Part shown: positions 1-64,000 of the stretch, in pieces
How positions within the stretch are numbered: the first letter of the stretch is position 1
Layout of the letters: each line of letters begins with the position of its first letter
Assembly: GCA_008638215.1 (NCBI GenBank)
Contig: VTPN01000001.1
Span: 1-64,000, forward strand
Direction: 5' to 3'
DNA length: 64,000 nt
From: Pelagibacteraceae bacterium
Lineage (GTDB): Bacteria; Pseudomonadota; Alphaproteobacteria; HIMB59
Made by a program: the position numbers and the translations under genes
The notes under the pieces: model-generated
Seen by the model: only the letters and a program-made list of their open reading frames with translations
What the model was told of the DNA's origin: nothing
Database searches by the model: none

Positions 1-1
1 T

Positions 2-865
2 GATATTGCCCGAGAAAAAGGTGTAAAAAAAATTGGACCTTATATGGTCACTCGAACTATGTCCTCGACAAACTCTGCCACTCTGGCTACTCCGTTTGGA
101 ATAAAAGGAGTGAATTACTCGATCAGTTCAGCCTGTTCTACGAGTTTGCACTGTATTGGTAATGCATATGATTTAATTCGCCATGGCCAACAAGAAATTG
201 TATTTGCAGGTGGCGGTGAGGAAACTCATTGGACTATGTCTATTTTGTTTGATGCAATGGGTGCTCTTTCGAGCAAGTATAATGATACGCCCGAAATAGC
301 CTCCCGCGCTTATGATGCAAATCGAGATGGGTTTGTTATTGGTGGAGGTGCAGGTGTTTTGGTTGTGGAAAGTCTAGATAGCGCCAAGTCTCGAGGGGCT
401 AATATTATCGCCGAAATTCAAGGTTTTGGTCAAACATCTGATGGACATGATATGGTTCAACCCTCTGGCGAAGGGGCTGTACGATGCATGCAAATGGCCA
501 TTCAAGGTCGCCCCGTTGATTATATTAATGCCCACGGAACTTCTACACCGGTAGGGGATATGATTGAGCTTAAAGGGATCCGAGAAGTTTTTGGGAATAA
601 CGTTCCTCCAATCAGCTCTACGAAATCGTTAACAGGACACTCTTTAGGAGCGACGGGTGTTCAAGAAGCGGTGTACTCGTTGTTGATGATGGAAAATAAC
701 TTTATGGTGGAATCTGCTAATATTTCTAATTTAGATGAACAAGCAGAGGGAATGAATATTCTCAGAGAAAATAAAAATGATGTCACAATTAATTCTATTC
801 TCTCCAATAGTTTCGGTTTTGGTGGGACTAATGCCTCAATTTATATAACCAGCTTCAATGACTAA
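2..865 (+). CDS. fabB: 3-oxoacyl-ACP synthase I (FabB), 5' partial
   Basis: Beta-ketoacyl-ACP synthase, which elongates acyl-ACP with malonyl-ACP in type II fatty acid synthesis in the cytoplasm. The frame is open from base 2, so the N-terminal part lies outside the window. The three catalytic residues are visible: the nucleophilic Cys in SSACSTSLH, the first His in [11 protein letters not shown] and the second His in [12 protein letters not shown]. The C-terminal glycine-rich loop GFGGTNAS is also present. The stop codon overlaps the fabI start by 8 bases, so the two are translationally coupled. In alphaproteobacteria fabB usually follows fabA, supporting FabB over FabF, but sequence alone does not fully separate FabB from FabF here. 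Confidence 0.9.
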
Positions 866-1643
866 AGTTTTAGAAGGAAAAAAGGGACTTGTAGTTGGGA
901 TTGCCAACGATCACTCCATTGCTTGGGGAATTGCTAAATGTTTACATGAAGAAGGTGCCAGCATGTACCTTACTTATCAAAATGATTCCATCAAAAAAAG
1001 AGTAGAACCTCTATCACAAAAAATTAATTGTCTCGGCATTATGCCTTGCGATGTTTCGGATACTTCTTCACTAGAAAGTGTACGTGATGGCATGAAGGAT
1101 AATATCGATTTTTTTGTTCATGCGGTTGCGTATTCTGATAAAAATGAACTCTCTGGAAAATATCTTCATACCACTAAAGATAATTTTTTAAAAACACTTC
1201 ATATTTCTGCATACTCTTTAACAGAAATGCTTCGTATTTTTTCTCCAAAAATTAATGACAATGCTTCGGTAATGGCGCTCACATATTATGGCTCCACACG
1301 CTATATGCAGAGCTATAATGTAATGGGTGTAGCTAAAGCCGCTTTAGAGACGTCAATTAAATATCTCGCTGTAGATATGGGCGATCGAGGAATACGTGTT
1401 AATGCCATTTCTGCCGGTCCAATGAGAACTTTGGCAGGCGCGGTCATCAACAAGTCCCGACAAATATATAACTACACCATAAATAATTCCCCTATTAAAA
1501 AACCCCTCACTTTAGATGATATTGGTAAGTCTTCTGTTTATCTAATGAGCGATTTATCGAAAGGTGTTACGGGGGAAATTTTATACGTGGATAACGGTTA
1601 TAATAAAGTTGGAATGAGCGTTCAGGATTTAGCGGGCGTATAA
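858..1643 (+). CDS. fabI: Enoyl-ACP reductase (NADH), FabI
   Basis: Enoyl-[acyl-carrier-protein] reductase of the short-chain dehydrogenase superfamily, catalysing the last reduction of each fatty acid elongation cycle. It is 261 residues, the normal FabI length. The N-terminal nucleotide-binding segment [17 protein letters not shown] is the divergent Rossmann motif of FabI. The catalytic Tyr-x6-Lys lies at Tyr153 and Lys160 (YNVMGVAK), with the second family tyrosine at Tyr143. The ATG at 858 sits inside the fabB 3' end (8-base overlap), so the pair is one transcription unit. The last 22 bases overlap the convergent helicase gene on the other strand. Confidence 0.95.
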
Positions 1644-2833
1644 TTTTTTTTATTAGTTTTTTTTCTTCCCGATTTAAAAGTCATTTTATGAAATTTTTTA
1701 AATGATTTTTTTACTTTTTTTCGTCTAGAATCTGTCTGTCTTTTTGGGGCTTCCGCATTTGGATTCAATAATTTTTCAATTAGGTACCAATTTTTTTGAT
1801 CAGCAGGTGTGAGGAACGTTAAAGCACTTCCTTTAGCTCCTGCTCTCGCTGTTCTTCCAATTCGGTGGATATAATCCTCGGGGTTTTGGGGAATATCATA
1901 ATTAATTACATGTTCAATCAGAGGAATATCTAATCCTCGAGCGGCTACATCAGTGGCGACCAAAATTTGGAATTGGTTTTTTCTAAATTTCATTAAAACT
2001 TTTTCTCTTTTTGTTTGTCTTAAATCACCGTGAATGGCTTCTGCATTAAGTTTGTCTTTTCGAAGTTGCAGGGCAATTTTATCAGCACTTCTTTTAGTTT
2101 TTACAAAAAGGACAATGGAGCCAGTTCGCTCTAAAAGCTCTATTTTTAATTGATCATATTTTTCCTTTTGGCTAATATTTCGAACTTCTTGGGTGATATT
2201 GACGATAGGAGAGTTTTCTTTTCCCGCATTAATTCTTTCCGGTTTATTTAAAAACTTCTGAGCTAAGTCAGATATATTTTTAGGAAGGGTGGCTGAAAAT
2301 AATAAAGTTTGATGGCTCGGTAATTTTTCAATAATTGCTTTGATGTCTTCTAAAAATCCCATATCCAACATTCTGTCGGTCTCATCTAGAACAAGAAAAT
2401 CAAAATGTTTTAAATTCAAACTTTTACGCTTCAAATGATCTTTCATACGACCAGGCGTTCCCACAACAAGTCTGGCATTTTTTAATTGTTTTAATTGTTT
2501 TTGAATGGGGTCTCCGCCTATCAACAAGGCAGCATTTAATAAGTTGTCTTTAGAGGTTAGACTTTTTAAAGCAGTTAATACTTGTAACGCGAGTTCTCTC
2601 GTTGGGGTTAAGATTAAGGCGCCACTTTCTTTATTCAATGCCAAATGATTTACTAAAGGAATACCAAATGCAAAAGTTTTACCGGTACCTGTTTGGGCGG
2701 TTCCAAGCAAATCTCTTCCCTCTACAGCTAAAGGAATTGAGAGTAATTGTATAGGAGTAGGCTCTGATAAATTTAAATTTTTAAGTGCGTTCAATATAGG
2801 AGATGTAAGGTTAAAGTCAGAAAATTTTTTCAT
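1622..2833 (-). CDS. DEAD-box ATP-dependent RNA helicase (RhlE-like)
   Basis: ATP-dependent RNA helicase of the DEAD-box family, probably acting in ribosome assembly or mRNA decay. The 403 residues carry the Q motif (PTPIQ), motif I AQTGTGKT (46-53), motif Ia PTRELA, TPGR, motif II, motif III SAT, and the C-terminal RecA domain ending in HRIGRTAR. Motif II reads DETD (150-153) instead of DEAD; the flanking VLDETDRMLDMGF is otherwise RhlE-like. The last 40 residues form a lysine-rich basic tail, usual in RhlE-type proteins for RNA binding. It is monocistronic, converges on fabI with a 22-base overlap, and lies 204 bases downstream of pnp. RhlE is the best match, but RhlB or DeaD-like roles cannot be excluded. 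Confidence 0.88.
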   Translation of the reverse strand: MKKFSDFNLTSPILNALKNLNLSEPTPIQLLSIPLAVEGRDLLGTAQTGTGKTFAFGIPLVNHLALNKESGALILTPTRELALQVLTALKSLTSKDNLLNAALLIGGDPIQKQLKQLKNARLVVGTPGRMKDHLKRKSLNLKHFDFLVLDETDRMLDMGFLEDIKAIIEKLPSHQTLLFSATLPKNISDLAQKFLNKPERINAGKENSPIVNITQEVRNISQKEKYDQLKIELLERTGSIVLFVKTKRSADKIALQLRKDKLNAEAIHGDLRQTKREKVLMKFRKNQFQILVATDVAARGLDIPLIEHVINYDIPQNPEDYIHRIGRTARAGAKGSALTFLTPADQKNWYLIEKLLNPNAEAPKRQTDSRRKKVKKSFKKFHKMTFKSGRKKTNKKNYTPAKS

Positions 2834-2997
2834 ATATGTTGGGGGTGTGTTGGGAGTTCGACCTATTGGATTAGATCTAGTATCATAGAATAAGGTTTTA
2901 ACCTAATTAATAATACTCGAGCTATTTGAGTTCAATTCTAAAAAAAAGGTTATAGCTTGCCAGCAAGATACTTTCATCCATTTTGTTGAAATTTTGG

Positions 2998-3025
2998 GCA
3001 GCACAAACAATATTGTCTGCGCTGC
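2998..3025 (-). terminator. Hairpin 3' of pnp (no U-tract)
   Basis: About 13 bases after the pnp stop the minus strand can fold into an 11-bp stem (outer GCAGC/GCTGC, two G-U wobbles, loop AATATT). No T-run follows directly. It may be an mRNA 3' stabiliser or processing site rather than an intrinsic terminator. A T7 run follows about 50 bases further along the transcript. Confidence 0.4.
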
Positions 3026-3037
3026 TAATAAATTTAT

Positions 3038-5101
3038 TTAGACTTCTTTCATGCTGAGCTTGACTTTGCCCGCACGATCCACATCGAGTACTTTGACTTG
3101 AACTTCTTGGCCTTCGGATAAAACATCAGAAACGTTCTCAACTCTTTTTTGAGAGATTTGAGAGACGTGTAAAAGTCCATCACGAGCGCCCATAAAATTA
3201 ACAAAAGCACCAAACTCAACGATTTTGACAACTTTACCAGTATAGACTTTGCCCACTTCCGGTTCTGCTACAATGTCTTCCACCATCTTTTTGGCAATAT
3301 TAATTGACTCTTCGTTGCTAGAAGCAATTTTCACTATTCCGTCATCATTGACTTCCAATTTTGCACCGGAGACTTCAACGATATTTTTAATCACCTTACC
3401 GCCAGAACCAATCACATCTTTGATTTTGGCTTTATCAATCGTGATAGAGATAATTTGAGGAGCATGCTTCGAGAACTTAGATCTCGTCTCTGAAATAGCT
3501 TCATTCATAATACCAATGATATGCTTTCTTCCTCCAGATGCCTGGTTAAGAGCAATTTCCATAATCTCTTTAGTGATACTTGTAATTTTAATATCCATTT
3601 GAAGAGAGGTAATACCATCCATGGTACCTGCCACTTTAAAATCCATATCTCCTAAGTGATCTTCGTCTCCAAGGATATCGCTTAAAACAACAAAGTCATC
3701 GCCTTCTTTAATTAAGCCCATTGCAATACCACCAATATGTTTTTTAATCGGAACGCCTGCTGCCATTAAAGCCAGAGAGGAACCACATACGGTCGCCATG
3801 GAACTCGAACCATTTGACTCGGTAATCTCTGATACTAAACGAAGTGTGTAAGGAAAATCTTCTTTCTTGGGCAACATCGGGTGAACCGCACGCCAAGCAA
3901 GTTTACCGTGACCAATTTCTCTTCTACCTGTAGCACCCATTCTTCCAACCTCTCCCACAGAATAGGGAGGAAAGTTATAATGCAACATAAAATGTTGTTT
4001 ATGCATGGGATCTAGGGAATCAATCATCTGCTCATCATCGCCTGTACCTAAAGTAGTCACCACTAAGGCCTGCGTTTCTCCTCTAGTAAATAAACTAGAG
4101 CCATGAGCTCGAGGAAGAATGTCTAACTCGCAAGTAATTTGTCTGACTTCATCCAATTTTCGACCATCAATACGGCTTTTGTTTTTAATGATATCCCCTC
4201 GGACTACATCTTTTTCAATATCTTTAATAATGGTAGTAGCGGCTAAAACTTGGTCATCCTCAACATTTTCAATAATTGACGATCTAATTGCAGTTAGCTT
4301 TTGGCTTCTTTCTTGTTTATCTACAAGGCCATAAGCCTCACGGATAGGATCTGCGATTTTTGCGGCAATGTCTTTTTGAAGACCTTCATAAAATTCAGGA
4401 AGTCCTGGAACGTCAAAAGGTTTGATCTCTGTTTTGCTAGCAAAGACATGAGCTTCTTTAATAAAATTTTGATAAAAATCATGACCAAAATTCACCGCTT
4501 CTAGCATCGTGCTTTCAGGAAGCTCTTGGGCTTCTGACTCCACCATTAATACGCCTTCTTCAGTTCCTGCCACAATGAGATCTAATTTTGAATTTTCCAT
4601 CTCTTCAATAGTTGGATTAGCTACAAGTTGATCGTCGATGTACCCTACTCGAGCAGCACCAAGTGTACCAGCAACCGGAAGACCGGAAATAGCAAGCGCT
4701 GCGCCCGTGGCGTACATGGCGATTACATCTGGGTCAACAGATCCATCATAAGATAAGACTGTAAGCGTGACTTGTGTTTCATTTTTAAAATTTTTATGAA
4801 ATAGAGGCCTAATAGGTCTATCAATTAAACGACTTGTGAGTGTTTCTCTTTCAGTCGGTCTTGCCTCTCTTTTAAAAAAACCTCCAGGAATTTTTCCTGA
4901 GGCATAGTATTTTTCCTGATAATTAACTGTTAGTGGAAAAAAATCGATATCAGGTTTTTGCGTCTTAGCAGCACAGATATTTGCCATCACCATGGTTTCC
5001 CCACAAGTGACAACAACAGATGCGTCTGCCTGTTTTGCAATTCGATTAGTTTCTAGTGTGATTTGTTGGTTTCCCAACGTAAAAGTATGTTCTATTTTCA
5101 T
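3038..5101 (-). CDS. pnp: Polyribonucleotide nucleotidyltransferase (PNPase)
   Basis: Phosphorolytic 3'-5' exoribonuclease of the RNA degradosome, converting RNA and phosphate to nucleoside diphosphates. The 687 residues show the full domain order: first RNase PH domain (from [22 protein letters not shown]), an all-alpha linker, a second catalytic RNase PH domain with the acidic motif [16 protein letters not shown], then a KH domain ([12 protein letters not shown]) and a C-terminal S1 domain ([19 protein letters not shown]). The length matches the family. An SD-like GAGGAAG lies just ahead of the ATG. It is the last gene of the nusA-infB-rbfA-truB-rpsO-pnp cluster, 37 bases after rpsO, the classical rpsO-pnp order. 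Confidence 0.97.
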
Positions 5102-5138
5102 CTTCCTCTTTTCTACTTATAACACTAATAAAAAAGTA

Positions 5139-5393
5139 TTACTTTTTTCTTAGATTTAATTTGTCTGCTACTTCTGTGTACTTTCCTACATTCCTCTTCT
5201 TTAAATACGCCATCAATCTATTTCTTTTACCAACCATCATCAGCAGACCTCTTCGAGAATGAAAATCTTTCTTATGTATTTTGATATGTTCTGTTAACAG
5301 ATTAATTTTCTTTGTGAGAAAAAAAATTTGGGACTCTGGCGAACCAGTGTCGTTTTCAGCACGTGCAATATCGTTTATTTGTATTTCCGACAT
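5139..5393 (-). CDS. rpsO: 30S ribosomal protein S15
   Basis: Small-subunit ribosomal protein S15, a primary 16S rRNA binder. The 84 residues contain the family signature [43 protein letters not shown] (quoted in part) and a basic C-terminus. A longer frame with an ATG at 5420 exists, but the start at 5393 is preferred: AAAGGAG lies 5 bases upstream and the extra nine residues have no S15 counterpart. The protein is about five residues shorter at the N-terminus than the 89-residue E. coli form. It sits between truB and pnp in the conserved order. Confidence 0.95.
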
Positions 5394-5441
5394 CAATACT
5401 CCTTTCAAAGTAAACATCATTTGTCCAGGATGTCGCCCAGA

Positions 5442-6137
5442 TCAAATGGTAATCAAGTGGCTATGTAAATCATGTATGCTTGAAAATGCAAGAATTTTCT
5501 CAAAATTTACTGATTGCTCTATGGAAAAACTTCCAATTTTCAGTCTTTTTATCATTTCGGCATATCCCAGCTCTCCAAGAGATGATGCTAATTCTGCAGC
5601 AAAAGCTCGGACATAAAAACCAGTTTGACATTCCAGCTGTAGATGAATTGTTGAAGGGGTCATCGATAGAATTTTAATTGAATGAAGAGCAACCGATTTA
5701 AATCGCTCTTCAATTGCTTGATTATTTCTTGCTAATTCATAAAAATTTTTTCCAGAGAGTTTATGAGCAGAAAAATTGGGAATACGTTGTTGATAGGTTC
5801 CAATAAATTGGCGCAGGTTATTACGATAATTTAAAGGGTCATTTGAAATATCTTGCATCGCAGAATATCGACCTTCAGCATCTAGCGTAGGGGTAGTTGC
5901 TCCCAAACGAATTTGTACCTCGTAAATTTTAGAGGCTGAATGAATTTGGGGAATAAGCTTTGTTGCTTTATTTAAAGCAATCAATAAAAGCCCCGATGCT
6001 AACGGATCAAGGGTTCCAGCAAAGCCAATTTTATTAAATTGATATAAAAATTTTAATTTTCTTACTACTCCAAATGACTCTACTCCCTGAGGTTTATTGA
6101 CGACTAGCCAGCCACTATGTGGAAAATTTGTTTTCAC
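5442..6137 (-). CDS. truB: tRNA pseudouridine(55) synthase TruB
   Basis: Pseudouridine synthase that makes pseudouridine 55 in the T-loop of tRNAs. The catalytic aspartate is Asp44 in GFAGTLDPLASGLLL, and the N-terminal motif GWLVVNKPQG is typical of TruB. The protein has 231 residues, against about 300 in many bacteria. The frame ends soon after the catalytic fold (CQTGFYVRAFAAELASSLG), so the C-terminal PUA-type domain is absent or much reduced. It begins with GTG. It lies between the micro-ORF/hairpin region and rpsO, the normal TruB-RpsO order. Confidence 0.92.
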   Translation of the reverse strand: MKTNFPHSGWLVVNKPQGVESFGVVRKLKFLYQFNKIGFAGTLDPLASGLLLIALNKATKLIPQIHSASKIYEVQIRLGATTPTLDAEGRYSAMQDISNDPLNYRNNLRQFIGTYQQRIPNFSAHKLSGKNFYELARNNQAIEERFKSVALHSIKILSMTPSTIHLQLECQTGFYVRAFAAELASSLGELGYAEMIKRLKIGSFSIEQSVNFEKILAFSSIHDLHSHLITI

Positions 6138-6159
6138 TCAAAATGATCTTAGTTTGATA

Positions 6160-6199
6160 TTTTGGTCACCGAAAGTTTTTTTTCCTTTCGGTGCCAAAA
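6160..6199 (-). other. Strong hairpin in the truB 5' region
   Basis: On the minus strand TTTTGG-CACCGAAAG pairs with CTTTCGGTG-A-CCAAAA, a 15-bp helix with one bulged A and a 9-base loop GAAAAAAAA. It lies 22 bases after the micro-ORF stop and ends about 22 bases before the truB GTG. There is no U-tract on either strand, so it is not a canonical intrinsic terminator. It may be an RNase III or processing site, a stabiliser, or part of a leader-peptide control element. Confidence 0.6.
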
Positions 6200-6221
6200 A
6201 GTAATTATTGACGGGCTTTAG

Positions 6222-6263
6222 TTACTTTTTTTTAGTACTTGGCTTTTTTGTATCTTTTGCCAT
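6222..6263 (-). CDS. Putative 13-residue lysine-rich micro-ORF
   Basis: A 13-codon frame, MAKDTKKPSTKKK then TAA, lies between rbfA and truB. The reason to call it is its ribosome binding site: AAAGGAGAAC is placed 7 bases before the ATG, one of the best in the window, whereas truB and rbfA start with GTG behind weak sites. Six of 13 residues are lysine. It could be a leader peptide controlling truB-rpsO-pnp together with the hairpin at 6160-6199, or a very small basic protein. I do not recognise a family. Such a short frame could also arise by chance in A-rich DNA, so confidence is moderate. Confidence 0.4.
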   Translation of the reverse strand: MAKDTKKPSTKKK

Positions 6264-6288
6264 TTTCGTTCTCCTTTGAACAAATTGT

Positions 6289-6307
6289 AGTGCTGATTCT
6301 GAGCACT
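6289..6307 (-). other. Small hairpin between rbfA and micro-ORF
   Basis: AGTGCT and AGCACT form a 6-bp stem with a 7-base loop about 30 bases after the rbfA stop and 26 bases before the micro-ORF start. No U-tract follows, so this is only a candidate mRNA structure. Confidence 0.3.
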
Positions 6308-6338
6308 TGTATAAATGTTATACCCGTTTATTAAATTA

Positions 6339-6686
6339 TCAAGATAGGGAGTCTAAAATATTTTGAACTTTTAAGGAGTCACTAAAAGTTTGGTCAAACC
6401 AAAGCGAAACCCTAGGGGTATACTTTGTTGTCAAAGACTTCGCAAGGAGGTCCTGAATAGAATGTTGATAAGCTTTTTTAAACAAATCAAATTCACTCGG
6501 AGAAATATTATGAATTAAAAAAATTTTAGCATGGCGGAGATCTTTACTAACTTTAACCGAGGTAATCTCTAACCGCAGGGAGGGGAATTTGCTAAGATAA
6601 TCGCGATGGGTAACTAAGTATTCAGAAACTAATTTTTTAATCGAAAGTTCAACTTTTTGAGTTCGAAAACTAGGCTTATTATCCAC
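6339..6686 (-). CDS. rbfA: Ribosome-binding factor A
   Basis: 30S assembly and cold-shock factor with a single KH-like domain that binds near helix 1 of 16S rRNA. The 115 residues fit the family, with the N-terminal pattern RTQKVELSIKKLVSEYL and the core LEITSVKVSKDLRHAKIFL. It starts with GTG at 6686, only 2 bases after the infB stop, so the two are probably translationally coupled. After rbfA comes a gap of about 200 bases with the micro-ORF and hairpins, then truB. Confidence 0.92.
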   Translation of the reverse strand: MDNKPSFRTQKVELSIKKLVSEYLVTHRDYLSKFPSLRLEITSVKVSKDLRHAKIFLIHNISPSEFDLFKKAYQHSIQDLLAKSLTTKYTPRVSLWFDQTFSDSLKVQNILDSLS

Positions 6687-6688
6687 CT

Positions 6689-8698
6689 TTAGAGTTCTTT
6701 TTTGACTTCCTTGGTTATATAAAACTCGATTTCATCTTTCACTAAAATGTCCGAGTAATCCTTAAAAGATATACCACATTCATAGTTTTCGCGTACTTCT
6801 CTTACATCATCTTTAAAGCGCTTGAGTGATCCCACTTCTCCTTCGTGGATAATCTTACCTTGACGAACCAGTCTTATTTTAGCGGAATTGGAAACAAATC
6901 CATTGGTAACAAAACAACCAGCAATTGTACCTAATTTTGATGAGCTAAAGGTATCACGAACTTCTGCATGACCGATAATTTCTTCTTTAGTATCCGGGGT
7001 TAAAAGACCTGATAGCATTTTTTTCATATCATCAAGTAATTCATAAATTATAGAGTAATAACGGATATCAACTTTATCTCTTTTAGCGATAGTACGTGCT
7101 TGAGGGATAGCGCGAATATTAAAACCTATCACAATCCCTTGAGCCGAATTAGCCAAGCTCACGTCGCTTTCGTTAATTGCTCCAATGGCATTATGGATAA
7201 CATTAATTTTTACTTCGTCGTTTCCAACTTTCTCTAAGGAGGCAACAATCGCTTCTAGAGATCCTTGCACGTCCGCTTTGACAATAATAGGTAACTTCTT
7301 TGCCTCCCCTTTGGAAACATTTGCCATCATTTCTTCGAGTGATGATTTTTTTACTGAAGCCGTATTTTCTAATTTTTTTTGTTCCTTCACTTTTTCAGTA
7401 ATATCTTTAGCTGATTCTTCACTTGGCATTACATACATGATGTCTCCTGCTAAAGGCACGGAGTCAAAACCTAAAACTTCTACAGGCATTCCTGGAGGAG
7501 CTGTCTTAACTCTTTTTCCTTCTTCATCAAGAAGGGCGCGAACACGACCAAAAGCAGAACCACACGTAAAGTGATCTCCCTCTTTTAATGTTCCGTTTTT
7601 AATAATGACAGTAGCCACTGAGCCTTTACCGGTTTCTATTTTTGATTCAACAACAATAGCTTCGGCTAATTTGTTATGCTCTACGTTGAGATCTAAAATT
7701 TCAATTTGAAGAAGAATATTATCCAATAATTTATCAAGGTTCGTTTTTTTAACAGCTGAAATTTCAGTTTCTAGGACATCCCCGCTATAGCTTTCGACAA
7801 CTACCTCATGGCTTAGCAAATCATTTCGAACGATATTAGGATCGACATCGGGTAAATCCATTTTATTAATTGCAAGAATAATAGGAACTTTTGCTGCTTT
7901 TGCATGAGAAATGGCTTCAATTGTTTGAGGTTTCACACTGTCATTAGCGGCCACTACTAAAACAACCACATCCGTTAAGTTAGCGCCCCGAGAACGAATA
8001 TTGGAGAATGCGGCATGACCGGGGGTATCAAGAAAAGTAATAGGGTTGTTTTTGTGTTGAATTTGGTAAGCGCCGATGTGCTGCGTAATCCCCCCTGACT
8101 CTCCGGCAGTTACATTAGTATTTCTTAATGCATCTAAAAGGGAAGTTTTTCCATGATCAACATGGCCCATCACTGTGACAATCGGAGGTCGAGCCTTGAT
8201 ATCTGAATTTGTTGATTTTTGATAATTAGCAATTTCATCTTTTAAACTAATTGCTTCTTCTCTTTTGGGAGTGTGGCCAAATTCTGTAACAATCAACTCG
8301 GCAGTATCGCCGTCAATATATTGATTGGCCGTCGCCATAACTCCGCTTTTCATCAACGCCTTCACAACGTCACCTGTTTTTTCAGACATACGGCTGGCTA
8401 ATTCCTGAATAGAAATTTTAACAGGAATCACAACTTCACGGACAATTTTTTGTGAACTGGTTAAATTAGGTTTAAATTTTTTATTTTGTTTTTCGCGATT
8501 TCTTTTGGTTTTGGCCAGACTCGGCATCTTTTCATAATCCGGTTCCTCATCTAAAATATTATTGACAGAAATTGAAGACAGCTTTTTTTGAAATGCTGTC
8601 GTATTTAAAGTTAGCTTTTTACGAGGCGCGGCCGCAGCCGGAGTAACTGTAGCGGGACTTTTTGGAGGGGTTGAGGGAGTCTTGTTATCTTTGGTCAT
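6689..8698 (-). CDS. infB: Translation initiation factor IF-2
   Basis: GTPase that delivers initiator fMet-tRNA to the 30S subunit. The 669 residues comprise a short basic Lys/Pro/Ala-rich N-terminal region (1-90), an IF2-N domain (about 91-145), and the GTPase with G1 GHVDHGKT at 178-185, G3 DTPGHAAF and G4 NKMD. Domain II, the IF-2 linker helix and the C2 domain (ending KDEIEFYITKEVKKEL) follow. It is clearly shorter than the roughly 890-residue E. coli alpha form because the N-terminal extension is reduced, in keeping with a streamlined genome. It lies 11 bases after nusA; the usual ylxR gene between nusA and infB is missing. Confidence 0.97.
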   Translation of the reverse strand: MTKDNKTPSTPPKSPATVTPAAAAPRKKLTLNTTAFQKKLSSISVNNILDEEPDYEKMPSLAKTKRNREKQNKKFKPNLTSSQKIVREVVIPVKISIQELASRMSEKTGDVVKALMKSGVMATANQYIDGDTAELIVTEFGHTPKREEAISLKDEIANYQKSTNSDIKARPPIVTVMGHVDHGKTSLLDALRNTNVTAGESGGITQHIGAYQIQHKNNPITFLDTPGHAAFSNIRSRGANLTDVVVLVVAANDSVKPQTIEAISHAKAAKVPIILAINKMDLPDVDPNIVRNDLLSHEVVVESYSGDVLETEISAVKKTNLDKLLDNILLQIEILDLNVEHNKLAEAIVVESKIETGKGSVATVIIKNGTLKEGDHFTCGSAFGRVRALLDEEGKRVKTAPPGMPVEVLGFDSVPLAGDIMYVMPSEESAKDITEKVKEQKKLENTASVKKSSLEEMMANVSKGEAKKLPIIVKADVQGSLEAIVASLEKVGNDEVKINVIHNAIGAINESDVSLANSAQGIVIGFNIRAIPQARTIAKRDKVDIRYYSIIYELLDDMKKMLSGLLTPDTKEEIIGHAEVRDTFSSSKLGTIAGCFVTNGFVSNSAKIRLVRQGKIIHEGEVGSLKRFKDDVREVRENYECGISFKDYSDILVKDEIEFYITKEVKKEL

Positions 8699-8709
8699 AA
8701 ATATAATTC

Positions 8710-10212
8710 TTAACTATTAAGATAAATCTCCCTGGCATCCATAATGATTTTTTCAGCAACAGATTTTTCTATTCTTTTTTGAAGAATGCCCTCTTTGCCT
8801 ACTAATTCATCCGTTGCGAGATCTGCTAAATCCTGTCTGGTAAGAATTTTATTTTCGATTAATGTCACAAGCATCTTGTGGTCAAACTCTGGAATAGCTT
8901 TCATATATTCATCTAAGCTTGACTCTTGGATAAATTTTTCTAATTCCGCTTTTTCATTGGCGGTATATTGAGCTGCACGATTATAAATCTCTGTTGCCAA
9001 CTCATTGTCAAAACCCTCGATTTTCTCGATATCAGAAACGGATGCGTTGGTAATTTTATCAATACTATTATACCCTTCTACAGCTAGGAGTTGAGCAATC
9101 ATATCTTCTAGATCCAGTTTCTCCGCAAATAGAGTCGTAATTCTTTTAAATTCCTCCTGGCGTCTTTCCGCATCTTCTTTTTCCGTTAAAATATCAATTT
9201 CCAAACCAGTTAAAATAGAGGCTAATTTCACGTTTTGACCTCGACGGCCAATCGCAATACTTAATTGATCTTCAGGTAAAACTATTTCGACGCGATTAGA
9301 GTTATCAAATACATTTACTTTTGCTACTTGAGCTGGAGAGATGGCATGTTGAACGTAAATGGATTTAACTTCATTCCAGCTTACAATATCAATTTTTTCT
9401 CCTTGAAGTTCATTCACAATCGCTTGAACACGAGAACCCCTCATCCCGACACAGGCACCCACTGGGTCTATTGATTTATCATTAGCGCGAACAGTGATTT
9501 TCCCTCGACTTCCAGGATCACGGGCAACCGATAAAATTTCAATCTGCCCTTCATAGATTTCAGGAACTTCCTGAACAAAAAGCTTTGCCATAAATTGCGG
9601 ATGGGTTCGAGATAAGAAAATTTGATGACCTTTCGCCTCTTCTTTTATATCAAAAAAATAAGCTCGAATACGATCTCCTGTTTTAAAATTTTCTCTTGGA
9701 ATTAATTCATCTTTGCGTAAAAAACCTTCTGCTTTTCCTAAGTCTACAATTATATTTCCAAATTCAATTCTTTTAACGATACCTGATAACACTTCTCCTA
9801 CGCGATCTTTGAAATCATTAAATTGTCTTTTCTTTTCAGCTTCACGAACTCGAGAGTAAATAACTTGTCGTGCCATATTTGCAGTCACGCGACCGAAGTT
9901 AACTGCAGGAAGTGGGATAGTAATTTGCTTTCCGACTTCAGCATTTGCATCATATTTCTTGGCTTGATCTAGTAGAATTTGGTTTGATTGTAAAATAGGG
10001 TCAATGGTTTCTACGACATCTTTAATATGTGACATAGAAATATTTCCCGTAAAGCGATCAATGGAAGCTTTAATATTATTTTCCATTCCATATTTTGATT
10101 TTCCAATTATTTCAAAAGACTCTTCGAGAGCCTCCATGACGATATCCATTTCGATGCCCTTCTCTTGTGAGACGACTTCGGCAACTTTTAAAATTTCTGT
10201 GTTATTTAGCAT
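8710..10212 (-). CDS. nusA: Transcription termination/antitermination factor NusA
   Basis: RNA polymerase-associated factor that controls pausing, intrinsic termination and antitermination. The 500 residues carry the NusA N-terminal domain, an S1 domain (VGEVLSGIVKRIEFGNIIVDLGKAEGFL), KH1 and KH2 (VGACVGMRGSRVQAIVNEL, IGRRGQNVKLASILTG) and two C-terminal acidic helix-hairpin-helix repeats (AVEGYNSIDKI and later). The start has a poor SD. An intrinsic terminator ends only 16 bases upstream, leaving no room for a separate promoter, so expression must come by readthrough from lnt-trmB. rimP, the usual gene just before nusA, is absent. Confidence 0.97.
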   Translation of the reverse strand: MLNNTEILKVAEVVSQEKGIEMDIVMEALEESFEIIGKSKYGMENNIKASIDRFTGNISMSHIKDVVETIDPILQSNQILLDQAKKYDANAEVGKQITIPLPAVNFGRVTANMARQVIYSRVREAEKKRQFNDFKDRVGEVLSGIVKRIEFGNIIVDLGKAEGFLRKDELIPRENFKTGDRIRAYFFDIKEEAKGHQIFLSRTHPQFMAKLFVQEVPEIYEGQIEILSVARDPGSRGKITVRANDKSIDPVGACVGMRGSRVQAIVNELQGEKIDIVSWNEVKSIYVQHAISPAQVAKVNVFDNSNRVEIVLPEDQLSIAIGRRGQNVKLASILTGLEIDILTEKEDAERRQEEFKRITTLFAEKLDLEDMIAQLLAVEGYNSIDKITNASVSDIEKIEGFDNELATEIYNRAAQYTANEKAELEKFIQESSLDEYMKAIPEFDHKMLVTLIENKILTRQDLADLATDELVGKEGILQKRIEKSVAEKIIMDAREIYLNS

Positions 10213-10227
10213 TTATCTTTTCTAGTT

Positions 10228-10252
10228 AAAAAAAAAGGCGGGATAACCCACC
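10228..10252 (-). terminator. Intrinsic terminator between trmB and nusA
   Basis: On the minus strand GGTGGG-TTAT-CCCGCC (6 bp, one G-U) is followed by nine T residues. It begins 15 bases after the trmB stop and the T-run ends 16 bases before the nusA ATG, so it can end the upstream operon or attenuate nusA. Confidence 0.85.
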
Positions 10253-10266
10253 TTCTCTCTTGTTGG

Positions 10267-10911
10267 TTAATAATTTTTAAGAACGCTAAAATAGAATAAT
10301 TTATGATTTTTGTCTAAGGCTTTTTTTTCAAATTTTGTATCTAAAGCATTGAAATCATTATATTTCCAAGAATTGGGGCTAATATTATCCATTCGATAGT
10401 CCTGATCCTGCAACAAAACTAACGCATCTAAAAAATAATCTGCATGATCAGTGGCAAAGTGGATATAACCATTTTTTCTTAATTTAGCGCTTAAGGCCTT
10501 AACCAGCTCTCGATTAAAGGTTCTTCTTTTTTTATGTTTGGTTTTTGGCCATGGGTCAGGAAAGAAAATTCGAATACCATCAAAATATTTAATGGGAACC
10601 AAAGGTAAGATCTCTTGAATGTTTAAGTGAAAAACAAAAAGATTACGTAATGAGTTTTCTTTTGAGTTCCGAATAGCCCGAAGGACACCATCCGCAAAAA
10701 TATCACATCCGATATAATTAATATCCGGATGAAGTTTTGCATCTGCGCTTATTTTTTCACCATCTCCTATTCCAATCTCTAACACTCTGGGTTTTTTAAT
10801 TTTTTTAAAAAATTCTTTGGTAGGAGGAAATAAAAATCTTTGAAATTGTTCTAATCGCGCAAATGATTTGCCTTTTTTTCTACCAAAATATTTATCTTTT
10901 GACTCGAACAT
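10267..10911 (-). CDS. trmB: tRNA (guanine-N7-)-methyltransferase
   Basis: SAM-dependent methyltransferase producing 7-methylguanosine at position 46 of tRNA. The 214 residues show the SAM site RVLEIGIGDGEKI, the family signature FPDPWPKTKHKKRR and the HFATDHADYF segment. The N-terminal YFGRKKGKSFA matches alphaproteobacterial TrmB. The gene starts inside the 3' end of lnt (20-base overlap) and is followed directly by a strong terminator. metK, often next to trmB in alphaproteobacteria, is not here. Confidence 0.95.
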   Translation of the reverse strand: MFESKDKYFGRKKGKSFARLEQFQRFLFPPTKEFFKKIKKPRVLEIGIGDGEKISADAKLHPDINYIGCDIFADGVLRAIRNSKENSLRNLFVFHLNIQEILPLVPIKYFDGIRIFFPDPWPKTKHKKRRTFNRELVKALSAKLRKNGYIHFATDHADYFLDALVLLQDQDYRMDNISPNSWKYNDFNALDTKFEKKALDKNHKLFYFSVLKNY

Positions 10912-12394
10912 ATATCCAACTTGAAAATAAAATTAAAAGTAGAAGGCCGATAACATAATACATTGTTGAAAGACAATTCATGTTTTGATTGCTGGGGTAA
11001 TAAGTATAATAAAAATAATCTCGAACATTATTATCAATACGATGACTGATAATACCATTCGGCTGAATGACAGCCGAGACCCCTGAAGGAGTAGATCGTA
11101 TTAGAGTTTTTTGAAATTCAACACTTCGCATTAAAGAATTTGCTAGATGTTGTTGGGGGCCATACCATTTTCCAAACCATGAATCATTTGATATTTGTAT
11201 GACCAAATCAGTTTCGCAAATGTTTTTATTAATAGATTTATAATTAAATATTGACTCAAAGCAGATCATGGGAATAGCCTGAACTTGATTAGGCAAATTA
11301 ATTAAAGATTGAATTTTTCCAGGGACGTAATTCATTCCTAAATTGAGAAATCGACTGACAAAAGGTTTTACCCATGGAACATATTCTCCAAAGAGGACTA
11401 ACTTTTGTTTATCATAAAACTGCTCCACAACGCCCGTCTCATTTAACACATACAAGCGATTATAAAGGAAGCCATCTTCCTTTATGGCACTAGATCCTAA
11501 AATTAATTTTTGATTGTTGCCAAGAAGGCTGCCTAAACGAACCAATAATCCTGGTCGATTATTTAAATCAATAGAAAGAGAGCCCTCTGGCCATATAATA
11601 ACGTCGGCTTCAGGGTGATCTTGAAGAGCCTCTAAGGTTAATTGTTCATATTTTTCAAGATTTTCTATGACATTCTGATTAACTAATGATTCATAAATAT
11701 TGGGCTGAATTACTAAAAAACTCAATGAGTCTTTGCTCTCAGGCGTATCAGACTGATGTTGAATGAAGCCCGTTAAAAAAGAAAAGGTTACAAACACACT
11801 TATTATATAAAAAATCAAACGTTTACTGTTAACTAAGCAAAGTAAAATCAGTCCGATAAACAAATGAATAGTTAAACCTAAACCATAAACGCCCAAAAAG
11901 GGCAGTGACTTTAGTACTAATAGATTTTTAAAGTAAATGACTGCCGAAGGATTCCATGGAAAGCCACCTATGATAAATTCTTTTAATAAATCTGTAATGC
12001 TTAAACTTAAAGGGAGCAAAAAAGGCAATAAACTTTTTTCTCGAAAAAAATAATAAATTAATTGAATCGATCCTAAATTTAAAAATGCAATAAATCCGGA
12101 CAGAATAGAAATTAATATGACTCCTAAGAGTGAATATCCCCATCCTCCAGAAGCAAAGGATTGAATAATCCAAATCAAACTAATGAATTGAATTAAATAG
12201 AAAAAAACAAAAATATATTTTATCGAAAAATTTTGATCGCTGAGTAAAAAATAAAAAAAAAAGGTAATACCTACCCAATAAAAAAGAGAAATTCCAAAGG
12301 GCGGGAGAGATAAAAGAATTAGTAACGCACTTACGACTACAATTAAGAATCGTCGAGAGAGGAGAAATGACAAGCTATTGAGATTTAACACCAT
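10892..12394 (-). CDS. lnt: Apolipoprotein N-acyltransferase
   Basis: Inner-membrane enzyme that N-acylates the lipid-modified cysteine of lipoproteins, the last step of lipoprotein maturation. It is about 500 residues: an N-terminal block of six or so membrane helices, then a nitrilase-like periplasmic domain with the catalytic triad Glu in IIWPEGSL, Lys in KQKLVLFGEYVPW and Cys in MICFESIF, and one C-terminal helix. The frame could open at a TTG at 12400, but the ATG at 12394 is preferred. It overlaps the end of corC by 20 bases and trmB by 20 bases. The lipoprotein at 56687 is one possible substrate in this window. Confidence 0.95.
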   Translation of the reverse strand: MVLNLNSLSFLLSRRFLIVVVSALLILLSLPPFGISLFYWVGITFFFYFLLSDQNFSIKYIFVFFYLIQFISLIWIIQSFASGGWGYSLLGVILISILSGFIAFLNLGSIQLIYYFFREKSLLPFLLPLSLSITDLLKEFIIGGFPWNPSAVIYFKNLLVLKSLPFLGVYGLGLTIHLFIGLILLCLVNSKRLIFYIISVFVTFSFLTGFIQHQSDTPESKDSLSFLVIQPNIYESLVNQNVIENLEKYEQLTLEALQDHPEADVIIWPEGSLSIDLNNRPGLLVRLGSLLGNNQKLILGSSAIKEDGFLYNRLYVLNETGVVEQFYDKQKLVLFGEYVPWVKPFVSRFLNLGMNYVPGKIQSLINLPNQVQAIPMICFESIFNYKSINKNICETDLVIQISNDSWFGKWYGPQQHLANSLMRSVEFQKTLIRSTPSGVSAVIQPNGIISHRIDNNVRDYFYYTYYPSNQNMNCLSTMYYVIGLLLLILFSSWIYVRVKR

Positions 12395-13202
12395 GAACAA
12401 TCACTTCTAATATTTTTCTAGAAGAGACTTTATGTATGGTGAATGATAATTTCTTATTTATCGCAAATTTTTCTTTTTTCTTAGGAATACGGCCAGCTAA
12501 ATTAAAAAGTATTCCCCCAATTGTACCCACGTCCTCTTTTAATTCTTCCGGTATTGAAACATCAAATTCTCTTTCAAAGTCATCGACCAGCATCGCTGCA
12601 TCCATTACAAGATTGTTATTTTTCAAGTGGTACAAAGGTGTTTCTTCTTTGTCGTGTTCGTCTTCAATCTCACCGACAATTTCCTCCACTAGGTCTTCAA
12701 TTGTCACCAATCCCGCAACGCTATTAAATTCATCCATCACAATCGCGAGATGAATGTTTTGTTTTTTCATCTTTTGCAAAAGATGAAAAACGGGTGTTGC
12801 GGAAGGAATAAATAGAACCTCTCGTAAAAGACTTTTGATGTTGAAGGATTTATTATTGATTTTCTTAAACAAATCCTTGATATGCACCATCCCTAGACAA
12901 TTTTCAAGCTCTCCATTCACCACTGGCATCCGCGAGTGGGCCTCTTTATTTATAATTTTAATGAGATTTTCTTTGTTAATTTTTTCATCGATAAAAATAA
13001 TTTCTCCTCTAGGGACCATTACATCATCGACGGTTTTTTTATGAACTTTTAATAAGTTATTAAAAATCTTTTTTTCCTCATTCCTTGCTACTCCCGAACT
13101 ATCCGAATTAGAAGAGATCAAATCAATCATTTCTTTTTTAAACTTTTCATCTTGAATTAGTTCTTTAATAAGTGAAATCGCTATAGTTCTTTTAATCTTC
13201 AT
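12375..13202 (-). CDS. CBS-domain protein, CorC/TlyC (YbeX) family
   Basis: A 275-residue cytoplasmic protein with two CBS domains (VMVPRGEIIFID and PVFHLLQKMKKQNIHLAIVMDEFNSVAGLVTIEDLVEEIVGEI, quoted in part) and a C-terminal CorC_HlyC transporter-associated domain. The family includes E. coli YbeX/CorC, historically linked to Co/Mg efflux and more recently to ribosome metabolism. The latter fits its place between ybeY and lnt, the conserved ybeZ-ybeY-ybeX-lnt order. It overlaps ybeY by 11 bases and lnt by 20. There are no membrane segments, so it is not itself a transporter. Confidence 0.9.
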   Translation of the reverse strand: MKIKRTIAISLIKELIQDEKFKKEMIDLISSNSDSSGVARNEEKKIFNNLLKVHKKTVDDVMVPRGEIIFIDEKINKENLIKIINKEAHSRMPVVNGELENCLGMVHIKDLFKKINNKSFNIKSLLREVLFIPSATPVFHLLQKMKKQNIHLAIVMDEFNSVAGLVTIEDLVEEIVGEIEDEHDKEETPLYHLKNNNLVMDAAMLVDDFEREFDVSIPEELKEDVGTIGGILFNLAGRIPKKKEKFAINKKLSFTIHKVSSRKILEVIVHGVKSQ

Positions 13203-13641
13203 GAATTTTTTTTAATCCTAACATTAACATGAATAAATTCTCTAAAAATCTCATATTAGATCGAGACTGTTTATCATAATGGGTGTAGCCAAAGAGATGT
13301 AAAAGGCCATGGCCGACTAACATAAAAAAATTTTGAGGGTTGATTGTTTGATTTTTATTTAGAATATAACTATCGGCTATAGCAATATCACCAGAGGCAT
13401 GCTCATCGGGGAAAGAAAGAACATCTGTCACTTTGTTTTTTTTCCGATATTGCTGATTTAAAATTTTGATTTCCTCATCAGAGACAATCTTAACTGTAAT
13501 CATAGTCTGGTTTTCATTTTGATGTAGAGTCTGAAAATATTCAGAAAGTTTTTTGAGTTGATTTTTAGACTCGCGCAGAAATTTTTTAAGATCTTTATTG
13601 CCAATAAATTCAATTTCAAATTTTTTATTTTTTATTTTCAA
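13192..13641 (-). CDS. ybeY: Endoribonuclease YbeY (rRNA maturation factor)
   Basis: Single-strand-specific, zinc-dependent endoribonuclease involved in 16S rRNA 3' maturation and ribosome quality control. The 149 residues contain the metal site H-x3-H-x5-H in HGLLHLFGYTHY and the conserved upstream segment RKKNKVTDVLSFP. It begins with TTG at 13641, directly behind the phoH stop, and overlaps corC, giving a tightly coupled phoH-ybeY-corC-lnt unit. Confidence 0.95.
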   Translation of the reverse strand: MKIKNKKFEIEFIGNKDLKKFLRESKNQLKKLSEYFQTLHQNENQTMITVKIVSDEEIKILNQQYRKKNKVTDVLSFPDEHASGDIAIADSYILNKNQTINPQNFFMLVGHGLLHLFGYTHYDKQSRSNMRFLENLFMLMLGLKKIHED

Positions 13642-13643
13642 AA

Positions 13644-14600
13644 CTATTGATCGTAAGCGTTTATTATTTTTTCAACTAAACTATGTCGACATACATCACT
13701 GCTATTTAAATGCACAAAGCCAATATCTTTAACTTTTTCTAGTTTTTCCATAGCATCTTGCATTCCGCTTTTAGCGTTATCTGGTAAGTCTTTTTGGCTT
13801 AAGTCTCCAGTAATAATCATTTTGGAGTCTTGGCCCAATCTGGTTAAAAACATTTTCATTTGCGTTGATAAAGTATTTTGTGCCTCATCTAAGATAATAA
13901 ATGATTTATTGAGAGTTCGCCCTCGCATAAAAGCCAAAGGGGCAATTTCTATTAAGTTATTGGCCATTTTTCGGTCAATTTCCTCTCCCGGCATCATTTC
14001 ATATAAAGCGTCGTAAAGGGGCCTTAAATAAGGATCAATTTTTTCTTTCATGTCGCCCGGTAGAAATCCCAGTCGCTCGCCTGCTTCTACTGCAGGTCGA
14101 GAGAGAACTAGACGGTTTATTTTACCCTCGACAAATAAAGAAACGGCATAAGCAACCGCCATATACGTTTTCCCCGTTCCCGCAGGCCCGACTGCAAAAA
14201 CTATATCTTTAGTTTTCATTTGTTTAAGAAAAATTTCTTGGTTTTTTGTTTTGGGGTAAATCGTTTTTAATTTTGTAGTGATTTGGAATTTTTGATCTTG
14301 TTCAATTTGCTCTTTAATATAAGAGGGCTTTGCCAAATCAATATTATTTTCTATTTCTTCGGCTGTAATGTCTTTGTTTTTTAATTTTTGATATAAACCC
14401 TGAATGATAAAGTAAGCTTTTTCAACAGGATCACGATTACCTTTGATAGAAAGTAAATTTCCTCGAGTGTATAATTTTACCTTAAACTTATCTTCTAAAA
14501 CTTTAAGATTTTTATCATGGTATCCAAATAAGCTAGAAAGAAATTGATTATCTTCAAATTCTAATTTTTTTTGATGAAGTGGAATACTCGAAGTGGTCAT
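13644..14600 (-). CDS. phoH: PhoH-like ATPase (YbeZ)
   Basis: PhoH/YbeZ-family P-loop ATPase of 318 residues, a partner of YbeY in RNA processing. Walker A is AVGPAGTGKTYMAVAYA and Walker B is IILDEAQN; an N-terminal region of about 130 residues with a KH-like appearance (VKLYTRGNLLSIKGNRDPVEKA) precedes the ATPase core. Although the name comes from phosphate starvation in E. coli, the order miaB-phoH-ybeY-corC-lnt points to rRNA/ribosome work, and I see no Pho-box-like element nearby. Its ATG shares a base with the miaB stop (TAATG). Confidence 0.94.
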   Translation of the reverse strand: MTTSSIPLHQKKLEFEDNQFLSSLFGYHDKNLKVLEDKFKVKLYTRGNLLSIKGNRDPVEKAYFIIQGLYQKLKNKDITAEEIENNIDLAKPSYIKEQIEQDQKFQITTKLKTIYPKTKNQEIFLKQMKTKDIVFAVGPAGTGKTYMAVAYAVSLFVEGKINRLVLSRPAVEAGERLGFLPGDMKEKIDPYLRPLYDALYEMMPGEEIDRKMANNLIEIAPLAFMRGRTLNKSFIILDEAQNTLSTQMKMFLTRLGQDSKMIITGDLSQKDLPDNAKSGMQDAMEKLEKVKDIGFVHLNSSDVCRHSLVEKIINAYDQ

Positions 14601-15913
14601 TACGCTCTCTCTCCCAATAAGGAATGAGTCAGTGCCTCTTTAATTTGAACGGGGATAATCTGACCAATAATTTGCTTTTCTCCTTGCAGCGCTACACTTT
14701 GATTAAATTCTGATTTTCCTTTGACTTGACCTTCATGTTTGCCTGCTCCATCAATTAACACTTGAACGGTTTTTTGAATAAATTTTTTATTGTATTCCAG
14801 CTGTTGTTCATTCAATAATGCTTGGGTTCGCGCTAATCGTTCATCTAAAATATCATCATTAATCAGTTCTTTATTAGCGGCAGGGGTTCCAGGTCGAGGG
14901 CTGTATTTAAAAGAATAAGAGTTCATGTATTTGACTCTTCGAATTAAATCGAGAGTATCTTCAAAATCTTGATCCGTTTCGCCGGGAAAGCCAATAATAA
15001 AATCAGAAGAAAGAGCGATATTAGGCTTTGCTTTTCTTACTTTTTCAATAATTTCAAAATAATAATCGCGGGTATGTTTGCGGTTCATTAATTTTAGAAC
15101 ATTATCAGATCCTGATTGAACTGGTAAATGCAGATAGGGCATAAGCTTTTTATTCGTACCGTGGAGTTCAATTAAATCATCGGTCATATTAATGGGATGA
15201 CTTGTTGAGTACGTAATGCGCTCGACGCCTCCAATTTCAGATATTGTATTAATTAAAGATGCCAGAGTATAAGGTTTGCCCGCCGCATCAGCACCGTGAT
15301 AGGCATTAACATTTTGGCCTAGTAAAGTGAACTCTACGACACCTAAGTCGACAAGGGCTTTGACTTCGTCGACTAACTCATACACTGTACGTGAGTATTC
15401 GGCCCCCCTAGTATATGGGACTACACAAAAATGACAAAATTTATCGCATCCTTCTTGAATGGTAATAAAAGCTGATTTGCTGTTATGGTTTCTTTTTATA
15501 AGATTAAGAGTGTCAAATTTTTCGATCGCATCAAACTCTGTGATAGAGGATTGAGAAATTTCATCTGTTTGTAAAAACTTATCTAAAGATTGGATGGATT
15601 GGGGTCCTATAACTAAATTCACATATGGGGCTCGTTGTTGGATTAGTTCCCCTTCGGCTTGAGCTACACACCCCGCAACAATCACTTTTTGGTCTTTTTT
15701 TCCTTTTTTTTGAATTCTGCCTAAATCAGAGAATGTTTTTTCAGTGGCCTTTTCTCGAATATGGCATGTATTAAGGACAATATAATCCGCATTAAAAGGG
15801 TCATCCGTCGGTTGAATGTTGTGAGACAGAAAAATATCTTTCATTTTATCAGAGTCGTAAACATTCATCTGACATCCAAATGTTTTAATAAAGAAATTTT
15901 TAGCTACTGGCAT
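14600..15913 (-). CDS. miaB: tRNA-2-methylthio-N6-dimethylallyladenosine synthase MiaB
   Basis: Radical-SAM methylthiotransferase that modifies isopentenyladenosine 37 of tRNA. It shows an N-terminal UPF0004 domain (FFIKTFGCQMNVYDSDKM) with cluster-binding cysteines, the radical SAM motif CDKFCHFC preceded by FITIQEGC and followed by VVPYTRGAEYSR, and a C-terminal TRAM domain (VQVLIDGAGKHEGQVKGK). I chose the ATG at 15913; a TTG at 15928 would add five residues. It overlaps rimI upstream and phoH downstream by one base. Confidence 0.95.
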   Translation of the reverse strand: MPVAKNFFIKTFGCQMNVYDSDKMKDIFLSHNIQPTDDPFNADYIVLNTCHIREKATEKTFSDLGRIQKKGKKDQKVIVAGCVAQAEGELIQQRAPYVNLVIGPQSIQSLDKFLQTDEISQSSITEFDAIEKFDTLNLIKRNHNSKSAFITIQEGCDKFCHFCVVPYTRGAEYSRTVYELVDEVKALVDLGVVEFTLLGQNVNAYHGADAAGKPYTLASLINTISEIGGVERITYSTSHPINMTDDLIELHGTNKKLMPYLHLPVQSGSDNVLKLMNRKHTRDYYFEIIEKVRKAKPNIALSSDFIIGFPGETDQDFEDTLDLIRRVKYMNSYSFKYSPRPGTPAANKELINDDILDERLARTQALLNEQQLEYNKKFIQKTVQVLIDGAGKHEGQVKGKSEFNQSVALQGEKQIIGQIIPVQIKEALTHSLLGERA

Positions 15914-16379
15914 TAAGAGTTTTTGCAAACAAAATTGCGTCTTGCAAAGAAGAGGGATTTATAGGATTGCTCCCATAGTAATTTTTTCGTTCATTGTAGG
16001 CTTTATAGCCTAATTTTTCATAAAGTTTAATAGCAAATTTATTAACAGCGCTTGCTTCCAAAAAGATTTTGACTGATTTTCCTGTACTTTTGAGTTGTTT
16101 TTCAAGCTCCTCTAAAATCATTCTTCCCAGCCCCTGGTTCCTAAATTTAGGCAAAACGGCAATATGTAAAATTTCAAATTCACTGACTTTGTGATCTTGA
16201 TATAAAAAATGCCCGATCAAAGCGCCTGTAACATTAGTTTGATCTAGAAGATAAATGTTAAAACTTGTCTCTTTATTGAGATGAAGCTCAATATCTTTTT
16301 CGCTCCAATTAATCTCTAGTTGGTCTTTATGATTGATAATCCAGTTTTTAGAATCAGATAGAGTATGTAAAAAATTCAA
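15900..16379 (-). CDS. rimI: GNAT acetyltransferase, RimI-like
   Basis: A 159-residue GNAT-fold acetyltransferase, most like RimI, which acetylates the N-terminal alanine of ribosomal protein S18. The acetyl-CoA binding motif is VLPKFRNQGLGRMILEELE. The C-terminal part FLEASAVNKFAIKLYEKLGY and the following ERKNYY are typical of RimI. It starts with TTG, and that TTG shares bases with the TGA stop of the upstream glycosyltransferase (TTGA). Its position directly before miaB is common in alphaproteobacteria. The exact substrate is inferred. Confidence 0.8.
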   Translation of the reverse strand: MNFLHTLSDSKNWIINHKDQLEINWSEKDIELHLNKETSFNIYLLDQTNVTGALIGHFLYQDHKVSEFEILHIAVLPKFRNQGLGRMILEELEKQLKSTGKSVKIFLEASAVNKFAIKLYEKLGYKAYNERKNYYGSNPINPSSLQDAILFAKTLNASS

Positions 16380-17368
16380 GCCACAATATTATCATAAAAA
16401 ACCTTGGAACACTCATACCAGTTAAATTTTTTTGTATATTCTTGACATTTTTTTCGATCAATCGACAAACAATTCAAAATATTTTCTTTTAAATTATCTC
16501 CAATAAATCCATTAATCCCATTGGCGATGATATCTTTAGGACCTGTTACATCATAAGCAGCAACTGGGGTTCCGGTAGCATTAGCTTCAGTGACGACATT
16601 GCCAAAGGTATCGGTCTTACTAGGAAAAACCATCACATCTGAACTAGCATAGTAATTTACTAAATCCTGCCCAAACAGATAACCTGTAAATTTTACATCT
16701 GGATATTTTTTTTTAAGTTTATTGAGCTGGGGTCCATCACCAACGACGACTTTAGTGCCCTCTAGATCCAAATCTAAAAAAGCTTGAATATTTTTTTCAG
16801 TAGCCACTCTACCAATATAGGAAAATATTGGTCCAGATCCTAGATCTAGTTTTTGATAATGACCAAATTTTTCATGATCAACGCCCCTAGACCAAACTAC
16901 CGTATTTTTAAAATTCATTTTTATTAGTTCCGCTTGCATAGACGGCGTTGGAACCAAAACTTTTTTTGCTTTGTTATGAAAATGTTTTAAGAAGAAATAA
17001 AAAAAACTAGCAGGAATTTTTGTACGTTGTTGAATGTACTCCGGAAAACGCGTGTGAAAAGAAGTGGAAAAAGTTTTTTTTTCAGCCAAGCATATTTTTC
17101 TGGCCAAGAAACCTAAAGGCCCCTCGGTAGCGATGTGGATATGGTCAGCATTGATCTTATCCATCATATTTTTCAGTGTTTTTTTGCGAGTGATAACAAC
17201 TTTAATTTCATTGTAGGAAGGTAGGCCAAAACGAAGCTTAAAAAGTTCAGGATGAATAACCTCCACCTGCATACCCATTTTTTCAAGCTCCGGTATTGTG
17301 TTTATATAAGAACGAACAACGCCGTTAACTTGTGGTTTCCAAGCATCTGTAACAAGTAATAATTTCAA
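16376..17368 (-). CDS. agt: GT4 glycosyltransferase, Agt-like (glycolipid synthesis in lipid remodelling)
   Basis: Glycosyltransferase of family GT4, 330 residues with two Rossmann-like domains. The N-terminus TDAWKPQVNGVVRSYINTIPEL and the donor-site region MVFPSKTDTFGNVVTEANATGTPVAAYD (quoted in part) match the enzymes that glycosylate diacylglycerol when phosphate is scarce. The gene starts with a TTG overlapping the plcP stop (TTGA), so it is coupled to plcP. In SAR11 and roseobacters the plcP-agt pair replaces phospholipids with mono- or glucuronosyl-diacylglycerol under phosphate starvation; I transfer this role by family and context. A mannosyltransferase for another acceptor is the alternative. 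Confidence 0.8.
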   Translation of the reverse strand: MKLLLVTDAWKPQVNGVVRSYINTIPELEKMGMQVEVIHPELFKLRFGLPSYNEIKVVITRKKTLKNMMDKINADHIHIATEGPLGFLARKICLAEKKTFSTSFHTRFPEYIQQRTKIPASFFYFFLKHFHNKAKKVLVPTPSMQAELIKMNFKNTVVWSRGVDHEKFGHYQKLDLGSGPIFSYIGRVATEKNIQAFLDLDLEGTKVVVGDGPQLNKLKKKYPDVKFTGYLFGQDLVNYYASSDVMVFPSKTDTFGNVVTEANATGTPVAAYDVTGPKDIIANGINGFIGDNLKENILNCLSIDRKKCQEYTKKFNWYECSKVFYDNIVA

Positions 17369-18153
17369 GCTGCAGATACCTTATTGATAGTTTGTATTTC
17401 TAAGGACTGTATTTTTTTTTCATCCCAAAAAACTAGCTCCAAGTTACCATTAAAATCCTCAACCATTGCGCTACAACTATCGACCCAATCTCCTAAGTTG
17501 TGATATGTTTTATCTCCAATTTTTTTTATTTGTGCATGGTGAATATGACCACAAACAATTCCATCACAATTATTTTTTTTAATTCTCTCCAGACATGCAT
17601 TTTCAAAATTTTCTATAAATCTTTGAGCATCTTTTACCCGCGTCTTTAAATATCCTGATAAGGACCAATAGGAAAAACCAAGCTTTCTTCGACAGAAGTT
17701 TAAAATATTATTAAACCAAACAGAGTAGTCATATAGGGCAGCGCCAATTTTTGCTAACCATTTTGAATTTAAAACTATTCCATCAAACTCATGGCCATGC
17801 ATCAAGAGTAGTTTTTTATTATCGGCGGTTGTATGGATTCTATTTTTACGAACTTTTATATTGGCAAAAGAAAAACCACAATAATCAGCAATAACCTCAT
17901 CATGGTTCCCCGGAATATAATATACTTTAGTGCCAGAGCGGGCTTTACGTAAAACTTTTTGAATGAATGTATTAAAGTCAGAACTCCAAAACCAATTTTT
18001 TTTTAAACGCCATCCATCAATAATGTCGCCTAATAGATATAAGTAATCGCAGTCATTATATTTCAGAAAATGTAACAGCTCCTTTACTTTTGAAGCACGT
18101 ATGCCAATATGCACATCTGAAATAAAAATAGAGCGGTGCTTGGTAACTTTCAT
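17365..18153 (-). CDS. plcP: Metallophosphoesterase PlcP (phospholipase C type)
   Basis: Calcineurin-like metallophosphoesterase of 262 residues with all five metal motifs: D13-x-H15 (ISDVHIG), GDIIDG with Asp43, GNHDE (82-86), the HGHEFD segment and GHIHHAQI. It belongs to the UDP-2,3-diacylglucosamine pyrophosphatase-like family, and the neighbouring agt identifies it as the PlcP type, which cleaves the headgroup phosphate from phosphatidylglycerol or phosphatidylethanolamine to release diacylglycerol. The promoter region carries an element with 15 bases identical to that of pstS, so control by PhoB is likely. It is divergent from the SET-domain gene with only 46 bases between the starts. 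LpxH is the main alternative. Confidence 0.83.
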   Translation of the reverse strand: MKVTKHRSIFISDVHIGIRASKVKELLHFLKYNDCDYLYLLGDIIDGWRLKKNWFWSSDFNTFIQKVLRKARSGTKVYYIPGNHDEVIADYCGFSFANIKVRKNRIHTTADNKKLLLMHGHEFDGIVLNSKWLAKIGAALYDYSVWFNNILNFCRRKLGFSYWSLSGYLKTRVKDAQRFIENFENACLERIKKNNCDGIVCGHIHHAQIKKIGDKTYHNLGDWVDSCSAMVEDFNGNLELVFWDEKKIQSLEIQTINKVSAA

Positions 18154-18181
18154 AGATTCTTACCGAGATAATAAAAGAAAC

Positions 18182-18201
18182 ATGTTAAAGTTTTATTAAA
18201 T
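18182..18201 (-). promoter_or_regulatory. Candidate Pho box of plcP-agt
   Basis: The minus strand reads ATTTAATAAAACTTTAACAT, about 29 bases before the plcP ATG. The core ATAAAACTTTAACAT is identical to the pstS element. Two half-sites of 7 bases with 4-base AT spacers fit the PhoB pattern. It touches the start codon of the divergent SET-domain gene. Confidence 0.65.
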
Positions 18202-18700
18202 GGCGAAAGATCAAAATCTATATATTCGCAAAAATTCGAAAATTCATGCAAATGGACTTTTTGCAAAATATGACATCGAGCCTGGCGCTAGAATTATTGA
18301 ATATCGAGGCTTAAAAATAACTAAAGCTCAATCTGATAAGATTGCGGATGTGCATATAGCAGCAAATAAAAAGCAGGGAACCGTAGGAGCTGTTTATATT
18401 TTTACCTTAAATGAACGATACGATATCAATGGAAAAGTAGCGTGGAATTTAGCAAAATATATTAACCACTCTTGTGATCCCAATTGTGAGACCGATATTG
18501 TGCATGGTAAAATTTGGATTAATGCTATTAAAAAAATTAAAAAAGGTGAGGAATTGACCTATGACTACGGATATGACATGGATTGTTTTGAGGACCATCC
18601 CTGTCGCTGTGGCTCCAAAAACTGTATTGGTTATATTGTTCGCAGCAATTTACGTTGGCGCGTAGAAAAAAAGATAAACAATAAAAAAAACAAGAAATAA
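18200..18700 (+). CDS. SET-domain protein (putative lysine methyltransferase)
   Basis: A 166-residue stand-alone SET domain, the SAM-dependent protein-lysine methyltransferase fold. Visible motifs are the N-terminal GLFAKYDIEPGARIIEYRG, the core YINHSCDPNCETD, the GEELTYDYGYD segment with the catalytic tyrosine, and a post-SET zinc motif with cysteines in HPCRCGSKNCIGY. Such bacterial proteins have no settled substrate. The gene is divergent from plcP with 46 bases between starts, and the candidate Pho box abuts its ATG, so it may be co-regulated or repressed with plcP. A basic Lys/Asn-rich tail ends the protein. Confidence 0.85.
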   Translation: MAKDQNLYIRKNSKIHANGLFAKYDIEPGARIIEYRGLKITKAQSDKIADVHIAANKKQGTVGAVYIFTLNERYDINGKVAWNLAKYINHSCDPNCETDIVHGKIWINAIKKIKKGEELTYDYGYDMDCFEDHPCRCGSKNCIGYIVRSNLRWRVEKKINNKKNKK

Positions 18701-18755
18701 TTTAACAAAATTTTCATACATCGCTGAATCTTTTTCCTTTAAAATAAAAATAGAT

Positions 18756-19181
18756 TTGAACAAAGATTCGCTAAAATCTGTTGTAAAGAAATCCATCGCT
18801 CCTCAGATTATTCTCAGCAAAAAATTGAAAAAACGTCAACTTGAACAAGAAAAGAAACTTAAAAGAATTGAAAAAAAATTTAATCTTTTTGAAAAAACAG
18901 TTTTAAAAATTAAAGATCAAGTGAAACAGTATGCTCAAATTTTTCAAAACGATTTAAATTTACAGCAAATCAATAAACAATTTAATGGACTGAATGTCGA
19001 ACCCGAACTGCATTCCTTTCAAAGTGAGATCCGTTCATTGAAAGAAGAAATAGCTACCCTCAAAGACTCCATTACCATCAAACTGGATGATCATCAAAAC
19101 AAAGTAAACACCTTTTATTCTCGATTAGATGAAATAGACTTTCAAAATTATCGACCAGCAAGAATTAAGCGCATTTATTAA
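18756..19181 (+). CDS. Hypothetical coiled-coil protein
   Basis: A 141-residue frame beginning with TTG; no clear SD. The first 60 residues are very basic (many Lys in KKLKKRQLEQEKKLKRIEKK) and heptad-like, predicting a long helix or coiled coil; a second helical stretch (SEIRSLKEEIATLKDSITIKLDDH) follows, and the end is basic (RPARIKRIY). No signal peptide or membrane segment. It lies between the SET-domain gene and dgkA, 6 bases before dgkA, so it is probably cotranscribed with dgkA. I do not recognise a family; a nucleoid or membrane-scaffold role would be a guess. Confidence 0.6.
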   Translation: MNKDSLKSVVKKSIAPQIILSKKLKKRQLEQEKKLKRIEKKFNLFEKTVLKIKDQVKQYAQIFQNDLNLQQINKQFNGLNVEPELHSFQSEIRSLKEEIATLKDSITIKLDDHQNKVNTFYSRLDEIDFQNYRPARIKRIY

Positions 19182-19187
19182 ATAATC

Positions 19188-19547
19188 ATGGATCGCAAAA
19201 ATAAAAATATCTTCGACGCTTTTTGGTGTTCTATTGATGGATTAAAAATTTTATATGAAGAAAAAGCTGCGCGACGAGAACTTCTTCTATTTATTTTTTC
19301 AATTCTTTATATTTTTCTAATGCAACCTGATTTAAATATGATCATTTGGCTTATAGTGTTGCCTTTATTAATTTTAAGCATTGAAGCACTTAATACGGGA
19401 ATTGAATACACTTGTGATAAGATCACAATGGATAGGTCAAATAAAATTAAAAAAGCCAAAGATTTAGGATCTGCTGCAATTTTTTTAGCGTTGGTTGCCT
19501 ATAGTGCAGTGGTTATAATAGATATTAGTAAATTATTTTTAAACTGA
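19188..19547 (+). CDS. dgkA: Diacylglycerol kinase DgkA
   Basis: Small integral-membrane diacylglycerol kinase, 119 residues with three membrane helices. The family motif IEALNTGIEYTCDKIT holds the catalytic and metal-binding glutamates and aspartate, followed by KAKDLGSAAIFLAL. It phosphorylates diacylglycerol to phosphatidic acid. In this setting, next to plcP and agt, it may return diacylglycerol released by PlcP to phospholipid synthesis when phosphate is available again. That link is inferred from proximity. Confidence 0.92.
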   Translation: MDRKNKNIFDAFWCSIDGLKILYEEKAARRELLLFIFSILYIFLMQPDLNMIIWLIVLPLLILSIEALNTGIEYTCDKITMDRSNKIKKAKDLGSAAIFLALVAYSAVVIIDISKLFLN

Positions 19548-19585
19548 CATTCCAATTAAGATCATTTTTTCAACAAATTAATCAC

Positions 19586-19627
19586 TGCTTTTCGGAATTA
19601 AAAAAAGCATCAGCTCCTCAATGCTTT
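19586..19627 (+). other. Alternative hairpins upstream of the aquaporin gene
   Basis: TGCTTTT (19586-19592) can pair with AAAAGCA (19603-19609). The second arm, as AAAGCAT (19604-19610), can instead pair with ATGCTTT (19621-19627). The two stems exclude each other. No full U-tract follows, so an attenuator role is only a possibility. Confidence 0.3.
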
Positions 19628-19725
19628 CGTTTAACTACTGACAACAACAGAAATAGTGAATCGGGCTATGTCACTAAAAATTCATAATTTATTTGTGAAA
19701 ATTATATTAAGGTGGAACAAAGAAA

Positions 19726-20373
19726 ATGCAAAAGTACTTCTCTGAATTTCTGGGTACCTTTATTCTTTTATTGAGTATTGTGGGATCAGGAATCGCTGGT
19801 CAACAATATACTGACGATCAAATGGTAATTCTTTTCAGTCATTCTGTGGTCATCGGATTTACTTTGATCTTTTTAATTCGTATGTTTGCAAACTACTCTG
19901 GAGCTCATTTTAATCCAATTGTCTCTTTGTTGTTTTTTTTTAAGGGAGAGTTATCTTCCAAAGACTTAATAATCTATATGGTCATTCAGTGTGTAGCTGC
20001 CATCCTAGGTACAATGTTTGCTAACTTTCTCTTTGGATTTAATGTGATTGAAATCTCTTCCAATATTAGAAGTGGAAATAATATTTATATCTCAGAAATC
20101 TTTGCTACTTTTGGATTACTCATGGTCATCTTGCTATCAAGGGCAGATGGAAAAAATATTGTGGCTTTCAATGTTGGAATATATATATGCGCGTCTATTA
20201 TCTTTACCTCTTCTGCCAGCTTTGCTAATCCTGTTGTAACAATTGCTCGAATGTTTACTGAGACTTTTGCAGGAATTCATCCTTCGACAATCTTTTTTTT
20301 CATTGGATCTCAAATTATAGGCCTAGGAATTGCTTACACTGTCTACAAACAAGTATTTGAGAAAAAATCTTAA
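19726..20373 (+). CDS. MIP-family channel, AqpS-like aquaglyceroporin
   Basis: Major intrinsic protein of 215 residues with six membrane helices and both half-helix loops. The two NPA boxes are altered to NPI (GAHFNPIVS) and NPV (FANPVVTIARMFTETFAGI); the selectivity arginine after the second box is kept. It faces an arsenate reductase gene, 26 bases away and convergent. In Sinorhizobium meliloti an aquaglyceroporin of this kind (AqpS) exports arsenite formed by ArsC, so arsenite efflux is the favoured role. A glycerol or small-solute facilitator is the alternative. SD AAGGTGG lies before the ATG. Confidence 0.8.
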   Translation: MQKYFSEFLGTFILLLSIVGSGIAGQQYTDDQMVILFSHSVVIGFTLIFLIRMFANYSGAHFNPIVSLLFFFKGELSSKDLIIYMVIQCVAAILGTMFANFLFGFNVIEISSNIRSGNNIYISEIFATFGLLMVILLSRADGKNIVAFNVGIYICASIIFTSSASFANPVVTIARMFTETFAGIHPSTIFFFIGSQIIGLGIAYTVYKQVFEKKS

Positions 20374-20399
20374 CTTCTTTAAAACTTAAAAAGCTATTT

Positions 20400-20879
20400 T
20401 TAAAACAAACTTCCAATTAGTTTTAGTTCTTCTATTTGAAATTTTTTGGTTTTGCTATATTTTTCAACCATTGCGTGGGTTCGTTTCGCAAGAATTGTAA
20501 AAATTCGCTGAAATTCATTTTCAATTTCTTCTTCACTGCCCTTAAACTTAGCTGGATCTTCAACGCCCCAATGCACTTTAGGTGCGCTGCTTAAATAAAC
20601 AGGGCAAGATTCACCAGCAGCATTATCACAAACTGTGATCACTAAATCAAAATTTATATCACTGAATTCGTCCCAAGATTGGCTTTTGTAATCTGTTTCA
20701 AAAATACCTGATTTTTTTAAAGTTTTTAAACTCATTGGATGAACATAGCCTGTGGGTTTACTACCGGCACTAAAGGCTTGAAAATCATCTTTACCAAAAT
20801 GATTGATTAGCCCTTCTGCCATAATTGAACGACAAGAGTTACCCGTACAAAGGACTAAGATTTTTTTCTTATTATTCAT
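20400..20879 (-). CDS. arsC: Arsenate reductase, low-molecular-weight phosphatase type
   Basis: Thioredoxin- or glutaredoxin-coupled arsenate reductase of the low-molecular-weight tyrosine phosphatase fold, about 159 residues. The P-loop CTGNSCRS (C-x5-R) lies near the N-terminus and the general-acid aspartate in VEDPAKF. A resolving cysteine is plausible in VCDNAAGESCPVY. It overlaps the 3' end of phoB by 8 bases (ATG at 20879, with a TTG at 20882 as alternative), so it is read as the last gene of the pst-pho unit. This couples arsenate detoxification to phosphate starvation, when high-affinity uptake also brings in arsenate. Confidence 0.85.
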   Translation of the reverse strand: MNNKKKILVLCTGNSCRSIMAEGLINHFGKDDFQAFSAGSKPTGYVHPMSLKTLKKSGIFETDYKSQSWDEFSDINFDLVITVCDNAAGESCPVYLSSAPKVHWGVEDPAKFKGSEEEIENEFQRIFTILAKRTHAMVEKYSKTKKFQIEELKLIGSLF

Positions 20880-21564
20880 CAAAATCTAGGGAATAGCCAG
20901 CCGACCTAACTGTGCGAATTATATCTTTCTCTTCATTTTTATTTAGTTCTTTTCGAAGTCTACGAATGTGGACATCAACAGTTCTTAACTCTACATTGAC
21001 TTGATTGGGCCAAATCTTATTTAATATCTGCTCTCGAGAGAATACTCTTTGTTTATTCTTTAGTAGGAAAAATAAAATATTAAATTCTGTTGGGCCAAGG
21101 TTAAGTCGCCTTTCTCCTCTGTAGGCTTTTTTTTGAACGGTGTTTATTTTAATTTCATTAAAAATAAGATTTTCTTGATCTTGATTTGACTGACTGGTTC
21201 TTTTTAAAATTGCTTTAACCCTTGCGATAAGTTCACTAGGTAAAAAAGGCTTGGTAATATAATCATCTAATCCGCTTTCAAAACTTATGATCTTATCTTG
21301 TTCGGAGTTTTTTGCTGTAAGCATTAATATGGGCAGGTTTTTATACTCTTGCTTATTTCGAATTCTTCTAAGAACCTCTAAGCCCGAAAGACCCGGTATC
21401 ATCCAATCCAAAATAACAAAATCAGGCATAAATGTATCAAGATGTGATAAGGCGTCTTCTCCATTATGGACAACTAAATATTCGAAATTATTTTTTTTTA
21501 AATGCAAAGAGATAAGGTCTGAAATAGACTGATCATCTTCGACTACTAATATTTTAGGAAACAA
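20872..21564 (-). CDS. phoB: Phosphate regulon response regulator PhoB
   Basis: OmpR/PhoB-family response regulator, 230 residues. The receiver domain has the acidic pair Asp10/Asp11, the phosphoacceptor Asp53 (VILDWMIPGLSG) and the conserved KPF; the C-terminal winged helix (RRLNLGPTEFNILFFLL to VDVHIRRLRKEL) binds DNA. It begins with TTG. Its place after phoU and the phoR gene upstream of pstS identify it as PhoB. It is the likely reader of the shared promoter element described at 18182, 26878, 35251 and 39256. Confidence 0.95.
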   Translation of the reverse strand: MFPKILVVEDDQSISDLISLHLKKNNFEYLVVHNGEDALSHLDTFMPDFVILDWMIPGLSGLEVLRRIRNKQEYKNLPILMLTAKNSEQDKIISFESGLDDYITKPFLPSELIARVKAILKRTSQSNQDQENLIFNEIKINTVQKKAYRGERRLNLGPTEFNILFFLLKNKQRVFSREQILNKIWPNQVNVELRTVDVHIRRLRKELNKNEEKDIIRTVRSAGYSLDFDE

Positions 21565-21569
21565 TTTTT

Positions 21570-22226
21570 TTAAGAATTATTGTACTTGCCTTCAATTAAG
21601 AAATGTACTTCTTCCATAATGTTGGTTACGTAATCTCCAATACGCTCAATACCTTTTGAAATTTGGATTAAAGCTAAGGAGTCGGGAATAAAATCATCGT
21701 GTTCTTTCATATAAGAAAGGACGTCTTTGATAAAACTAGCATGCAATTCATCAATAACATGATCTCGTTCGGCTATTTTATCAGCATCTGCAATTTTTCT
21801 ATCAAATAAGCAGTTCAATGCATCATGTGTCATAAGAGAAGCCTTTCCCCCTAGTATCTCCAGTTTTTCAATAAGTTGGTCAGGGATATTAGTGCTTACT
21901 CTATATCCTTTTTTTGCAACAGTTGTTAGGTGATCCCCTATTCTTTCAAGATCTCTAATGATCTTAATTGAGCAAAATAAAAATCTCAAATCGTCTGCCA
22001 TTGGCTGTCTCATTGCAATAATTTGAAAAACTAAATCACTAATTTCATGATTTAGCTGATTTATTAAGCTATCTTTTTCAATGACGGTATTTGCTAAATT
22101 TTGATCTCTTGAAGCAACAACTTTTAAGGCATCGCTAAATTGTTGTTCTAAAATTGATCCCATCTTAACTAGCTTTTCATTAATTGAATTAATCTGATTT
22201 TCGTAATTTTTATCTGTATGAGGCAT
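21570..22226 (-). CDS. phoU: Phosphate signalling protein PhoU
   Basis: Helical peripheral membrane regulator of 218 residues that links the Pst transporter to the PhoR kinase and limits phosphate uptake. Two three-helix PhoU repeats are visible, with the metal-binding helix motifs around IKIIRDLERIGDHLTTVAKK and ISKGIERIGDYVTNIMEE. It lies 2 bases after pstB and 5 bases before phoB. Confidence 0.95.
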   Translation of the reverse strand: MPHTDKNYENQINSINEKLVKMGSILEQQFSDALKVVASRDQNLANTVIEKDSLINQLNHEISDLVFQIIAMRQPMADDLRFLFCSIKIIRDLERIGDHLTTVAKKGYRVSTNIPDQLIEKLEILGGKASLMTHDALNCLFDRKIADADKIAERDHVIDELHASFIKDVLSYMKEHDDFIPDSLALIQISKGIERIGDYVTNIMEEVHFLIEGKYNNS

Positions 22227-22228
22227 TA

Positions 22229-22987
22229 TTATCCAAACCTTCCTGTAATATAGTCATTAGTTTTTTGGTTATCTGGTTTCGTAAAAATTTTAGTAGTATC
22301 TCCCTCTTCAATTAGATTGCCTAGGTGAAAAAAAGCTGTTTTATCAGATACTCTAGCTGCTTGTTGCATAGAATGAGTTACTATAATAATAGTATAGCTT
22401 TCCTTGAGTTCGGTTATTAATTCTTCGATAATTGAGGTGGCAATAGGGTCAAGAGCAGAACAAGGCTCATCCATTAAAATTACTTCTGGTTTCACCGCAA
22501 TTGCACGGGCAATACATAGTCTTTGCTGCTGACCGCCGGACAAGCTTGTTCCTAAATCATCTAATCGATCTTTAACTTCTTCAAATAAACCTGCTTTTTT
22601 TAAAGCAGTAACTACAATTTCATCCATTTCATTTTTTTTATCAGTAAAACCGTGAATTCTAGGGCCATAAGCAACATTATCGAATATTGATTTTGGGAAT
22701 GGGTTGGGTTTTTGAAAAACCATTCCAATTTTTTCTCTTAAATGTTCTACTTCTATTTCATTACTATAAATGTCAGTATCGTTCATGTAAATTTGACCTT
22801 CAACTTTACAAATCTCAATTACATCATTCATTCTGTTTAAACATCTTAAAAAAGTAGATTTACCACATCCTGAAGGCCCAATAAGAGCCGTTACTTTATT
22901 TTTCATAAAGTCTAAACTAATGTTATTGATAGCTTGTTTGTCACCATAATGAACGTTCACGTTTTTAGTAGAAATAATATTTACCAT
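22229..22987 (-). CDS. pstB: Phosphate ABC transporter ATP-binding protein PstB
   Basis: ATPase of the high-affinity phosphate importer. The 252 residues have Walker [10 protein letters not shown] (37-45), the Q-loop region [19 protein letters not shown], the signature LSGGQQQR and Walker [14 protein letters not shown], ending with the PstB-typical [17 protein letters not shown]. It overlaps pstA by 7 bases and is followed by phoU. Confidence 0.97.
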
Positions 22988-24231
22988 TTAACTTCAACCT
23001 TTCTTCTTATTAGTATAGCGGCGAGATTCATCACAATTAAAAAAAGAAGTAGCAACATGATACCAGCAGAAGTCTTTTCAATAAAGCCTCGTTCAGCACT
23101 CTCAGACCAAAGATAAATTTGAGATGGTAAACCAGTTGCTGGATCTAAGGGACCTCCTGGAATTTCCATTACAAATGCCACCATACCAACCATTAATAGG
23201 GGGGCCGTTTCGCCTAAAGCTTGGGCCATTCCGATAATTGTTCCTGTCAGAGTTCCTGGAAGAGCTAAAGGGACTACGTGATGAAAAGTTGTTTGCACTT
23301 TTGTTGCGCCAAGAGCAAGGGCGCCGTGTCTTATTGAGGGTGGTACCGCGCGCAAAGAAGACCTACAAGCTATAATTATGGTAGGTAAGGTCATAAATCC
23401 CAGCGTCAAACCTCCAACCAGGGGTACTTGAAAAGGCATATTAAAAACTCCAATTAACATTCCAAGTCCTAATAATCCAAATACTATAGACGGAACTGCA
23501 GCAAGATTATTGATATTAACTTCTATTAAATCTGTCATCTTACCTGGCTTTGTAAACTCTTCTAAATAGACTGACGCAAATAAACCAATAGGAAATGAAA
23601 ATACTAAACAAATCATTAGCGCATAAAGGGATCCCATAATAGCGCCTAATATTCCTGCCGTTTCAGGATCACGAGAGTCTCCATTAGTGAAAAACCAAAA
23701 ATTAAATGTAGAACCAATTTTTTCCTTTGAAGTCAATTCATCTAAAATTGTTAACTGATAATCATTAATTTTTCTTTGAGACTCAGGGACATTTCTAGGG
23801 TAATTGCCCTTTACAATTTGATCAAGATCTGAGGACGCTGATATTTCTAAAGTTACTGTATTGTTGATTACTTCTTTATTTTTTAAGAAATAATCTCTTA
23901 GTTGATAATCAAATCGTCTTGTATACATTTCTCTAATTTTTATAAATTCATCTTCGCTAAGATTTTTAAAATTAAAATCAATTACTCCATCTGCTAATTT
24001 TTCAAAAGATGCTCTTGATATTTCTTTATCAGAGGAGTTTTGATCTACATTCATTAATTCAGGGTCAAAAAATATATCTGTCTCAATTGTTGTTCTAAAG
24101 AAAGCCCCACTCCCGGTGGAGAAAATTTTGATTATTAATAAAGAAACAAATAACAGTGATAAAAAAACTCCAACTTGCCCATAGAATTTAAAACGTCGCT
24201 CAGCGCTTAATCTTTTTTTAATATTACTCAT
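22981..24231 (-). CDS. pstA: Phosphate ABC transporter permease PstA
   Basis: Inner-membrane permease of the Pst system, 416 residues. It is longer than the roughly 300-residue E. coli form because of a large soluble insertion after the first membrane helix (about residues 45-175), a form common in alphaproteobacteria. The transport domain with the EAA-like loop ([21 protein letters not shown]) and the motif [15 protein letters not shown] follows. It overlaps pstC by 8 bases and pstB by 7. Confidence 0.95.
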
Positions 24232-25660
24232 ATTTTTCTCTATATTTTCTGACGATAACTACTGCGATTACATTTAAAATTAATGTCATAACAAATAAGG
24301 TCAAACCCAAAGCAAATGCAACTAAAGTTTTTGGATTGGTAAATTCCACATCTCCAATTAAGGCAGTAACTATTTGTGTCGTAATTGTTGTTGCTGGCTC
24401 TAATGGGTTAAATGTTAAATTTGCTCTCAAGCTAGCCGCCATTACAACAATCATGGTCTCACCTATAGCTCTTGAAATTGCTAATAGAAAAGAACCCATA
24501 ACGCCTGGCAACGCAGCCGGTAAGATAACCTTTTTAATTGTTTCAGATTTGGTTGCGCCAAGAGCATAAGACCCCTCTCTAAGAGGATTGGGAACTGATC
24601 TAATTACATCATCGCTCAATGAAGACACAAAAGGAATAATCATGACCCCCATAGCTAAACCAGCGGCCAAAGCGCTCTCAGCAGAAATATTGATGCCAAC
24701 TGAGTCACCAAACTGTTTTAACATTGGCGCTAAAGTTAAAGCTGCAAAAAATCCATAAACTACAGTTGGAATACCAGCCAAAATTTCAATTATTGGCTTT
24801 GCAATATCTCTGACTTTTGGCGAAGCATATTCAGCCAAATAAATTGCAGAGGCTAAACCAAGAGGCAATGCAACGAACATTGCGACAGAGCCAACTAACA
24901 AGGTTCCCGTAAGTAGAGGAATCCATCCAAAGGCATCTTTGAGAACTTCTTTATCAACTGTTTCAGCACTACTAATTACCCATGCACGATTAGGATTCCA
25001 CGATGTGTTAAAAAAGAAATCCATAAAATTTACAAATTGAAAGAATTTAATAGCTTCAAAAATAAGAGAAAAGAAAATTCCAAAGGTTATTAAAATTGCA
25101 ATAATTGAACTTAATCTAATGATGTTGATAATTATTTTTTCTACTAAGGGTTGAACATTTAACTTTTGATTAATTAGCCTAGATACCAATAATCCTATGA
25201 TGATTGGTAATAAAATAAAGACTACAACGACAGACCAACCATATATGCTATCAAAAGAAGCAAGATTTTTTGCAGCAATTTTTTCACTTTCAGACGACAT
25301 ATTTAAAAGTGATAGCTGGCCTTTCATAAGATCTACTTCAGGAATATTAACTATAAGCGATAAATTTGTGATTTTATTAAGTATTAATCCTAGTTTAGAG
25401 TCAGACCAATTTGCTAAATCAGGAAATAACGTAGGCGTCATCACATACATTTCTTCAAAAGTAGGTTTATATATTAATAAAAAAAACCAAATTAACAGTG
25501 AGGGCAATAAAACAATTAAAACTAAAAAGTAACCATAGTAGTCAGGAAGAGATGCTAGTCTTGCGTTATTAGAAAACTTTATTTTTAAAGCCCTATTTTT
25601 TCCAAAATAAAAAAACCCATACGACACAGCAAACAATAATAAAAGGGCTAAATATTGCAT
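24224..25660 (-). CDS. pstC: Phosphate ABC transporter permease PstC
   Basis: Second permease of the Pst system, 478 residues, with an N-terminal extension of about 150 residues (two membrane helices and a periplasmic segment) before the conserved transport domain, as in other alphaproteobacteria. The EAA-like loop is ALGATKSETIKKVILPAALPG; the motif AIGETMIVVMAA follows. An intrinsic terminator lies between pstS and this gene, so it is probably made at lower level than PstS. Confidence 0.95.
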   Translation of the reverse strand: MQYLALLLLFAVSYGFFYFGKNRALKIKFSNNARLASLPDYYGYFLVLIVLLPSLLIWFFLLIYKPTFEEMYVMTPTLFPDLANWSDSKLGLILNKITNLSLIVNIPEVDLMKGQLSLLNMSSESEKIAAKNLASFDSIYGWSVVVVFILLPIIIGLLVSRLINQKLNVQPLVEKIIINIIRLSSIIAILITFGIFFSLIFEAIKFFQFVNFMDFFFNTSWNPNRAWVISSAETVDKEVLKDAFGWIPLLTGTLLVGSVAMFVALPLGLASAIYLAEYASPKVRDIAKPIIEILAGIPTVVYGFFAALTLAPMLKQFGDSVGINISAESALAAGLAMGVMIIPFVSSLSDDVIRSVPNPLREGSYALGATKSETIKKVILPAALPGVMGSFLLAISRAIGETMIVVMAASLRANLTFNPLEPATTITTQIVTALIGDVEFTNPKTLVAFALGLTLFVMTLILNVIAVVIVRKYREKYE

Positions 25661-25687
25661 TGGTAGATTTTTACCTTACAGATTTAT

Positions 25688-25714
25688 AAAAAAAGGGGTA
25701 GGAAATCTACCCCC
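25688..25714 (-). terminator. Intrinsic terminator between pstS and pstC
   Basis: On the minus strand GGGGTAG (reading CTACCCC on the other arm) forms a 7-bp stem with a 5-base loop followed by seven T residues. It lies about 23 bases after the pstS stop and 28 bases before pstC. Partial termination here would favour binding protein over permease. Confidence 0.85.
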
Positions 25715-25736
25715 TTGATAAATTAATTGTTAGTGG

Positions 25737-26807
25737 TTATGGGCAAAGCTTTCCTGAGAAAGCGTAACCAGCATTTTTAAGTGGGTGTTCTTTATTTGCA
25801 CACGATTCAATGCTGAAACCCATTGGATCTAAAGTATCAGTGATGTTTCTAACTCTTGAGATTAGCTCAGGAACCATCGGGGCAGCGCCAATTTTTGTTA
25901 GGTAACCATTATCACCAATCGCCTCTTCACTTGCCATCATTTGTGCAAATTCCTGAATACCAGGCACAACACCAATGTGGTCCGCTTTTAAGTAGATGAA
26001 TAATGGTCTTGCCATTGGGTACTCATAAGAAGCAATTGTTTCACCTGTTGGTAAAACTCCTTCAACGCTCGCAGCTTTTAGCTTGTCACCGTTATCTTTA
26101 AGATAAGAGTAACCAAAGTAACCAAAACGCTGGTTATCTTCGTTCAGTTTTTGTGCGATTAGAGTGTCGTTCTCACCCATTTCAATGACTCTTCCGTCTT
26201 CTCTGTAAAGAACGCAGTCATCTTCCCTATCTTCAGGAAGTTCACAACCTTTTTCCATTACACCACCGTCAAAAGCATCTCTTGTTCCTGATGATGGAGG
26301 GGCAACTAGTACTTCAATTTTGTAATCAGGAAGATCGCTTCTGATTTCGTTCCATGATGAGTATGGGTTTTCTACTATTTTACCGTCAACCACAACATAT
26401 GCTGCCATAGCTTTCCAAATATCTTTTCTTGTTAGAGCGAAATCTTCAGCTGTGTTTGAGTGCGAAAATGTAATTCCGTCGTTAGCCCACATTACTTCGA
26501 TCACGTTTGTTACACCGTTCTCTAGGCAAAGTGCTGCTTCACTAGCTTTCATGTTTCTAGATGCACCAGTGATATCTGGGTGCTCAACACCAACACCAGC
26601 ACAGAATAACTTCATTCCACCACCAGTACCAGTTGGATTGTAGGTAGGCGTTTTGAATCCGGACTCACCCAATCTTTGAGCATTTACAGTTCCATATGGG
26701 TAAACAGTAGATGAACCTACTATATTTATTTGATCCCTTGCAAAAGACTCAGCAGCAAAAAGTGTTGAAACAACAAGCGCTAATAAAGTCACAAATGGTT
26801 TTTTCAT
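25737..26807 (-). CDS. pstS: Phosphate-binding periplasmic protein PstS
   Basis: High-affinity phosphate-binding protein of the Pst importer. It has a cleavable signal peptide (residues 1-23, ending AESFA) and 356 residues in total. The phosphate-binding motifs GSSTVYPY (31-38) and GTGGGMKLFCAG are present, as is PPSSGTRDAFDGG. The gene has its own promoter region with an extended candidate Pho box overlapping the end of phoR, and a good SD (AAAGGAAAAC). A terminator follows it, as expected for an abundant binding protein. Confidence 0.96.
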   Translation of the reverse strand: MKKPFVTLLALVVSTLFAAESFARDQINIVGSSTVYPYGTVNAQRLGESGFKTPTYNPTGTGGGMKLFCAGVGVEHPDITGASRNMKASEAALCLENGVTNVIEVMWANDGITFSHSNTAEDFALTRKDIWKAMAAYVVVDGKIVENPYSSWNEIRSDLPDYKIEVLVAPPSSGTRDAFDGGVMEKGCELPEDREDDCVLYREDGRVIEMGENDTLIAQKLNEDNQRFGYFGYSYLKDNGDKLKAASVEGVLPTGETIASYEYPMARPLFIYLKADHIGVVPGIQEFAQMMASEEAIGDNGYLTKIGAAPMVPELISRVRNITDTLDPMGFSIESCANKEHPLKNAGYAFSGKLCP

Positions 26808-26843
26808 TATTGTTTTCCTTTGATTTTCGATTAATGAGGAAAA

Positions 26844-26898
26844 AATACTTTAGTTAAGTAAATGAAATATTAAAGAAATGTTAAAGTTTTATGACAAG
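26844..26898 (-). promoter_or_regulatory. Tandem Pho box of pstS
   Basis: On the minus strand the sequence reads as five consecutive 11-base units: TTGTCATAAAA, CTTTAACATTT, CTTTAATATTT, CATTTACTTAA and CTAAAGTATTT. This matches PhoB half-sites (7 bases plus a 4-base AT spacer). The first unit overlaps the phoR stop codon. No -35 element is needed in such activated promoters. Confidence 0.72.
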
Positions 26899-28082
26899 AG
26901 AAGATCTATCTTAAAGGTGGACCCTTCCCCTAAACTGCTTGAAAATTCTAGTTTATGTCCATTTTTGGAGAGCAATTTATCAACTATCGCAAGACCCAGG
27001 CCATGTCCTCCTGTCTCACTATTTCTACTTTGATCAGCTCTAAAAAACTTAGTGGTAATTTTATGTAAATCATTTTGAGAAATACCAATGCCTTCATCTT
27101 TAATCATAATTGATATCTTATTATTTAGTTTCTTTGTTGTAACATATACGTTTTTTCCCGTAGGGGTGTACTTCAAAGCGTTAGACAGAAGATTATTTAA
27201 AATAAAATCAAAATCATTTGCAGTGAAATCAAAAAATATTTCTCTTGAAGCTTCAATGTCGATATGAAGTTGAATGCCTTTCTTCTTGAACAAAATTGAG
27301 TAGTTCTCTAATGATTTTTCTAATAGTAAATGTAAATCATTACTTATTTTCTGAATGGATAGAGATTCAATTTCGGCTAACTTAAGTGTTTGGTCAATTA
27401 AATCTCTTATTTGAAAAGTTTTTGCGTTAATAATATCTAAGTAATTTTGATTTTCTTGAATTGAAAGATTATTTAAATCAACTGTTTCTAGATAACCAAT
27501 TATTACTGACAAAGGTGTTTTTAACTCATGTGTTAAGCTAGTTAAGTTATCGCCTTGCTGCTCCTCTTTAATTTTGTCAAAAGTAATATCAGTAACTATT
27601 ACAATATAAAATTTAGAGATTTCAAATATTTCTGTTTTAAAATATTTTCTGGTTGGAAGAGGCTTACTCCAATTAAAAACAGAATAGCTATTATTTTTTT
27701 TGAATTTTTCAAATTGAACAATAAAGTCATAATCTCTGATTATTGACAGAATATCTTTATCTTTTTGTTCTCCATAAATTGACTTACAAGATAAATTTTG
27801 AGTATAAATCGTGAAATCTTTTCTTAAAACAAAGACAGCAGAAGAATATTGATCAAAAAAATCTAACGTAATTTCTTTTTCAATACTTCCATTATTTGGA
27901 ATGTCTTTTGATTTTTGTTTATCTCTTAATTTATTTTCAAAGTATTTTTTTACAAATAAAATTGCTATTACTTCATATATTAATAATAGTAAAACTAGTT
28001 CAAATTGAATGAAAAATAATAAGACTATATTTGCAATTAAAAAAAAAATGGCATTTATATAATTTTTATTAAGTAATTTCAT
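26889..28082 (-). CDS. phoR: Phosphate regulon sensor histidine kinase PhoR
   Basis: Membrane sensor kinase, 397 residues. Two N-terminal membrane helices (about residues 9-45), a PAS-like domain (about 75-165), HisKA with the phosphoacceptor His185 in LTHELKTPLS, and HATPase_c with NNLLSNALKYTP, DEGIGIS and HGLGLAIV. It is most likely PhoR because pstS follows directly and PhoB is in the same unit. It starts 25 bases after the PHP phosphoesterase gene on the same strand, so it can also be read from the binding-protein promoter at 35.2 kb. Confidence 0.93.
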   Translation of the reverse strand: MKLLNKNYINAIFFLIANIVLLFFIQFELVLLLLIYEVIAILFVKKYFENKLRDKQKSKDIPNNGSIEKEITLDFFDQYSSAVFVLRKDFTIYTQNLSCKSIYGEQKDKDILSIIRDYDFIVQFEKFKKNNSYSVFNWSKPLPTRKYFKTEIFEISKFYIVIVTDITFDKIKEEQQGDNLTSLTHELKTPLSVIIGYLETVDLNNLSIQENQNYLDIINAKTFQIRDLIDQTLKLAEIESLSIQKISNDLHLLLEKSLENYSILFKKKGIQLHIDIEASREIFFDFTANDFDFILNNLLSNALKYTPTGKNVYVTTKKLNNKISIMIKDEGIGISQNDLHKITTKFFRADQSRNSETGGHGLGLAIVDKLLSKNGHKLEFSSSLGEGSTFKIDLLLS

Positions 28083-28107
28083 TAAGACTAGACTTTAAGA
28101 TTAAAAT

Positions 28108-29022
28108 TTAAATCCAAATTGGATTAGTCCAGGCACATCTGCCAATACAGTCAATGATTGTAATTCGAAACCAGTCAGAATTAAAATTTGTTAAATCTAA
28201 TTCAACAGATGTCAAATTTTGTCCATTATGATATTTTGAGCTACTTCCAGAACCAGCTACACAAACATGACTAGCGGGAGAACAAACCAACTGAACCTTT
28301 TTTTCATTTATAGAAAATTTTAAAATTTCAACACCAGTGGATGAATAGTATTGTCCTTTTTTAAGTGCGTCTAAGAGAGCCTGTTCTGATAATTCTTTTG
28401 CCGCCACCATAACCCATCCGCCACCTGCATCATTTATTCGAAAATGCGAGTCATCAGTGGCCGTTAATACAATTTTATGTTTTTCTTGCAATAAGTAATC
28501 AGCAGCAGCTATTCCACCACCTCTCCCCGCTTCTATATGACAAGAATTATTAAAAATTTCTACACCGTGTGCGTGACTAACAGACATAATTTCGTCAAAA
28601 GTTAGACTATACCAGTCAGGATGCGCGATGGTCACAAATGCGCCAGCTTGAAGAGCTCGATTAACTAGTTCTGGGGCCGTTTCTTGATCGCTAGCCGGTA
28701 GGAAGTCCAAGGGCAATCCATTAGCAACAATATGCCAAAGTCCGTCACGAACATATTTTTTTCCTAAACAATGGATTTCAGCAGAGGGAATAGTAATAAA
28801 ATTTTCAGTATTTAGTGAACTCGAGTCTAAAACATCAGGGGCACAATAATCTTTATTCGTCCATAGGTGATCGGACAAACAGATAAAATCATAACCAAGT
28901 TGTTGGTAGTGCTTTACAACATCCTCTGGTGAAAGCGCCCCATCAGAGTGGGTGGTATGACCATGCAAGTTACCACGAAAATATTGGTGTTTTGATCGTG
29001 ATGGAAGTAGTTCAATGTTCAT
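28108..29022 (-). CDS. PHP-domain phosphoesterase
   Basis: A 304-residue PHP-superfamily metallohydrolase. The metal ligands are visible in NLHGHTTHSDG, CLSDHLW, SAEIHC, IAHPDWYS and TATDDSHF; a small beta-rich C-terminal part follows. There is no signal peptide, so it acts in the cytoplasm. PHP enzymes hydrolyse phosphomono- or phosphodiesters (for example nucleotide 3',5'-bisphosphates or cyclic phosphates). It sits directly downstream of an oligopeptide-type importer and directly upstream of phoR, under a candidate Pho box, so release of phosphate from an imported organophosphate is a reasonable inference. The substrate is unknown. Confidence 0.82.
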   Translation of the reverse strand: MNIELLPSRSKHQYFRGNLHGHTTHSDGALSPEDVVKHYQQLGYDFICLSDHLWTNKDYCAPDVLDSSSLNTENFITIPSAEIHCLGKKYVRDGLWHIVANGLPLDFLPASDQETAPELVNRALQAGAFVTIAHPDWYSLTFDEIMSVSHAHGVEIFNNSCHIEAGRGGGIAAADYLLQEKHKIVLTATDDSHFRINDAGGGWVMVAAKELSEQALLDALKKGQYYSSTGVEILKFSINEKKVQLVCSPASHVCVAGSGSSSKYHNGQNLTSVELDLTNFNSDWFRITIIDCIGRCAWTNPIWI

Positions 29023-29048
29023 AATTAAATATTATAAAATAAATATAT

Positions 29049-30029
29049 TTAGTCATCTAAATTTATACAGGCAACTTCATGATTATGAAATTTTTTGAGG
29101 GATGGTTCATTTTGACGACATTGATCAGTAACTTTAGAACAACGACTTTGAAAAACACAGCCTTGTGGACGATCATAAATACTGGGGATTTCTCCCTCTA
29201 AAGTTTTTTGAATATTTTTTTTATGAGGGTTAATTGACGGCACGGCATTGAGTAGAGCTTGCGTATAAGGATGTTTAGGGGTTAGAAAGATTTCGTTTTT
29301 AGGAGCATACTCTACAATTTTTCCTAGGTACATCACTGCCACTTCATCACAAAAATTTGATATCACACTTAAATCATGACTAATGAACATAATTGTTAAT
29401 CCCATTTCATTTTGTATAGATTTTAATAACTGTAATATTCCTGCTTGAATTGAAACATCTAAAGCAGCTACGCTCTCATCCGCAACAATAAATTCCGGTT
29501 GGGCAATTAAAGATCGAGCAATGGAAATTCGTTGTCGCTGTCCTCCAGAGAAAGAGTGGGGGAAACGATTGAGATGATTAATGTTTAATTGACATTTTTG
29601 AGCAATCTCAATTACTCTATTATCGGTTTCACTTTTAGACTTAGTCATACCTAATGCCTCTAAGGGTTCTGCGATAATATCTCTGACTGTCATTCGAGGG
29701 CTCAAAGAGTTGTATGGGTCTTGAAAAATTAATTGGACTTTAGAGCGAAAATCTCGCAGATTTTTTTTTGAAAGATTGCTTAGATCTATGCTGCCTTCTT
29801 CAAAATTATAGTGAATAGATCCATGATGAAATTCTTTTGCTCCCAGCAAAGCCCTACCAAGGGTTGATTTGCCAGAGCCTGACTCTCCTACTAATCCAAC
29901 AATCTTTCCTTTGTTTATTGAAAGATTAACATTATCCACCGCCTTAAAAAATTCTTCTTTTTCAAAAAGACTTCTTCTTCCTCGAGAGTATTGAACGTCA
30001 AGATTGTTAACTTTGATAAAACTACTCAT
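29049..30029 (-). CDS. Oligopeptide-type ABC transporter ATPase (OppF/DppF-like)
   Basis: ATP-binding subunit of a peptide/nickel-type importer, 326 residues. Walker A GESGSGKST (48-56), signature FSGGQRQRISIARSL, Walker B EFIVADESVAALDVS, and the C-terminal oligopeptide-transporter domain with the FeS-like cysteines (GCVFQSRCSKVTDQC). It overlaps the paired ATPase by 8 bases. The substrate of the importer is not given by the ATPase; see the binding protein and the PHP gene. Confidence 0.88.
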   Translation of the reverse strand: MSSFIKVNNLDVQYSRGRRSLFEKEEFFKAVDNVNLSINKGKIVGLVGESGSGKSTLGRALLGAKEFHHGSIHYNFEEGSIDLSNLSKKNLRDFRSKVQLIFQDPYNSLSPRMTVRDIIAEPLEALGMTKSKSETDNRVIEIAQKCQLNINHLNRFPHSFSGGQRQRISIARSLIAQPEFIVADESVAALDVSIQAGILQLLKSIQNEMGLTIMFISHDLSVISNFCDEVAVMYLGKIVEYAPKNEIFLTPKHPYTQALLNAVPSINPHKKNIQKTLEGEIPSIYDRPQGCVFQSRCSKVTDQCRQNEPSLKKFHNHEVACINLDD

Positions 30030-30990
30030 GGTGAAGGTGACAAGAGATAAAATGATTATCTTCTATTTCTTTTATAAGTGGTGACTCTTTATCACATTTG
30101 TTATTTATAAATTGAGAACATCTATTTTGAAAAACACAACCTTGAGGACGATCTTTTAACAAAGGAACTTCTCCCCCGATAGGCAAAAGTTTTTTTTGAA
30201 AATTTTCAATATTAGGTGACGACTCAATAAGTGCTTTTGTATAGGGGTGTTGAGGATTAGTTAATACCTGGTAAACCGTGCCGCTCTCTACAATTTTTCC
30301 CATATACATAATCAAAATACGATCAGCTGTCTGGGCAAGAAGAGCTAAGTCATGAGTTATAAAGATTACGCCCATGTTACGATCTTGAACTTCTTTTTTA
30401 ATGAGGTTTATAATTTGTGCTTGAATAGTAACATCTAAAGCTGTTGTAGGCTCATCTGCGATTAAAAGCTTTGGATTGGTAGATAAAGCCATTGCGATCA
30501 TGGCTCTTTGTCTCATGCCCCCCGAAAATTCATAAGAATACTGATCAATTAAGTTTTTCGCATTTGGAATTCCAACGCTAGTCAGCGCTTCAATAGAGCG
30601 TTGACGCGCAGCTTCATCGGATAGCTGCTCATGTATTTGTAGTTGCTCAATCATCTGATCACCAATACGTATAGCAGGAGCAAAACTTGCCATAGGTTCT
30701 TGAAATACCATTGAAAAAATTTTACCCCGATATGGGATCATTTTTTCATCATCTAGTTCAAGTAGGTTTTGATTTTCATATAACACCCTACTGTTTTGAT
30801 CGTATATGGCATTTTCATCATTAAGTTGCATTAAAGATTTAGCGGTGATGCTCTTTCCAGAGCCAGACTCACCAGCAATTCCCAAAATCTCACCTTGATC
30901 AACATTAAAGCTGACATCATCTAAAGCCAATAGTTGCCCCTCATCAGTATCAAAATGAATTTTTAACTTTTCTATTTTTACTAAAGTCAT
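30022..30990 (-). CDS. Oligopeptide-type ABC transporter ATPase (OppD/DppD-like)
   Basis: Second ATP-binding subunit, 322 residues. Walker A GESGSGKS (40-47), signature FSGGMRQRAMIAMAL, Walker B LLIADEPTTALDVT and the C-terminal cysteine motif GCVFQNRCSQFINNKC. The pairing of two different ATPases is standard for this importer family. Its ATG overlaps the end of the permease gene by one base. Confidence 0.88.
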   Translation of the reverse strand: MTLVKIEKLKIHFDTDEGQLLALDDVSFNVDQGEILGIAGESGSGKSITAKSLMQLNDENAIYDQNSRVLYENQNLLELDDEKMIPYRGKIFSMVFQEPMASFAPAIRIGDQMIEQLQIHEQLSDEAARQRSIEALTSVGIPNAKNLIDQYSYEFSGGMRQRAMIAMALSTNPKLLIADEPTTALDVTIQAQIINLIKKEVQDRNMGVIFITHDLALLAQTADRILIMYMGKIVESGTVYQVLTNPQHPYTKALIESSPNIENFQKKLLPIGGEVPLLKDRPQGCVFQNRCSQFINNKCDKESPLIKEIEDNHFISCHLHHE

Positions 30991-32084
30991 TACTTTTGAA
31001 CTCGATAAGGATCCGCAGCATCTCTAATACCATCGCCGACATAAACAAAAGCCATGACTAATGCGATAAAAAATAATGTAGGAATATAGTACCACTGGTA
31101 GTTAAGAAGAACGTCTGTTTTGGTTGCGTTCTCTAACATTACACCAATACTATTGACAGGGTCTTGTAGTCCAAGTCCTATAAAGCTTAAAGATGTTTCG
31201 GCTAAAATCATATATGGAAAGTTTATTAAGGTATCAACTATTATATAACTAGTAAAACTTGGCAATAAGTGCTTATAAATTATTTTAAATGTACTTGTTC
31301 CGCATAGTTGGGCCGCAAGGATATATTCTTGATTTCGCTCTGAAAGAAGATGGGTTCTAAGTCGACGAGCCAAGGTAGGAAAATCTACCAACCCTAAAAT
31401 AGTTGCGATATAAAAGAAACGCATTTCTGCACTCCAGGTATCTGGAATAAAGGCTGCCAGAGCCATAAATAGTGGAATTGGAGGGATTGTTCGGATTGCA
31501 TCTGTAATAGCTGATAAAATACTGTCTACCCATCCGCCAAAATATCCGGCCAAACCTCCCACCAAAAGAGACATAAAAAGTTTGATCACCAAGCCCAACA
31601 GACCGACGGCCAAGGAAATAAAAATTGCCTTTAATGTCCTTGAAAAAATATCTTTACCAGTTTCGTCGGTGCCAAAAATATGAATTTGCCCTTTATCAAC
31701 ACCAAATAAATGTCTATCAAAGGTTATTCCTAAGAAAGTATACTCCCATCCTTTGACAAAAAAATAAACGTAGCGTCTTTCTTCTTTGTTGACTGTTTCT
31801 ACCCAACGAAAATTGGTTTCAATTGATCTTGTTCTCTCCGTGGAGTACAAAAACGGTCGAATAGAAAAACCATTTTCATCCCAAAATCGGGGTATTTGGG
31901 GTGCCCCATTAATATAATCCTTGTCCGCGCCTGCGATTGTTGGTTTACAGGGAGATAAAAAGTCGGAAAAAATACCCAAGGAAATAAGAAAAAGGAGAAA
32001 AAAGGTAGCTATTTTAGCGGATTTATTTTTTTTAAAGCGCTGAAAGACTAATTGTTTTTGTGAGAGAATTTCTGTTCGGCTCAT
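30990..32084 (-). CDS. Oligopeptide-type ABC transporter permease (OppC/DppC-like)
   Basis: Inner-membrane permease of 364 residues. One N-terminal helix (about 25-45) is followed by an unusually long periplasmic segment of about 100 residues (to about 135), then five helices with the EAA loop (AAQLCGTSTFKIIYKHLLPS) and the C-terminal DGIRDAADPY. The long periplasmic part resembles Yej- or microcin-type permeases rather than plain dipeptide permeases. It overlaps the partner permease by 4 bases. Confidence 0.87.
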   Translation of the reverse strand: MSRTEILSQKQLVFQRFKKNKSAKIATFFLLFLISLGIFSDFLSPCKPTIAGADKDYINGAPQIPRFWDENGFSIRPFLYSTERTRSIETNFRWVETVNKEERRYVYFFVKGWEYTFLGITFDRHLFGVDKGQIHIFGTDETGKDIFSRTLKAIFISLAVGLLGLVIKLFMSLLVGGLAGYFGGWVDSILSAITDAIRTIPPIPLFMALAAFIPDTWSAEMRFFYIATILGLVDFPTLARRLRTHLLSERNQEYILAAQLCGTSTFKIIYKHLLPSFTSYIIVDTLINFPYMILAETSLSFIGLGLQDPVNSIGVMLENATKTDVLLNYQWYYIPTLFFIALVMAFVYVGDGIRDAADPYRVQK

Positions 32085-33091
32085 TTTTGATTTAACATTC
32101 CTTTGCGCGCCCTAGGGTCAATGATAGATAGGACAATATCAGTTATAAAGTTGATTATAATAATAGTTGCGGTCATTAAAAAAATAATTGCCCCGGCTAA
32201 TTGCTGGTCATTTGAGCGAACTAGTGCTTGAAGAAGCAAAGAACCAGCATCAGTAATAGCCAAGATGAGCGCAACAATCGGTAAATCATTAAAAATACGA
32301 TTTAAATCAAAGCCAATTGAATTAATTAGAGGACTTAATGCATGGCGAGTTGGATAATTTAATAATAATCTTTTTCCAGTAACTCCTCTTGCTTTAGCGG
32401 CTGTCACATAGAGTTTTTTATTCTCATCGATTACTAATGCTTTAACAGTTTGAAGCGCAAGGGCGGTAGCCGCCCAACCTAAAATAAAAATTGGAAGCCA
32501 AGCATGTGCTAAAAAGTTTAGAAATTTTTTCATGCTCCAAGGAGCATCTTGATACTCAGGAGAAAACAGACCGGTTAAAGTATCGCCAAAATAAATAGTA
32601 GAGAATAACATAACCGCTAAAGCTACTAAAAAATTTGGAAGCGCCAAACCCAGATAACTAAAAAACTTAAGAGAACTATCTAAAATTTTATTTTTCGTTG
32701 TAGCGGAGATAATTCCAAATGGAATGGCCAAACTATAAGCCAGGATTAAAGCAACTATACATATGCCAAGGGACATTCCAAATTTTGGAATTAAAAGAGT
32801 GCTAATATCTACTCGCATAATACAACTAGTTCCAAAATCACCTTGAAATGCATTTAAAACCCAACTGCTATATCTAATTAGGAAAGGGCGATCTAACCCT
32901 AACCTTCTTTCTTCAGCGGCAATATCTTGAAACGTAATATTTTGTCCGCTACTTTGTTTAAAAGACAAATATCTCTCTGCACAATTTCCTGGCACTAATT
33001 CCATCAATGAAAAAACAATAAAGCTTATTAGTAAAAGCGTAATGATGGATAAGCCAAATCTGACGGCTATGAACTGGTAGATATTTTTCAT
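32081..33091 (-). CDS. Oligopeptide-type ABC transporter permease (OppB/DppB-like)
   Basis: Partner permease of 336 residues with six membrane helices, the EAA loop TAAKARGVTGKRLLLNYPTRHALSP (quoted in part) and the C-terminal LSIIDPRARKG. It follows the binding-protein gene after a 66-base gap that contains a 26-base perfect palindrome, so it is probably expressed less than the binding protein. Confidence 0.87.
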   Translation of the reverse strand: MKNIYQFIAVRFGLSIITLLLISFIVFSLMELVPGNCAERYLSFKQSSGQNITFQDIAAEERRLGLDRPFLIRYSSWVLNAFQGDFGTSCIMRVDISTLLIPKFGMSLGICIVALILAYSLAIPFGIISATTKNKILDSSLKFFSYLGLALPNFLVALAVMLFSTIYFGDTLTGLFSPEYQDAPWSMKKFLNFLAHAWLPIFILGWAATALALQTVKALVIDENKKLYVTAAKARGVTGKRLLLNYPTRHALSPLINSIGFDLNRIFNDLPIVALILAITDAGSLLLQALVRSNDQQLAGAIIFLMTATIIIINFITDIVLSIIDPRARKGMLNQK

Positions 33092-33106
33092 TTATATAAA
33101 TAAGAA

Positions 33107-33132
33107 ATACGGACAGTTTAAACTGTCCGTAT
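33107..33132 (-). other. 26-base perfect palindrome after the binding-protein gene
   Basis: ATACGGACAG-TTTAAA-CTGTCCGTAT is a perfect inverted repeat between the 683-residue binding protein and its permease. As RNA it forms a 10-bp stem with a 6-base loop; an AT-rich stretch but no clean U-tract follows. It is a likely mRNA stabiliser or partial terminator. Confidence 0.75.
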
Positions 33133-33157
33133 GTAAATTAATTATAAGTTTCTTTGA

Positions 33158-35209
33158 CTACTCAGCTAAAAACCACTGTTGAGGTCTATATGGGTATGTT
33201 CTGTAGTACTCATATGATGCTGTTTTGAACTCTGGGAAGTTCTGCAGCTCGTTTCGATGATAGATCGGAGCTGGACCAGCAACGGTACCAATGAACAATA
33301 GATTCTCTGTCATAGTTTTTACTAATTTTGCCCCTAACTTATCTGACTCGGGAGATCCAACCACAAGGGTTTGGAACTCATTTATATCTGCAATCATATC
33401 AGAAATATATTGAGGCGGCTTGACACCAGAGGCTCCATTAGTATCTAAATACTCTGCCCATAACATTCCATTACGGTGGCCAAAGTAGTTTTCAAATGGC
33501 GGAACAAATAGCTCATTTGTAGAGAGAATTGTAGGCAAAGGTTGTCCTTTTTTCCACAAGTGAACCTCTAGTTCGTTTGCCGATTGTGCTGTTCGATACT
33601 CATCCGTTGTTACTTGCTTGAAAGTCGTCTTAATACCAACGTCTGTCCAGTTTTGAGCAACTATCTCTGCTTCAATTAAAGGTAAGCCTTGATCAGAAAA
33701 GTTCATATTCAAAGTAAATGGCTTTCCATTATACTCTCTCATACCGTCACCATCGCTATCCACTAATCCAACTGCATCAAGCAACTTGCCTGCTTCATCG
33801 GGATCATAGGCAATTTTATGATTTAGGTATTTAGAGTCCACAAAGCTTGGAGCAGGAGAAAACGGAATATACTGCTGTGGGTTTCCTAACCCAAAGTATG
33901 CCGCATCATTAATAGCTCCCCTATCAATAGCTAGTGACATTGCCTCACGGAAGCGAACATCATTAAAGACAGTGTTTTTATCTTTGTCAGTAATATTATA
34001 GTTAAAACTGAAAACCGGAATAGAAACACCTGGTTTAATATCAACTGAATAATTACCTTTTTCTGCACCATCTAAAAGCTGAGGAGCAAATTCTAAGGCA
34101 AGATTCTGCGCAAGATATTCTACTTCTGAATTGGTTAACTTCAGCATTCTAACTTCATTGTTATTTTGAATGAAAGTTTCATTTTGTTCACTGATGTATG
34201 GTAATTGATTACCTTTTGTGTCAACCATGTGAAAGTATGGATTAGCAGCAAATTTTCTACCTTCTGATGTTTCCGCTACTGTTACATAGGCTTCTAGACT
34301 AGGATAAGCATCTTTTGGAAGGTTATCGACTTTGTCTGCAGCTGATAACATTGGAGAGGGCGTATCAGTCCAACATGAGTTTCCATAATAGGCTGATAAA
34401 ACAGCATACCCATTTTCAAAGCCTGCCTCTTGAGCTAACTGATCGGCATTAGGGTTCACATCTGGATGATACTGACCTAAGAAGTGCTTAGGAGCAAACC
34501 CTAGACAATAAGATGTAGCAAAGTGTGATAACAAACCTGGCTTGGCAGCAGGAAGAATGAACTTCACAGTAGTATCATTGACCACTTCTACTTCCATTCT
34601 TTCTCCAGCAACTTGTAGGTAGTCATAGGGCTTTTCACGAACGTTGCTATCAAACATTAAATTGTCATACCAAAACTTAACATCCTCAGCTGTAAAAGGA
34701 GCGCCATCACTCCATTTATGACCGGCCCTTAAAAAAAAGGTTAATTCTGTAAAATCAGAATTCCACTCCCAAGCTTTGGCTACGTTTGGAACGATTGTCT
34801 GAAGGTCATCAGAGAAACGGACAAAATTTACATGGCGCACTGATAACATATCAGAGGTTCCTGATTCAGTAGCATTAGCTAGCATTCTTAGTGTGCCGCC
34901 ATATTGGCCAATAGTGTCATACGGAACAACTACTAATGGCTCTGAAGGCAATCTGTCTGCAACACTTGCTAACTTACCGTTACCACGAATACGATCGTTT
35001 TGAGCATTAATATCGGGATTTTCACTAAATGAAAGTTCACATTTAGCTAGGTTCTCAAATTCCTCTAATTCATACTGCTGAGGATATGCTCCTTCAGAGA
35101 TGCCCATCATGTCAGAGACAGTAATGGCTTTACATCCGGAGTGAGAGCCTGCCTCGGCACCAAGCGAGAATAGAGAAATAGGTAATAATAATGTTAATAA
35201 TTTTAACAT
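33158..35209 (-). CDS. ABC transporter substrate-binding protein, SBP_bac_5 family (large)
   Basis: Periplasmic binding protein of 683 residues with a signal peptide (about 1-20, LLTLLLPISLFSLGAEA) and the family-5 extracellular binding domain (IGQYGGTLRMLANATE, FFLRAGHKWSDGAPFTAEDVKFWYD in part, REAMSLAIDRGAINDAA). It is about 150 residues longer than typical OppA/DppA. The N-terminus carries two extra cysteines. The SD is a perfect AGGAGG, and upstream lie a -10 TATAAT and a candidate Pho box. It heads an operon with two permeases, two ATPases and a PHP phosphoesterase. The substrate is unknown; the regulatory site and the PHP gene suggest a phosphorus-containing compound. Confidence 0.85.
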   Translation of the reverse strand: MLKLLTLLLPISLFSLGAEAGSHSGCKAITVSDMMGISEGAYPQQYELEEFENLAKCELSFSENPDINAQNDRIRGNGKLASVADRLPSEPLVVVPYDTIGQYGGTLRMLANATESGTSDMLSVRHVNFVRFSDDLQTIVPNVAKAWEWNSDFTELTFFLRAGHKWSDGAPFTAEDVKFWYDNLMFDSNVREKPYDYLQVAGERMEVEVVNDTTVKFILPAAKPGLLSHFATSYCLGFAPKHFLGQYHPDVNPNADQLAQEAGFENGYAVLSAYYGNSCWTDTPSPMLSAADKVDNLPKDAYPSLEAYVTVAETSEGRKFAANPYFHMVDTKGNQLPYISEQNETFIQNNNEVRMLKLTNSEVEYLAQNLALEFAPQLLDGAEKGNYSVDIKPGVSIPVFSFNYNITDKDKNTVFNDVRFREAMSLAIDRGAINDAAYFGLGNPQQYIPFSPAPSFVDSKYLNHKIAYDPDEAGKLLDAVGLVDSDGDGMREYNGKPFTLNMNFSDQGLPLIEAEIVAQNWTDVGIKTTFKQVTTDEYRTAQSANELEVHLWKKGQPLPTILSTNELFVPPFENYFGHRNGMLWAEYLDTNGASGVKPPQYISDMIADINEFQTLVVGSPESDKLGAKLVKTMTENLLFIGTVAGPAPIYHRNELQNFPEFKTASYEYYRTYPYRPQQWFLAE

Positions 35210-35237
35210 ATTTCCTCCTTAAAATTTATGAATACAT

Positions 35238-35270
35238 ATTATAGTCAATTCTGTTAAATTTTTATTACAA
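35238..35270 (-). promoter_or_regulatory. Candidate Pho box and -10 of the oligopeptide-type operon
   Basis: On the minus strand TTGTAATAAAAATTTAACAG (35270-35251) differs from the pstS/plcP element at few positions. A -10 TATAAT (35243-35238) follows after 7 bases, with no need for a -35. The perfect SD AGGAGG comes later. Confidence 0.62.
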
Positions 35271-35394
35271 AAATTAATATTTTTAATAAAAACTGTGCAT
35301 ATTAAATGCTTGAAAATATTGGGTATTCAGGAAGTGGTTTGTTCCAATTAAAAATATTGTAAAGAAAGAATAGATTAAAGAAGAAGAAATTGAT

Positions 35395-37062
35395 TTAAGC
35401 TGTTTTAAATCTCCAATTTTGAAAACGTGACAAGATATTTTTTGTGAAGACCACATAAGCAATCCTTACTGCGGCATTTGTAAAAAAGATCAGCATTCCC
35501 ATTGCTGCAGCTGGAGCGATATCTCCCGCATCATCCATATTAAGCACAGCTACTGAAGCCAATGTGGTTTTAGGTCCATAGATAAAGACGACTGCCGATA
35601 CGGTAGTCATTGCATTGACAAAGAAATAAATACCAATTTCAAATATTGCAGGAAGACTTATTGGAACAGTAACTGAAAAAAACATTTTATAAAAGGGTTG
35701 CTTTAAAGAAGAGGCTACACTCTCAAATTCATTATCGATTTGTTTTAATGCCGTGAGCGCCGTTAGGTGAGAAACTGTATAAAAGTGAGTAATAGTAGAA
35801 ATTACTAAAATAGCCATTGTTCCATAAATAAAATTAAATGGATTATTGGGGTTATTAAAAAAGAAAATATAAGCTAATCCTAAAACCATTCCTGGTATGG
35901 CCATGGGCATCATTGATAGTAGGTGCATCATAATTCTGGCTGGCTTAAATGATCGAGCTTTTTCAACGAAGTAGGCAGTTGTAAAAACAATTAGAGTGCC
36001 AAAAAGAGCAGCAAAGGAAGCCATTTTGATTGAATTATAATAAGAGTCCCAACCTCCCCCATCCATTAAATCAAATTGATAATTTTTTAATGATAAGGAG
36101 AGATTGTAGGGCCAAAATTTAATTAAACTTGCATACAAGCACATACCGACAACCGTCAAAATACATATTGAAATGATTATGCAGTAAACAAGCATGATAG
36201 TATCTAGAACTTTGTTTTTTTTAGGTTGATACACAACTGAGCGAGCGGTCAAAATTGAAACTTGTTTTTTTTGAACAATTCTATCCACAACAAAAGCAAG
36301 CATGGCAGGTATTAAAAGGACAACACTAACTACTGCTCCCATTTCAAAATTTTGTTGCCCGATAACTTGTTTATAAACATCAATTGCTAAAACGTTATAT
36401 TGTCCACCCACAACTTTTGGGATGCCAAAGTCAGTTATTACGAGAGTAAAAACTACAAAACAGGCGCTCATTAATCCGTATTTTGCTGAAGGAATAGTAA
36501 CTGTAAAAAAAGTTTTTATTGGACCAGCGCGCAATACGGTTGCTGCTTCATATAATCTTGCATCAGCGATTGATAAAGCAGTAATAATTATTAATAACGC
36601 ATGAGGAAATGTATAAAAAACCTCAGCTATGACAATCCCAATAGGTCCATAAATACTCTTCCCCATCAAAAGTTCTTTAAATATCCCTTGATTACCAAAT
36701 AAATAAATTAAAGCTATGCCCGCTAATAAAGAGGGTAAAAGTATGGGGATCATTGCAATAGAGCGAAAAAAAGGTTTGGCAACCATGCAACTTCGGGTTA
36801 AGGCAAATGCGAACATGAAAGATAGGCTTACTGAAATGATTGTTGAAATAATAGAAACGTAAAGACTATTATAAATAGAGTAAAAAAGTGAAGGATTAGA
36901 AAAGTAGTATTTATAATTTTCTAATCCAATAAACAAACCATCTTTATTTTCAATACTTTTAGATAAGATTGCATACATTGGCAAAGCCAAAGACACCAAG
37001 ATATAAGTAGCCGCAATTCCGATAAAGAAAACGGTTAAATAATCGTCTTTGCTTTTTTTCAT
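35395..37062 (-). CDS. Phosphonate-type (2-aminoethylphosphonate) ABC transporter permease, fused
   Basis: Inner-membrane permease of about 555 residues that fuses two six-helix transport domains in tandem, each with its EAA-like loop (ATVLRAGPIKTFFTVTIPSAK and VASSLKQPFYKMFFSVTVPIS in part). This architecture is shared by iron(III) and putative 2-aminoethylphosphonate permeases. The cluster (binding protein, single ATPase, fused permease) next to phnY and phnA favours 2-aminoethylphosphonate or a related aminophosphonate. The ATG at 37062 is preferred; a TTG at 37068 is possible. Confidence 0.8.
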   Translation of the reverse strand: MKKSKDDYLTVFFIGIAATYILVSLALPMYAILSKSIENKDGLFIGLENYKYYFSNPSLFYSIYNSLYVSIISTIISVSLSFMFAFALTRSCMVAKPFFRSIAMIPILLPSLLAGIALIYLFGNQGIFKELLMGKSIYGPIGIVIAEVFYTFPHALLIIITALSIADARLYEAATVLRAGPIKTFFTVTIPSAKYGLMSACFVVFTLVITDFGIPKVVGGQYNVLAIDVYKQVIGQQNFEMGAVVSVVLLIPAMLAFVVDRIVQKKQVSILTARSVVYQPKKNKVLDTIMLVYCIIISICILTVVGMCLYASLIKFWPYNLSLSLKNYQFDLMDGGGWDSYYNSIKMASFAALFGTLIVFTTAYFVEKARSFKPARIMMHLLSMMPMAIPGMVLGLAYIFFFNNPNNPFNFIYGTMAILVISTITHFYTVSHLTALTALKQIDNEFESVASSLKQPFYKMFFSVTVPISLPAIFEIGIYFFVNAMTTVSAVVFIYGPKTTLASVAVLNMDDAGDIAPAAAMGMLIFFTNAAVRIAYVVFTKNILSRFQNWRFKTA

Positions 37063-37071
37063 TCCCAATTA

Positions 37072-38133
37072 CTAACTAGAAACAATTTTTAAAGAATTTG
37101 GATTGAGGGAAAAAGAAATTTGTGAGTTTTTAGCTATTGAGCTTTGTTCATTATTGTCGATGGGCAAATGACATATAAGGATTTCTTTTTGATCATTGTA
37201 TTGAACCTCAATCTGACCGATAGAATATGAGCCCAAAAATTCTATTTCTAATACCCTGCCCTGAATAATATTAGGTTCACTTAATTGTTTTGAAATTTTG
37301 ATATCCTCTGGGCGTATAGCAACTGTAATCTCTTCACTCATCAAAGGCTCACTACAATCAAACTCTTGTCCAAACATTTTAATTTTATTTTCAGATATCT
37401 TTTTGGCGGAAATTAAATTTGTTTTACCAATAAAATCAGCTGTAAAACTGGTTTCAGGTTTAGAGTAAAGCTCTTGAGGAGTGCCAATTTGTTCAATCAC
37501 ACCTTTGTTCATTAAAATTATACGGTCGGCCATTGACAACGCTTCCTCTTGATCATGAGTAACCATAATCGTAGTAACACCTAATTTTTTTTGAAGGTTT
37601 TTAATTTCTAATCTTAAAAACTGTCTTACTTTTGCATCCAAAGCAGACAAAGGTTCATCAAGTAATAAAAGTCCAGGAGATGGTGCCAACGCTCTAGCAA
37701 GAGCAACTCTTTGTTGTTCTCCTCCTGAAAGTTGTGCTGGATACTTATTTTTATGAGACTCTAAACCGATTAACGACAGCAGTTCGTTAAGTCTATTCTC
37801 AATAATTTCTGAACTTTGATTGCGAGTTTGCAGCCCAAATATAATATTTTTTTTAATAGTTAAATTAGGAAAGAGAGCATAAGACTGGAAGACGATTCCG
37901 AAATCTCTTTGATCCGGAGGAAGATTAGATATGGTAACACCCTTTTGAACGATTTCTCCTGAGTTTTGTTCTTCTAACCCGGCTATAACGCGCAGCAAAG
38001 TCGTTTTTCCGCATCCCGAAGGACCAAGAATACAAACTAACTCTCCTTCATTCACACTAAAAGATGCCTCTTTTAAGGCTTGAAAAGAGCCAAATGACTT
38101 ACAAATTTTAGATACTGTTAAATATACTGACAT
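37072..38133 (-). CDS. Phosphonate-type ABC transporter ATP-binding protein
   Basis: ATPase of 353 residues with Walker A GPSGCGKT (37-44), signature LSGGEQQRVALARAL, Walker B LLLLDEPLSALDAKVR and a C-terminal TOBE domain (from about 270). It belongs to the CUT1/Fbp-like group that serves iron(III), polyamine and 2-aminoethylphosphonate importers. It lies between the binding protein and the fused permease. A 28-base palindrome separates it from the binding-protein gene. Confidence 0.84.
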   Translation of the reverse strand: MSVYLTVSKICKSFGSFQALKEASFSVNEGELVCILGPSGCGKTTLLRVIAGLEEQNSGEIVQKGVTISNLPPDQRDFGIVFQSYALFPNLTIKKNIIFGLQTRNQSSEIIENRLNELLSLIGLESHKNKYPAQLSGGEQQRVALARALAPSPGLLLLDEPLSALDAKVRQFLRLEIKNLQKKLGVTTIMVTHDQEEALSMADRIILMNKGVIEQIGTPQELYSKPETSFTADFIGKTNLISAKKISENKIKMFGQEFDCSEPLMSEEITVAIRPEDIKISKQLSEPNIIQGRVLEIEFLGSYSIGQIEVQYNDQKEILICHLPIDNNEQSSIAKNSQISFSLNPNSLKIVSS

Positions 38134-38142
38134 AATGGCCTA

Positions 38143-38170
38143 TGCTAAGCTTATATATATAAGCTTAGCA
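38143..38170 (-). other. 28-base perfect palindrome after the binding-protein gene
   Basis: TGCTAAGCTTATAT and its exact reverse complement abut to form a 28-base perfect palindrome between the binding protein and its ATPase. As RNA it gives a stem of about 12 bp. No U-tract follows on the minus strand, so mRNA stabilisation or processing is more likely than termination. Confidence 0.75.
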
Positions 38171-38186
38171 AAAAGTATTATTTTTA

Positions 38187-39206
38187 TTATTGTGGCTCAG
38201 ATTTAGAGTCATAGCGATTTTGCCATTCCTCTAAAATTCTTGATCTATTTGAAGCCGCAAATGCAAAATCATTGTCAATCATGCTATCGACTAGATTTTC
38301 AGGAAAATGCTCAACTGGCTTAGCGATACCAGGAATACCAACAACAGCATAAGCATCATTGTACATCTGGTTAGCCTTTAAGCTTATGGACCAGTCAGCC
38401 AATGTTTTTGCTGCTTCTAGGTTTTTAGTTCCTTTGATAATTGCTGTTGCTTCCATATCCCATCCAACACCCTCTGATGGAACAATAATTTCAATAGGAG
38501 CACCGTCTGCTTTAGATTTTGCACCTCTAAAAGCAAAGGAAATTCCGATTGCAACTTCACCTGCAGCAGCTTGCTTACAAGGCTTTGATCCGGAGTGGGT
38601 GTAGTTGTTGATGTTTGCGTGTAAAGCGTCCATATATGCCCAACCGCCATCTTCACCAAATAGCTGAAGCCAACTTGAAACATCTAGGAATCCAGTTCCA
38701 GATGAATTTGGGTTTGGCATGTTAATGTGACCTTTATAAACAGGATCTGTTAGGTCTTGCCAAGAACTTGGCATAGGAAGTCCACTCTTTTCTCCTTCAA
38801 CTGTATTAAAGCATACAGCCGCAACCCAAGCGTCCATACCCGTCCATGTTGCCGGATTAGCTGAGTCTCTAAATTTAGGATCAAGATCGCCTATGCCCTT
38901 TGGAGAGTATGCTTCTAACATTCCCTCTTCTTTTAAAAGCATAAGACTAGTTGCGGCTAACCCCCAAACAATATCCGCTTGTGGATTATCTTTTTCAGCA
39001 AGCAATTTTGCGGTAACAATACCAGTTGAGTCACGAACCCAATTAATTTCAATATCGGGGTGGTCTTCATTAAATGTTGCTGCATATTTTTTTAGATCTT
39101 CTGCTTCTACTGCTGTGTAAACAGTAAGTTGTGTTTTCGCCATGGCGGATACGGAACCGAATAGCAAGACACATAGCATCAAGAATAATGATTTAACTTT
39201 CATCAT
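38187..39206 (-). CDS. Phosphonate-type ABC transporter substrate-binding protein
   Basis: Periplasmic binding protein of 339 residues with a signal peptide (about 1-23, LFLMLCVLLFGSVSAMA) and the family-1/iron(III)-like fold (QLTVYTAVEAEDLKKYAATF, then DIVWGLAATSLML). The group includes both iron(III) and 2-aminoethylphosphonate binding proteins. The usual iron-coordinating tyrosine pair is not obvious, and the cluster context favours an aminophosphonate. It has a perfect SD (AAGGAGG), a -10 TATAAT and a candidate Pho box. Confidence 0.8.
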   Translation of the reverse strand: MMKVKSLFLMLCVLLFGSVSAMAKTQLTVYTAVEAEDLKKYAATFNEDHPDIEINWVRDSTGIVTAKLLAEKDNPQADIVWGLAATSLMLLKEEGMLEAYSPKGIGDLDPKFRDSANPATWTGMDAWVAAVCFNTVEGEKSGLPMPSSWQDLTDPVYKGHINMPNPNSSGTGFLDVSSWLQLFGEDGGWAYMDALHANINNYTHSGSKPCKQAAAGEVAIGISFAFRGAKSKADGAPIEIIVPSEGVGWDMEATAIIKGTKNLEAAKTLADWSISLKANQMYNDAYAVVGIPGIAKPVEHFPENLVDSMIDNDFAFAASNRSRILEEWQNRYDSKSEPQ

Positions 39207-39235
39207 TATATTCCTCCTTAATAATAATAATTTAT

Positions 39236-39275
39236 ATTATAATCCTATTGGTCATATGTTAAACCTTTATTAAGG
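39236..39275 (-). promoter_or_regulatory. Candidate Pho box and -10 of the phosphonate-type transporter
   Basis: On the minus strand CCTTAATAAAGGTTTAACAT (39275-39256) resembles the pstS and plcP elements; a third 7-base unit (GACCAAT) follows after 4 bases, and a -10 TATAAT lies at 39241-39236. It is in the gap between this operon and the divergent HAD gene. Confidence 0.55.
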
Positions 39276-39318
39276 TTGACTTTTCTATTTTTACGATAAT
39301 TTAAAAGGAAAATTTTTT

Positions 39319-39981
39319 ATGAAGCAAATAAAGGGAATATTGTTTGATTTTGATGGCGTAATTGCCGACTCAGAGAAGCTTTGGTTTTCTTCAGCTATAT
39401 CAACATTAAAAAGGATGAATATCTCTTATGATAACAGTATTAAACAAAAATCAACAATAGGGATTATTTCGGAGCATCTTTTTCAAATCCTAATTACAGA
39501 TAAACAATATGATCTTTCTAAGATAATGAAAACTTATCAACAGCTACTGAAAAAAACATTTAAAGAACATAGTCCGATGATCTACCCACATTTGAAGAAA
39601 TTTATCCGCAGCACTAATTTAAAAATTGGAATTGTTTCTAATGCCCATGAAAATTACATCATCAATATTCTAAAAAAAAATAATCTTTTCTCATATTTCA
39701 AAGGAAATATTACTTCATGCACGGGCGATATTCCTTATAAGCCTTATAAAGATGGGTATGTAATTGGTTCAAAAAAGCTAAACCTCAAACCCCATGAGGT
39801 ATTAGTTATTGAAGACTCTGATGTTGGCATTGAGGCTGCACTAAAAGCAAAAGTAAAAAAAGTTTTACGCCATACTAACAATGATAAAAACTTACCTGTA
39901 AAAATAAAACATCGTGTAACCAAATTATTAAATTACAAAAATTTTGAGAACAGTTTATTTAATTTGCGGCTATACGGATAA
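39319..39981 (+). CDS. HAD-family hydrolase (beta-phosphoglucomutase-like)
   Basis: Haloacid dehalogenase-superfamily phosphatase, 220 residues. Motif I is FDFDGVIADSE with the nucleophile Asp10 and acid Asp12; a helical cap follows (about 18-85); motif II is IVSNAHENY, the lysine of motif III is in PYKPYKDGY, and motif IV is VIEDSDVGIEAAL. It starts divergently from the phosphonate-type binding protein, with a candidate Pho box between. It lacks the DxAGTT motif of phosphonatase PhnX, so a phosphomonoester is more likely. The substrate is not known. It overlaps the EamA gene end by 23 bases. Confidence 0.82.
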   Translation: MKQIKGILFDFDGVIADSEKLWFSSAISTLKRMNISYDNSIKQKSTIGIISEHLFQILITDKQYDLSKIMKTYQQLLKKTFKEHSPMIYPHLKKFIRSTNLKIGIVSNAHENYIINILKKNNLFSYFKGNITSCTGDIPYKPYKDGYVIGSKKLNLKPHEVLVIEDSDVGIEAALKAKVKKVLRHTNNDKNLPVKIKHRVTKLLNYKNFENSLFNLRLYG

Positions 39982-40813
39982 TTATACAGCCTATCACCAC
40001 TAACACGGCTGAAATGACTTTGATTGAACCAATTTTTTCTTTTAAGAAATAAACTCCATAAATAGAAGTAAATAGAATACTAATTTCTCTTAATGCCGCC
40101 ACAGAAGGAACATTAACTTTCGTAAAAGCGTATAAAATAGGAAGGTAGGCAAAAGTTACTAAGAAACTAGCTAAGAGTATTTTATATTTTTCTTTAAGGA
40201 TAAAAGACATTGGTATTTTTTTATCTTTAAATAAAACTATATAGGCTAGGTTAAAAGTAATCCCCTCAAGAGCAAACATATACATTCCATACGCAATTAC
40301 GTTCTGAGATAATCGAGCTCCCTTTGCATCAACGAGGGTATATATCACTATAGTAGTGGCTACCATTAATGACAAACCCAAGCCTTTAAAATTTATTTTT
40401 TTATAATTACCCTCAGAGAAAATTAAAAAAAAAATTCCACAAATTAATACAAGGGCACCAATTTCATTTAAAAAAGTAATTTGATCTCCCAGCAATAAGG
40501 GAGAAACTACTAAAAGTATTAGAGTTGGGCTTCCTCGAGCTATTGGATAAGAAAATGAAATTTCTGAATGATTATACATTTTAATAAGAAAAATATTATA
40601 GAAAATATGGATAAATAAAGAGACAGCCAAAAATTTGTAAGAACTAGGAGCGGGCGGGCTGATGAAAAAAAGAATAGGTATAAAGACTAGGCTTGCCACC
40701 AAAAGAAAGCTTCTTAGAAATAAAACTTTATTTTCTGATGTTTTGAGAAGCACATTCCATGTGGTATGGGCAACCGCTGTCAGCAATATAAGGATGAATA
40801 GATTTAATGACAA
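39959..40813 (-). CDS. EamA/DMT-family transporter
   Basis: A 284-residue integral membrane protein with ten predicted helices arranged as two EamA repeats, drug/metabolite transporter superfamily. The start is TTG at 40813, 30 bases after the FAD oxidoreductase gene on the same strand, so it is probably cotranscribed with phnA-phnY. It could export an amine or by-product of phosphonate breakdown, or import a substrate; the family does not tell. The best evidence is the helix pattern and the EamA-like RGSPTLILLVVSPLLLGD segment (in part). Confidence 0.78.
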   Translation of the reverse strand: MSLNLFILILLTAVAHTTWNVLLKTSENKVLFLRSFLLVASLVFIPILFFISPPAPSSYKFLAVSLFIHIFYNIFLIKMYNHSEISFSYPIARGSPTLILLVVSPLLLGDQITFLNEIGALVLICGIFFLIFSEGNYKKINFKGLGLSLMVATTIVIYTLVDAKGARLSQNVIAYGMYMFALEGITFNLAYIVLFKDKKIPMSFILKEKYKILLASFLVTFAYLPILYAFTKVNVPSVAALREISILFTSIYGVYFLKEKIGSIKVISAVLVVIGCIIIRIAAN

Positions 40814-40843
40814 AGAGTATCTCGAATAAACTAGAAGTGGATG

Positions 40844-41980
40844 CTAATAAAGCTTGTTTATCACATCCTCTGCAAACGCAAAACCAGTAGACATGCCAAT
40901 CCCGGTTGTAACATTTGCTATACAAATGTTTTTATCAAGCCAATGATCTAAATAATCGTTTTTACCAGATGGATATTCGCCGATCCATCGCTCAACTACA
41001 TTGTACCTACCGATGGGGAGGATTTGCTCAAATTTATTTAAAATTAGCGTATCAATCTTTTCCTTTTCAAAGGGATAGTGTGTGTCATGAGTATACTGAT
41101 GGGAGTCTCCAATAATCAAGGAGCCATCCTTTCCCTGAACAACAATCACATGAATGCCATTATCTAGCTCAGCTCGACTAGTTTTTTGAATGACTTTATC
41201 TAGTTTTTTCTTAGAAGGTAAATTTTCATAACCAGGATATCGCATTAAAGTCAAATCTGCCATGATCCCCCCTGGAAGCTTGAATTTTTTTTCTGGCATT
41301 ACTCTTAACATGTGTAATTTGCTAGATTGTATTTTTCTTTTTTCAAATACATTTCGACCCAAACCCTTTAAATGATTGCCTGGTGCCATAATCAATTTTT
41401 TAAATTGAATTTTCCTTTTTTGAGTAACGATTTGTTTGTCTGTAAAATCTAAAACTTCCTCTTTCCATAAAAAATCAATTCCCGTAGATTCTAAATATTT
41501 TGCTACTGCGGGCACTGCCAATCTTGGTTCAATACGAACCTCATCAGTGCTGTGAAGCCCACCAAAGTTTTTATTTTTTTTAAAAAGTGGGTGGTGTGAC
41601 TCCATTTCTTTTTTAGATAATAATCTGACCGTTGATCGAGGATCGATCTTTAAATATTCCTCCAGAACAGGGATGCTTTCTTTATGTTGCGCTATTAAAT
41701 AAAGACCTCGATGGTTTATTGTAATTTTTGCTTTTTTGATTATATCAAGCCAAATTTCTCTGGAGCGTAATGACCGTTCTTGCATTATTTTTTGGCGAAG
41801 ACCGGTGATAGTTATAAATCCAAAATTTCGAATAGATGCTCCTGTGCACGCTTGATGGCGTTCAACTATAAGAATTTTTTTTACACCTTTCTTTTGGGCG
41901 GCGATTGCTGCACCCATTCCAACTACACCAGCCCCAACAATGACTAATTCATATTGACTGTTATTAATATTCTTTACCAT
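40844..41980 (-). CDS. FAD-dependent oxidoreductase, phosphonate-associated (HpnW/PbfD type)
   Basis: DAO-family flavoprotein of 378 residues with the Rossmann FAD motif [15 protein letters not shown] (GxGxxG at 16-21) and the family pattern [17 protein letters not shown]. Members of this phosphonate-linked clade oxidise 2-aminoethylphosphonate derivatives, such as the N-methyl form, to phosphonoacetaldehyde. Directly upstream are phnY and phnA, which consume that aldehyde; no phnW transaminase is in the window. I infer that this enzyme supplies phosphonoacetaldehyde here. It overlaps phnY by 7 bases. Generic glycine/D-amino-acid oxidase is the alternative. Confidence 0.75.
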
Positions 41981-43398
41981 GGCAGTGAGTAAGTCTTTAA
42001 ATTAGTATAGCTTTTCATGGCTTCAAGAGCACCTTCTTTGTATCCTAAACCAGAATCTTTAATTCCGCCAAACGGCGACATTTCAATACGATATCCAGGA
42101 ACCTCCCAAATGTTTACTGTTCCCACTTTTAAATTTTTAATAAAAAAGTTGGCCGTTCTAAGGTCATTTGTGCAAACCCCAGAAGACAGTCCAAAGGCTG
42201 TGGAGTTAGAAACTTTTGCTACATCTTCTAAATCATTGGATACTCTTATAATCGGAATAATTGGACCAAAGGTTTCTTCAACTACTAATTCACTATTAGA
42301 CTTAACATGATCTAAAACAATAGGTGGCAAGAGGGCTCCTTGTCGTTCTGATTGATAGAGAATTTTTGCACCGTCCTCCGCTGCTTGTAATGCTCGTGCT
42401 TCAAATAATTTTGCTGCGTCTTCGCTCACTACTGTTCCCATATCGGTATTCATATCTTTAGGATCACCAAATTTAATTTTTTTTGCTCTATCTAAAACTA
42501 GCGGTACAAATTTATCAGCTACATTTTCTTGGCATAAAATTCTTTTTACAGCGGTACATCTTTGACCAGAGTTTTTAGTAGCTCCTAATACAGCTAAGTC
42601 TGCTGCTTTAAATAAATCTTCATCACTTAAATCATTACAAACAATTAAAGGGTCGTTGCCACCTAATTCTAATACGGTCCGCTTATACCCTGCTGTATTT
42701 GCGATATGTTTACCAACTGCCACACTTCCCGTAAAAGTAATCATATCAATTTCAGGATTTTGGATAAACTCACTTCCAATATCTTCCGGCCATCCAGTGA
42801 TCATTGATATCATCTCTGGCGGCAAACCGGCCTCATAAACAATTTCGGTAAGTTTTAGAGCGGTGAGCGGGGTTAATTCTGTTGGTTTGCATACTACACA
42901 ATTATTAGTTGCAATAGCTGGGGCAATTTTATGAGCAACAGTATTAAGAGGGTGGTTAAAAGGAGTAATCACTGAAATTGTATTTAATGGCTCACGGTGT
43001 GTAAAAATTTTTCTCGCTTTTCCATGAGGGGTAAGATCACAAGAGAAAATTTCTCCGTCATCATGAATAACTAACTGAGAAGTTAATGAAAATACATCAA
43101 AAGCCCTACCCACTTCGTATAATGAGTCTTGTTTACAAATACCAAGCTCACTTGTAATAATATCAGAAATTTCATCTTTATTTTTAACTAATAATTCTGC
43201 CGTTTTTTGAAGAATTTGCTGTCTCTCGTAGCGGGTAAGCTTTGGCTGATAATTAGCTGCTATTTTAAAGGCCTGACTTACTTGTTCTTTGGAGGCGGCA
43301 GGTACTGTTGCAACCGTCTTATTATTGTATGGATTGATGACGTCTAAGGTTTTATCGGCAGCAGTTTCTTTGCCGGCGATATACATTTTTTTATTCAT
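41974..43398 (-). CDS. phnY: Phosphonoacetaldehyde dehydrogenase PhnY
   Basis: NAD-dependent aldehyde dehydrogenase, 474 residues, converting phosphonoacetaldehyde to phosphonoacetate. The catalytic Cys281 lies in [13 protein letters not shown] and Glu244 in [10 protein letters not shown]; the Rossmann region FTGSVAVGK is present. FNHPLN near residue 147 fits the PhnY active site, in which a histidine helps bind the phosphonate. Its ATG shares a base with the phnA stop (TAATG), and the product is the substrate of PhnA. Context makes this assignment firm among otherwise similar aldehyde dehydrogenases. Confidence 0.88.
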
Positions 43399-44630
43399 TA
43401 AAGATTAGCTGTATGAATAGCATAGTAAAATGCATCGTAATTATAAAGTTGTCCTTGCTCAGATAGGTTTGATTTCTGAGAATTAATAATAAAAGGAACC
43501 TCTCTTTCGTGCAAACCCCCATGAGATCGTAAGGGCTCTTTTAAAGACGAAAGGTCGTGTTTGTCTAAAGAGCTACCAATAGTAAAAGACTCTGAGCTCA
43601 TACAAATAATGTCACCAGATCTGTCTTCTGGTAAGTGATAAGTCTTACAAGCATCTTGTTTATTCAAGACTTCTTCAATTTCAGGAATTTTTTTAATTTC
43701 ATCAATCACATTAGAAATAATTGATTGATTTTCTACATAAACCATTGCAAAGGAACCGAGACTTCCATGATGAACTACATAAGGGTCGGTAATTGGTAAA
43801 ATAACTTTAAAATTATCTTCTGGAAATTTTTCTTGAAGATAGTCCTCTAGAAAAATAGCGTTGGGCTCACCCATATCATTGGTCTTTGCTTTCATTCCAT
43901 GATCGGCCGTAATTACAAGCGAAATCTCGTTTTTATTCAGTTGACCAATATAGTTGTCAAACATTTGATAAAACTTATTTGCTATCTCGTGGCCTGGTTC
44001 ATATTTATGTTGAATAAAATCAGTCGTTGATAAATACATGATGTCAGGCTTGAACTCTTTGAGTATTTTAACCCCAGCTGCCATAACAAATTCAGACAAA
44101 CCTTGCGAATAAACATCAGGGACAGGCATTCCTAACCAATCATTTACATTGTCAATACCATTTTGGTTAATTGTAGCCTGATTAGATTTTTCAGATGAGA
44201 AACATATTGCTCTGTTATCATCAAATTTTAAACCATTACCTAGAAGGGTACGAAGCTTATCTTTTGCAGTAATAACTGCTACTTTAAATCCCTCTTGATA
44301 AAACTTTTCAAAAATCGTAGGTGCTCTTAAATATTGAGGATCATTCATCATCACCTCTTTTCCGGTAGAAGGGGTATAAAAAAAATTTCCACAGATTCCG
44401 TGAATTGCACTTGGCTGCCCAGTCACTATTGAAATATTATTCGGGTTTGTGAAACTTGGGATAGCGCTATGTGCAATAATAAATTCGCCATTTTTGATAA
44501 TTTGATCAAGGTTTGGAGTTAGCCCAGCGTCAGAGGCTATATCTAAATATTCTTTTTGACTCCCATCAAGACAAATTACAACAACTGGTTTGTTAAGTTG
44601 AGAAGGGTATTGGCGATGATTAATATTCAT
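43398..44630 (-). CDS. phnA: Phosphonoacetate hydrolase PhnA
   Basis: Zinc-dependent alkaline-phosphatase-superfamily enzyme that splits the C-P bond of phosphonoacetate into acetate and phosphate. The 410 residues match the known size. Metal and catalytic residues are visible: Asp22 (ICLDGSQ), the nucleophile Thr61 ([13 protein letters not shown]), Asp and His in [18 protein letters not shown], and the late His in [11 protein letters not shown]. It is the first gene of phnA-phnY-FAD oxidoreductase-EamA. The 107-base gap upstream shows no clear Pho box, so induction by substrate rather than by phosphate starvation is possible. Confidence 0.9.
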
Positions 44631-44737
44631 TTTATTAATTTAATTTACAAAAATAATCGGATCATCCTAATTCTTTAAATAAATTTAAACAACAGGTAAA
44701 TCGAGCTAATTATAAATTAAAATAATTTGGATAAATT

Positions 44738-45790
44738 TTAAAAAATAACATTTAAATCAAACATATTTTTTAAAATGTATAAAATTACCATTGAAATCAG
44801 CATTGTAATTAATGGGAGAATTACCCATCCAATTGAAATTTTTCCAGCTACTGACCATTTGACTTCCTTGCCACCCTTTAATAGACCAATACCAATTACT
44901 CCTCCGACAATAGCTTGAGAACTGGAAACAGGCACTAATGGCAATGAAGGCAAATTTATAGAAGTTAAAAAACTACTTAATCCCTCTGAGGCAAATAAAA
45001 ATAAAACAATTGAATGAGATAAAACTATGACAAAAGCAGATAATGGTGAAATTTTTAACAAATCATTACCTACCGTATACATAACTTTTTTAGAATAAGT
45101 AAAAACGCCGACGGCAATAGCAAGGCCTCCAAGTAAAAATAACTGCTCAGTAGAAGTAAAAGTAAAATAACTTGTGACCTTAATATCTGTAAAAGGAGAT
45201 ATATTAACAAATACTCCCATGACATTTGCAATGTTGCTTGCTCCAAGACTATAAGATCCAAATGCACCTGCAAGCAAAAGTGCTAATCGAGTATAGGCAT
45301 CTAATCTTAGGATATGAATTTTGGAATTCATAATAATTTTTTTCACTAAGGAAAAAATACTAATGGCGATTAATCCCGCTAATATTGGACACAAAATCCA
45401 TGTCGCTAGTATAGTTGATAAGATGCTGTAGTCAGTCTGAGATCCGGTAAAAAGATTCCATCCAACTATAGCGCCCACTATAGCTTGAGTTGTAGAAACA
45501 GGTAGGCCCGCTTTAGTCATTAAATATACTGAAAAACCGGCTGCGATACAGCATGCAAAGGCTCCAGGCAGTGCATTAATCTCACCGAGTTTGCCAATGG
45601 TTTCTGTGGTCCCCGCTCCACTGACTACAGAACCTAAGATAACAAATATACTACAAATAATAGCGGCTGTTCTAAAGTTAATCATTCTCGTGCCAACTGC
45701 AGTTCCAAATACATTGGCTGCATCATTAGCGCCCAGCGACCAACCTAAAAATAGCCCTCCAAACAAAAATAAAATGATTGTTAGTTCCAT
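44738..45790 (-). CDS. PiT-family inorganic phosphate transporter
   Basis: Low-affinity, ion-coupled phosphate permease of 350 residues with about ten membrane helices. The PiT signature appears twice: GANDAANVFGTAVGTR near the N-terminus and GASNIANVMGVF in the second half, with the matching VSTTQAIVGAIVGW and VSSSQAIVGGVIGIG motifs. It follows the DUF47 partner gene by 10 bases, the usual Pit-DUF47 pair. It gives the cell a second phosphate uptake route beside Pst. Confidence 0.92.
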   Translation of the reverse strand: MELTIILFLFGGLFLGWSLGANDAANVFGTAVGTRMINFRTAAIICSIFVILGSVVSGAGTTETIGKLGEINALPGAFACCIAAGFSVYLMTKAGLPVSTTQAIVGAIVGWNLFTGSQTDYSILSTILATWILCPILAGLIAISIFSLVKKIIMNSKIHILRLDAYTRLALLLAGAFGSYSLGASNIANVMGVFVNISPFTDIKVTSYFTFTSTEQLFLLGGLAIAVGVFTYSKKVMYTVGNDLLKISPLSAFVIVLSHSIVLFLFASEGLSSFLTSINLPSLPLVPVSSSQAIVGGVIGIGLLKGGKEVKWSVAGKISIGWVILPLITMLISMVILYILKNMFDLNVIF

Positions 45791-45800
45791 GAATTAGTAA

Positions 45801-46469
45801 TTAAACAGAACGTTTAATTGAATATATAATTAATTCGTCTGCTATATCCTCAGCTTGATCACTTATTCGATCAATCTTTTCAACAAAATATCTTAAATGC
45901 ATTTTTTGATCTAATTCTAAATTAGAATTAAATATTCTTCGAGCCAGTGCGCTAAATTTAATATCAGACTCTTTCTCATGGAAAGTAACTTTATGCGCAT
46001 TATCTCTGACAGATCTCACATCTCTGAAAAAAGCTCTAACTGTTAAACATAAAGACTCTACACAATCGACAACTGTTTCAGTTAAGCTTAGCAGGTCAGC
46101 GTGAAACTCTTCAGGGAAATCTGGTTTTTGAATTGAGAAGTGATAGCAATTACCTTGATACATTCCTATCAATTCGTCTAGGTGCTCTAATAATCTAAGA
46201 ACATCGCTTCTAGAGTCAGGAATTAAAGTCTCTTCATATAAAGCATGTTCTATTTGCTTAGTAATCGTATCTGCCCTACTCTCCATTTCCGTCACTTTTT
46301 CTAACATAGCTTCAAAATTTTCATCGGTAGAGTGAGATAAATATCTTTTTACTATAGACCTAAATGAAAGCCCTACTTCAGATAAAATATTAACAAACTC
46401 ATCAATGTTTTTTTCTAAATTTTTAGTGCTACCAAATAATGATAATTTATTATTTTTCAAATTGAGCAT
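45801..46469 (-). CDS. PhoU-like DUF47 protein, Pit accessory
   Basis: A 222-residue helical PhoU-like (DUF47) protein, a common partner and presumed regulator of PiT transporters. Conserved helix motifs TEMESRADTITKQIEHALYE and LRYFVEKIDRISDQAEDIAD in part resemble PhoU metal-binding helices. It is the first gene of the DUF47-Pit pair, divergent from glnD. A weak Pho-box-like stretch lies upstream at 46498-46515. Confidence 0.88.
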   Translation of the reverse strand: MLNLKNNKLSLFGSTKNLEKNIDEFVNILSEVGLSFRSIVKRYLSHSTDENFEAMLEKVTEMESRADTITKQIEHALYEETLIPDSRSDVLRLLEHLDELIGMYQGNCYHFSIQKPDFPEEFHADLLSLTETVVDCVESLCLTVRAFFRDVRSVRDNAHKVTFHEKESDIKFSALARRIFNSNLELDQKMHLRYFVEKIDRISDQAEDIADELIIYSIKRSV

Positions 46470-46497
46470 TTTGTTTACCTTAATTCTTTATAATAAT

Positions 46498-46515
46498 ATT
46501 TACATTTTATTAAAA
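46498..46515 (-). promoter_or_regulatory. Weak Pho-box-like element upstream of DUF47-Pit
   Basis: On the minus strand TTTTAATAAAATGTAAAT shares the TTTAATAAAA half with the plcP element but diverges in the second half. In such AT-rich DNA this could be chance. Confidence 0.25.
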
Positions 46516-46561
46516 CAAATTCTATATCTTTAAATAAATATGATATTTTTGTATTTTAAAA

Positions 46562-49117
46562 ATGAACGAGGCATTAAAACTTAAAAAGAAATATAAAACT
46601 GAACGAGATCAGTTATTTAATAACTTAATTATAAACAATGACGGCTTCATCTTTAATAATCATCATACAAAATTAGTTGACGATATTGTCAAAGATCTTG
46701 TTCTAAGTATTCGTAATGAGCATTCAATAGACGGTTTTACATTAATTGCAGTTGGGGGTTACGGCAGAAATGACTTATCGCCCAAGAGTGATGTCGATTT
46801 GCTTTTCCTATACAAAAAATCTAATAAAAACATTAAAAATTTTATTACATCATTAAATAATAGTCTTTGGGATGTTGGGCTCGAAGTTGGAATTTCCTTT
46901 TTAACCTTAAAACAAGCGATCATAGACTCCAAAAAAGATATCAAAACCGTCACTAAATTTTCTGAGTCAAGACATTTAATTGGCGATGAGGAGTATTACG
47001 GAGAGTTTGTTCGCTCCATTAAAATTCTGATAGGCCGCATGAATCCTTTAAAACTCAGTGAAAAGAAACTTCTCGAGTTAGTGGAGCGACATGATTATTA
47101 CCTTGGGATTAAAAGTAATTTAGAACCTCAAATCAAAGAAGGTATCGGCGGATTGCGAGATATTCACACCATTCTTTGGGTGTCTATTTTTATGTTTAAT
47201 ATAATCAAACTTGAAGATTTAATACAAATTAACATTTTCACCTCAAAAGAAGTAAGGGAATTAAAAAATGCATGGAAGTTTCTGTTAACTGTTCGGGCAT
47301 TTGTTCATTTATATAATGACAGCAAAGGTGATAATTTAAGTATCGAAAATCAAATAAAAATTTCTAAAAAATTATCATATCGAAACAATCAAAAAGAAAA
47401 AGGTGTGGAGCGTTTTATGAAGCATCTTTTTGTAAATATTGCTAAAATTGAATCTTTACTAAATACTTTTTATTCAAAACTACCTGAAGAATTAATCATA
47501 AAAACAATCTATAAAAGCAAACCCGCAAAAACAAAGTCGTTAAGTAAAACCTATTTCATTGAAAAGGGTTTTATTCATCTCAAAAATTATAATTTAAAAA
47601 ATTTACAACAAAATTGGCTTGGTGTTTTTGAATCCTCTTTAAACCTTAATCTATTTGTTCACCCCCGTTTTCTCAAAACAATTGAGGAAAAAAGAAAACA
47701 GATTAAAAAGTCTATGACACCTAATCAATACGAAACGATCCTAAATATAATTGCTGCAAAAAAAAACCCTACTCGAGTTCTTCGTAATTTCAATGATACT
47801 AAAATTCTCAATGAACTTTTTCCTGAGTTTGGTCGTGTTTGGGGTCAGGTTCAATTTGATATTTATCACCATTACACCACGGATGAGCATTTATTACTTA
47901 CGCTCTATCATCTCCATGAATTAAAGAAAAAATCTTTTTATAAAGAGATTTACAGTCGTCTTCATCAAAAAGTGGCTTTGCATGTCGCTTTATTGTTTCA
48001 TGATATTGGAAAAAAAGGTCCAAAAAGCCACTCTATATATGGAAAAGAATTAACTCAGAAAATTTTTAATCGACTCCCCTTAAGCAAAGAAGATCAAGAA
48101 TTAACATTATGGTTAATTGAAAACCATTTATTGATGAGCGATATAGCATTTAAAAACGATCCCCAAGACCCTGATACCATTGCTTCCTTTACAGTGGTCG
48201 CGAATACTCCCGAGAAGATAAATGCTTTATTCCTTTTTACTCTTTGCGATATTGCAGCGGTTGGCCCCAATATTCTTAATGAATGGAGAATCAGTCTTTT
48301 GAGAAGTCTTTTATTTAACTCTAGAGATTTCTTACAACGAGGTCTCGATACAGCCAACTACTCCTCCTCTGTTCAAGAGTCTCTAAAAACAATGGTTTTG
48401 GAGCAAGCTGAGAAAGATATGAAAATCTTTATCAAAAAATCGATGCGATATTTTCCTAATTTTTATTGGGAAGCTTTTTCCTCCAAAATGATCTTAGATA
48501 TTTTTAATTTTTATCATGACTATCAAAAAAACAAAAAGGCACTATCAGTTAATTTTTTAAATTATGATAATAGAGAATATGGTGCAGCGATCGTCATATG
48601 CCCTAATCGTTCAGGTGTTTTAAAAGATATCGTAGCCGGTTTTCATGCATCACAAATTAATATTCTTGGTTCTCGAATAATCTCTCTCAACAACAATGAC
48701 ATTATTGATGTCTTTTGGATCACTAACAGTATTCAAAAAGCTATCATTGAAAAAAACGAACAAGAACGAGTTGTGCTAAATATTACTGCCTCCCTTAACC
48801 AAGAAGAGTTAGAAATCTATCAGCCTTTGTTTTCTTCAAAAACAAAAATGGAAGTCGAACCTCATATAACAATTGATAATCAAATGAGTAAGTTGACAAC
48901 AACTTTTCAAGTTTTATCTGGCGATCGACAGGGTTTATTAATGGATATCCTTCAAATATTTCATGATCACAATCTAAGTGTACAGTCTGCTAAAATTTCA
49001 ACCTATGGCGAAAAGGTTTTTGATATTTTTCAAATTGTTGACTTGAAAAATAAAAAAATTAAAGATGCACAGCTCTTAAAAAAAATTGAAGATCAACTTC
49101 TTAAAATCTTATCATGA
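46562..49117 (+). CDS. glnD: [Protein-PII] uridylyltransferase GlnD
   Basis: Bifunctional uridylyltransferase/uridylyl-removing enzyme that reads glutamine and modifies PII proteins, the top of the nitrogen control cascade. The 851 residues show the nucleotidyltransferase motif GGYGRNDLSPKSDVD (65-79, with Asp77 and Asp79), a GlnD-type helical region, an HD domain (ALLFHDIGKKGPKSHS) and two C-terminal ACT domains (IVICPNRSGVLKDI and VLSGDRQGLLMDIL). No SD is evident before the ATG. The downstream DUF3291-like gene overlaps it by 4 bases. Confidence 0.95.
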   Translation: MNEALKLKKKYKTERDQLFNNLIINNDGFIFNNHHTKLVDDIVKDLVLSIRNEHSIDGFTLIAVGGYGRNDLSPKSDVDLLFLYKKSNKNIKNFITSLNNSLWDVGLEVGISFLTLKQAIIDSKKDIKTVTKFSESRHLIGDEEYYGEFVRSIKILIGRMNPLKLSEKKLLELVERHDYYLGIKSNLEPQIKEGIGGLRDIHTILWVSIFMFNIIKLEDLIQINIFTSKEVRELKNAWKFLLTVRAFVHLYNDSKGDNLSIENQIKISKKLSYRNNQKEKGVERFMKHLFVNIAKIESLLNTFYSKLPEELIIKTIYKSKPAKTKSLSKTYFIEKGFIHLKNYNLKNLQQNWLGVFESSLNLNLFVHPRFLKTIEEKRKQIKKSMTPNQYETILNIIAAKKNPTRVLRNFNDTKILNELFPEFGRVWGQVQFDIYHHYTTDEHLLLTLYHLHELKKKSFYKEIYSRLHQKVALHVALLFHDIGKKGPKSHSIYGKELTQKIFNRLPLSKEDQELTLWLIENHLLMSDIAFKNDPQDPDTIASFTVVANTPEKINALFLFTLCDIAAVGPNILNEWRISLLRSLLFNSRDFLQRGLDTANYSSSVQESLKTMVLEQAEKDMKIFIKKSMRYFPNFYWEAFSSKMILDIFNFYHDYQKNKKALSVNFLNYDNREYGAAIVICPNRSGVLKDIVAGFHASQINILGSRIISLNNNDIIDVFWITNSIQKAIIEKNEQERVVLNITASLNQEELEIYQPLFSSKTKMEVEPHITIDNQMSKLTTTFQVLSGDRQGLLMDILQIFHDHNLSVQSAKISTYGEKVFDIFQIVDLKNKKIKDAQLLKKIEDQLLKILS

Positions 49118-49437
49118 TCATTGCCATTACAGGCTTTAAACCGAGGAGTTTTTTGAAAAAACTTCACTTTTTACTTCACGCTATACCTTTGTTTCAATTG
49201 GCCCCAAAAAGCTCTGGCAATCTCCATGCCCAAAGATTTACACATCAAGGTTATTATCATACCATTACTGCTTGGGAGTCGAGAGACGCCATGATGGGCT
49301 ATGTTTATTCGCCCGCTCATCAAAAAGCAATTGATTTATATGATGTTTTAGGGGAAGGGCTTACCTGTCATTATGAGTCAAAAGAAATTCCCTCTGTCTC
49401 GCAAGCCCTGAAATATTGGAAGGTGAACGGGCGATGA
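49114..49437 (+). CDS. Small DUF3291-like / monooxygenase-fold protein
   Basis: A 107-residue cytoplasmic protein overlapping the glnD stop by 4 bases. The pattern YYHTITAWESRDAMMGYVYSPAHQKAI is typical of ferredoxin-like alpha/beta-barrel proteins of the DUF3291 or antibiotic-biosynthesis monooxygenase kind, which often dimerise. No cofactor site can be read with certainty. Function unknown; it is probably made together with GlnD. Confidence 0.65.
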   Translation: MIIAITGFKPRSFLKKLHFLLHAIPLFQLAPKSSGNLHAQRFTHQGYYHTITAWESRDAMMGYVYSPAHQKAIDLYDVLGEGLTCHYESKEIPSVSQALKYWKVNGR

Positions 49438-49487
49438 ACTTGCTCGAAAACAAAGAGTATTTCTGATATCTATTTCAAATAATCATT

Positions 49488-50492
49488 ATGACCAAATTTC
49501 AAGAACGTATTTTTTCTGGTGTTCAACCAACCGGCACCCTACATCTAGGTAATTATCTTGGGGCAATTAAAAATTTTGTAGAGCTTCAAGAAAAATACAA
49601 CTGTATTTATTGCGTGGTTGATCAACATGCGATTACGGTTGATCAAAACCCTCAAGAATTACGTTCAAATATTTTAGAAGTTTTGGCATCCTTTATTGCG
49701 GCTGGTGTGGATTACCAAAAACAAATTATTTTTCAACAATCAAGTGTTCCGGCACACTCTCAATTAGCTTGGGTATTTAATTGTGTTAGTCGTATTGGCT
49801 GGCTTAACCGCATGACTCAATTTAAAGATAAGGCTGGAAAGAATAAAGAAAATGTTAGTGTCGGTTTAATGGTCTATCCTAATTTAATGGCTGCTGATAT
49901 TTTGGCTTATTTAGCAACGCATGTACCTGTAGGAGACGATCAAAAACAACACTTAGAATTATCCAGAGATATTGCACAAAAATTTAATAATGATTTTGGG
50001 GTAGATTTTTTCCCTCAACCCGAACCTTTGATATATGGAAGTGCCACAAGAGTCATGAGTTTACGAGATGGAAATAAAAAAATGTCTAAGTCTGACCCAT
50101 CCGATTTTTCACGAATTTTATTAACCGATGATGATGAAACGATATCGGCTAAAATCAGAAAGGCTAAGTCTGACTCTGAATTAATTCCGAACACTAAAGA
50201 TGCTCTTCAAAATAAACCTGAATGTTTAAATTTGATTAATATTTTAGCCGCAACAACCAATCAATCTGTTGAGCAAGTGCTTGGGAATTATGCGGGAAAA
50301 GAGTATTCCTCTTTAAAAAAAGATTTAGCCGATTGTCTTGTTCAAGTCATCAGCCCTATTCGAAAAGAAATCAATAATCTTTTAGACAATCGAGATGAGC
50401 TTAATGTCATCCTTGCTGAGGGGACCGAAAAGGCCGCAGCTATAGCAAATCCCGTAATTGAAGAGGTTTATCGGATAGTTGGATTTAAATAA
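49488..50492 (+). CDS. trpS: Tryptophanyl-tRNA synthetase
   Basis: Class I aminoacyl-tRNA synthetase charging tRNA-Trp. The 334 residues are the standard length. The HIGH-like motif is HLGN (19-22), in [15 protein letters not shown], and the KMSKS motif is in [19 protein letters not shown] in part. The tryptophan-site segment [14 protein letters not shown] is also present. In alphaproteobacteria trpS is often near nfuA, as here. Confidence 0.96.
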
Positions 50493-50538
50493 GTCCGTTT
50501 GAGTTGAATTTTCGTATTTTATAGACATATTATTTATA

Positions 50539-51096
50539 ATGTTTGTACAAACTGAACCCACGCCCAACCCAGCCACATTGAAGTTTCTTCCTGGTCGAGA
50601 AGTGATGAAAGAGGGCACGATTTTCTATCAAAATCAAGACTCTGCGGTGAATTCTCCGTTAGCTCAAAATCTTTTTAGTATCAAAGGTGTTGAAAGTGTC
50701 TTTTTTGGCTCTGATTTTATTACCATCACAAAAGCGGACGTCAATGAATGGACGCTTATGAAACCCGCTATTCTGGGATGTATCATTGAACACTTTACTA
50801 TGAACAAGCCAGTAATATCTGAGCAGGTTCCAAGAACCGAACATTCCTATGATGAAAATGATAGTGATGTAGTAAAAAAAATTAAAGAACTTCTTGATAC
50901 CAAGGTTAGACCTGCCGTAGCCATGGATGGCGGCGATATTATTTTTAATAATTATAATGAAGGAGTTGTTTTCCTTCAAATGCAGGGAGCCTGTCAAGGA
51001 TGTCCGAGCTCTACGGCGACTTTAAAGATGGGAATAGAAAACATGTTAAAACATTATATTCCTGAAATCCGTGAAGTTCGCCCCGTTGAAGCCTAA
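50539..51096 (+). CDS. nfuA: Iron-sulfur cluster carrier NfuA
   Basis: Fe-S cluster carrier of 185 residues: an Nfu N-terminal domain (MFVQTEPTPNPATLKFLPG) and a C-terminal NifU domain with the cluster-binding Cys152-x-x-Cys155 in GACQGCPSS. It delivers 4Fe-4S clusters to enzymes such as the radical-SAM protein MiaB, also coded here. The gene downstream starts inside its 3' end (26 bases). Confidence 0.94.
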   Translation: MFVQTEPTPNPATLKFLPGREVMKEGTIFYQNQDSAVNSPLAQNLFSIKGVESVFFGSDFITITKADVNEWTLMKPAILGCIIEHFTMNKPVISEQVPRTEHSYDENDSDVVKKIKELLDTKVRPAVAMDGGDIIFNNYNEGVVFLQMQGACQGCPSSTATLKMGIENMLKHYIPEIREVRPVEA

Positions 51097-51922
51097 ATTT
51101 TTTATTTTTATTTTAGGGCTTCTCTTTAGCCCCCTCCTTTTAGTGGCGCAAGACTTTACAAACTGGAAAGACCTTGAGATTTATTATAAGAAAAATAAAT
51201 TTGATCCTCTGACTATTACAGAGAAACAATTAGATGACTTACCTATCCTACACAGTCTCCCTTCTGATTTTGACCAATTACAAGATGTTGATTTAAAAAA
51301 AAAATTATTTTATCTCATTGCTCTTCCGTTAATTCATGAATCTAATGGTCAAATTCTCTTGGATCGTGAAATGGTTATAAATATTGAAAAAAAGTTTTTA
51401 AGAAAAAATTTAAATGAAAATGAATTACAAGAAACAAATCGTTTAGCAAAGAAATACAAACTAGATGATAGTGAAATTAATTTAAAACTTTTTCGAGATT
51501 TAAAACAACGCATCAATATAATTCCTGTATCACTAGCTTTAGCACAAGCAATCGTTGAAAGCGGGTGGGGACAATCTCGATTTGCCTTAGAAGGCAATGC
51601 CCTTTATGGCCAATGGACCTATAACGAGTTAAAAGGAATTATTCCCGAAAATCGCGACGATGATAAATCTCATGCTGTTCGAAAATTCGACAACTTAGCC
51701 CAAAGCGTTCAAGCCTATATGCATAACATCAATACGCACACTGCTTATTATAGTTTTCGAGTGGTTCGACGCATAGCAGAGCGCGTTCAATACACCGATC
51801 CTGTCAGTGCTAAAGTGAAGTTTTTAGCTGCCTATGCTGAAATAGGACAAGAATACGTTGATAAACTCGAACTTATTATTGAGTCGAATAATCTGCGAGA
51901 ATTCGATCGTTTTTCTTATTAA
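51071..51922 (+). CDS. Bax-like glucosaminidase, exported
   Basis: A 283-residue protein of the Bax/endo-beta-N-acetylglucosaminidase family acting on peptidoglycan. It has an N-terminal hydrophobic signal segment (FFIFILGLLFSPLLLVAQD) and the glucosaminidase domain with the catalytic Glu in AQAIVESGWGQSRFA, then LYGQWTY and the closing RKFDNLAQSVQAYMHNINTH. The start is GTG at 51071, or TTG at 51086 which would place the signal sequence closer to the N-terminus. It overlaps nfuA by 26 bases and meets the convergent deacetylase gene with a 4-base overlap. Confidence 0.85.
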   Translation: MKFAPLKPKFFIFILGLLFSPLLLVAQDFTNWKDLEIYYKKNKFDPLTITEKQLDDLPILHSLPSDFDQLQDVDLKKKLFYLIALPLIHESNGQILLDREMVINIEKKFLRKNLNENELQETNRLAKKYKLDDSEINLKLFRDLKQRINIIPVSLALAQAIVESGWGQSRFALEGNALYGQWTYNELKGIIPENRDDDKSHAVRKFDNLAQSVQAYMHNINTHTAYYSFRVVRRIAERVQYTDPVSAKVKFLAAYAEIGQEYVDKLELIIESNNLREFDRFSY

Positions 51923-52920
51923 TTTAAGAAATATTGGTGACCATACCAGAAGATATCATTATCCACCTTTGTACAATTAAATCGAAGACGTCCTGAAACT
52001 GGCATTCTGGAAAGTTCAATTAAAAGTTTATTTTCAACTACGGTCATTTTTTTTTCAATTGATCCTTGAAAATCAGTAATAAAACAATTAACGCCATTTA
52101 CTCCTCCTTCGACATCTAAAACAAATCGAGTCGATGGCGGATTTAAAGTCGGATTTGACGGTTGTAGTTGAGCGGATTCAAACGGAAGTGATTTAGAAAT
52201 ATCGCGCAATCGCTCTAACGATCCGTAATTTTCATTTAAAGGAAATCGGGGGATATAATATTGATAATTCATTGAAAAGGCTCCCGAGTGCTGACCGAAG
52301 GCAGCATCAAAATACCTCTCGATAGTTTTTTGCGCTAGATCGCTACTCTCCCCAAAAGGAAATGCAAATAAATTCGGCGTAATATTTAAATTTGTAAATA
52401 TTAAATTTTGTGAAGTTTCAATTTCACTGATAATTGCCTCCTCATCTAAAGTAGCAAAACTACTATGTGTATGAGAATGATTTTGAATTTCTACACCCCT
52501 CCTCAAAGAGTCTCGTAATTGATCCCAAGACATGTAATTAAAACCACCAACATTTTCTGTATTAAGAAATAAAGTTACAGGAACTTGATATTTTTCAAAT
52601 ATTGGAAGTCCTACCTCATAAAATGAAAGGTAAGCATCGTCTATCGTAACTGTGATGGTTTTTTCTTTTTGTTGTTCGGGATCCAGTAAATCACTTGCTT
52701 GAATAAAACGATAGTTTTGTTCAACCAAATAATTTAAATGACTTTCTAATTGTTCGACAGTGATATTCGTAGAAGGGTATTTAGTTTCTCCAAAGCGGTG
52801 ATACATGATGATATTATTTGGAATTGTATCCTTAAGAGATGTTGCATAGGATAGACTCGAAGAGAATGGCAGGAGTCCTATGACAAGCAGTAAACAGCTA
52901 AAAAATCTCGAGCTAGGCAT
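51919..52920 (-). CDS. Polysaccharide deacetylase family protein, exported
   Basis: NodB-homology deacetylase of about 333 residues with a signal peptide (MPSSRFFSCLLLVIGLLPFS in part). The motifs are TVTIDDAYLSFYEVGLPIF with the metal Asp, and NHSHTHSSFA with the two metal histidines. The C-terminal 90 residues form a beta-rich part unlike the core. The likely substrate is peptidoglycan or an exopolysaccharide. I place the start at 52920 since an upstream GTG at 52950 would precede the signal peptide. The 5' end overlaps the divergent tsaB by 41 bases. Confidence 0.83.
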   Translation of the reverse strand: MPSSRFFSCLLLVIGLLPFSSSLSYATSLKDTIPNNIIMYHRFGETKYPSTNITVEQLESHLNYLVEQNYRFIQASDLLDPEQQKEKTITVTIDDAYLSFYEVGLPIFEKYQVPVTLFLNTENVGGFNYMSWDQLRDSLRRGVEIQNHSHTHSSFATLDEEAIISEIETSQNLIFTNLNITPNLFAFPFGESSDLAQKTIERYFDAAFGQHSGAFSMNYQYYIPRFPLNENYGSLERLRDISKSLPFESAQLQPSNPTLNPPSTRFVLDVEGGVNGVNCFITDFQGSIEKKMTVVENKLLIELSRMPVSGRLRFNCTKVDNDIFWYGHQYFLN

Positions 52921-53539
52921 TGATAGCTCGCTATCATACTGTTCCCTCACTCTTTTTAAAAATAAAAAAATTCTTTGGGATCGTTTTCAAAAAAATGATT
53001 TTGGTCATGAAAAATCCCTTTCTTTAATGCTTCAGAAAATGTTATTAGAAACAAAAATAACTCCTAAAAATATTAGTTTTTTGCACATTAATAATGGTCC
53101 GGCTCGATTTACTGCTATTCGCAACTGTCATGCCCTGATGAAAGGTTTTTTTTTCGGACATACGGTAAAAATATTTAGTTATAAAATTTTCGAGCATTAT
53201 TTTTTAGGTATTAATCAGTCTTTTTCAAAAAATATTCTATGTATTATTGATACCAACAGACGAGATCTCGCTATTCAAAAGATAAGTCCTGAGGGGAAAC
53301 TTATTGGAAAAACAAAAACTTACTTAATTGACGATCAGCTAATTGAGCTTTTAAAAGACTCATATGCCCTAATGGGCAATGGTATTGAAAAATTAAAAAA
53401 AATTAAAGAGTACAGTTTCATTAAACAAAAAATAATTGGCCCAATTGAATTAAAATCAAATTTTTTTGTCAAGAATACTTATTTAAAAAAACCTCAACTA
53501 AAATTTCCTAAAATCGTTTATCCTTATTCGCCTGTTTAG
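52880..53539 (+). CDS. tsaB: tRNA threonylcarbamoyladenosine complex subunit TsaB
   Basis: A 219-residue actin-like ATPase-fold protein matching TsaB, partner of TsaD in t6A37 tRNA modification. The N-terminal LELGIDSSLSYCSLTLFKNK and the central NNGPARFTAIRNCHALMKGF (TsaB normally reads GPGSFTGlR) fit the family, though the sequence is divergent. The ATG at 52880 lies inside the signal-peptide region of the divergent deacetylase. It is followed at a distance of one base by the convergent msrA end. Confidence 0.8.
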   Translation: MTSSKQLKNLELGIDSSLSYCSLTLFKNKKILWDRFQKNDFGHEKSLSLMLQKMLLETKITPKNISFLHINNGPARFTAIRNCHALMKGFFFGHTVKIFSYKIFEHYFLGINQSFSKNILCIIDTNRRDLAIQKISPEGKLIGKTKTYLIDDQLIELLKDSYALMGNGIEKLKKIKEYSFIKQKIIGPIELKSNFFVKNTYLKKPQLKFPKIVYPYSPV

Positions 53540-53540
53540 C

Positions 53541-54005
53541 TTAGATATTTAAAAAAGAATATTTTTTTTCAATATATTTCTGATGATATTCTTCAGCCGG
53601 ACAATAATTTTTTACCTCTTCAATTGTTGTAGTAATTTTATTATCAAATTTTTCTTTATTTAATTTTTCAGTTATAGATTCTGCTTTTGCTTTTTGATTT
53701 TCATCGAAATAACCTAAAAGAGAACGATATTGCGTTCCTCGATCAGGACCTTGTTGATTTAGCGTTGTCGGATCATGAAGATCGTAAAATAAATGAATCA
53801 AATTTTCATAGGAAATGAGATCCTCGTCATACTCAACCAACACTACTTCGACATGATTGGTTGTGCCCGTACAAACCTCTTCGTAATTAGTTTGAGGATT
53901 GTTACCTTGGGAGTATCCCACTTCTGTAAAGGTCACGCCTTTGGCTTCAGAAAATTTTTTTTCTACCCCCCAAAAGCATCCCGCACCAAAAATAGCTTTA
54001 GGCAT
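53541..54005 (-). CDS. msrA: Peptide methionine sulfoxide reductase MsrA
   Basis: Reduces methionine-S-sulfoxide in proteins. The 154 residues have the catalytic Cys10 in GAGCFWGVEKKF, and the family segments VGYSQGNNPQTNYEEVCTG, HVEVVLVEYD and FYDLHDPTTLNQQGPDRGTQYRS in part. No C-terminal resolving cysteine is present, so it belongs to the group recycled through another thiol. It overlaps the upstream DUF2805 gene by 8 bases. Confidence 0.94.
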   Translation of the reverse strand: MPKAIFGAGCFWGVEKKFSEAKGVTFTEVGYSQGNNPQTNYEEVCTGTTNHVEVVLVEYDEDLISYENLIHLFYDLHDPTTLNQQGPDRGTQYRSLLGYFDENQKAKAESITEKLNKEKFDNKITTTIEEVKNYCPAEEYHQKYIEKKYSFLNI

Positions 54006-54216
54006 TGACTCTGCCTTTTAATTGTGTTTTTTGAGCACTTCGCTGTGCAATTCGTTTTCTCCAAATTGTATAACTTTTGCTTTTGATATTTTTTTTCATA
54101 ATTTTTTTTACTTCGCCTTCATCGATATTATAAATTTTTGTAATATGACTAAAGTCAGTCTGGTCGTCCCAAGCTAATTCAATAATTTCACTTATTTCGC
54201 TGATACTAAATTTCAT
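53998..54216 (-). CDS. DUF2805 (TIGR03643-like) small protein
   Basis: A 72-residue basic protein. The pattern IIELAWDDQTDFSHITKIYNIDEGEVKKIM (in part) followed by SYTIWRKRIAQRSAQKT matches the TIGR03643/DUF2805 family, which looks like a helix-turn-helix DNA- or RNA-binding unit. Function is not established. It lies between the SMP-30 gene and msrA with short or overlapping junctions, so the three form one unit. Confidence 0.8.
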   Translation of the reverse strand: MKFSISEISEIIELAWDDQTDFSHITKIYNIDEGEVKKIMKKNIKSKSYTIWRKRIAQRSAQKTQLKGRVNA

Positions 54217-54222
54217 TGATTA

Positions 54223-55134
54223 TTAATGATACAAATTTGCCGAATAATCAGATCTATAACAATTTGAGGCATATCCCTGTTCCTGAGTGATCAGTTTAAA
54301 CAGCTTTCCTGCATGGGGTTGTCGCTCTAATTCAATATCATTTAGCCCCACAGATGCCGTGGTAATATATAGTTCGTTGAGATCGGCGCCTCCAAAAGCG
54401 CAGCTAGTTACCTTGGATACAGGAAGCTGGACAATTAATTTAATGTTGCCCTCAATATCAAAACAACATACCTTCCCGCTTCCCCACATCGCAACCCAAA
54501 GGTTTCCCTTTTTATCAACGGCCATTCCATCAGGGTTCCCATCTATATTATTCATGGAAAGAAAAACTTTTTTTTGAATTCCGTTGTTTTCAATATCCGA
54601 CATGGAAAAACGATAAATAATTCTTTTAATAGAGTCAGTGACATATCCCACATTTCTCTCATAATCAAAGATTGGTCCATTAGAAATAATATAGGAGTTG
54701 TCATAACAAATTGGTTGTAGTGCAGTGTCATGACAAATAATTTTACCTGTTTCGGATTTTTGTTGGGTATCCATTGTTGAAATCCAAACTTGGCCATTTA
54801 AATCCACATCGGCATCATTGATACGATTATCAGAATTTACTAGAGGAATTTTTATCAATAAATCTTTTTTAGAAATTGAAGAGTGAAGTGAAAACAAAGA
54901 ATCATAAGAGCTCATTAAATAATTCTCATTATCTTGGAGGAGGATATTGGTAACTCCTTCCGATACTAGATAGTGTTTTTCTTGGGAGTTATTTTCATCA
55001 GACTCAATAATTTTATTTTCATAAATATCTACCCACAATAATTTATCATGACGCCAATCCCAGATGGGGCGTTGACCTAAAATACTTTTATACGAATGCA
55101 GACAGACTTCAGGCTGTACGTACTTAATCCTCAC
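54223..55134 (-). CDS. SMP-30/gluconolactonase family protein
   Basis: Six-bladed beta-propeller of 303 residues, SMP-30/regucalcin/gluconolactonase type. The metal-site segments are visible: LGQRPIWDWRHDKLLWVDI (usually GE at this place), NRINDADVDLNGQVWISTMD in part, SNGPIFDYERNVGYVTDS and GNPDGMAVDKKGNLWVA. It probably hydrolyses a sugar lactone. It starts with GTG at 55134. The usual first metal-binding Glu of the GEGP motif reads Gln-Arg-Pro here, so substrate or metal use may differ. Confidence 0.82.
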   Translation of the reverse strand: MRIKYVQPEVCLHSYKSILGQRPIWDWRHDKLLWVDIYENKIIESDENNSQEKHYLVSEGVTNILLQDNENYLMSSYDSLFSLHSSISKKDLLIKIPLVNSDNRINDADVDLNGQVWISTMDTQQKSETGKIICHDTALQPICYDNSYIISNGPIFDYERNVGYVTDSIKRIIYRFSMSDIENNGIQKKVFLSMNNIDGNPDGMAVDKKGNLWVAMWGSGKVCCFDIEGNIKLIVQLPVSKVTSCAFGGADLNELYITTASVGLNDIELERQPHAGKLFKLITQEQGYASNCYRSDYSANLYH

Positions 55135-55163
55135 TCATATTATTATAAACTAAAATGAAAATG

Positions 55164-55196
55164 AAAAAAGGGCACAACAAAAAGTGTTGCGCCCTT
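55164..55196 (-). terminator. Intrinsic terminator of metY
   Basis: On the minus strand AAGGGCGCAACA pairs with TGTTGTGCCCTT (12 bp, one mismatch, short A/T loop) and is followed by T residues (CCCTTTTTTC). It lies about 38 bases after the metY stop. Confidence 0.85.
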
Positions 55197-55233
55197 GGTC
55201 TTAGGTAAATGAGGGTACTACCTAAACTTTTCT

Positions 55234-56562
55234 TTATGCAGCTGCTGTTGCTTTAACTTTGCTTGCTGCATCCAGTCCGATCTTCAGATCTTCAATAATG
55301 TCTTCCACGTGCTCAATACCTACGCATAGTCGAACATAACCAGGTGTTACGCCTGCTTTTAGTTGCTCTTCTGCGGATAATTGTGAATGCGTGGTAGAGG
55401 CAGGGTGAATTGCTAGGCTTCTAGAGTCTCCAATATTCGCCACATGGTAGTGTAATTGAAGTGCATCAATGAATGCTTTGCCGCCTTCAACACCATTTTT
55501 TACTTCTATGCCAATCATAGATCCATAATTGCCATTCAGGTATTTATCAGCATTTTCTTTTGCTTTCCCCTCAGCAAATTTAGGAAATGTCACTTTCGAT
55601 ACTTGGTCATGACCTTTTAAAAAATCAGCAACTTCTAATGCATTAGCATTATGTTGTTTTATTCTTAAAGGCAGTGTCTCTAATCCTTGAATTAAATTAA
55701 AAGAATTTTGTGGAGCTATAGCAGCACCTAAATCTCTTAATAAAACAACGCGTGCTCGAATTGCAAATGCTATTTGTACACCAAAGATCTGAGGAACAAC
55801 ATCACCCCAAACAGCTCCGTGATAACTTGAGTCGGGCTGATTATAAAATGGTTGACGTTCTGGGATTGCAGTCCAGTCAAAATTGCCCCCATCAATTATA
55901 ATACCTCCTATAGATGTACCATGTCCGCCAATCCACTTTGTCAAGGAATGCATGACGATAGCTGCACCATAGTCAAAAGGTTTACAACTTAATGGTGCAG
56001 CAGTGTTATCTACAATTAGAGGTATTCCAAGTGGTCTTCCAATGTTGGCTACTTCTTCAATTGGAAAGACAGAAAGTTTTGGGTTAGGAAGAGTTTCAGC
56101 ATAATAAGCTCTAGTCTTATCATCTGTTAATTTTCTGAAATTTTCAGGATCAGAAGGATCAGCAAATCGAACATCAATGCCTTGCGCTCTTAGAGTGTTA
56201 TTGAATAAATTCCACGTTCCACCATAAATATCTGTTGAGCATACTATGTTATCTCCAGCTTGAGCAACATTTTGGATACTAAAAGCAGAAGCTGCCTGAC
56301 CGGAGCTCAATGCTAGAGCTGCCGCTCCCCCTTCGATTGCTGCTAATCGCTCTTCAAGAACAGCATTAGTTGGGTTCATTATACGAGTGTAAATATTACC
56401 GAGCTCCTTTAATGCGAATAAATTCGCTGCATGTTCAGTGGAGTTAAATTCATAAGATGTAGTTTGATAAATAGGGACCGCTACCGCGTTAGTAGTTGGG
56501 TCTTTACGATAACTTCCCCCATGAAGGGCAAGTGTTTCTGGGTGTTTAGATGTAGTAGTCAT
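55234..56562 (-). CDS. metY: O-acetylhomoserine sulfhydrylase MetY
   Basis: PLP-dependent Cys/Met-metabolism enzyme, 442 residues, making homocysteine from O-acetylhomoserine and sulfide. The PLP lysine is Lys209 in [17 protein letters not shown]; the N-terminal signature [25 protein letters not shown] and the length (longer than MetB/MetZ of about 390) support MetY. It has its own promoter (TTGACA-17-TATAAA) and terminator. I saw no SAM riboswitch in the 124-base upstream gap; an inverted repeat overlaps the -35 instead. Confidence 0.92.
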
Positions 56563-56596
56563 ATTCTCCTCATTTATTATTATTTAATCTTTGTTC

Positions 56597-56644
56597 TTTA
56601 TATAGAATTTAATTTTATATGTCAAACAATGTTTACAATTGTTT
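56597..56644 (-). promoter_or_regulatory. metY promoter with candidate operator
   Basis: On the minus strand the -35 TTGACA (56625-56620) and the -10 TATAAA (56602-56597) are separated by 17 bases. The inverted repeat AAACAAT-N7-ATTGTTT (56624-56644) overlaps the upstream edge of the -35, a suitable place for a repressor or activator. Confidence 0.7.
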
Positions 56645-56686
56645 AGCTAGTTTTTTAGCCTATGATCTCAACAATTTTCTTAAATT

Positions 56687-57064
56687 ATGAAATTTATTGC
56701 TCTTTTTCTATTTAGTTATTTACTCATCAGTTGTGAGACAACCTCCCCCCAAATGGGCAAAAAAATGATTTATGAACCTAAGGGAAATGATGAAGTTGTA
56801 GAGGAAAAGCAACAAAGACCCATCAAAGATTTTTCAGGAATAAAAGATTTTGAGGGGAAAAAAATTTCGATGCTTCAAGATAAATTTGGCGTATTTGATT
56901 TTTCAAAAATAGAAAAAACTTTTGAATTTCATAGATATAATGCCAACCAATGTAGAATCTTTATACAAAATTATTCATCTAATAAAATTATCATTCATAT
57001 TACAATTTATGACCTGAAAACAGGCAATGTCTACGATCAGTATAATAAAAATTTGTGTTCATAA
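56687..57064 (+). CDS. Putative lipoprotein of unknown function
   Basis: A 125-residue protein with a lipoprotein signal: basic start MKFIALFLFSYLLISC, with the lipobox LISC placing the lipid-modified Cys at residue 16. The mature part is hydrophilic with a short acidic/basic linker and a C-terminal beta-rich region (FEFHRYNANQCRIFIQNYSS) holding two further cysteines. I do not recognise a family. It is followed by another small secreted protein. Confidence 0.7.
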   Translation: MKFIALFLFSYLLISCETTSPQMGKKMIYEPKGNDEVVEEKQQRPIKDFSGIKDFEGKKISMLQDKFGVFDFSKIEKTFEFHRYNANQCRIFIQNYSSNKIIIHITIYDLKTGNVYDQYNKNLCS

Positions 57065-57121
57065 ACACTGCGATAATAAGCACAATACAACAATTAAATT
57101 TTTTAATTAATTTTATTTAAA

Positions 57122-57517
57122 ATGAAATTTTTTAATATTATTTTACTTTTTTTTTCTTTTAATCTTTTTGCACACCATCCAGGAAATAAAATTGAGGCAA
57201 TATTTCCCTACCCCACACTAGATTTAAAAGTTTTTAAAGACGGTATGGATGGGTATAATATTTTTATTGATATAAAAAACTTTAAATTAGATCCCTCTCA
57301 GGCAGGAAAAGAAAATAAAGACAATACTGGTCATCTCCACCTTTATGTAAACGATATAAAAATTGGAAGAGTTTACTCGGAGTGGTTTCACATACCTCAA
57401 AGATATTTCAATCTAGAAAGCAATTTAATAAAAGTTACTTTAAATGCCAATATGCATGATGATATTACAATTGATGGCAAACCCATTCAGGCAGTAATTG
57501 AAATAAAAAATAATTAA
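57122..57517 (+). CDS. Small exported His-containing protein, unknown function
   Basis: A 131-residue protein with a signal peptide (MKFFNIILLFFSFNLFA, cleavage likely before HHPG). The mature N-terminus begins HHPG, and the pattern TGHLHLYVNDIKIGRVYSEWFHIPQ with later TLNANMHDDITIDGKPIQ suggests a beta-sandwich with histidines that could bind a metal. A similar secreted family exists in marine bacteria as far as I recall, without an assigned function. It is convergent with the carbonic anhydrase gene (4-base overlap). Confidence 0.65.
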   Translation: MKFFNIILLFFSFNLFAHHPGNKIEAIFPYPTLDLKVFKDGMDGYNIFIDIKNFKLDPSQAGKENKDNTGHLHLYVNDIKIGRVYSEWFHIPQRYFNLESNLIKVTLNANMHDDITIDGKPIQAVIEIKNN

Positions 57518-58161
57518 ATTTTTATAAATGCCGATTGATCGGGGTCAAGCATTTCCAACTCGCCTGTCCCAATATCATGCCATAAACCATGCAAGACCAA
57601 ATCATTATTTTCGAGAGCTTTTTTTACAAAGGGAAATTCAATAAGGTTGTTAAGCGAGACTTTGATGCTTTCTTTTTCTAAAATTTTTATTTGTTGATCA
57701 TTATTGTTTGACTGGGGTAGCTGTTCATAAGCAGGCTTCAAGATATCCAGCCACTTATTAATAAATATAAATTCATCATTAATTTGAGATCCCTTGCAAT
57801 AATGATAGCCATTCATAATCCCCCCACACTGAGAATGACCTAAAACAATAATATGAGCAACTTTGAGCGATAAAACTGCAAATTCAATAGCTGCAGAGGT
57901 ACCGTGGTGGTCGCCATCAGGCTTAAAAGGGGGTATTAAATTAGCTATATTTCTATGAATAAAGAACTCTCCTGAGTCAGCACCAAATATTGCCGTGACA
58001 TGAACTCTAGAGTCACAGCATGAAATGACCATTGCCCTTGGATGCTGGCCTTGGGAGGCTAATTTTTGATACCAACTTTTATTTTCTTCAAAGGCAGTAG
58101 CCTTCCATCCATGAAACCTTTTGATTAAGTGACTAGGTAACGTTTTTATAAAATTACTCAT
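57514..58161 (-). CDS. Beta-type carbonic anhydrase
   Basis: Zinc carbonic anhydrase of the beta class, 215 residues, interconverting carbon dioxide and bicarbonate. The zinc ligands are Cys48 with Asp50 and Arg52 in VISCCDSRV, and His and Cys in LGHSQCGGI. Family segments FFIHRNIANLIPP and AIEFAVLSLKVAHI are present. It lies 5 bases after the polyprenyl synthase on the same strand. Confidence 0.93.
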   Translation of the reverse strand: MSNFIKTLPSHLIKRFHGWKATAFEENKSWYQKLASQGQHPRAMVISCCDSRVHVTAIFGADSGEFFIHRNIANLIPPFKPDGDHHGTSAAIEFAVLSLKVAHIIVLGHSQCGGIMNGYHYCKGSQINDEFIFINKWLDILKPAYEQLPQSNNNDQQIKILEKESIKVSLNNLIEFPFVKKALENNDLVLHGLWHDIGTGELEMLDPDQSAFIKI

Positions 58162-58166
58162 GATAT

Positions 58167-59066
58167 TTATTTAACACGATTAGCAATATAATCAACAAGA
58201 CTCGATAAGTAAGTTAAAGAATTATTATCTTTAGAAAAAAAACTTTGAAGAGCCTTAAAATTTTTATTTTTAATATCATGAAGATATTTTAAGCAGTCTA
58301 GACGATTGAGCTTATAAGCAATGTTTGCTTTTTTTGAGTCTTTATTAATCTTTTTCCCAACTTTCTTTTCATCTCCCCACCGATCTAACATATCGTCAGT
58401 GACCTGAAAAATTTTACCTATGGTGTCTCCAATCACTTTCAGTTCTTTTCTTTTTTGAGTATTCAGTTTTTTGACTGTCAATAAAAGATTAAAGCATAAA
58501 CTAAATAAGGCCCCTGTTTTTAACAAGTACATGGTTTCGATATCTTTAATACTAGATTTTTTTTTCATATAAATATCTAAAGATTGCCCGGCAATTAAAC
58601 CTTCTAAGCCATTTGCTTTGGATAACATTTGAATAGCTTCTACTTTTTCTCGCGGCAGAAGATGTTTGGACTCAACTAATGTTTTCACCGAGAGTACTTG
58701 AAACATATCTCCTGCTAAAACAGCCGTTGCTTCGTCAAACTTCTTATGGACCGTTAATTTTCCTCTTCGATAATCATCATTATCCATTGCCGGTAGGTCG
58801 TCATGAATTAAAGAGTGCAAATGAACACATTCTACGGCTAGGGAAAAATCGTTTAAAGTTTGGGCCTTAATCCCAATCAGTTTTCCCATTGTAATGATCA
58901 AAAAAGGGCGAACTCTTTTTCCTCCAGTTTTGACAAAATAACACATAGATTGCTTAATTCTTTTATCTACTGAGTTTTGTTTTGAGATATGGGATAGTAA
59001 AGACTTATCAAATTTTTTTGAGAAGTCTTGAATATGCTTTTCTTGAAAACTATTTCGAAGTCTCAT
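58167..59066 (-). CDS. Polyprenyl diphosphate synthase (IspA/CrtE type)
   Basis: Short-chain trans-prenyltransferase of 299 residues making farnesyl or geranylgeranyl diphosphate. The first Asp-rich motif is HDDLPAMDNDDYRRG (Asp89, Asp90, Asp95), with the insertion typical of bacterial FPP/GGPP synthases, and the second is FQVTDDMLDRWGDEKKVGKK in part. Placed back to back with the proteorhodopsin-crtIBY region, it most likely supplies geranylgeranyl diphosphate for phytoene (CrtE role), but FPP synthase cannot be excluded from sequence. Confidence 0.85.
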   Translation of the reverse strand: MRLRNSFQEKHIQDFSKKFDKSLLSHISKQNSVDKRIKQSMCYFVKTGGKRVRPFLIITMGKLIGIKAQTLNDFSLAVECVHLHSLIHDDLPAMDNDDYRRGKLTVHKKFDEATAVLAGDMFQVLSVKTLVESKHLLPREKVEAIQMLSKANGLEGLIAGQSLDIYMKKKSSIKDIETMYLLKTGALFSLCFNLLLTVKKLNTQKRKELKVIGDTIGKIFQVTDDMLDRWGDEKKVGKKINKDSKKANIAYKLNRLDCLKYLHDIKNKNFKALQSFFSKDNNSLTYLSSLVDYIANRVK

Positions 59067-59281
59067 CAGCCATTTAAATTACTCATATAATGAGATGAAT
59101 GGTAGGCAAATATAAGAATGACAATTAATATAAAGACTGCAAAGCAAAGAATGTTAAGTTTTTTTTGGTTTTTTTCAGATATTTGAGACTCGCTAATTTT
59201 TTTCGTTGAAAAATATAGTAAATATGTGGATAAGAAGAAAAAGAAGCCCCCAACTAGCACAGAATCTTGTAATATCGCCAT
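59066..59281 (-). CDS. Small two-helix membrane protein
   Basis: A protein of about 71 residues (ATG at 59281; a GTG at 59293 would add four) with two membrane helices (LVGGFFFFLSTYLLYFS and LNILCFAVFILIVILIFAY) separated by a charged loop. The stop shares a base with the prenyl synthase ATG (TGATG). I do not recognise a family. It lies directly between the prenyl synthase and the divergent proteorhodopsin. Confidence 0.6.
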   Translation of the reverse strand: MAILQDSVLVGGFFFFLSTYLLYFSTKKISESQISEKNQKKLNILCFAVFILIVILIFAYHSSHYMSNLNG

Positions 59282-59379
59282 TTTTATTAACACACTATAG
59301 ACTTAAATGTGGAAAAAATATGCCAAAAAACGGTTTTTTTTTTTACTTTTATGGCTATACTGCGTCGCAATGTGACATC

Positions 59380-59417
59380 TACTAGTTAAAGATTCACATA
59401 CAAGTACTAGTACGTAC
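59380..59417 (+). promoter_or_regulatory. Palindrome cluster in the proteorhodopsin leader
   Basis: TACTAGT occurs twice (59380 and 59405, 25 bases apart). The second copy is in the perfect palindrome GTACTAGTAC (59404-59413), which overlaps GTACGTAC (59410-59417). A possible -10 TATACT lies at 59356-59361 without a clear -35. An operator role is only a suggestion. Confidence 0.4.
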
Positions 59418-59445
59418 GAAAATAAAAAAAAGGAGTAGTACTCTT

Positions 59446-60201
59446 ATGTTTAAAATAAAAACCCTATTACCGGCATCTTTATTGTTGGTATTACCTCAGT
59501 TCGCAAACGCTGCTGCGAACCTTGAATCCAACGATTTCGTTGGTATTTCATTTTGGCTGATTTCTATGGCCCTAGTCGCTTCAACAGCATTTTTCTTCTT
59601 AGAGACTCAAAGAGTAAGCGCTAAGTGGAAAACTTCACTAACAGTATCTGGTCTAGTTACTTTAGTGGCTGCTGTTCACTATTTCTATATGCGTGATGTA
59701 TGGATCTCAACTGGAGATACACCAACAGTTTATAGATATATCGACTGGCTAATCACTGTTCCATTATTGATGGTTGAATTCTACATCATCCTAAGAGCTG
59801 TCGGAAACGCTTCTGGCGGAATCTTCTGGAGACTTATGATCGGTACTCTAGTAATGCTAGTTGCTGGTTATATGGGTGAAGCTGGATACATTAACCTATG
59901 GGCAGGTTTCATCGTTGGTATGGCTGGTTGGGCATATATCTTATATGAGGTATTTGCTGGTGAAGCTGGAAAAATGGCTGCTGATAAAGCGCCTGCTTCA
60001 GTTCAATCTGCTTTCTCAACAATGAGATGGATCGTAACAATTGGTTGGGCTATTTATCCTTTAGGATATTTCTTTGGTTATTTAACAGGCGGAGCAAGCA
60101 TGGAATCTCTAAACGTTATCTATAACCTTGCTGACGTTCTAAATAAGATTGCATTTGGTGTAATCATCTGGAATGTTGCAACAACAGAATCTAAAGCTTA
60201 A
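59446..60201 (+). CDS. Proteorhodopsin, green-tuned proton pump
   Basis: Seven-helix retinal protein, 251 residues with a cleavable signal peptide (about 1-23). Proton-pump residues are conserved: His78, the acceptor Asp100 (YRYIDWLITVPLL), the donor Glu111 and the retinal Lys234 (DVLNKIAFG), equivalent to His75, Asp97, Glu108 and Lys231 of the reference proteorhodopsin. The tuning position (105 in the reference) is Leu108, predicting green light absorption. It has a strong SD (AAGGAG) at 10 bases and its own terminator, and carotenoid genes for retinal follow. Confidence 0.98.
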   Translation: MFKIKTLLPASLLLVLPQFANAAANLESNDFVGISFWLISMALVASTAFFFLETQRVSAKWKTSLTVSGLVTLVAAVHYFYMRDVWISTGDTPTVYRYIDWLITVPLLMVEFYIILRAVGNASGGIFWRLMIGTLVMLVAGYMGEAGYINLWAGFIVGMAGWAYILYEVFAGEAGKMAADKAPASVQSAFSTMRWIVTIGWAIYPLGYFFGYLTGGASMESLNVIYNLADVLNKIAFGVIIWNVATTESKA

Positions 60202-60223
60202 TTAATTAGATTAATTTAATTAA

Positions 60224-60253
60224 AGCAGGGTCTTTGGACCCTGCTTTTTTTTT
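60224..60253 (+). terminator. Intrinsic terminator of proteorhodopsin
   Basis: AGCAGGGTC-TTTG-GACCCTGCT is a perfect 9-bp stem with a 4-base loop, followed by a T-run of about nine bases. It separates proteorhodopsin from the downstream membrane and crt genes, although readthrough is possible. Confidence 0.95.
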
Positions 60254-60261
60254 GCCTAAAA

Positions 60262-60699
60262 ATGGATGAACTTTTTAATCCTAATCTTCTTTATTCAAAA
60301 TTAATTATCATAACTTTCATTGAACTCTTAATATTGGTTGCCATCTTATCTTTAAAAAGAGCCTATAAGGAAAAACTTAAAATTTTAGTTCCTCTAAATA
60401 TCTCGTCGAACTTGTTTGGCCTATCATTGCTGGTTTTATTTGGATTGGTTTTATTAACCGTAAATTTCTTTATTTACCAATATTCCTCTTTAACGCTAAT
60501 GATTTTGACGGCTGTAATTATTTCTATCTTATATATTGAGATGGGAATAATTTTATCCCGAAACTTCTTTGTAAAATTTTTTGATGACCAACTTCCCAAA
60601 GAAATAATTTATTTTATTGGTTTTATTTTAATGATTAATGCAGGCTATTTTACTATCATGTTTATATTAAAAATAATTAAGGCCAATTCTCTAATCTAA
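60262..60699 (+). CDS. Four-helix membrane protein of unknown function
   Basis: A 145-residue protein with about four membrane helices and very few charged residues between them. No motif recognised. It lies between the proteorhodopsin terminator and crtI and its stop shares a base with the next ATG (TAATG). The neighbours suggest a link to phototrophy or carotenoid synthesis, but this is inference from position. Confidence 0.65.
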   Translation: MDELFNPNLLYSKLIIITFIELLILVAILSLKRAYKEKLKILVPLNISSNLFGLSLLVLFGLVLLTVNFFIYQYSSLTLMILTAVIISILYIEMGIILSRNFFVKFFDDQLPKEIIYFIGFILMINAGYFTIMFILKIIKANSLI

Positions 60700-60905
60700 T
60701 GAAACATTCTTCTTCTACTTGTGAACAAATTCAGCAGTCTGAAACCGCCGGAGATTTTAAAAAAGATTTTATTTGTGCTAACGATCAGCTACATGAGGCT
60801 TTTGTCAATAGTCCTTTGGTTGTAATTGTTTATGTATTTGCTGTTTTGTTGATTGCTTTTTTAGTGTTTAGAAGCTCCAATTATGATCACAAAGATGATG
60901 AATAA
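60699..60905 (+). CDS. Small single-span membrane protein
   Basis: A 68-residue protein with an N-terminal hydrophilic part holding two cysteines (TCEQIQQSETAGDFKKDFIC), one membrane helix (LVVIVYVFAVLLIAFLVF) and an acidic tail. It overlaps the upstream gene by 1 base and crtI by up to 23 bases, so it is coupled to both. No family recognised. Confidence 0.55.
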   Translation: MKHSSSTCEQIQQSETAGDFKKDFICANDQLHEAFVNSPLVVIVYVFAVLLIAFLVFRSSNYDHKDDE

Positions 60906-62382
60906 AAAAGCAATAGTAATTGGTTCTGGATTTGGCGGCATCGCATCCGCTCTTCGATTAAACAAACTTGGATTTAAAGTAACTTTATTGGAGAGGCTTG
61001 ATACTTTGGGTGGTCGGGCTCGCGTTTTTCAAAAAGAAGGATATCGGCACGATGCCGGACCAACCGTTATAACTGCTCCTTTTTTATTTGAAGAGCTGTA
61101 TGAACTCTTTGGAAAAAAATTGAGCGATCATCTTAATTTTGTGCCCTTAGATCCTTGGTATCGATTTTATTTTCATAATGGAAAAACATTTGACTATCGA
61201 CCTTCTCTTGAAGATACCAATGCTGAAATTAGAAAATTTGATAAAAGAGATGTAGATGGATACGCAAAACTTTTAAAAACATCAAAAGATATATTTCAAA
61301 TTGGTTTTGAAAAACTATCAGATAAGCCATTTTCTTCTTTTTGGGAGATGGTCAAACAAATACCAGCACTCTTGAAACTAAAAAGCTATCTTACCGTCAG
61401 TCAATTAGTGAATAGTAAACTCAAAAACGAGTTTTTAAGAAAGGCCTTCTCTATTCATCCCCTATTAGTTGGGGGGAATCCTTTTACCACAACCTCTATC
61501 TACGCTCTCATCCATTATTTAGAACGGAAATGGGGTGTCTTTTTTTGCATGGGAGGAACAGGGAAAATCGTCCATGAATTAGAAAAATTAATGCAAGAAA
61601 CGGGAATTGAAATAAAAAAAAATGTCGATGTGGAACAAATACTAGTTGACGATGGAAAAGCTGTAGGAGTAAAAATTAAAAACGGTGAAGAATTTCATGC
61701 CGATGCGGTTGTTTGCAATGCGGACCCTCCAACAGTCTACAGTGAAATGCTCGATGGGGATTATGGAAAAAACCCTTTAATCAAACCAGAAAAACTTACC
61801 CAATACTCTATGGGTTTATTTGTTTTATTTTTTGGAAGTAAGAAAAAGTATCCATCAGTTGCTCACCATACCATCTGGATGACTGAAAGGTATAAAGATT
61901 TATTAAAAGATATCTTTGAGAATAAAATATTAACTGATGATTTTTCTCTTTATTTGCATAGACCTACCGCAACGGACGAAACCTTTGCGCCATCTGGAAA
62001 AGATAGCTTTTATGTTTTATGTCCCGTACCAAACCTCCAGGCCCCCATTGATTGGGACAAAGAAGGTCCTGTATTAAGGGATAAAATAGTTAAAGCCCTG
62101 AGTGAAACAATTATGCCTGATTTAGATATAAATATTGAAGCTGACTTTTGGATGTCGCCCAAAGATTTTAAAAATGACTATAGATCAATGCATGGAGCCG
62201 GTTTTTCAATTGCCCCCATTTTTTCACAATCAGCATGGTTTCGATATCACAATAAAGATAAAAAGATTTCTAATCTTTATTTTTCTACTGCTGGCGCCCA
62301 CCCCGGAGCGGGCATCCCCGGAGTGCTTTGCTCGGCAAAAGTAGTAGAAAAATTAGTTAGAAAAGATTTTCATCTCAATTAA
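60883..62382 (+). CDS. crtI: Phytoene desaturase CrtI
   Basis: FAD-dependent phytoene desaturase converting phytoene to lycopene, about 499 residues. The N-terminal FAD motif is AIVIGSGFGGIASALRLNKLG with ERLDTLGGRARVFQ, and the C-terminal CrtI signature AGAHPGAGIPGVLCSAKVV is present. The start could be 60883, 60895 or 60898; all overlap or abut the small membrane gene. crtB starts one base after its stop. It belongs to the set making beta-carotene for retinal. Confidence 0.95.
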   Translation: MITKMMNKKAIVIGSGFGGIASALRLNKLGFKVTLLERLDTLGGRARVFQKEGYRHDAGPTVITAPFLFEELYELFGKKLSDHLNFVPLDPWYRFYFHNGKTFDYRPSLEDTNAEIRKFDKRDVDGYAKLLKTSKDIFQIGFEKLSDKPFSSFWEMVKQIPALLKLKSYLTVSQLVNSKLKNEFLRKAFSIHPLLVGGNPFTTTSIYALIHYLERKWGVFFCMGGTGKIVHELEKLMQETGIEIKKNVDVEQILVDDGKAVGVKIKNGEEFHADAVVCNADPPTVYSEMLDGDYGKNPLIKPEKLTQYSMGLFVLFFGSKKKYPSVAHHTIWMTERYKDLLKDIFENKILTDDFSLYLHRPTATDETFAPSGKDSFYVLCPVPNLQAPIDWDKEGPVLRDKIVKALSETIMPDLDINIEADFWMSPKDFKNDYRSMHGAGFSIAPIFSQSAWFRYHNKDKKISNLYFSTAGAHPGAGIPGVLCSAKVVEKLVRKDFHLN

Positions 62383-62383
62383 A

Positions 62384-63253
62384 TTGTCTGACTATTCTTA
62401 CGACCCTCTATCGCTTAAGAAACATGGTAAAAGTTTTTATTGGGCAAGCTTTTTTTTACCTAATAAGAGCAAAGATGCTGCATCCAAACTTTATGGTATA
62501 TGTCGATATTTTGATGATTTAGCAGACGAAACATCTAATGATCAATCTGAAAAGTTAAATTATGAATTTGAACAAATTTGTAATAATGCTGAGCATCCGA
62601 TAAATCAATTTTTCAAAAATAACAATATACCTATTGCAATTTTAGGAGATCTCATCCAGGGATTAATTCGAGATCAAAAATTAGTGAGAATACAAAGCGA
62701 AAAAGATTTAGTTGAATATTCTTATCAAGTTGCAGGAACAGTGGGTTTAATGATGCAGCCCTTGATCTTGGTAAAAAACAAGGAAGCAAATAAACATGCT
62801 GTTGATCTGGGTATCGCAATGCAACTTACTAATATTGCCAGAGATATCTATGAAGACGCAATCATGAACCGTGTATATTTGCCAAAAGCGTGGTTAGGAG
62901 ACACTTCTATAGAGCAATTAAAAAGTTCACTTCCTGAAATTCAACCTCAAATGAGCGAAATCCTAAGAAAACTGATTAATTTATCGGAGATTTATTATCA
63001 AAACGGGTTTAGTGGAATGAAATATATTCCCCTAAAAACAAGATTAGCAATTTTTTTTGCTGCAAAAATATATCGTGCGATTGGAATCAAAATTAAAAAT
63101 AATAATTATTCGTATTCTAAGAAGAGGGTTTATCTAAATCAATTTAATAAACTATGGGTAACAATTACATCTCTTCCTGAGTTTATTTTATTAAAAATAG
63201 TACCTCGTTCTTACACGCCCATTAGAGAAAGTTTTCAAAATGAAAATTTATGA
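62384..63253 (+). CDS. crtB: Phytoene synthase CrtB
   Basis: Condenses two geranylgeranyl diphosphates to phytoene. The 289 residues carry both Asp-rich motifs, DDLADE at 44-49 and ARDIYED at 152-158, and the segment MQLTNIARDI. The start is TTG. Its 3' end overlaps the crtY start by 14 bases. Confidence 0.95.
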   Translation: MSDYSYDPLSLKKHGKSFYWASFFLPNKSKDAASKLYGICRYFDDLADETSNDQSEKLNYEFEQICNNAEHPINQFFKNNNIPIAILGDLIQGLIRDQKLVRIQSEKDLVEYSYQVAGTVGLMMQPLILVKNKEANKHAVDLGIAMQLTNIARDIYEDAIMNRVYLPKAWLGDTSIEQLKSSLPEIQPQMSEILRKLINLSEIYYQNGFSGMKYIPLKTRLAIFFAAKIYRAIGIKIKNNNYSYSKKRVYLNQFNKLWVTITSLPEFILLKIVPRSYTPIRESFQNENL

Positions 63254-64000
63254 TGTTGCATTTGTTGGGATGGGTGCAAGCGCTCTTGGAACATATAAAT
63301 TAAAATATTACAATCAAAACTGTTCCATAGTTGGTCTCGACAAAAGGTTCAACAACTCTAGGAATAATTTTTTCGCATTTTGGTTAACAGATTGGATGGT
63401 TCCTTTTCAAGATTTAATAAAAAATCGTTGGAATAATTGGGAGTTTTATCAGTATCAACAAAAGGTTGTTCATGAAAGCGCGACTACTCCTTATTGTGTC
63501 ATACGCTATCAAGATTGGAAAAATTATTGCCTAGAAAATAGTCAAAATATTTCTTTTAAAGAAAATGATGTAATTAAAGTTGAAAGAAAAATTGATTATT
63601 TTGAAATTACTCTTGATAGTGAAGAAAAAGTTTTTGCTAAAAATATTTATGACAGTCGATCAGTTAAGATCGATGGCGAGGGTCTTAAACAGCACTTTAT
63701 TGGTCATATTATTAAAGTAGATGCCGGGCATCAAATTAGTAATGCTCGCTTAATGGACTTTCGTGTCAAACAAGATCAAGGACTTCACTTTATATATTTA
63801 CTTCCTTTAGATGATAATCATCTTTTAGTAGAGTCTACAGTTTTCTCAAAATATTTATTAGAGCCTATTTGGTATCAAAATCAAATTTCAGCTTATGTCG
63901 AAGAAATTCTTAATATAAAAAAATATGAAATTACCGATACTGAGCAAGGTGTTCTTCCTATGTTCGAAATTAATTCACAAAACGAAGATAAGTATGTGCA
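63240..64000 (+). CDS. crtY: Lycopene beta-cyclase CrtY, 3' partial
   Basis: The frame opens with ATG at 63240 inside crtB and stays open to the window end (253 codons). It begins MKIYDVAFVGMGASALGTY, a dinucleotide-binding start typical of CrtY, and later contains FIYLLPLDDNHLLVESTVFS, matching the CrtY segment that reads LPF...LVEDT in relatives. Lycopene cyclase would make beta-carotene, which a downstream Blh dioxygenase would cleave to retinal; that gene is not in the window. Confidence 0.87.
   Translation, partial: MKIYDVAFVGMGASALGTYKLKYYNQNCSIVGLDKRFNNSRNNFFAFWLTDWMVPFQDLIKNRWNNWEFYQYQQKVVHESATTPYCVIRYQDWKNYCLENSQNISFKENDVIKVERKIDYFEITLDSEEKVFAKNIYDSRSVKIDGEGLKQHFIGHIIKVDAGHQISNARLMDFRVKQDQGLHFIYLLPLDDNHLLVESTVFSKYLLEPIWYQNQISAYVEEILNIKKYEITDTEQGVLPMFEINSQNEDKYV

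Follow-up and report, generated by a model that had tools for sequence, protein, structure and literature searches.

Four near-identical elements, located 29-71 bp 5' of plcP, pstS, an Opp-type ABC operon and the phnS2T2U2 operon in a 64-kb window (the whole stretch of DNA analysed), are very probably PhoB boxes, direct repeats facing the genes in promoter regions, which would switch on four phosphorus operons under phosphate scarcity (Table 1). Each of the sites, which an earlier sequence-only reading had placed at the same positions, is an exact match of MTGTTAAANNTTTAT, and the 15 bases common to the plcP and pstS elements are ATGTTAAAGTTTTAT. Read towards the genes, the elements consist of direct repeats of T(G/T)T(C/A)A(T/C), for example TGTCAT-N5-TTTAAC, and the proposed PhoB-like half-site spacing was recovered as an 11-bp period with at least two direct units at all four sites and three at pstS. 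Reading ATAAANNTTTAACA as an inverted repeat was dropped, because substitutions in relatives preserve the gene-facing direct units. The proposed placement in short gaps upstream of minus-strand genes holds for the distances to the genes, but not entirely for the gaps, as the pstS element extends into the terminal part of the phoR frame; at plcP the element directly adjoins the start codon (18200) of a divergent SET-domain gene.

Table 1. Predicted Pho boxes and associated genes, by position in the window.
Feature	Position	Strand	Details
GT4-type glycosyltransferase adjoining plcP, glycolipid synthase candidate	16376..17368	-	no NCBIfam model above cut-off among those shown
PlcP/LpxH-like metallophosphoesterase	17365..18153	-	Pfam Metallophos; LpxH models below cut-off
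Pho box (predicted) of plcP	18182..18202	-	half-sites TTTAAT (18195-18200), TTTAAC (18184-18189)
ArsC-like / low-molecular-weight phosphatase fold protein, end of pst operon	20400..20882	-	TIGR02691 93.2 bits, below cut-off 174.3; Pfam LMWPc
PhoB response regulator	20872..21564	-	TIGR02154 287.6 bits, just under equivalog cut-off 296.2; best match of protein
phoU, pstB, pstA, pstC	21570..25660	-	named from reading translations
pstS phosphate-binding protein	25737..26807	-	named from reading translation
Pho box (predicted) of pstS	26869..26898	-	half-sites TGTCAT (26891-26896), TTTAAC (26880-26885), TTTAAT (26869-26874)
PhoR-like sensor kinase	26889..28082	-	TIGR02966 196.4 bits, below cut-off 334.2; best match of protein
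PHP-domain metallohydrolase (CehA/McbA family)	28108..29022	-	NF038032 91.9 bits, cut-off 80
Opp-type ABC ATPases (29049-30990) and permeases (30990-33091)	29049..33091	-	best NCBIfam matches below cut-offs
683-aa family 5 substrate-binding protein	33158..35209	-	Pfam SBP_bac_5; nearest solved sequences 5ipw, SPH1118 7ver
Candidate Pho box, Opp-type ABC/PHP operon	35251..35271	-	half-sites TGTAAT (35264-35269), TTTAAC (35253-35258)
phnU2, phnT2, phnS2: aminoethylphosphonate ABC transporter	35395..39206	-	TIGR03262, TIGR03265, TIGR03261, all above cut-off
Pho box (predicted) of phnS2T2U2 operon	39256..39276	-	half-sites CTTAAT (39269-39274), TTTAAC (39258-39263)
FAD oxidoreductase (TIGR03364), phnY, phnA	40844..44630	-	all above cut-off

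The candidate PhoB regulon suggested from the letters alone gains support from the gene inventory and from relatives. The cluster that contains the elements also encodes PhoB and a PhoR-like kinase, and in the aligned PhoB DNA-binding domain the segment RTVDVHIRRLRK, which we take to be the recognition helix, is identical to that of E. coli PhoB in 1gxp/3t72. Homologues of pstS occur in 39 of 52 genus genomes, and the element was present in 29 of the 30 loci fetched, the remaining locus having only 40 bp upstream. Equally, the element was found in all 30 genus plcP upstreams, where conservation is hard to tell apart from that of the divergent SET start codon, and in 6/6 phnS2 orthologue upstreams while the flanks diverge. 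Half-site form is preserved by the substitution of TTTAAC to TTTCAT in G001 as well as in G003/G004 (TGTCATAAATCTTTAAT) and G002/G007 (ACTGTCATAAAACTTTAACAT). Weak genus matches (SBP5 with 27-36% over part of the protein, PhnS2 with 24-28%) were left out of the counts.

At pstS, the box tracks PhoB/PhoR, being present in 32/32 assessable PhoB genomes versus 0/3 genomes with neither PhoB nor PhoR found, the latter being 66-81% complete and representing at most two independent cases, with identical upstream sequence in G019 and G020. Two genomes carry the pstS box together with PhoR but with no PhoB orthologue found: in G025 the contig ends before the phoB part of the cluster, while G023 (55% complete) retains a PhoR fragment on a contig that should span the usual phoB place and is therefore a mild counter-case. 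A phnS2 box with PhoB not detected was seen in G009 (65% complete) and G017 (54% complete).

The E. coli PhoB box is described in the available part of PMC4415409 as CTGTCAT-type with two 11-nt direct repeat units. The elements resemble it in their direct repeats, the 11-bp period, the location 5' of pstS, the identical PhoB segment and the sequence of the relatives G002/G007. Unlike in E. coli, the downstream unit is mostly TTTAAC and AT-rich, nearer to the TTAACA units of Bacillus PhoP.

In the whole genome (1,234,213 bases, 72 contigs, 92% complete), the exact pattern matches five times, four of these being the present sites; this count is post hoc, the four sites themselves having served to define the pattern. 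Its reversed control matches once. The fifth match (C48:4713) sits within an open frame which, from its translation, we take to be RNase J-like. With up to one mismatch, the window holds 5 matches versus 1.6 expected, and at least 5 were reached in 2 of 100 shuffles. A loose genome search (18-mer, 3 mismatches) with 458 matches versus 633 for the reversed control was therefore uninformative. Among 30 of its loci that were fetched, 26 are not among the four sites, 23 inside frames and three intergenic, namely L013 (score 15.3, 20 bp 5' of a weak dual-specificity-phosphatase-like protein), L034 (13.7, with no gene ahead of it there) and L024 (7.2); chance may account for any of these.

A matrix trained on relatives only (unique sequences from 7 pstS, 7 plcP and 4 phnS2 upstreams, with this genome and the Opp operon excluded) ranks the four sites 1-4 in the window (30.2, 25.9, 17.9 and 16.5; next 10.8), in agreement with one shared element as claimed before. 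Thereby the Opp site takes rank 3 with a matrix not trained on its operon, and the phnS2 site falls to rank 6 when phnS2 is omitted from training. Neither site is outstanding by score alone, because the best scores in six simulated first-order Markov windows are 13.7-23.7 and two coding matches elsewhere in the genome reach 15.5 and 16.0; single-site scores of this height are approximately those of AT-rich random sequence, about once per window. By position, on the other hand, the Opp score was reached by 2 and the phnS2 score by 3 of 4000 simulated upstream stretches.

The case is weakest for the Opp-type ABC/PHP operon, with the alternative that the boxes at pstS, plcP and phnS2 are real and the Opp element is a chance AT-rich match in front of an operon otherwise controlled. 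This we consider unlikely, even though the score lies inside the range of random AT-rich windows, the single close relative L096 has no box (best score 4.9) and, of the 63 distant homologous operons, 53 are boxless at threshold 15. Apart from the rarity by position and a TATAAT 9 bp beyond the element, gene-facing Pho boxes are much more frequent upstream of distant homologous operons than in controls, 10/63 versus 0/63 reversed and 2/661 control upstreams at threshold 15, and 14/63 versus 2/63 and 7/661 at threshold 14.5, with weights set by hand after the E. coli consensus and each gene taken to begin where its tblastn match begins. Equally, phosphonate-catabolism genes occur in 31 of 80 homologous loci, though among the ten box-bearing homologues only three (L167, L181, L184) have a phosphonate gene within the stretch covered. 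A PehA-like hydrolase, a relative of phosphonate monoester hydrolases/phosphodiesterases, is found in 39/80 loci, where some may be other sulfatases, since PehA had no identity floor and matches extend down to 31%; the remaining floors were set by hand (PhnX 35%, PhnY and PbfA 45%, FAD oxidoreductase 30%, LysR 40%). Membership of the Opp-type operon in the PhoB regulon, as predicted by the sequence-only reading, therefore stands as likely with respect to distant boxes and neighbouring phosphonate genes, less certain than that of the other members and not seconded by L096.

Pho boxes generally lie about 10 bp 5' of the -10 hexamer; here, -10-like hexamers follow the second unit after 10 bp at plcP (TATTAT) and 9 bp at the Opp operon, compared to 16 bp at phnS2 (TATAAT); no clear -10 hexamer was seen at 9-10 bp at pstS. 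That the shared TTAACA is a constitutive sigma-70 -35 hexamer or common AT-rich promoter context with no link to PhoB is very improbable: although TTAACA equals 5/6 of TTGACA and a TTAACA-17-TAATAT pair is found at phnS2 (region-wide 21 such pairs versus 21.4 in shuffles), the plcP and Opp hexamers are too near to the repeat for a -35, the upstream repeat is also conserved and no pstS element is seen in the genomes lacking detected PhoB and PhoR. Hardly any credence is given to the conserved element serving a different regulator of the OmpR family in this genome: OmpR-family DNA-binding domains have direct-repeat sites in common and a further weaker PhoB match (30-34% identity) occurs in 5/8 relatives examined, but all four operons hold phosphorus genes, phoB lies within the pst operon and the further match is also present in G042, whose pstS upstream is boxless.

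Returning to PhoB, we infer binding, activation and a phosphate response at the four elements. Upon phosphate scarcity, PhoR would phosphorylate PhoB, which would bind the repeats head to tail and recruit RNA polymerase. Switching on pst would promote phosphate uptake, plcP with the glycosyltransferase would replace phospholipids by glycolipids, phnS2T2U2 would take up aminoethylphosphonate, and the Opp-type importer, of a family often near phosphonate catabolism genes, would be switched on alongside.

Several of these assignments have counterparts in other systems. The plcP product scores below cut-off with LpxH models (51.1/134 and 43.4/190.35 bits) and no PlcP model is among its matches, while the glycosyltransferase neighbour fits PlcP. 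According to the available part of PMC4796936, which in that text does not mention HIMB59, plcP gene clusters of marine bacteria have putative Pho boxes and often an adjoining glycosyltransferase, as seen here. The HIMB59 (AEGEAN-169) phosphate island fGIp, with pst, PhoR-PhoB, tyrosine phosphatase, LpxH, glycosyltransferase, diacylglycerol kinase and glycerol facilitator, resembles genes here, and polyphosphate and alkaline phosphatase genes are also named for HIMB59 (PMC10734472, in part); the terms 'Pho box' and 'promoter' are absent from its text. The HIMB59 phosphonate islands in the same source are of C-P lyase type, in contrast to phnS2T2U2/phnY/phnA here. The phnS2T2U2 subunits reach 525.4/392.75, 486.5/457.7 and 801.3/593.25 bits (score/cut-off). 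Aminoethylphosphonate transporters described in the accessible part of PMC8316502 are AepXVW, AepP and AepSTU, of which AepX is PhoBR-dependent in Pseudomonas putida, and such transporters elsewhere can be phosphate-insensitive; the binding protein of the 39206-operon matches PF13343, the family of AepX, while the Opp-type binding protein belongs to a different family, SBP_bac_5.

Boxes of this type are ordinary; the newer part is the transporter assignment, with a similar hint in the 2023 HIMB59 paper, which suggests phosphonate uptake as a possible role of an ABC transporter annotated for oligopeptides on one of its phosphonate islands (PMC10734472, in part). The boxes define a testable predicted PhoB regulon for a streamlined marine lineage, and their degenerate AT-rich form could escape a scan with the plain E. 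coli consensus. They would also tie an unassigned oligopeptide-annotated transporter to phosphorus supply and help to assign it to organic-phosphorus scavenging. The 33158-35209 protein is matched by SBP_bac_5 / Opp-Nik type models only and by none of the known phosphonate-transporter families, and is therefore not filed under these. In the PHP protein, His/Asp/Glu motifs are invariant in four aligned sequences, no solved relative was found at E 0.01 and the predicted structure has a mean pLDDT of 53. In L187, PHP has as neighbours what read as a LysR regulator and a frame of enolase type, with no phosphonate gene found there, and so lends no support to a phosphonate role of PHP. Tentatively, the Opp-type ABC operon could encode an importer of esterified or sugar-linked phosphonates that is widespread in Alphaproteobacteria and under PhoB control in several lineages, with the PehA-like hydrolase, or the PHP metallohydrolase in this genus, freeing the phosphonate intracellularly for PhnW/PhnX or PhnY/PhnA. 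Phosphonate esters are carried by marine dissolved polysaccharides (PMC5649143, available part); should the transporter take such an ester as substrate, it would offer a route for them.

All four candidate PhoB boxes are located exactly where the sequence-only reading had placed them, at 18182 (plcP), 26878 (pstS), 35251 (the Opp-type ABC/PHP operon, here the Opp operon) and 39256 (phnS2), and read towards the respective gene as CATTTAATAAAACTTTAACAT, CTTGTCATAAAACTTTAACAT, TTTGTAATAAAAATTTAACAG and ACCTTAATAAAGGTTTAACAT. In each, the unit T(G/T)T(C/A)A(T/C) is directly repeated with a period of 11 bp, so that the proposed fit of the half-site spacing to PhoB boxes holds; according to a review, the Pho box, CTGTCAT in Escherichia coli, is equally built from direct repeat units of 11 nucleotides (PMC4415409). 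The first base of the phnS2 unit CTTAAT deviates from this form, and the pstS element has a third unit, TTTAAT, another 11 bp along. A -10-like hexamer follows the plcP element at 10 bp (TATTAT) and the Opp operon element at 9 bp (TATAAT); TATAAT follows the phnS2 element at 16 bp and no clear -10-like hexamer was seen after the pstS element.

In all likelihood, the four elements are genuine Pho boxes of an AT-rich form, ordinary in kind. Among all 52 genomes obtained for the genus (numbered G001 onwards), PstS homologues occur in 39, with the element in all 29 readable upstream regions of 30 fetched loci; eight more pstS upstream regions were extracted by coordinates. PlcP is encoded in 30 of the 52 genomes, with the element upstream in 30/30, and true PhnS2 orthologues in six, with the element in 6/6 despite diverged flanks. 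Substitutions among relatives respect the half-site form, with TTTAAC replaced by TTTCAT in G001 and by TTTAAT in G003 and G004, and a first unit CTGTCAT in G002 and G007.

A role of the element in PhoB control is most strongly supported by its absence where the regulator is absent. A PhoB orthologue (threshold E 1e-60) is present in 35 of the 52 genomes, including 30/30 of those with PlcP; 33 of the 35 also possess pstS, and the pstS box was found in all 32 assessable ones (G036, with a cut upstream region, was excluded). Three genomes with pstS, G019, G020 and G042 (79%, 81% and 66% complete), yielded neither a PhoB orthologue nor PhoR and have no pstS box (best upstream scores 5.8, 5.8 and 0.6), although the first two amount to a single case. 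On the other hand, G025 and G023 have the box and a PhoR match with no PhoB orthologue found; the G025 contig stops before the phoB part of the cluster, while the G023 contig (genome 55% complete) is truncated towards phoR, which does not account for the absence of PhoB. The pstS upstream region of G021 was not assessable. The PhoB DNA-binding domain aligns with the E. coli PhoB structures 3t72, 1qqi and 1gxp (E 4e-22), and its segment RTVDVHIRRLRK, which we take to be the recognition helix, is identical to E. coli PhoB. The same element, ATAAAGTTTTAACAT, is also seen 68 bp upstream of an ABC ATPase gene in five relatives; the two ATPases scanned (L038 and L054) are UgpC-like (380 bits, cut-off 432), and this operon is likely a further Pho-regulon operon of the genus.

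With respect to chance, the exact pattern matches five times in the whole genome (1.23 Mb in 72 contigs), at the four elements and once inside a coding frame, and the reversed pattern once. In a scan with a matrix trained solely on sites of relatives, the four elements rank 1-4 in the window (GC 34%), 5.7 bits ahead of the next match. Training without pstS or without plcP retained these ranks; training without phnS2 moved the phnS2 element to rank 6. In random AT-rich 64 kb, the best score ranged from 13.7 to 23.7 (six runs), among which the Opp operon and phnS2 scores are unremarkable; in simulated 120-bp regions upstream of a gene, these scores were reached in 2 and 3 of 4000, respectively. 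An intergenic near-match in the same genome (locus L013, 1501-1518) may be due to chance; the gene 20 bp downstream of it encodes a short protein that weakly matches dual-specificity phosphatases.

The useful and testable result is the assignment of the Opp operon to organophosphorus scavenging, which is moderately supported. The predicted membership of this operon in the PhoB regulon is likely, though less secure than for the other three: E. coli-like boxes occur in 10 of 63 distant homologues, but the upstream region in G024 has no detectable box. G024 is the only other genome of the genus with the 683-aa binding protein (90% identical); its Opp operon, on a contig separate from the pst genes, adjoins genes for a phosphonoacetaldehyde hydrolase (311 bits against a cut-off of 220 for TIGR01422) and for an oxidoreductase of TIGR03364 (319 bits, cut-off 285). 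The 63 non-redundant loci were derived from 77 (L144, L145 and L190 excluded) and searched upstream of the binding-protein gene at a threshold of 15, with weights set by hand after the E. coli consensus. Gene-facing boxes, as in L171, L184, L174 and L164, compare with 0/63 on the reverse strand, an average of 0.07 in 60 Markov shuffles and 2/661 upstream of the remaining frames in these loci.

Bacteria-wide, 114 stretches encode relatives, of which 80 loci were retained. At least one phosphonate gene occurs in 31/80, in stretches of up to 22 kb (PhnW 16, PhnY 9, PhnA 10, PhnX 17, PbfA 11, FAD oxidoreductase 10, PhnS2 1). As the 80 loci total 1.41 Mb and pathway genes usually occur about once per genome, phosphonate genes are, by this length argument, strongly over-represented. 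Of the 80 loci, 39 encode a PehA-like sulfatase/phosphodiesterase-fold hydrolase, an assignment that is family-like only (NF045661, 440 and 416 bits in the two scanned, cut-off 900). Any of these genes or the PHP metallohydrolase (in three loci) is present in 50/80; 30 have none, 12 of which are shorter than 10 kb. Since 53/63 homologues have no box at threshold 15 and just 3/10 box-bearing loci (L167, L181, L184) show a phosphonate gene within the visible stretch, the evidence for PhoB control is in part separate from that for phosphonate linkage.

The nearest solved relatives of the binding protein are 5ipw and SPH1118, presumably a pectin-oligosaccharide binder, followed by an alpha-galactoside binding protein. 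We hypothesize a sugar-like or esterified phosphonate as substrate. This would explain why a binding protein of oligosaccharide-like type goes together with a PehA-like hydrolase and with phosphonate enzymes. In this region, the predicted PHP enzyme, with His/Asp/Glu motifs conserved across four aligned sequences, would take the place of PehA. In a study on marine isolates, phosphonate esters are described in dissolved polysaccharides, ester cleavage by enzymes resembling alkaline phosphatase is postulated and a phosphonate monoester hydrolase of the isolates is pointed out (PMC5649143). In four related loci (L147, L149, L199 and L210), the Opp operon is followed by a gene with a weak match to drug/metabolite-type transporters; the subsequent aldose-1-epimerase-like gene in L149 hints at a sugar-containing substrate.

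Putative Pho boxes of plcP clusters have already been published (PMC4796936). Judging by gene content, the window probably belongs to the order HIMB59. Phosphate islands of this order were described in 2023 and share with this region pst, PhoR-PhoB, tyrosine phosphatase, LpxH, glycosyltransferase, diacylglycerol kinase and glycerol facilitator; for one phosphonate island, an oligopeptide-annotated ABC transporter is suggested to serve phosphonate uptake (PMC10734472). The words 'pho box' and 'promoter' are absent from the text of that paper, and a literature search, with subscription papers mostly outside its coverage, found no description of an Opp-type phosphonate importer under PhoB control. 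The transporter labelled 'phosphonate-type ABC' is indeed a phosphonate transporter, more precisely PhnS2-T2-U2 for aminoethylphosphonate. As aminoethylphosphonate transporters are known in both phosphate-sensitive and phosphate-insensitive forms (PMC8316502), PhoB control of phnS2T2U2 is plausible, not a rule. The names pstS, pstCAB and phoU were assigned by reading the translations alone.

Gene clusters of the region and the additional element in relatives
Feature	Position	Basis or context
PlcP/LpxH-like phosphoesterase and GT4 glycosyltransferase	16376-18153	NCBIfam and Pfam
pst cluster with PhoB and PhoR-like kinase	20400-28082	NCBIfam and Pfam
Opp-type ABC operon, last gene PHP metallohydrolase	28108-35209	NCBIfam and Pfam
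PhnS2-T2-U2, aminoethylphosphonate ABC transporter	35395-39206	NCBIfam and Pfam
FAD oxidoreductase (TIGR03364), PhnY, PhnA	40844-44630	NCBIfam and Pfam
ATAAAGTTTTAACAT site in fetched loci L038, L049, L054, L059, L064	1501-1515	before ABC ATPase gene

At the far end of the pst operon (19726-20882) lie a MIP-family channel (Pfam MIP; TIGR00861 63 bits, under cut-off) and an ArsC-like protein (TIGR02691 93 bits, under cut-off; Wzb model merely 19.7). These may constitute an arsenate detoxification pair guarding against Pst-imported arsenate, as opposed to the Wzb and glycerol facilitator given for islands of this kind (PMC10734472). The plcP box sits in a 46-bp gap (18154-18200) and abuts the start codon of a divergent SET-domain protein gene, so predicted PhoB binding could block or drive this gene too. 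Finally, the gap that separates the binding-protein gene from the first permease gene contains a strong hairpin, ATACGGACAGTTTAAACTGTCCGTAT (33107-33132), which perhaps lowers permease expression relative to the binding protein.

Follow-up and report, generated by a model that had tools for sequence, protein, structure and literature searches.

In a marine bacterium of the HIMB59/AEGEAN-169 type, an arsenate-detoxification gene (arsC) appears to be built into the phosphate-starvation operon, and we put the probability of this explanation as a whole at roughly 0.78. The window, i.e. the entire 64,000-base stretch of DNA that was analysed, belongs to a 1.23-Mb alphaproteobacterial assembly (G000) with a completeness of 92.5%. 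Among its nearest relatives is G030, a single-contig genome of 1,410,127 bases, and close relatives of the locus are also encoded in single-cell genomes. On the minus strand of the window the genes follow in the order phoR-pstSCAB-phoU-phoB-arsC, with a channel gene (aqp) on the plus strand facing arsC. The features used below are:

19633-19701, minus strand: apparent remnant of the start of the gene found beside the katG-locus copies of aqp in other genomes
19726-20373, plus strand: aqp, MIP channel of AqpS type (215 aa; motifs NPI and NPV; Val171 where a filter arginine would be)
20400-20879, minus strand: arsC, predicted thioredoxin-type arsenate reductase of the LMW-phosphatase fold (159 aa from the ATG; Cys11, Cys84, Cys92)
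20872-20879, minus strand: overlap of the arsC start with the phoB stop (8 bases, ATGAATAA)
20872-21564, minus strand: phoB, phosphate response regulator (230 aa)
21570-22226, minus strand: phoU
22229-22987, minus strand: pstB
22981-24231, minus strand: pstA
24224-25660, minus strand: pstC
25692-25716, minus strand: attenuator-like hairpin and T-run in the pstS-pstC interval
25737-26807, minus strand: pstS
26858-26897, minus strand: Pho-box-like array 5' of pstS (TTGTCAT-AAAA-CTTTAAC-ATTT-CTTTAAT-ATTT-CATTTAC; 11-base period)
26889-28082, minus strand: phoR, sensor kinase
44738-45790, minus strand: Pit-type (PHO4) phosphate transporter
45801-46469, minus strand: DUF47/PhoU_div protein paired with Pit

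Both elements of the layout on which the initial annotation had been built were confirmed. The 8 bases ATGAATAA are used by arsC as well as by phoB (if translation of arsC began at the TTG located 3 bases earlier, the overlap would become 11), and aqp runs convergently towards arsC, the two stop codons being separated by 26 bases. From pstC through arsC, neighbouring genes either overlap or are separated by at most 5 bases, so that one transcript is the natural reading of this arrangement.

Directly before phoR and on the same strand, the window encodes a 304-residue PHP-domain-like protein, along with an ABC transporter of the oligopeptide type (28108-35209). In G030, phoR is found instead after the counterpart of the window gene 35395-37068, and the 28108-35209 block is thus an insertion or a loss within the island. 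The pst operon (22229-26807) has a mosaic make-up, with 92% identity to G045 for PstB and 86-93% identity to G030 and G009 for PstS, PstC and PstA.

The LMW phosphatase superfamily includes tyrosine phosphatases as well as thioredoxin-type arsenate reductases, and the arsC product matches the Pfam model of this superfamily (LMWPc). The same match would be expected of a Wzb-like tyrosine phosphatase acting on surface polysaccharide or in phosphate metabolism; a tyrosine phosphatase (Wzb) is listed for the HIMB59 phosphate islands in the paper describing them (PMC10734472), and no LMWPc gene besides arsC was found in G000. The features of the protein itself point elsewhere. ArsC contains the CX5R loop with a nucleophilic cysteine (Cys11) and two more redox cysteines (Cys84 and Cys92) characteristic of the pI258/B. 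subtilis family, and these three residues, Arg17 and Asp108-Pro109 are invariant across the relatives from the HIMB59 order. E. coli Wzb, with 23% identity to ArsC, lacks the second redox cysteine. The top PDB sequence matches were the arsenate reductases of B. subtilis, S. aureus and Deinococcus, and for the AlphaFold model (mean pLDDT of 90) fold matches 1-19 were arsenate reductases, with Wzb at rank 21; ArsC is thus nearer to arsenate reductases than to LMW-PTP/Wzb in both sequence and fold. Its nearest plasmid relatives are annotated as ArsC, and the one that was inspected is located together with arsD, arsA and an arsenic transporter; identity to an ArsC encoded in an arsD-arsA-transporter operon amounts to 47%. 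Because of the cysteines, the sequence and the fold, we rejected Wzb or a polysaccharide phosphatase as the identity of ArsC, and we regard any phosphatase role of this kind as very improbable.

By sequence and modelled fold, then, the arsC product is a thioredoxin-type arsenate reductase with predicted activity, in agreement with the initial annotation. The gene evolves under purifying selection (dN/dS of about 0.11). Compared with B. subtilis ArsC, the second and third cysteines are one residue further apart, and the NCBIfam scores stay under the strict arsC cut-offs (93 bits for TIGR02691, against an equivalog cut-off of 174). Sister-family genomes encode a more divergent ArsC (about 30%), whose gene is several kb away from aqp; ppk-, sixA- and ppx-like genes occupy the interval (L067:6611-17031, L071:9697-16981). 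In these proteins, the third redox cysteine comes after the second at a distance of four residues.

Neither the ArsR repressor nor the ArsB or Acr3 pump of a classical ars operon was found. The initial report of no arsR could be extended from the window to the genome, which covers the possibility of an arsR elsewhere controlling this gene: HTH_5 had zero matches in G000 and matches in all 14 control genomes. ArsB and ArsP likewise had no match in G000, no Acr3 exceeded the cut-off among 60 genomes, and for ArsM, G000 had no more than a weak match under the threshold, similar to those obtained in each of the 14 controls. The evidence for the absence of an arsenic regulator and pump from G000 is strong, not absolute, as a completeness of 92.5% leaves room for a missed gene. 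The proposal that control had moved from arsenic to phosphate was not borne out, since no ArsR-controlled ancestor was found in the lineage.

Each of the 30 related loci that were read has arsC directly after phoB, an adjacency that is not a matter of chance. The junction is an 8- or 11-base overlap in the clade of the window and a spacing of 0 to 1 base in the other loci; in two further loci, those of G013 and G015, arsC converges on phoB instead. Gene packing in a streamlined genome could in principle produce such neighbours, with arsC being constitutive or transcribed from an internal promoter, and the compactness of the genome and the weak promoter-like matches scattered over the region, about as frequent as in shuffled sequence, fit that idea. 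Packing as the whole cause nevertheless seems quite unlikely to us, because the adjacency was retained where the regulator had been exchanged: in G009 and G026, the phoU-phoB pair is of another type (31-33% and 57% against the window), arsC and aqp remain similar to those of the window (76-83% and 87-88%), and arsC still abuts phoB. Furthermore, four pst islands of the same family without phoR and phoB (G012, G021, G034 and G043) are also without arsC, and the SAR11 homologue responds to phosphate (PMC6426599). Islands with phoB and without arsC do exist in the sister family (G055, G059), and the arsC-phoB tie is thus a property of the HIMB59 family and not of the whole order.

A candidate PhoB box precedes the unit. 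The Pho-box-like array upstream of pstS comprises three half-sites (p=0.002 versus shuffles) and is also present in G030, G045, G013 and G015 and, in a weaker form, in G009 and G050; it was absent from the three phoB-less islands tested. The initial claim that arsC is made together with the phosphate regulator is in line with its place as the last gene of a predicted pst-phoU-phoB unit behind this array, and phosphate control of arsC is likely as judged from sequence. Promoter and terminator scans of the region gave results near chance (about the shuffled rate), with the exception of the hairpin and T-run between pstS and pstC. This hairpin is strong, has comparable counterparts in four relatives and may lower transcription of the distal genes; it is possibly an attenuator that sets a high PstS:PstCAB ratio.

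By sequence, the channel is of the AqpS type and not of the AqpZ type. It aligns to S. meliloti AqpS without gaps (36% over 212 aa, 154 bits) versus 44 bits for E. coli AqpZ, and it has the AqpS-type valine, Val171, at the filter-arginine position (R189 in AqpZ, V177 in AqpS), which is conserved in relatives. The position of AqpS T49 is occupied by Ile43 in the window channel and by Thr in the channels of the sister family and G013. The window channel carries NPI and NPV instead of two canonical NPA motifs; the second motif is NPA in relatives. The gene is under purifying selection (dN/dS of about 0.075).

Whether the channel belongs with ArsC is a separate matter. Supposing that arsC encodes a real arsenate reductase, its neighbour might still be an unrelated water, glycerol or peroxide channel whose position is incidental. 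In the genus of the window, aqp adjoins arsC in only 5 of 30 loci. In the other loci of the genus that were examined, aqp is located between an aminotransferase gene and katG, a peroxide-detoxifying gene; a single aqp beside katG is the rule in most of the genus, and it stays there in three genomes whose pst island is without arsC. The gene is also a transcription unit of its own, convergent and with its own promoter region, at which a Pho box was not significant (p=0.15), and the shared phosphate control initially assumed for the channel gained no support from the sequence.

What leads us to consider an incidental channel unlikely is the combination of its AqpS type with its repeated association with arsC. 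In the sister family, aqp accompanied arsC in 38/38 cases (38 genomes with both genes, 30 with neither), although many of these genomes share one inherited island and the count does not represent 38 independent events. Three different layouts show the two genes together: the convergent one of the window, aqp before phoR in G013 and G015, and arsC-aqp-phoR in Pelagibacter-type genomes. Finally, a remnant of the katG-locus neighbour lies just upstream of aqp at 19633-19701 (22 bases at 95%; at the protein level, the match exceeded those of 300/300 shuffles), which suggests that aqp moved from the katG neighbourhood to arsC. A pairing of the channel with arsC is thus probable, and its role here is modelled on that of AqpS.

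Three further observations concern the surroundings of aqp. The conserved stretch upstream of the gene had been considered as a Pho box and was rejected, being better explained as the neighbour-gene remnant from the katG locus. Across much of the genus, about 100 bases separate the AqpS-like gene from katG, which follows it on the same strand (L065:8397-12309, L070:5103-10291). In G009, whose channel gene adjoins arsC, katG is preceded instead by an ORF resembling a putative Fur/PerR-type regulator (L174:3710-4150).

Taken together, we propose a mechanism in which an arsenate-reducing enzyme is raised along with the system that lets arsenate in. At low phosphate, PhoR would phosphorylate PhoB, which would bind the box before pstS and increase transcription through pstSCAB-phoU-phoB into arsC. 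The Pst uptake system, which would also admit arsenate, and ArsC would thereby be raised on the same transcript. ArsC would reduce arsenate to arsenite, and thioredoxin or a comparable thiol would recharge its cysteine relay. Arsenite would then exit as As(OH)3 through the neighbouring AqpS-like channel, by analogy with AqpS; a passive channel performs no uphill pumping of arsenite. An arsenic-sensing repressor would not be used, low phosphate serving as a proxy for the risk of arsenate entry. Arsenic defence would probably be on when phosphate is scarce, which is when mistaken uptake of arsenate is most likely.

Pst was initially suggested as the route by which arsenate enters. The same window encodes a Pit-type transporter with a DUF47 partner (44738-46469), a likely second entry route, so that Pst would not be the sole door and part of the arsenate load would fall outside PhoB control.

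Extending this reading beyond the window, streamlined marine alphaproteobacteria might in general use phosphate scarcity as an arsenic alarm: arsC would be tied to PhoB in the HIMB59 family, and the arsC-aqp pair would have come together at the Pho operon on three or more occasions in differing layouts, with recruitment of a katG-locus channel among them, to give an anticipatory defence without an arsenic sensor. We hold this generalization tentatively and would not be surprised to see it fail.

The window matches the gene content of the published HIMB59/AEGEAN-169 phosphate islands and is apparently the same island. These flexible islands (fGIp A-H) are described as containing pst, phoR-phoB, DGK, SET, LpxH, a glycosyltransferase, a 'tyrosine phosphatase (Wzb)' and 'GlpF', with a phoB-less version that is without the phosphatase (PMC10734472). 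Arsenic is not mentioned in the text, where the first of these two genes is taken for a polysaccharide phosphatase and the second for a glycerol facilitator (PMC10734472). Since no further LMWPc gene was found in G000, the 'Wzb' and 'GlpF' of that description (PMC10734472) apparently correspond to arsC and aqp, and our analysis suggests an arsenate reductase for the former and an AqpS-type channel for the latter. If the reannotation holds, low-phosphate variants of the island would also be arsenate-defence variants, and gene frequencies along ocean phosphate gradients would be read differently. The locus would also offer a testable example of a toxin defence under anticipatory control.

Clustering of arsenic and phosphate genes as such was known. 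The arsenic islands of Li et al. 2013, with pst, phn, ars and aio genes, resemble the locus in this clustering and differ in being built around arsenite oxidase and in having arsR and ArsB or Acr3 pumps (PMC3834237). Among 80 named-genome loci, arsC was found near pst genes in seven (two of HIMB59 type, the others including Alcanivorax and a Chloroflexi bin), so that the linkage is not unique. The arsR-aqpS-arsC-arsH operon of Sinorhizobium meliloti is similar in combining an arsenate reductase with an AqpS channel that replaces ArsB/Acr3; unlike the present locus, it starts with arsR, its ArsC is annotated as the glutaredoxin type and it is unlinked to pst/pho genes.

The closest parallel is SAR11, in which a phosphate-linked arsC-aqp pair induced by phosphate starvation had already been described (PMC6426599). 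Pelagibacter HTCC7211 has an LMWPc_ArsC of the same family with an adjacent AqpS-like aquaporin and no other arsenic genes reported; arsC is up 2.3-fold in phosphate starvation, and the gene frequency is inverse to phosphate (PMC6426599). Two Pelagibacter-type genomes carry arsC-aqp-phoR converging on phoB...pstS; they are so labelled from their size, their layout and the Pelagibacteraceae locus L100, which has the same arsC-aqp pair. In HTCC7211 both genes are on one strand (PMC6426599), whereas in the window arsC comes last behind phoB and aqp converges on it. The analysis adds the restriction of arsC to phoB-bearing islands within the HIMB59 family, the Pho-box contrast between phoB-bearing and phoB-less islands, and a proposed correction of two annotations in the literature. 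The HIMB59/AEGEAN-169 order would join SAR11 in phosphate-linked arsenate defence, in a tighter form in which arsC overlaps phoB.
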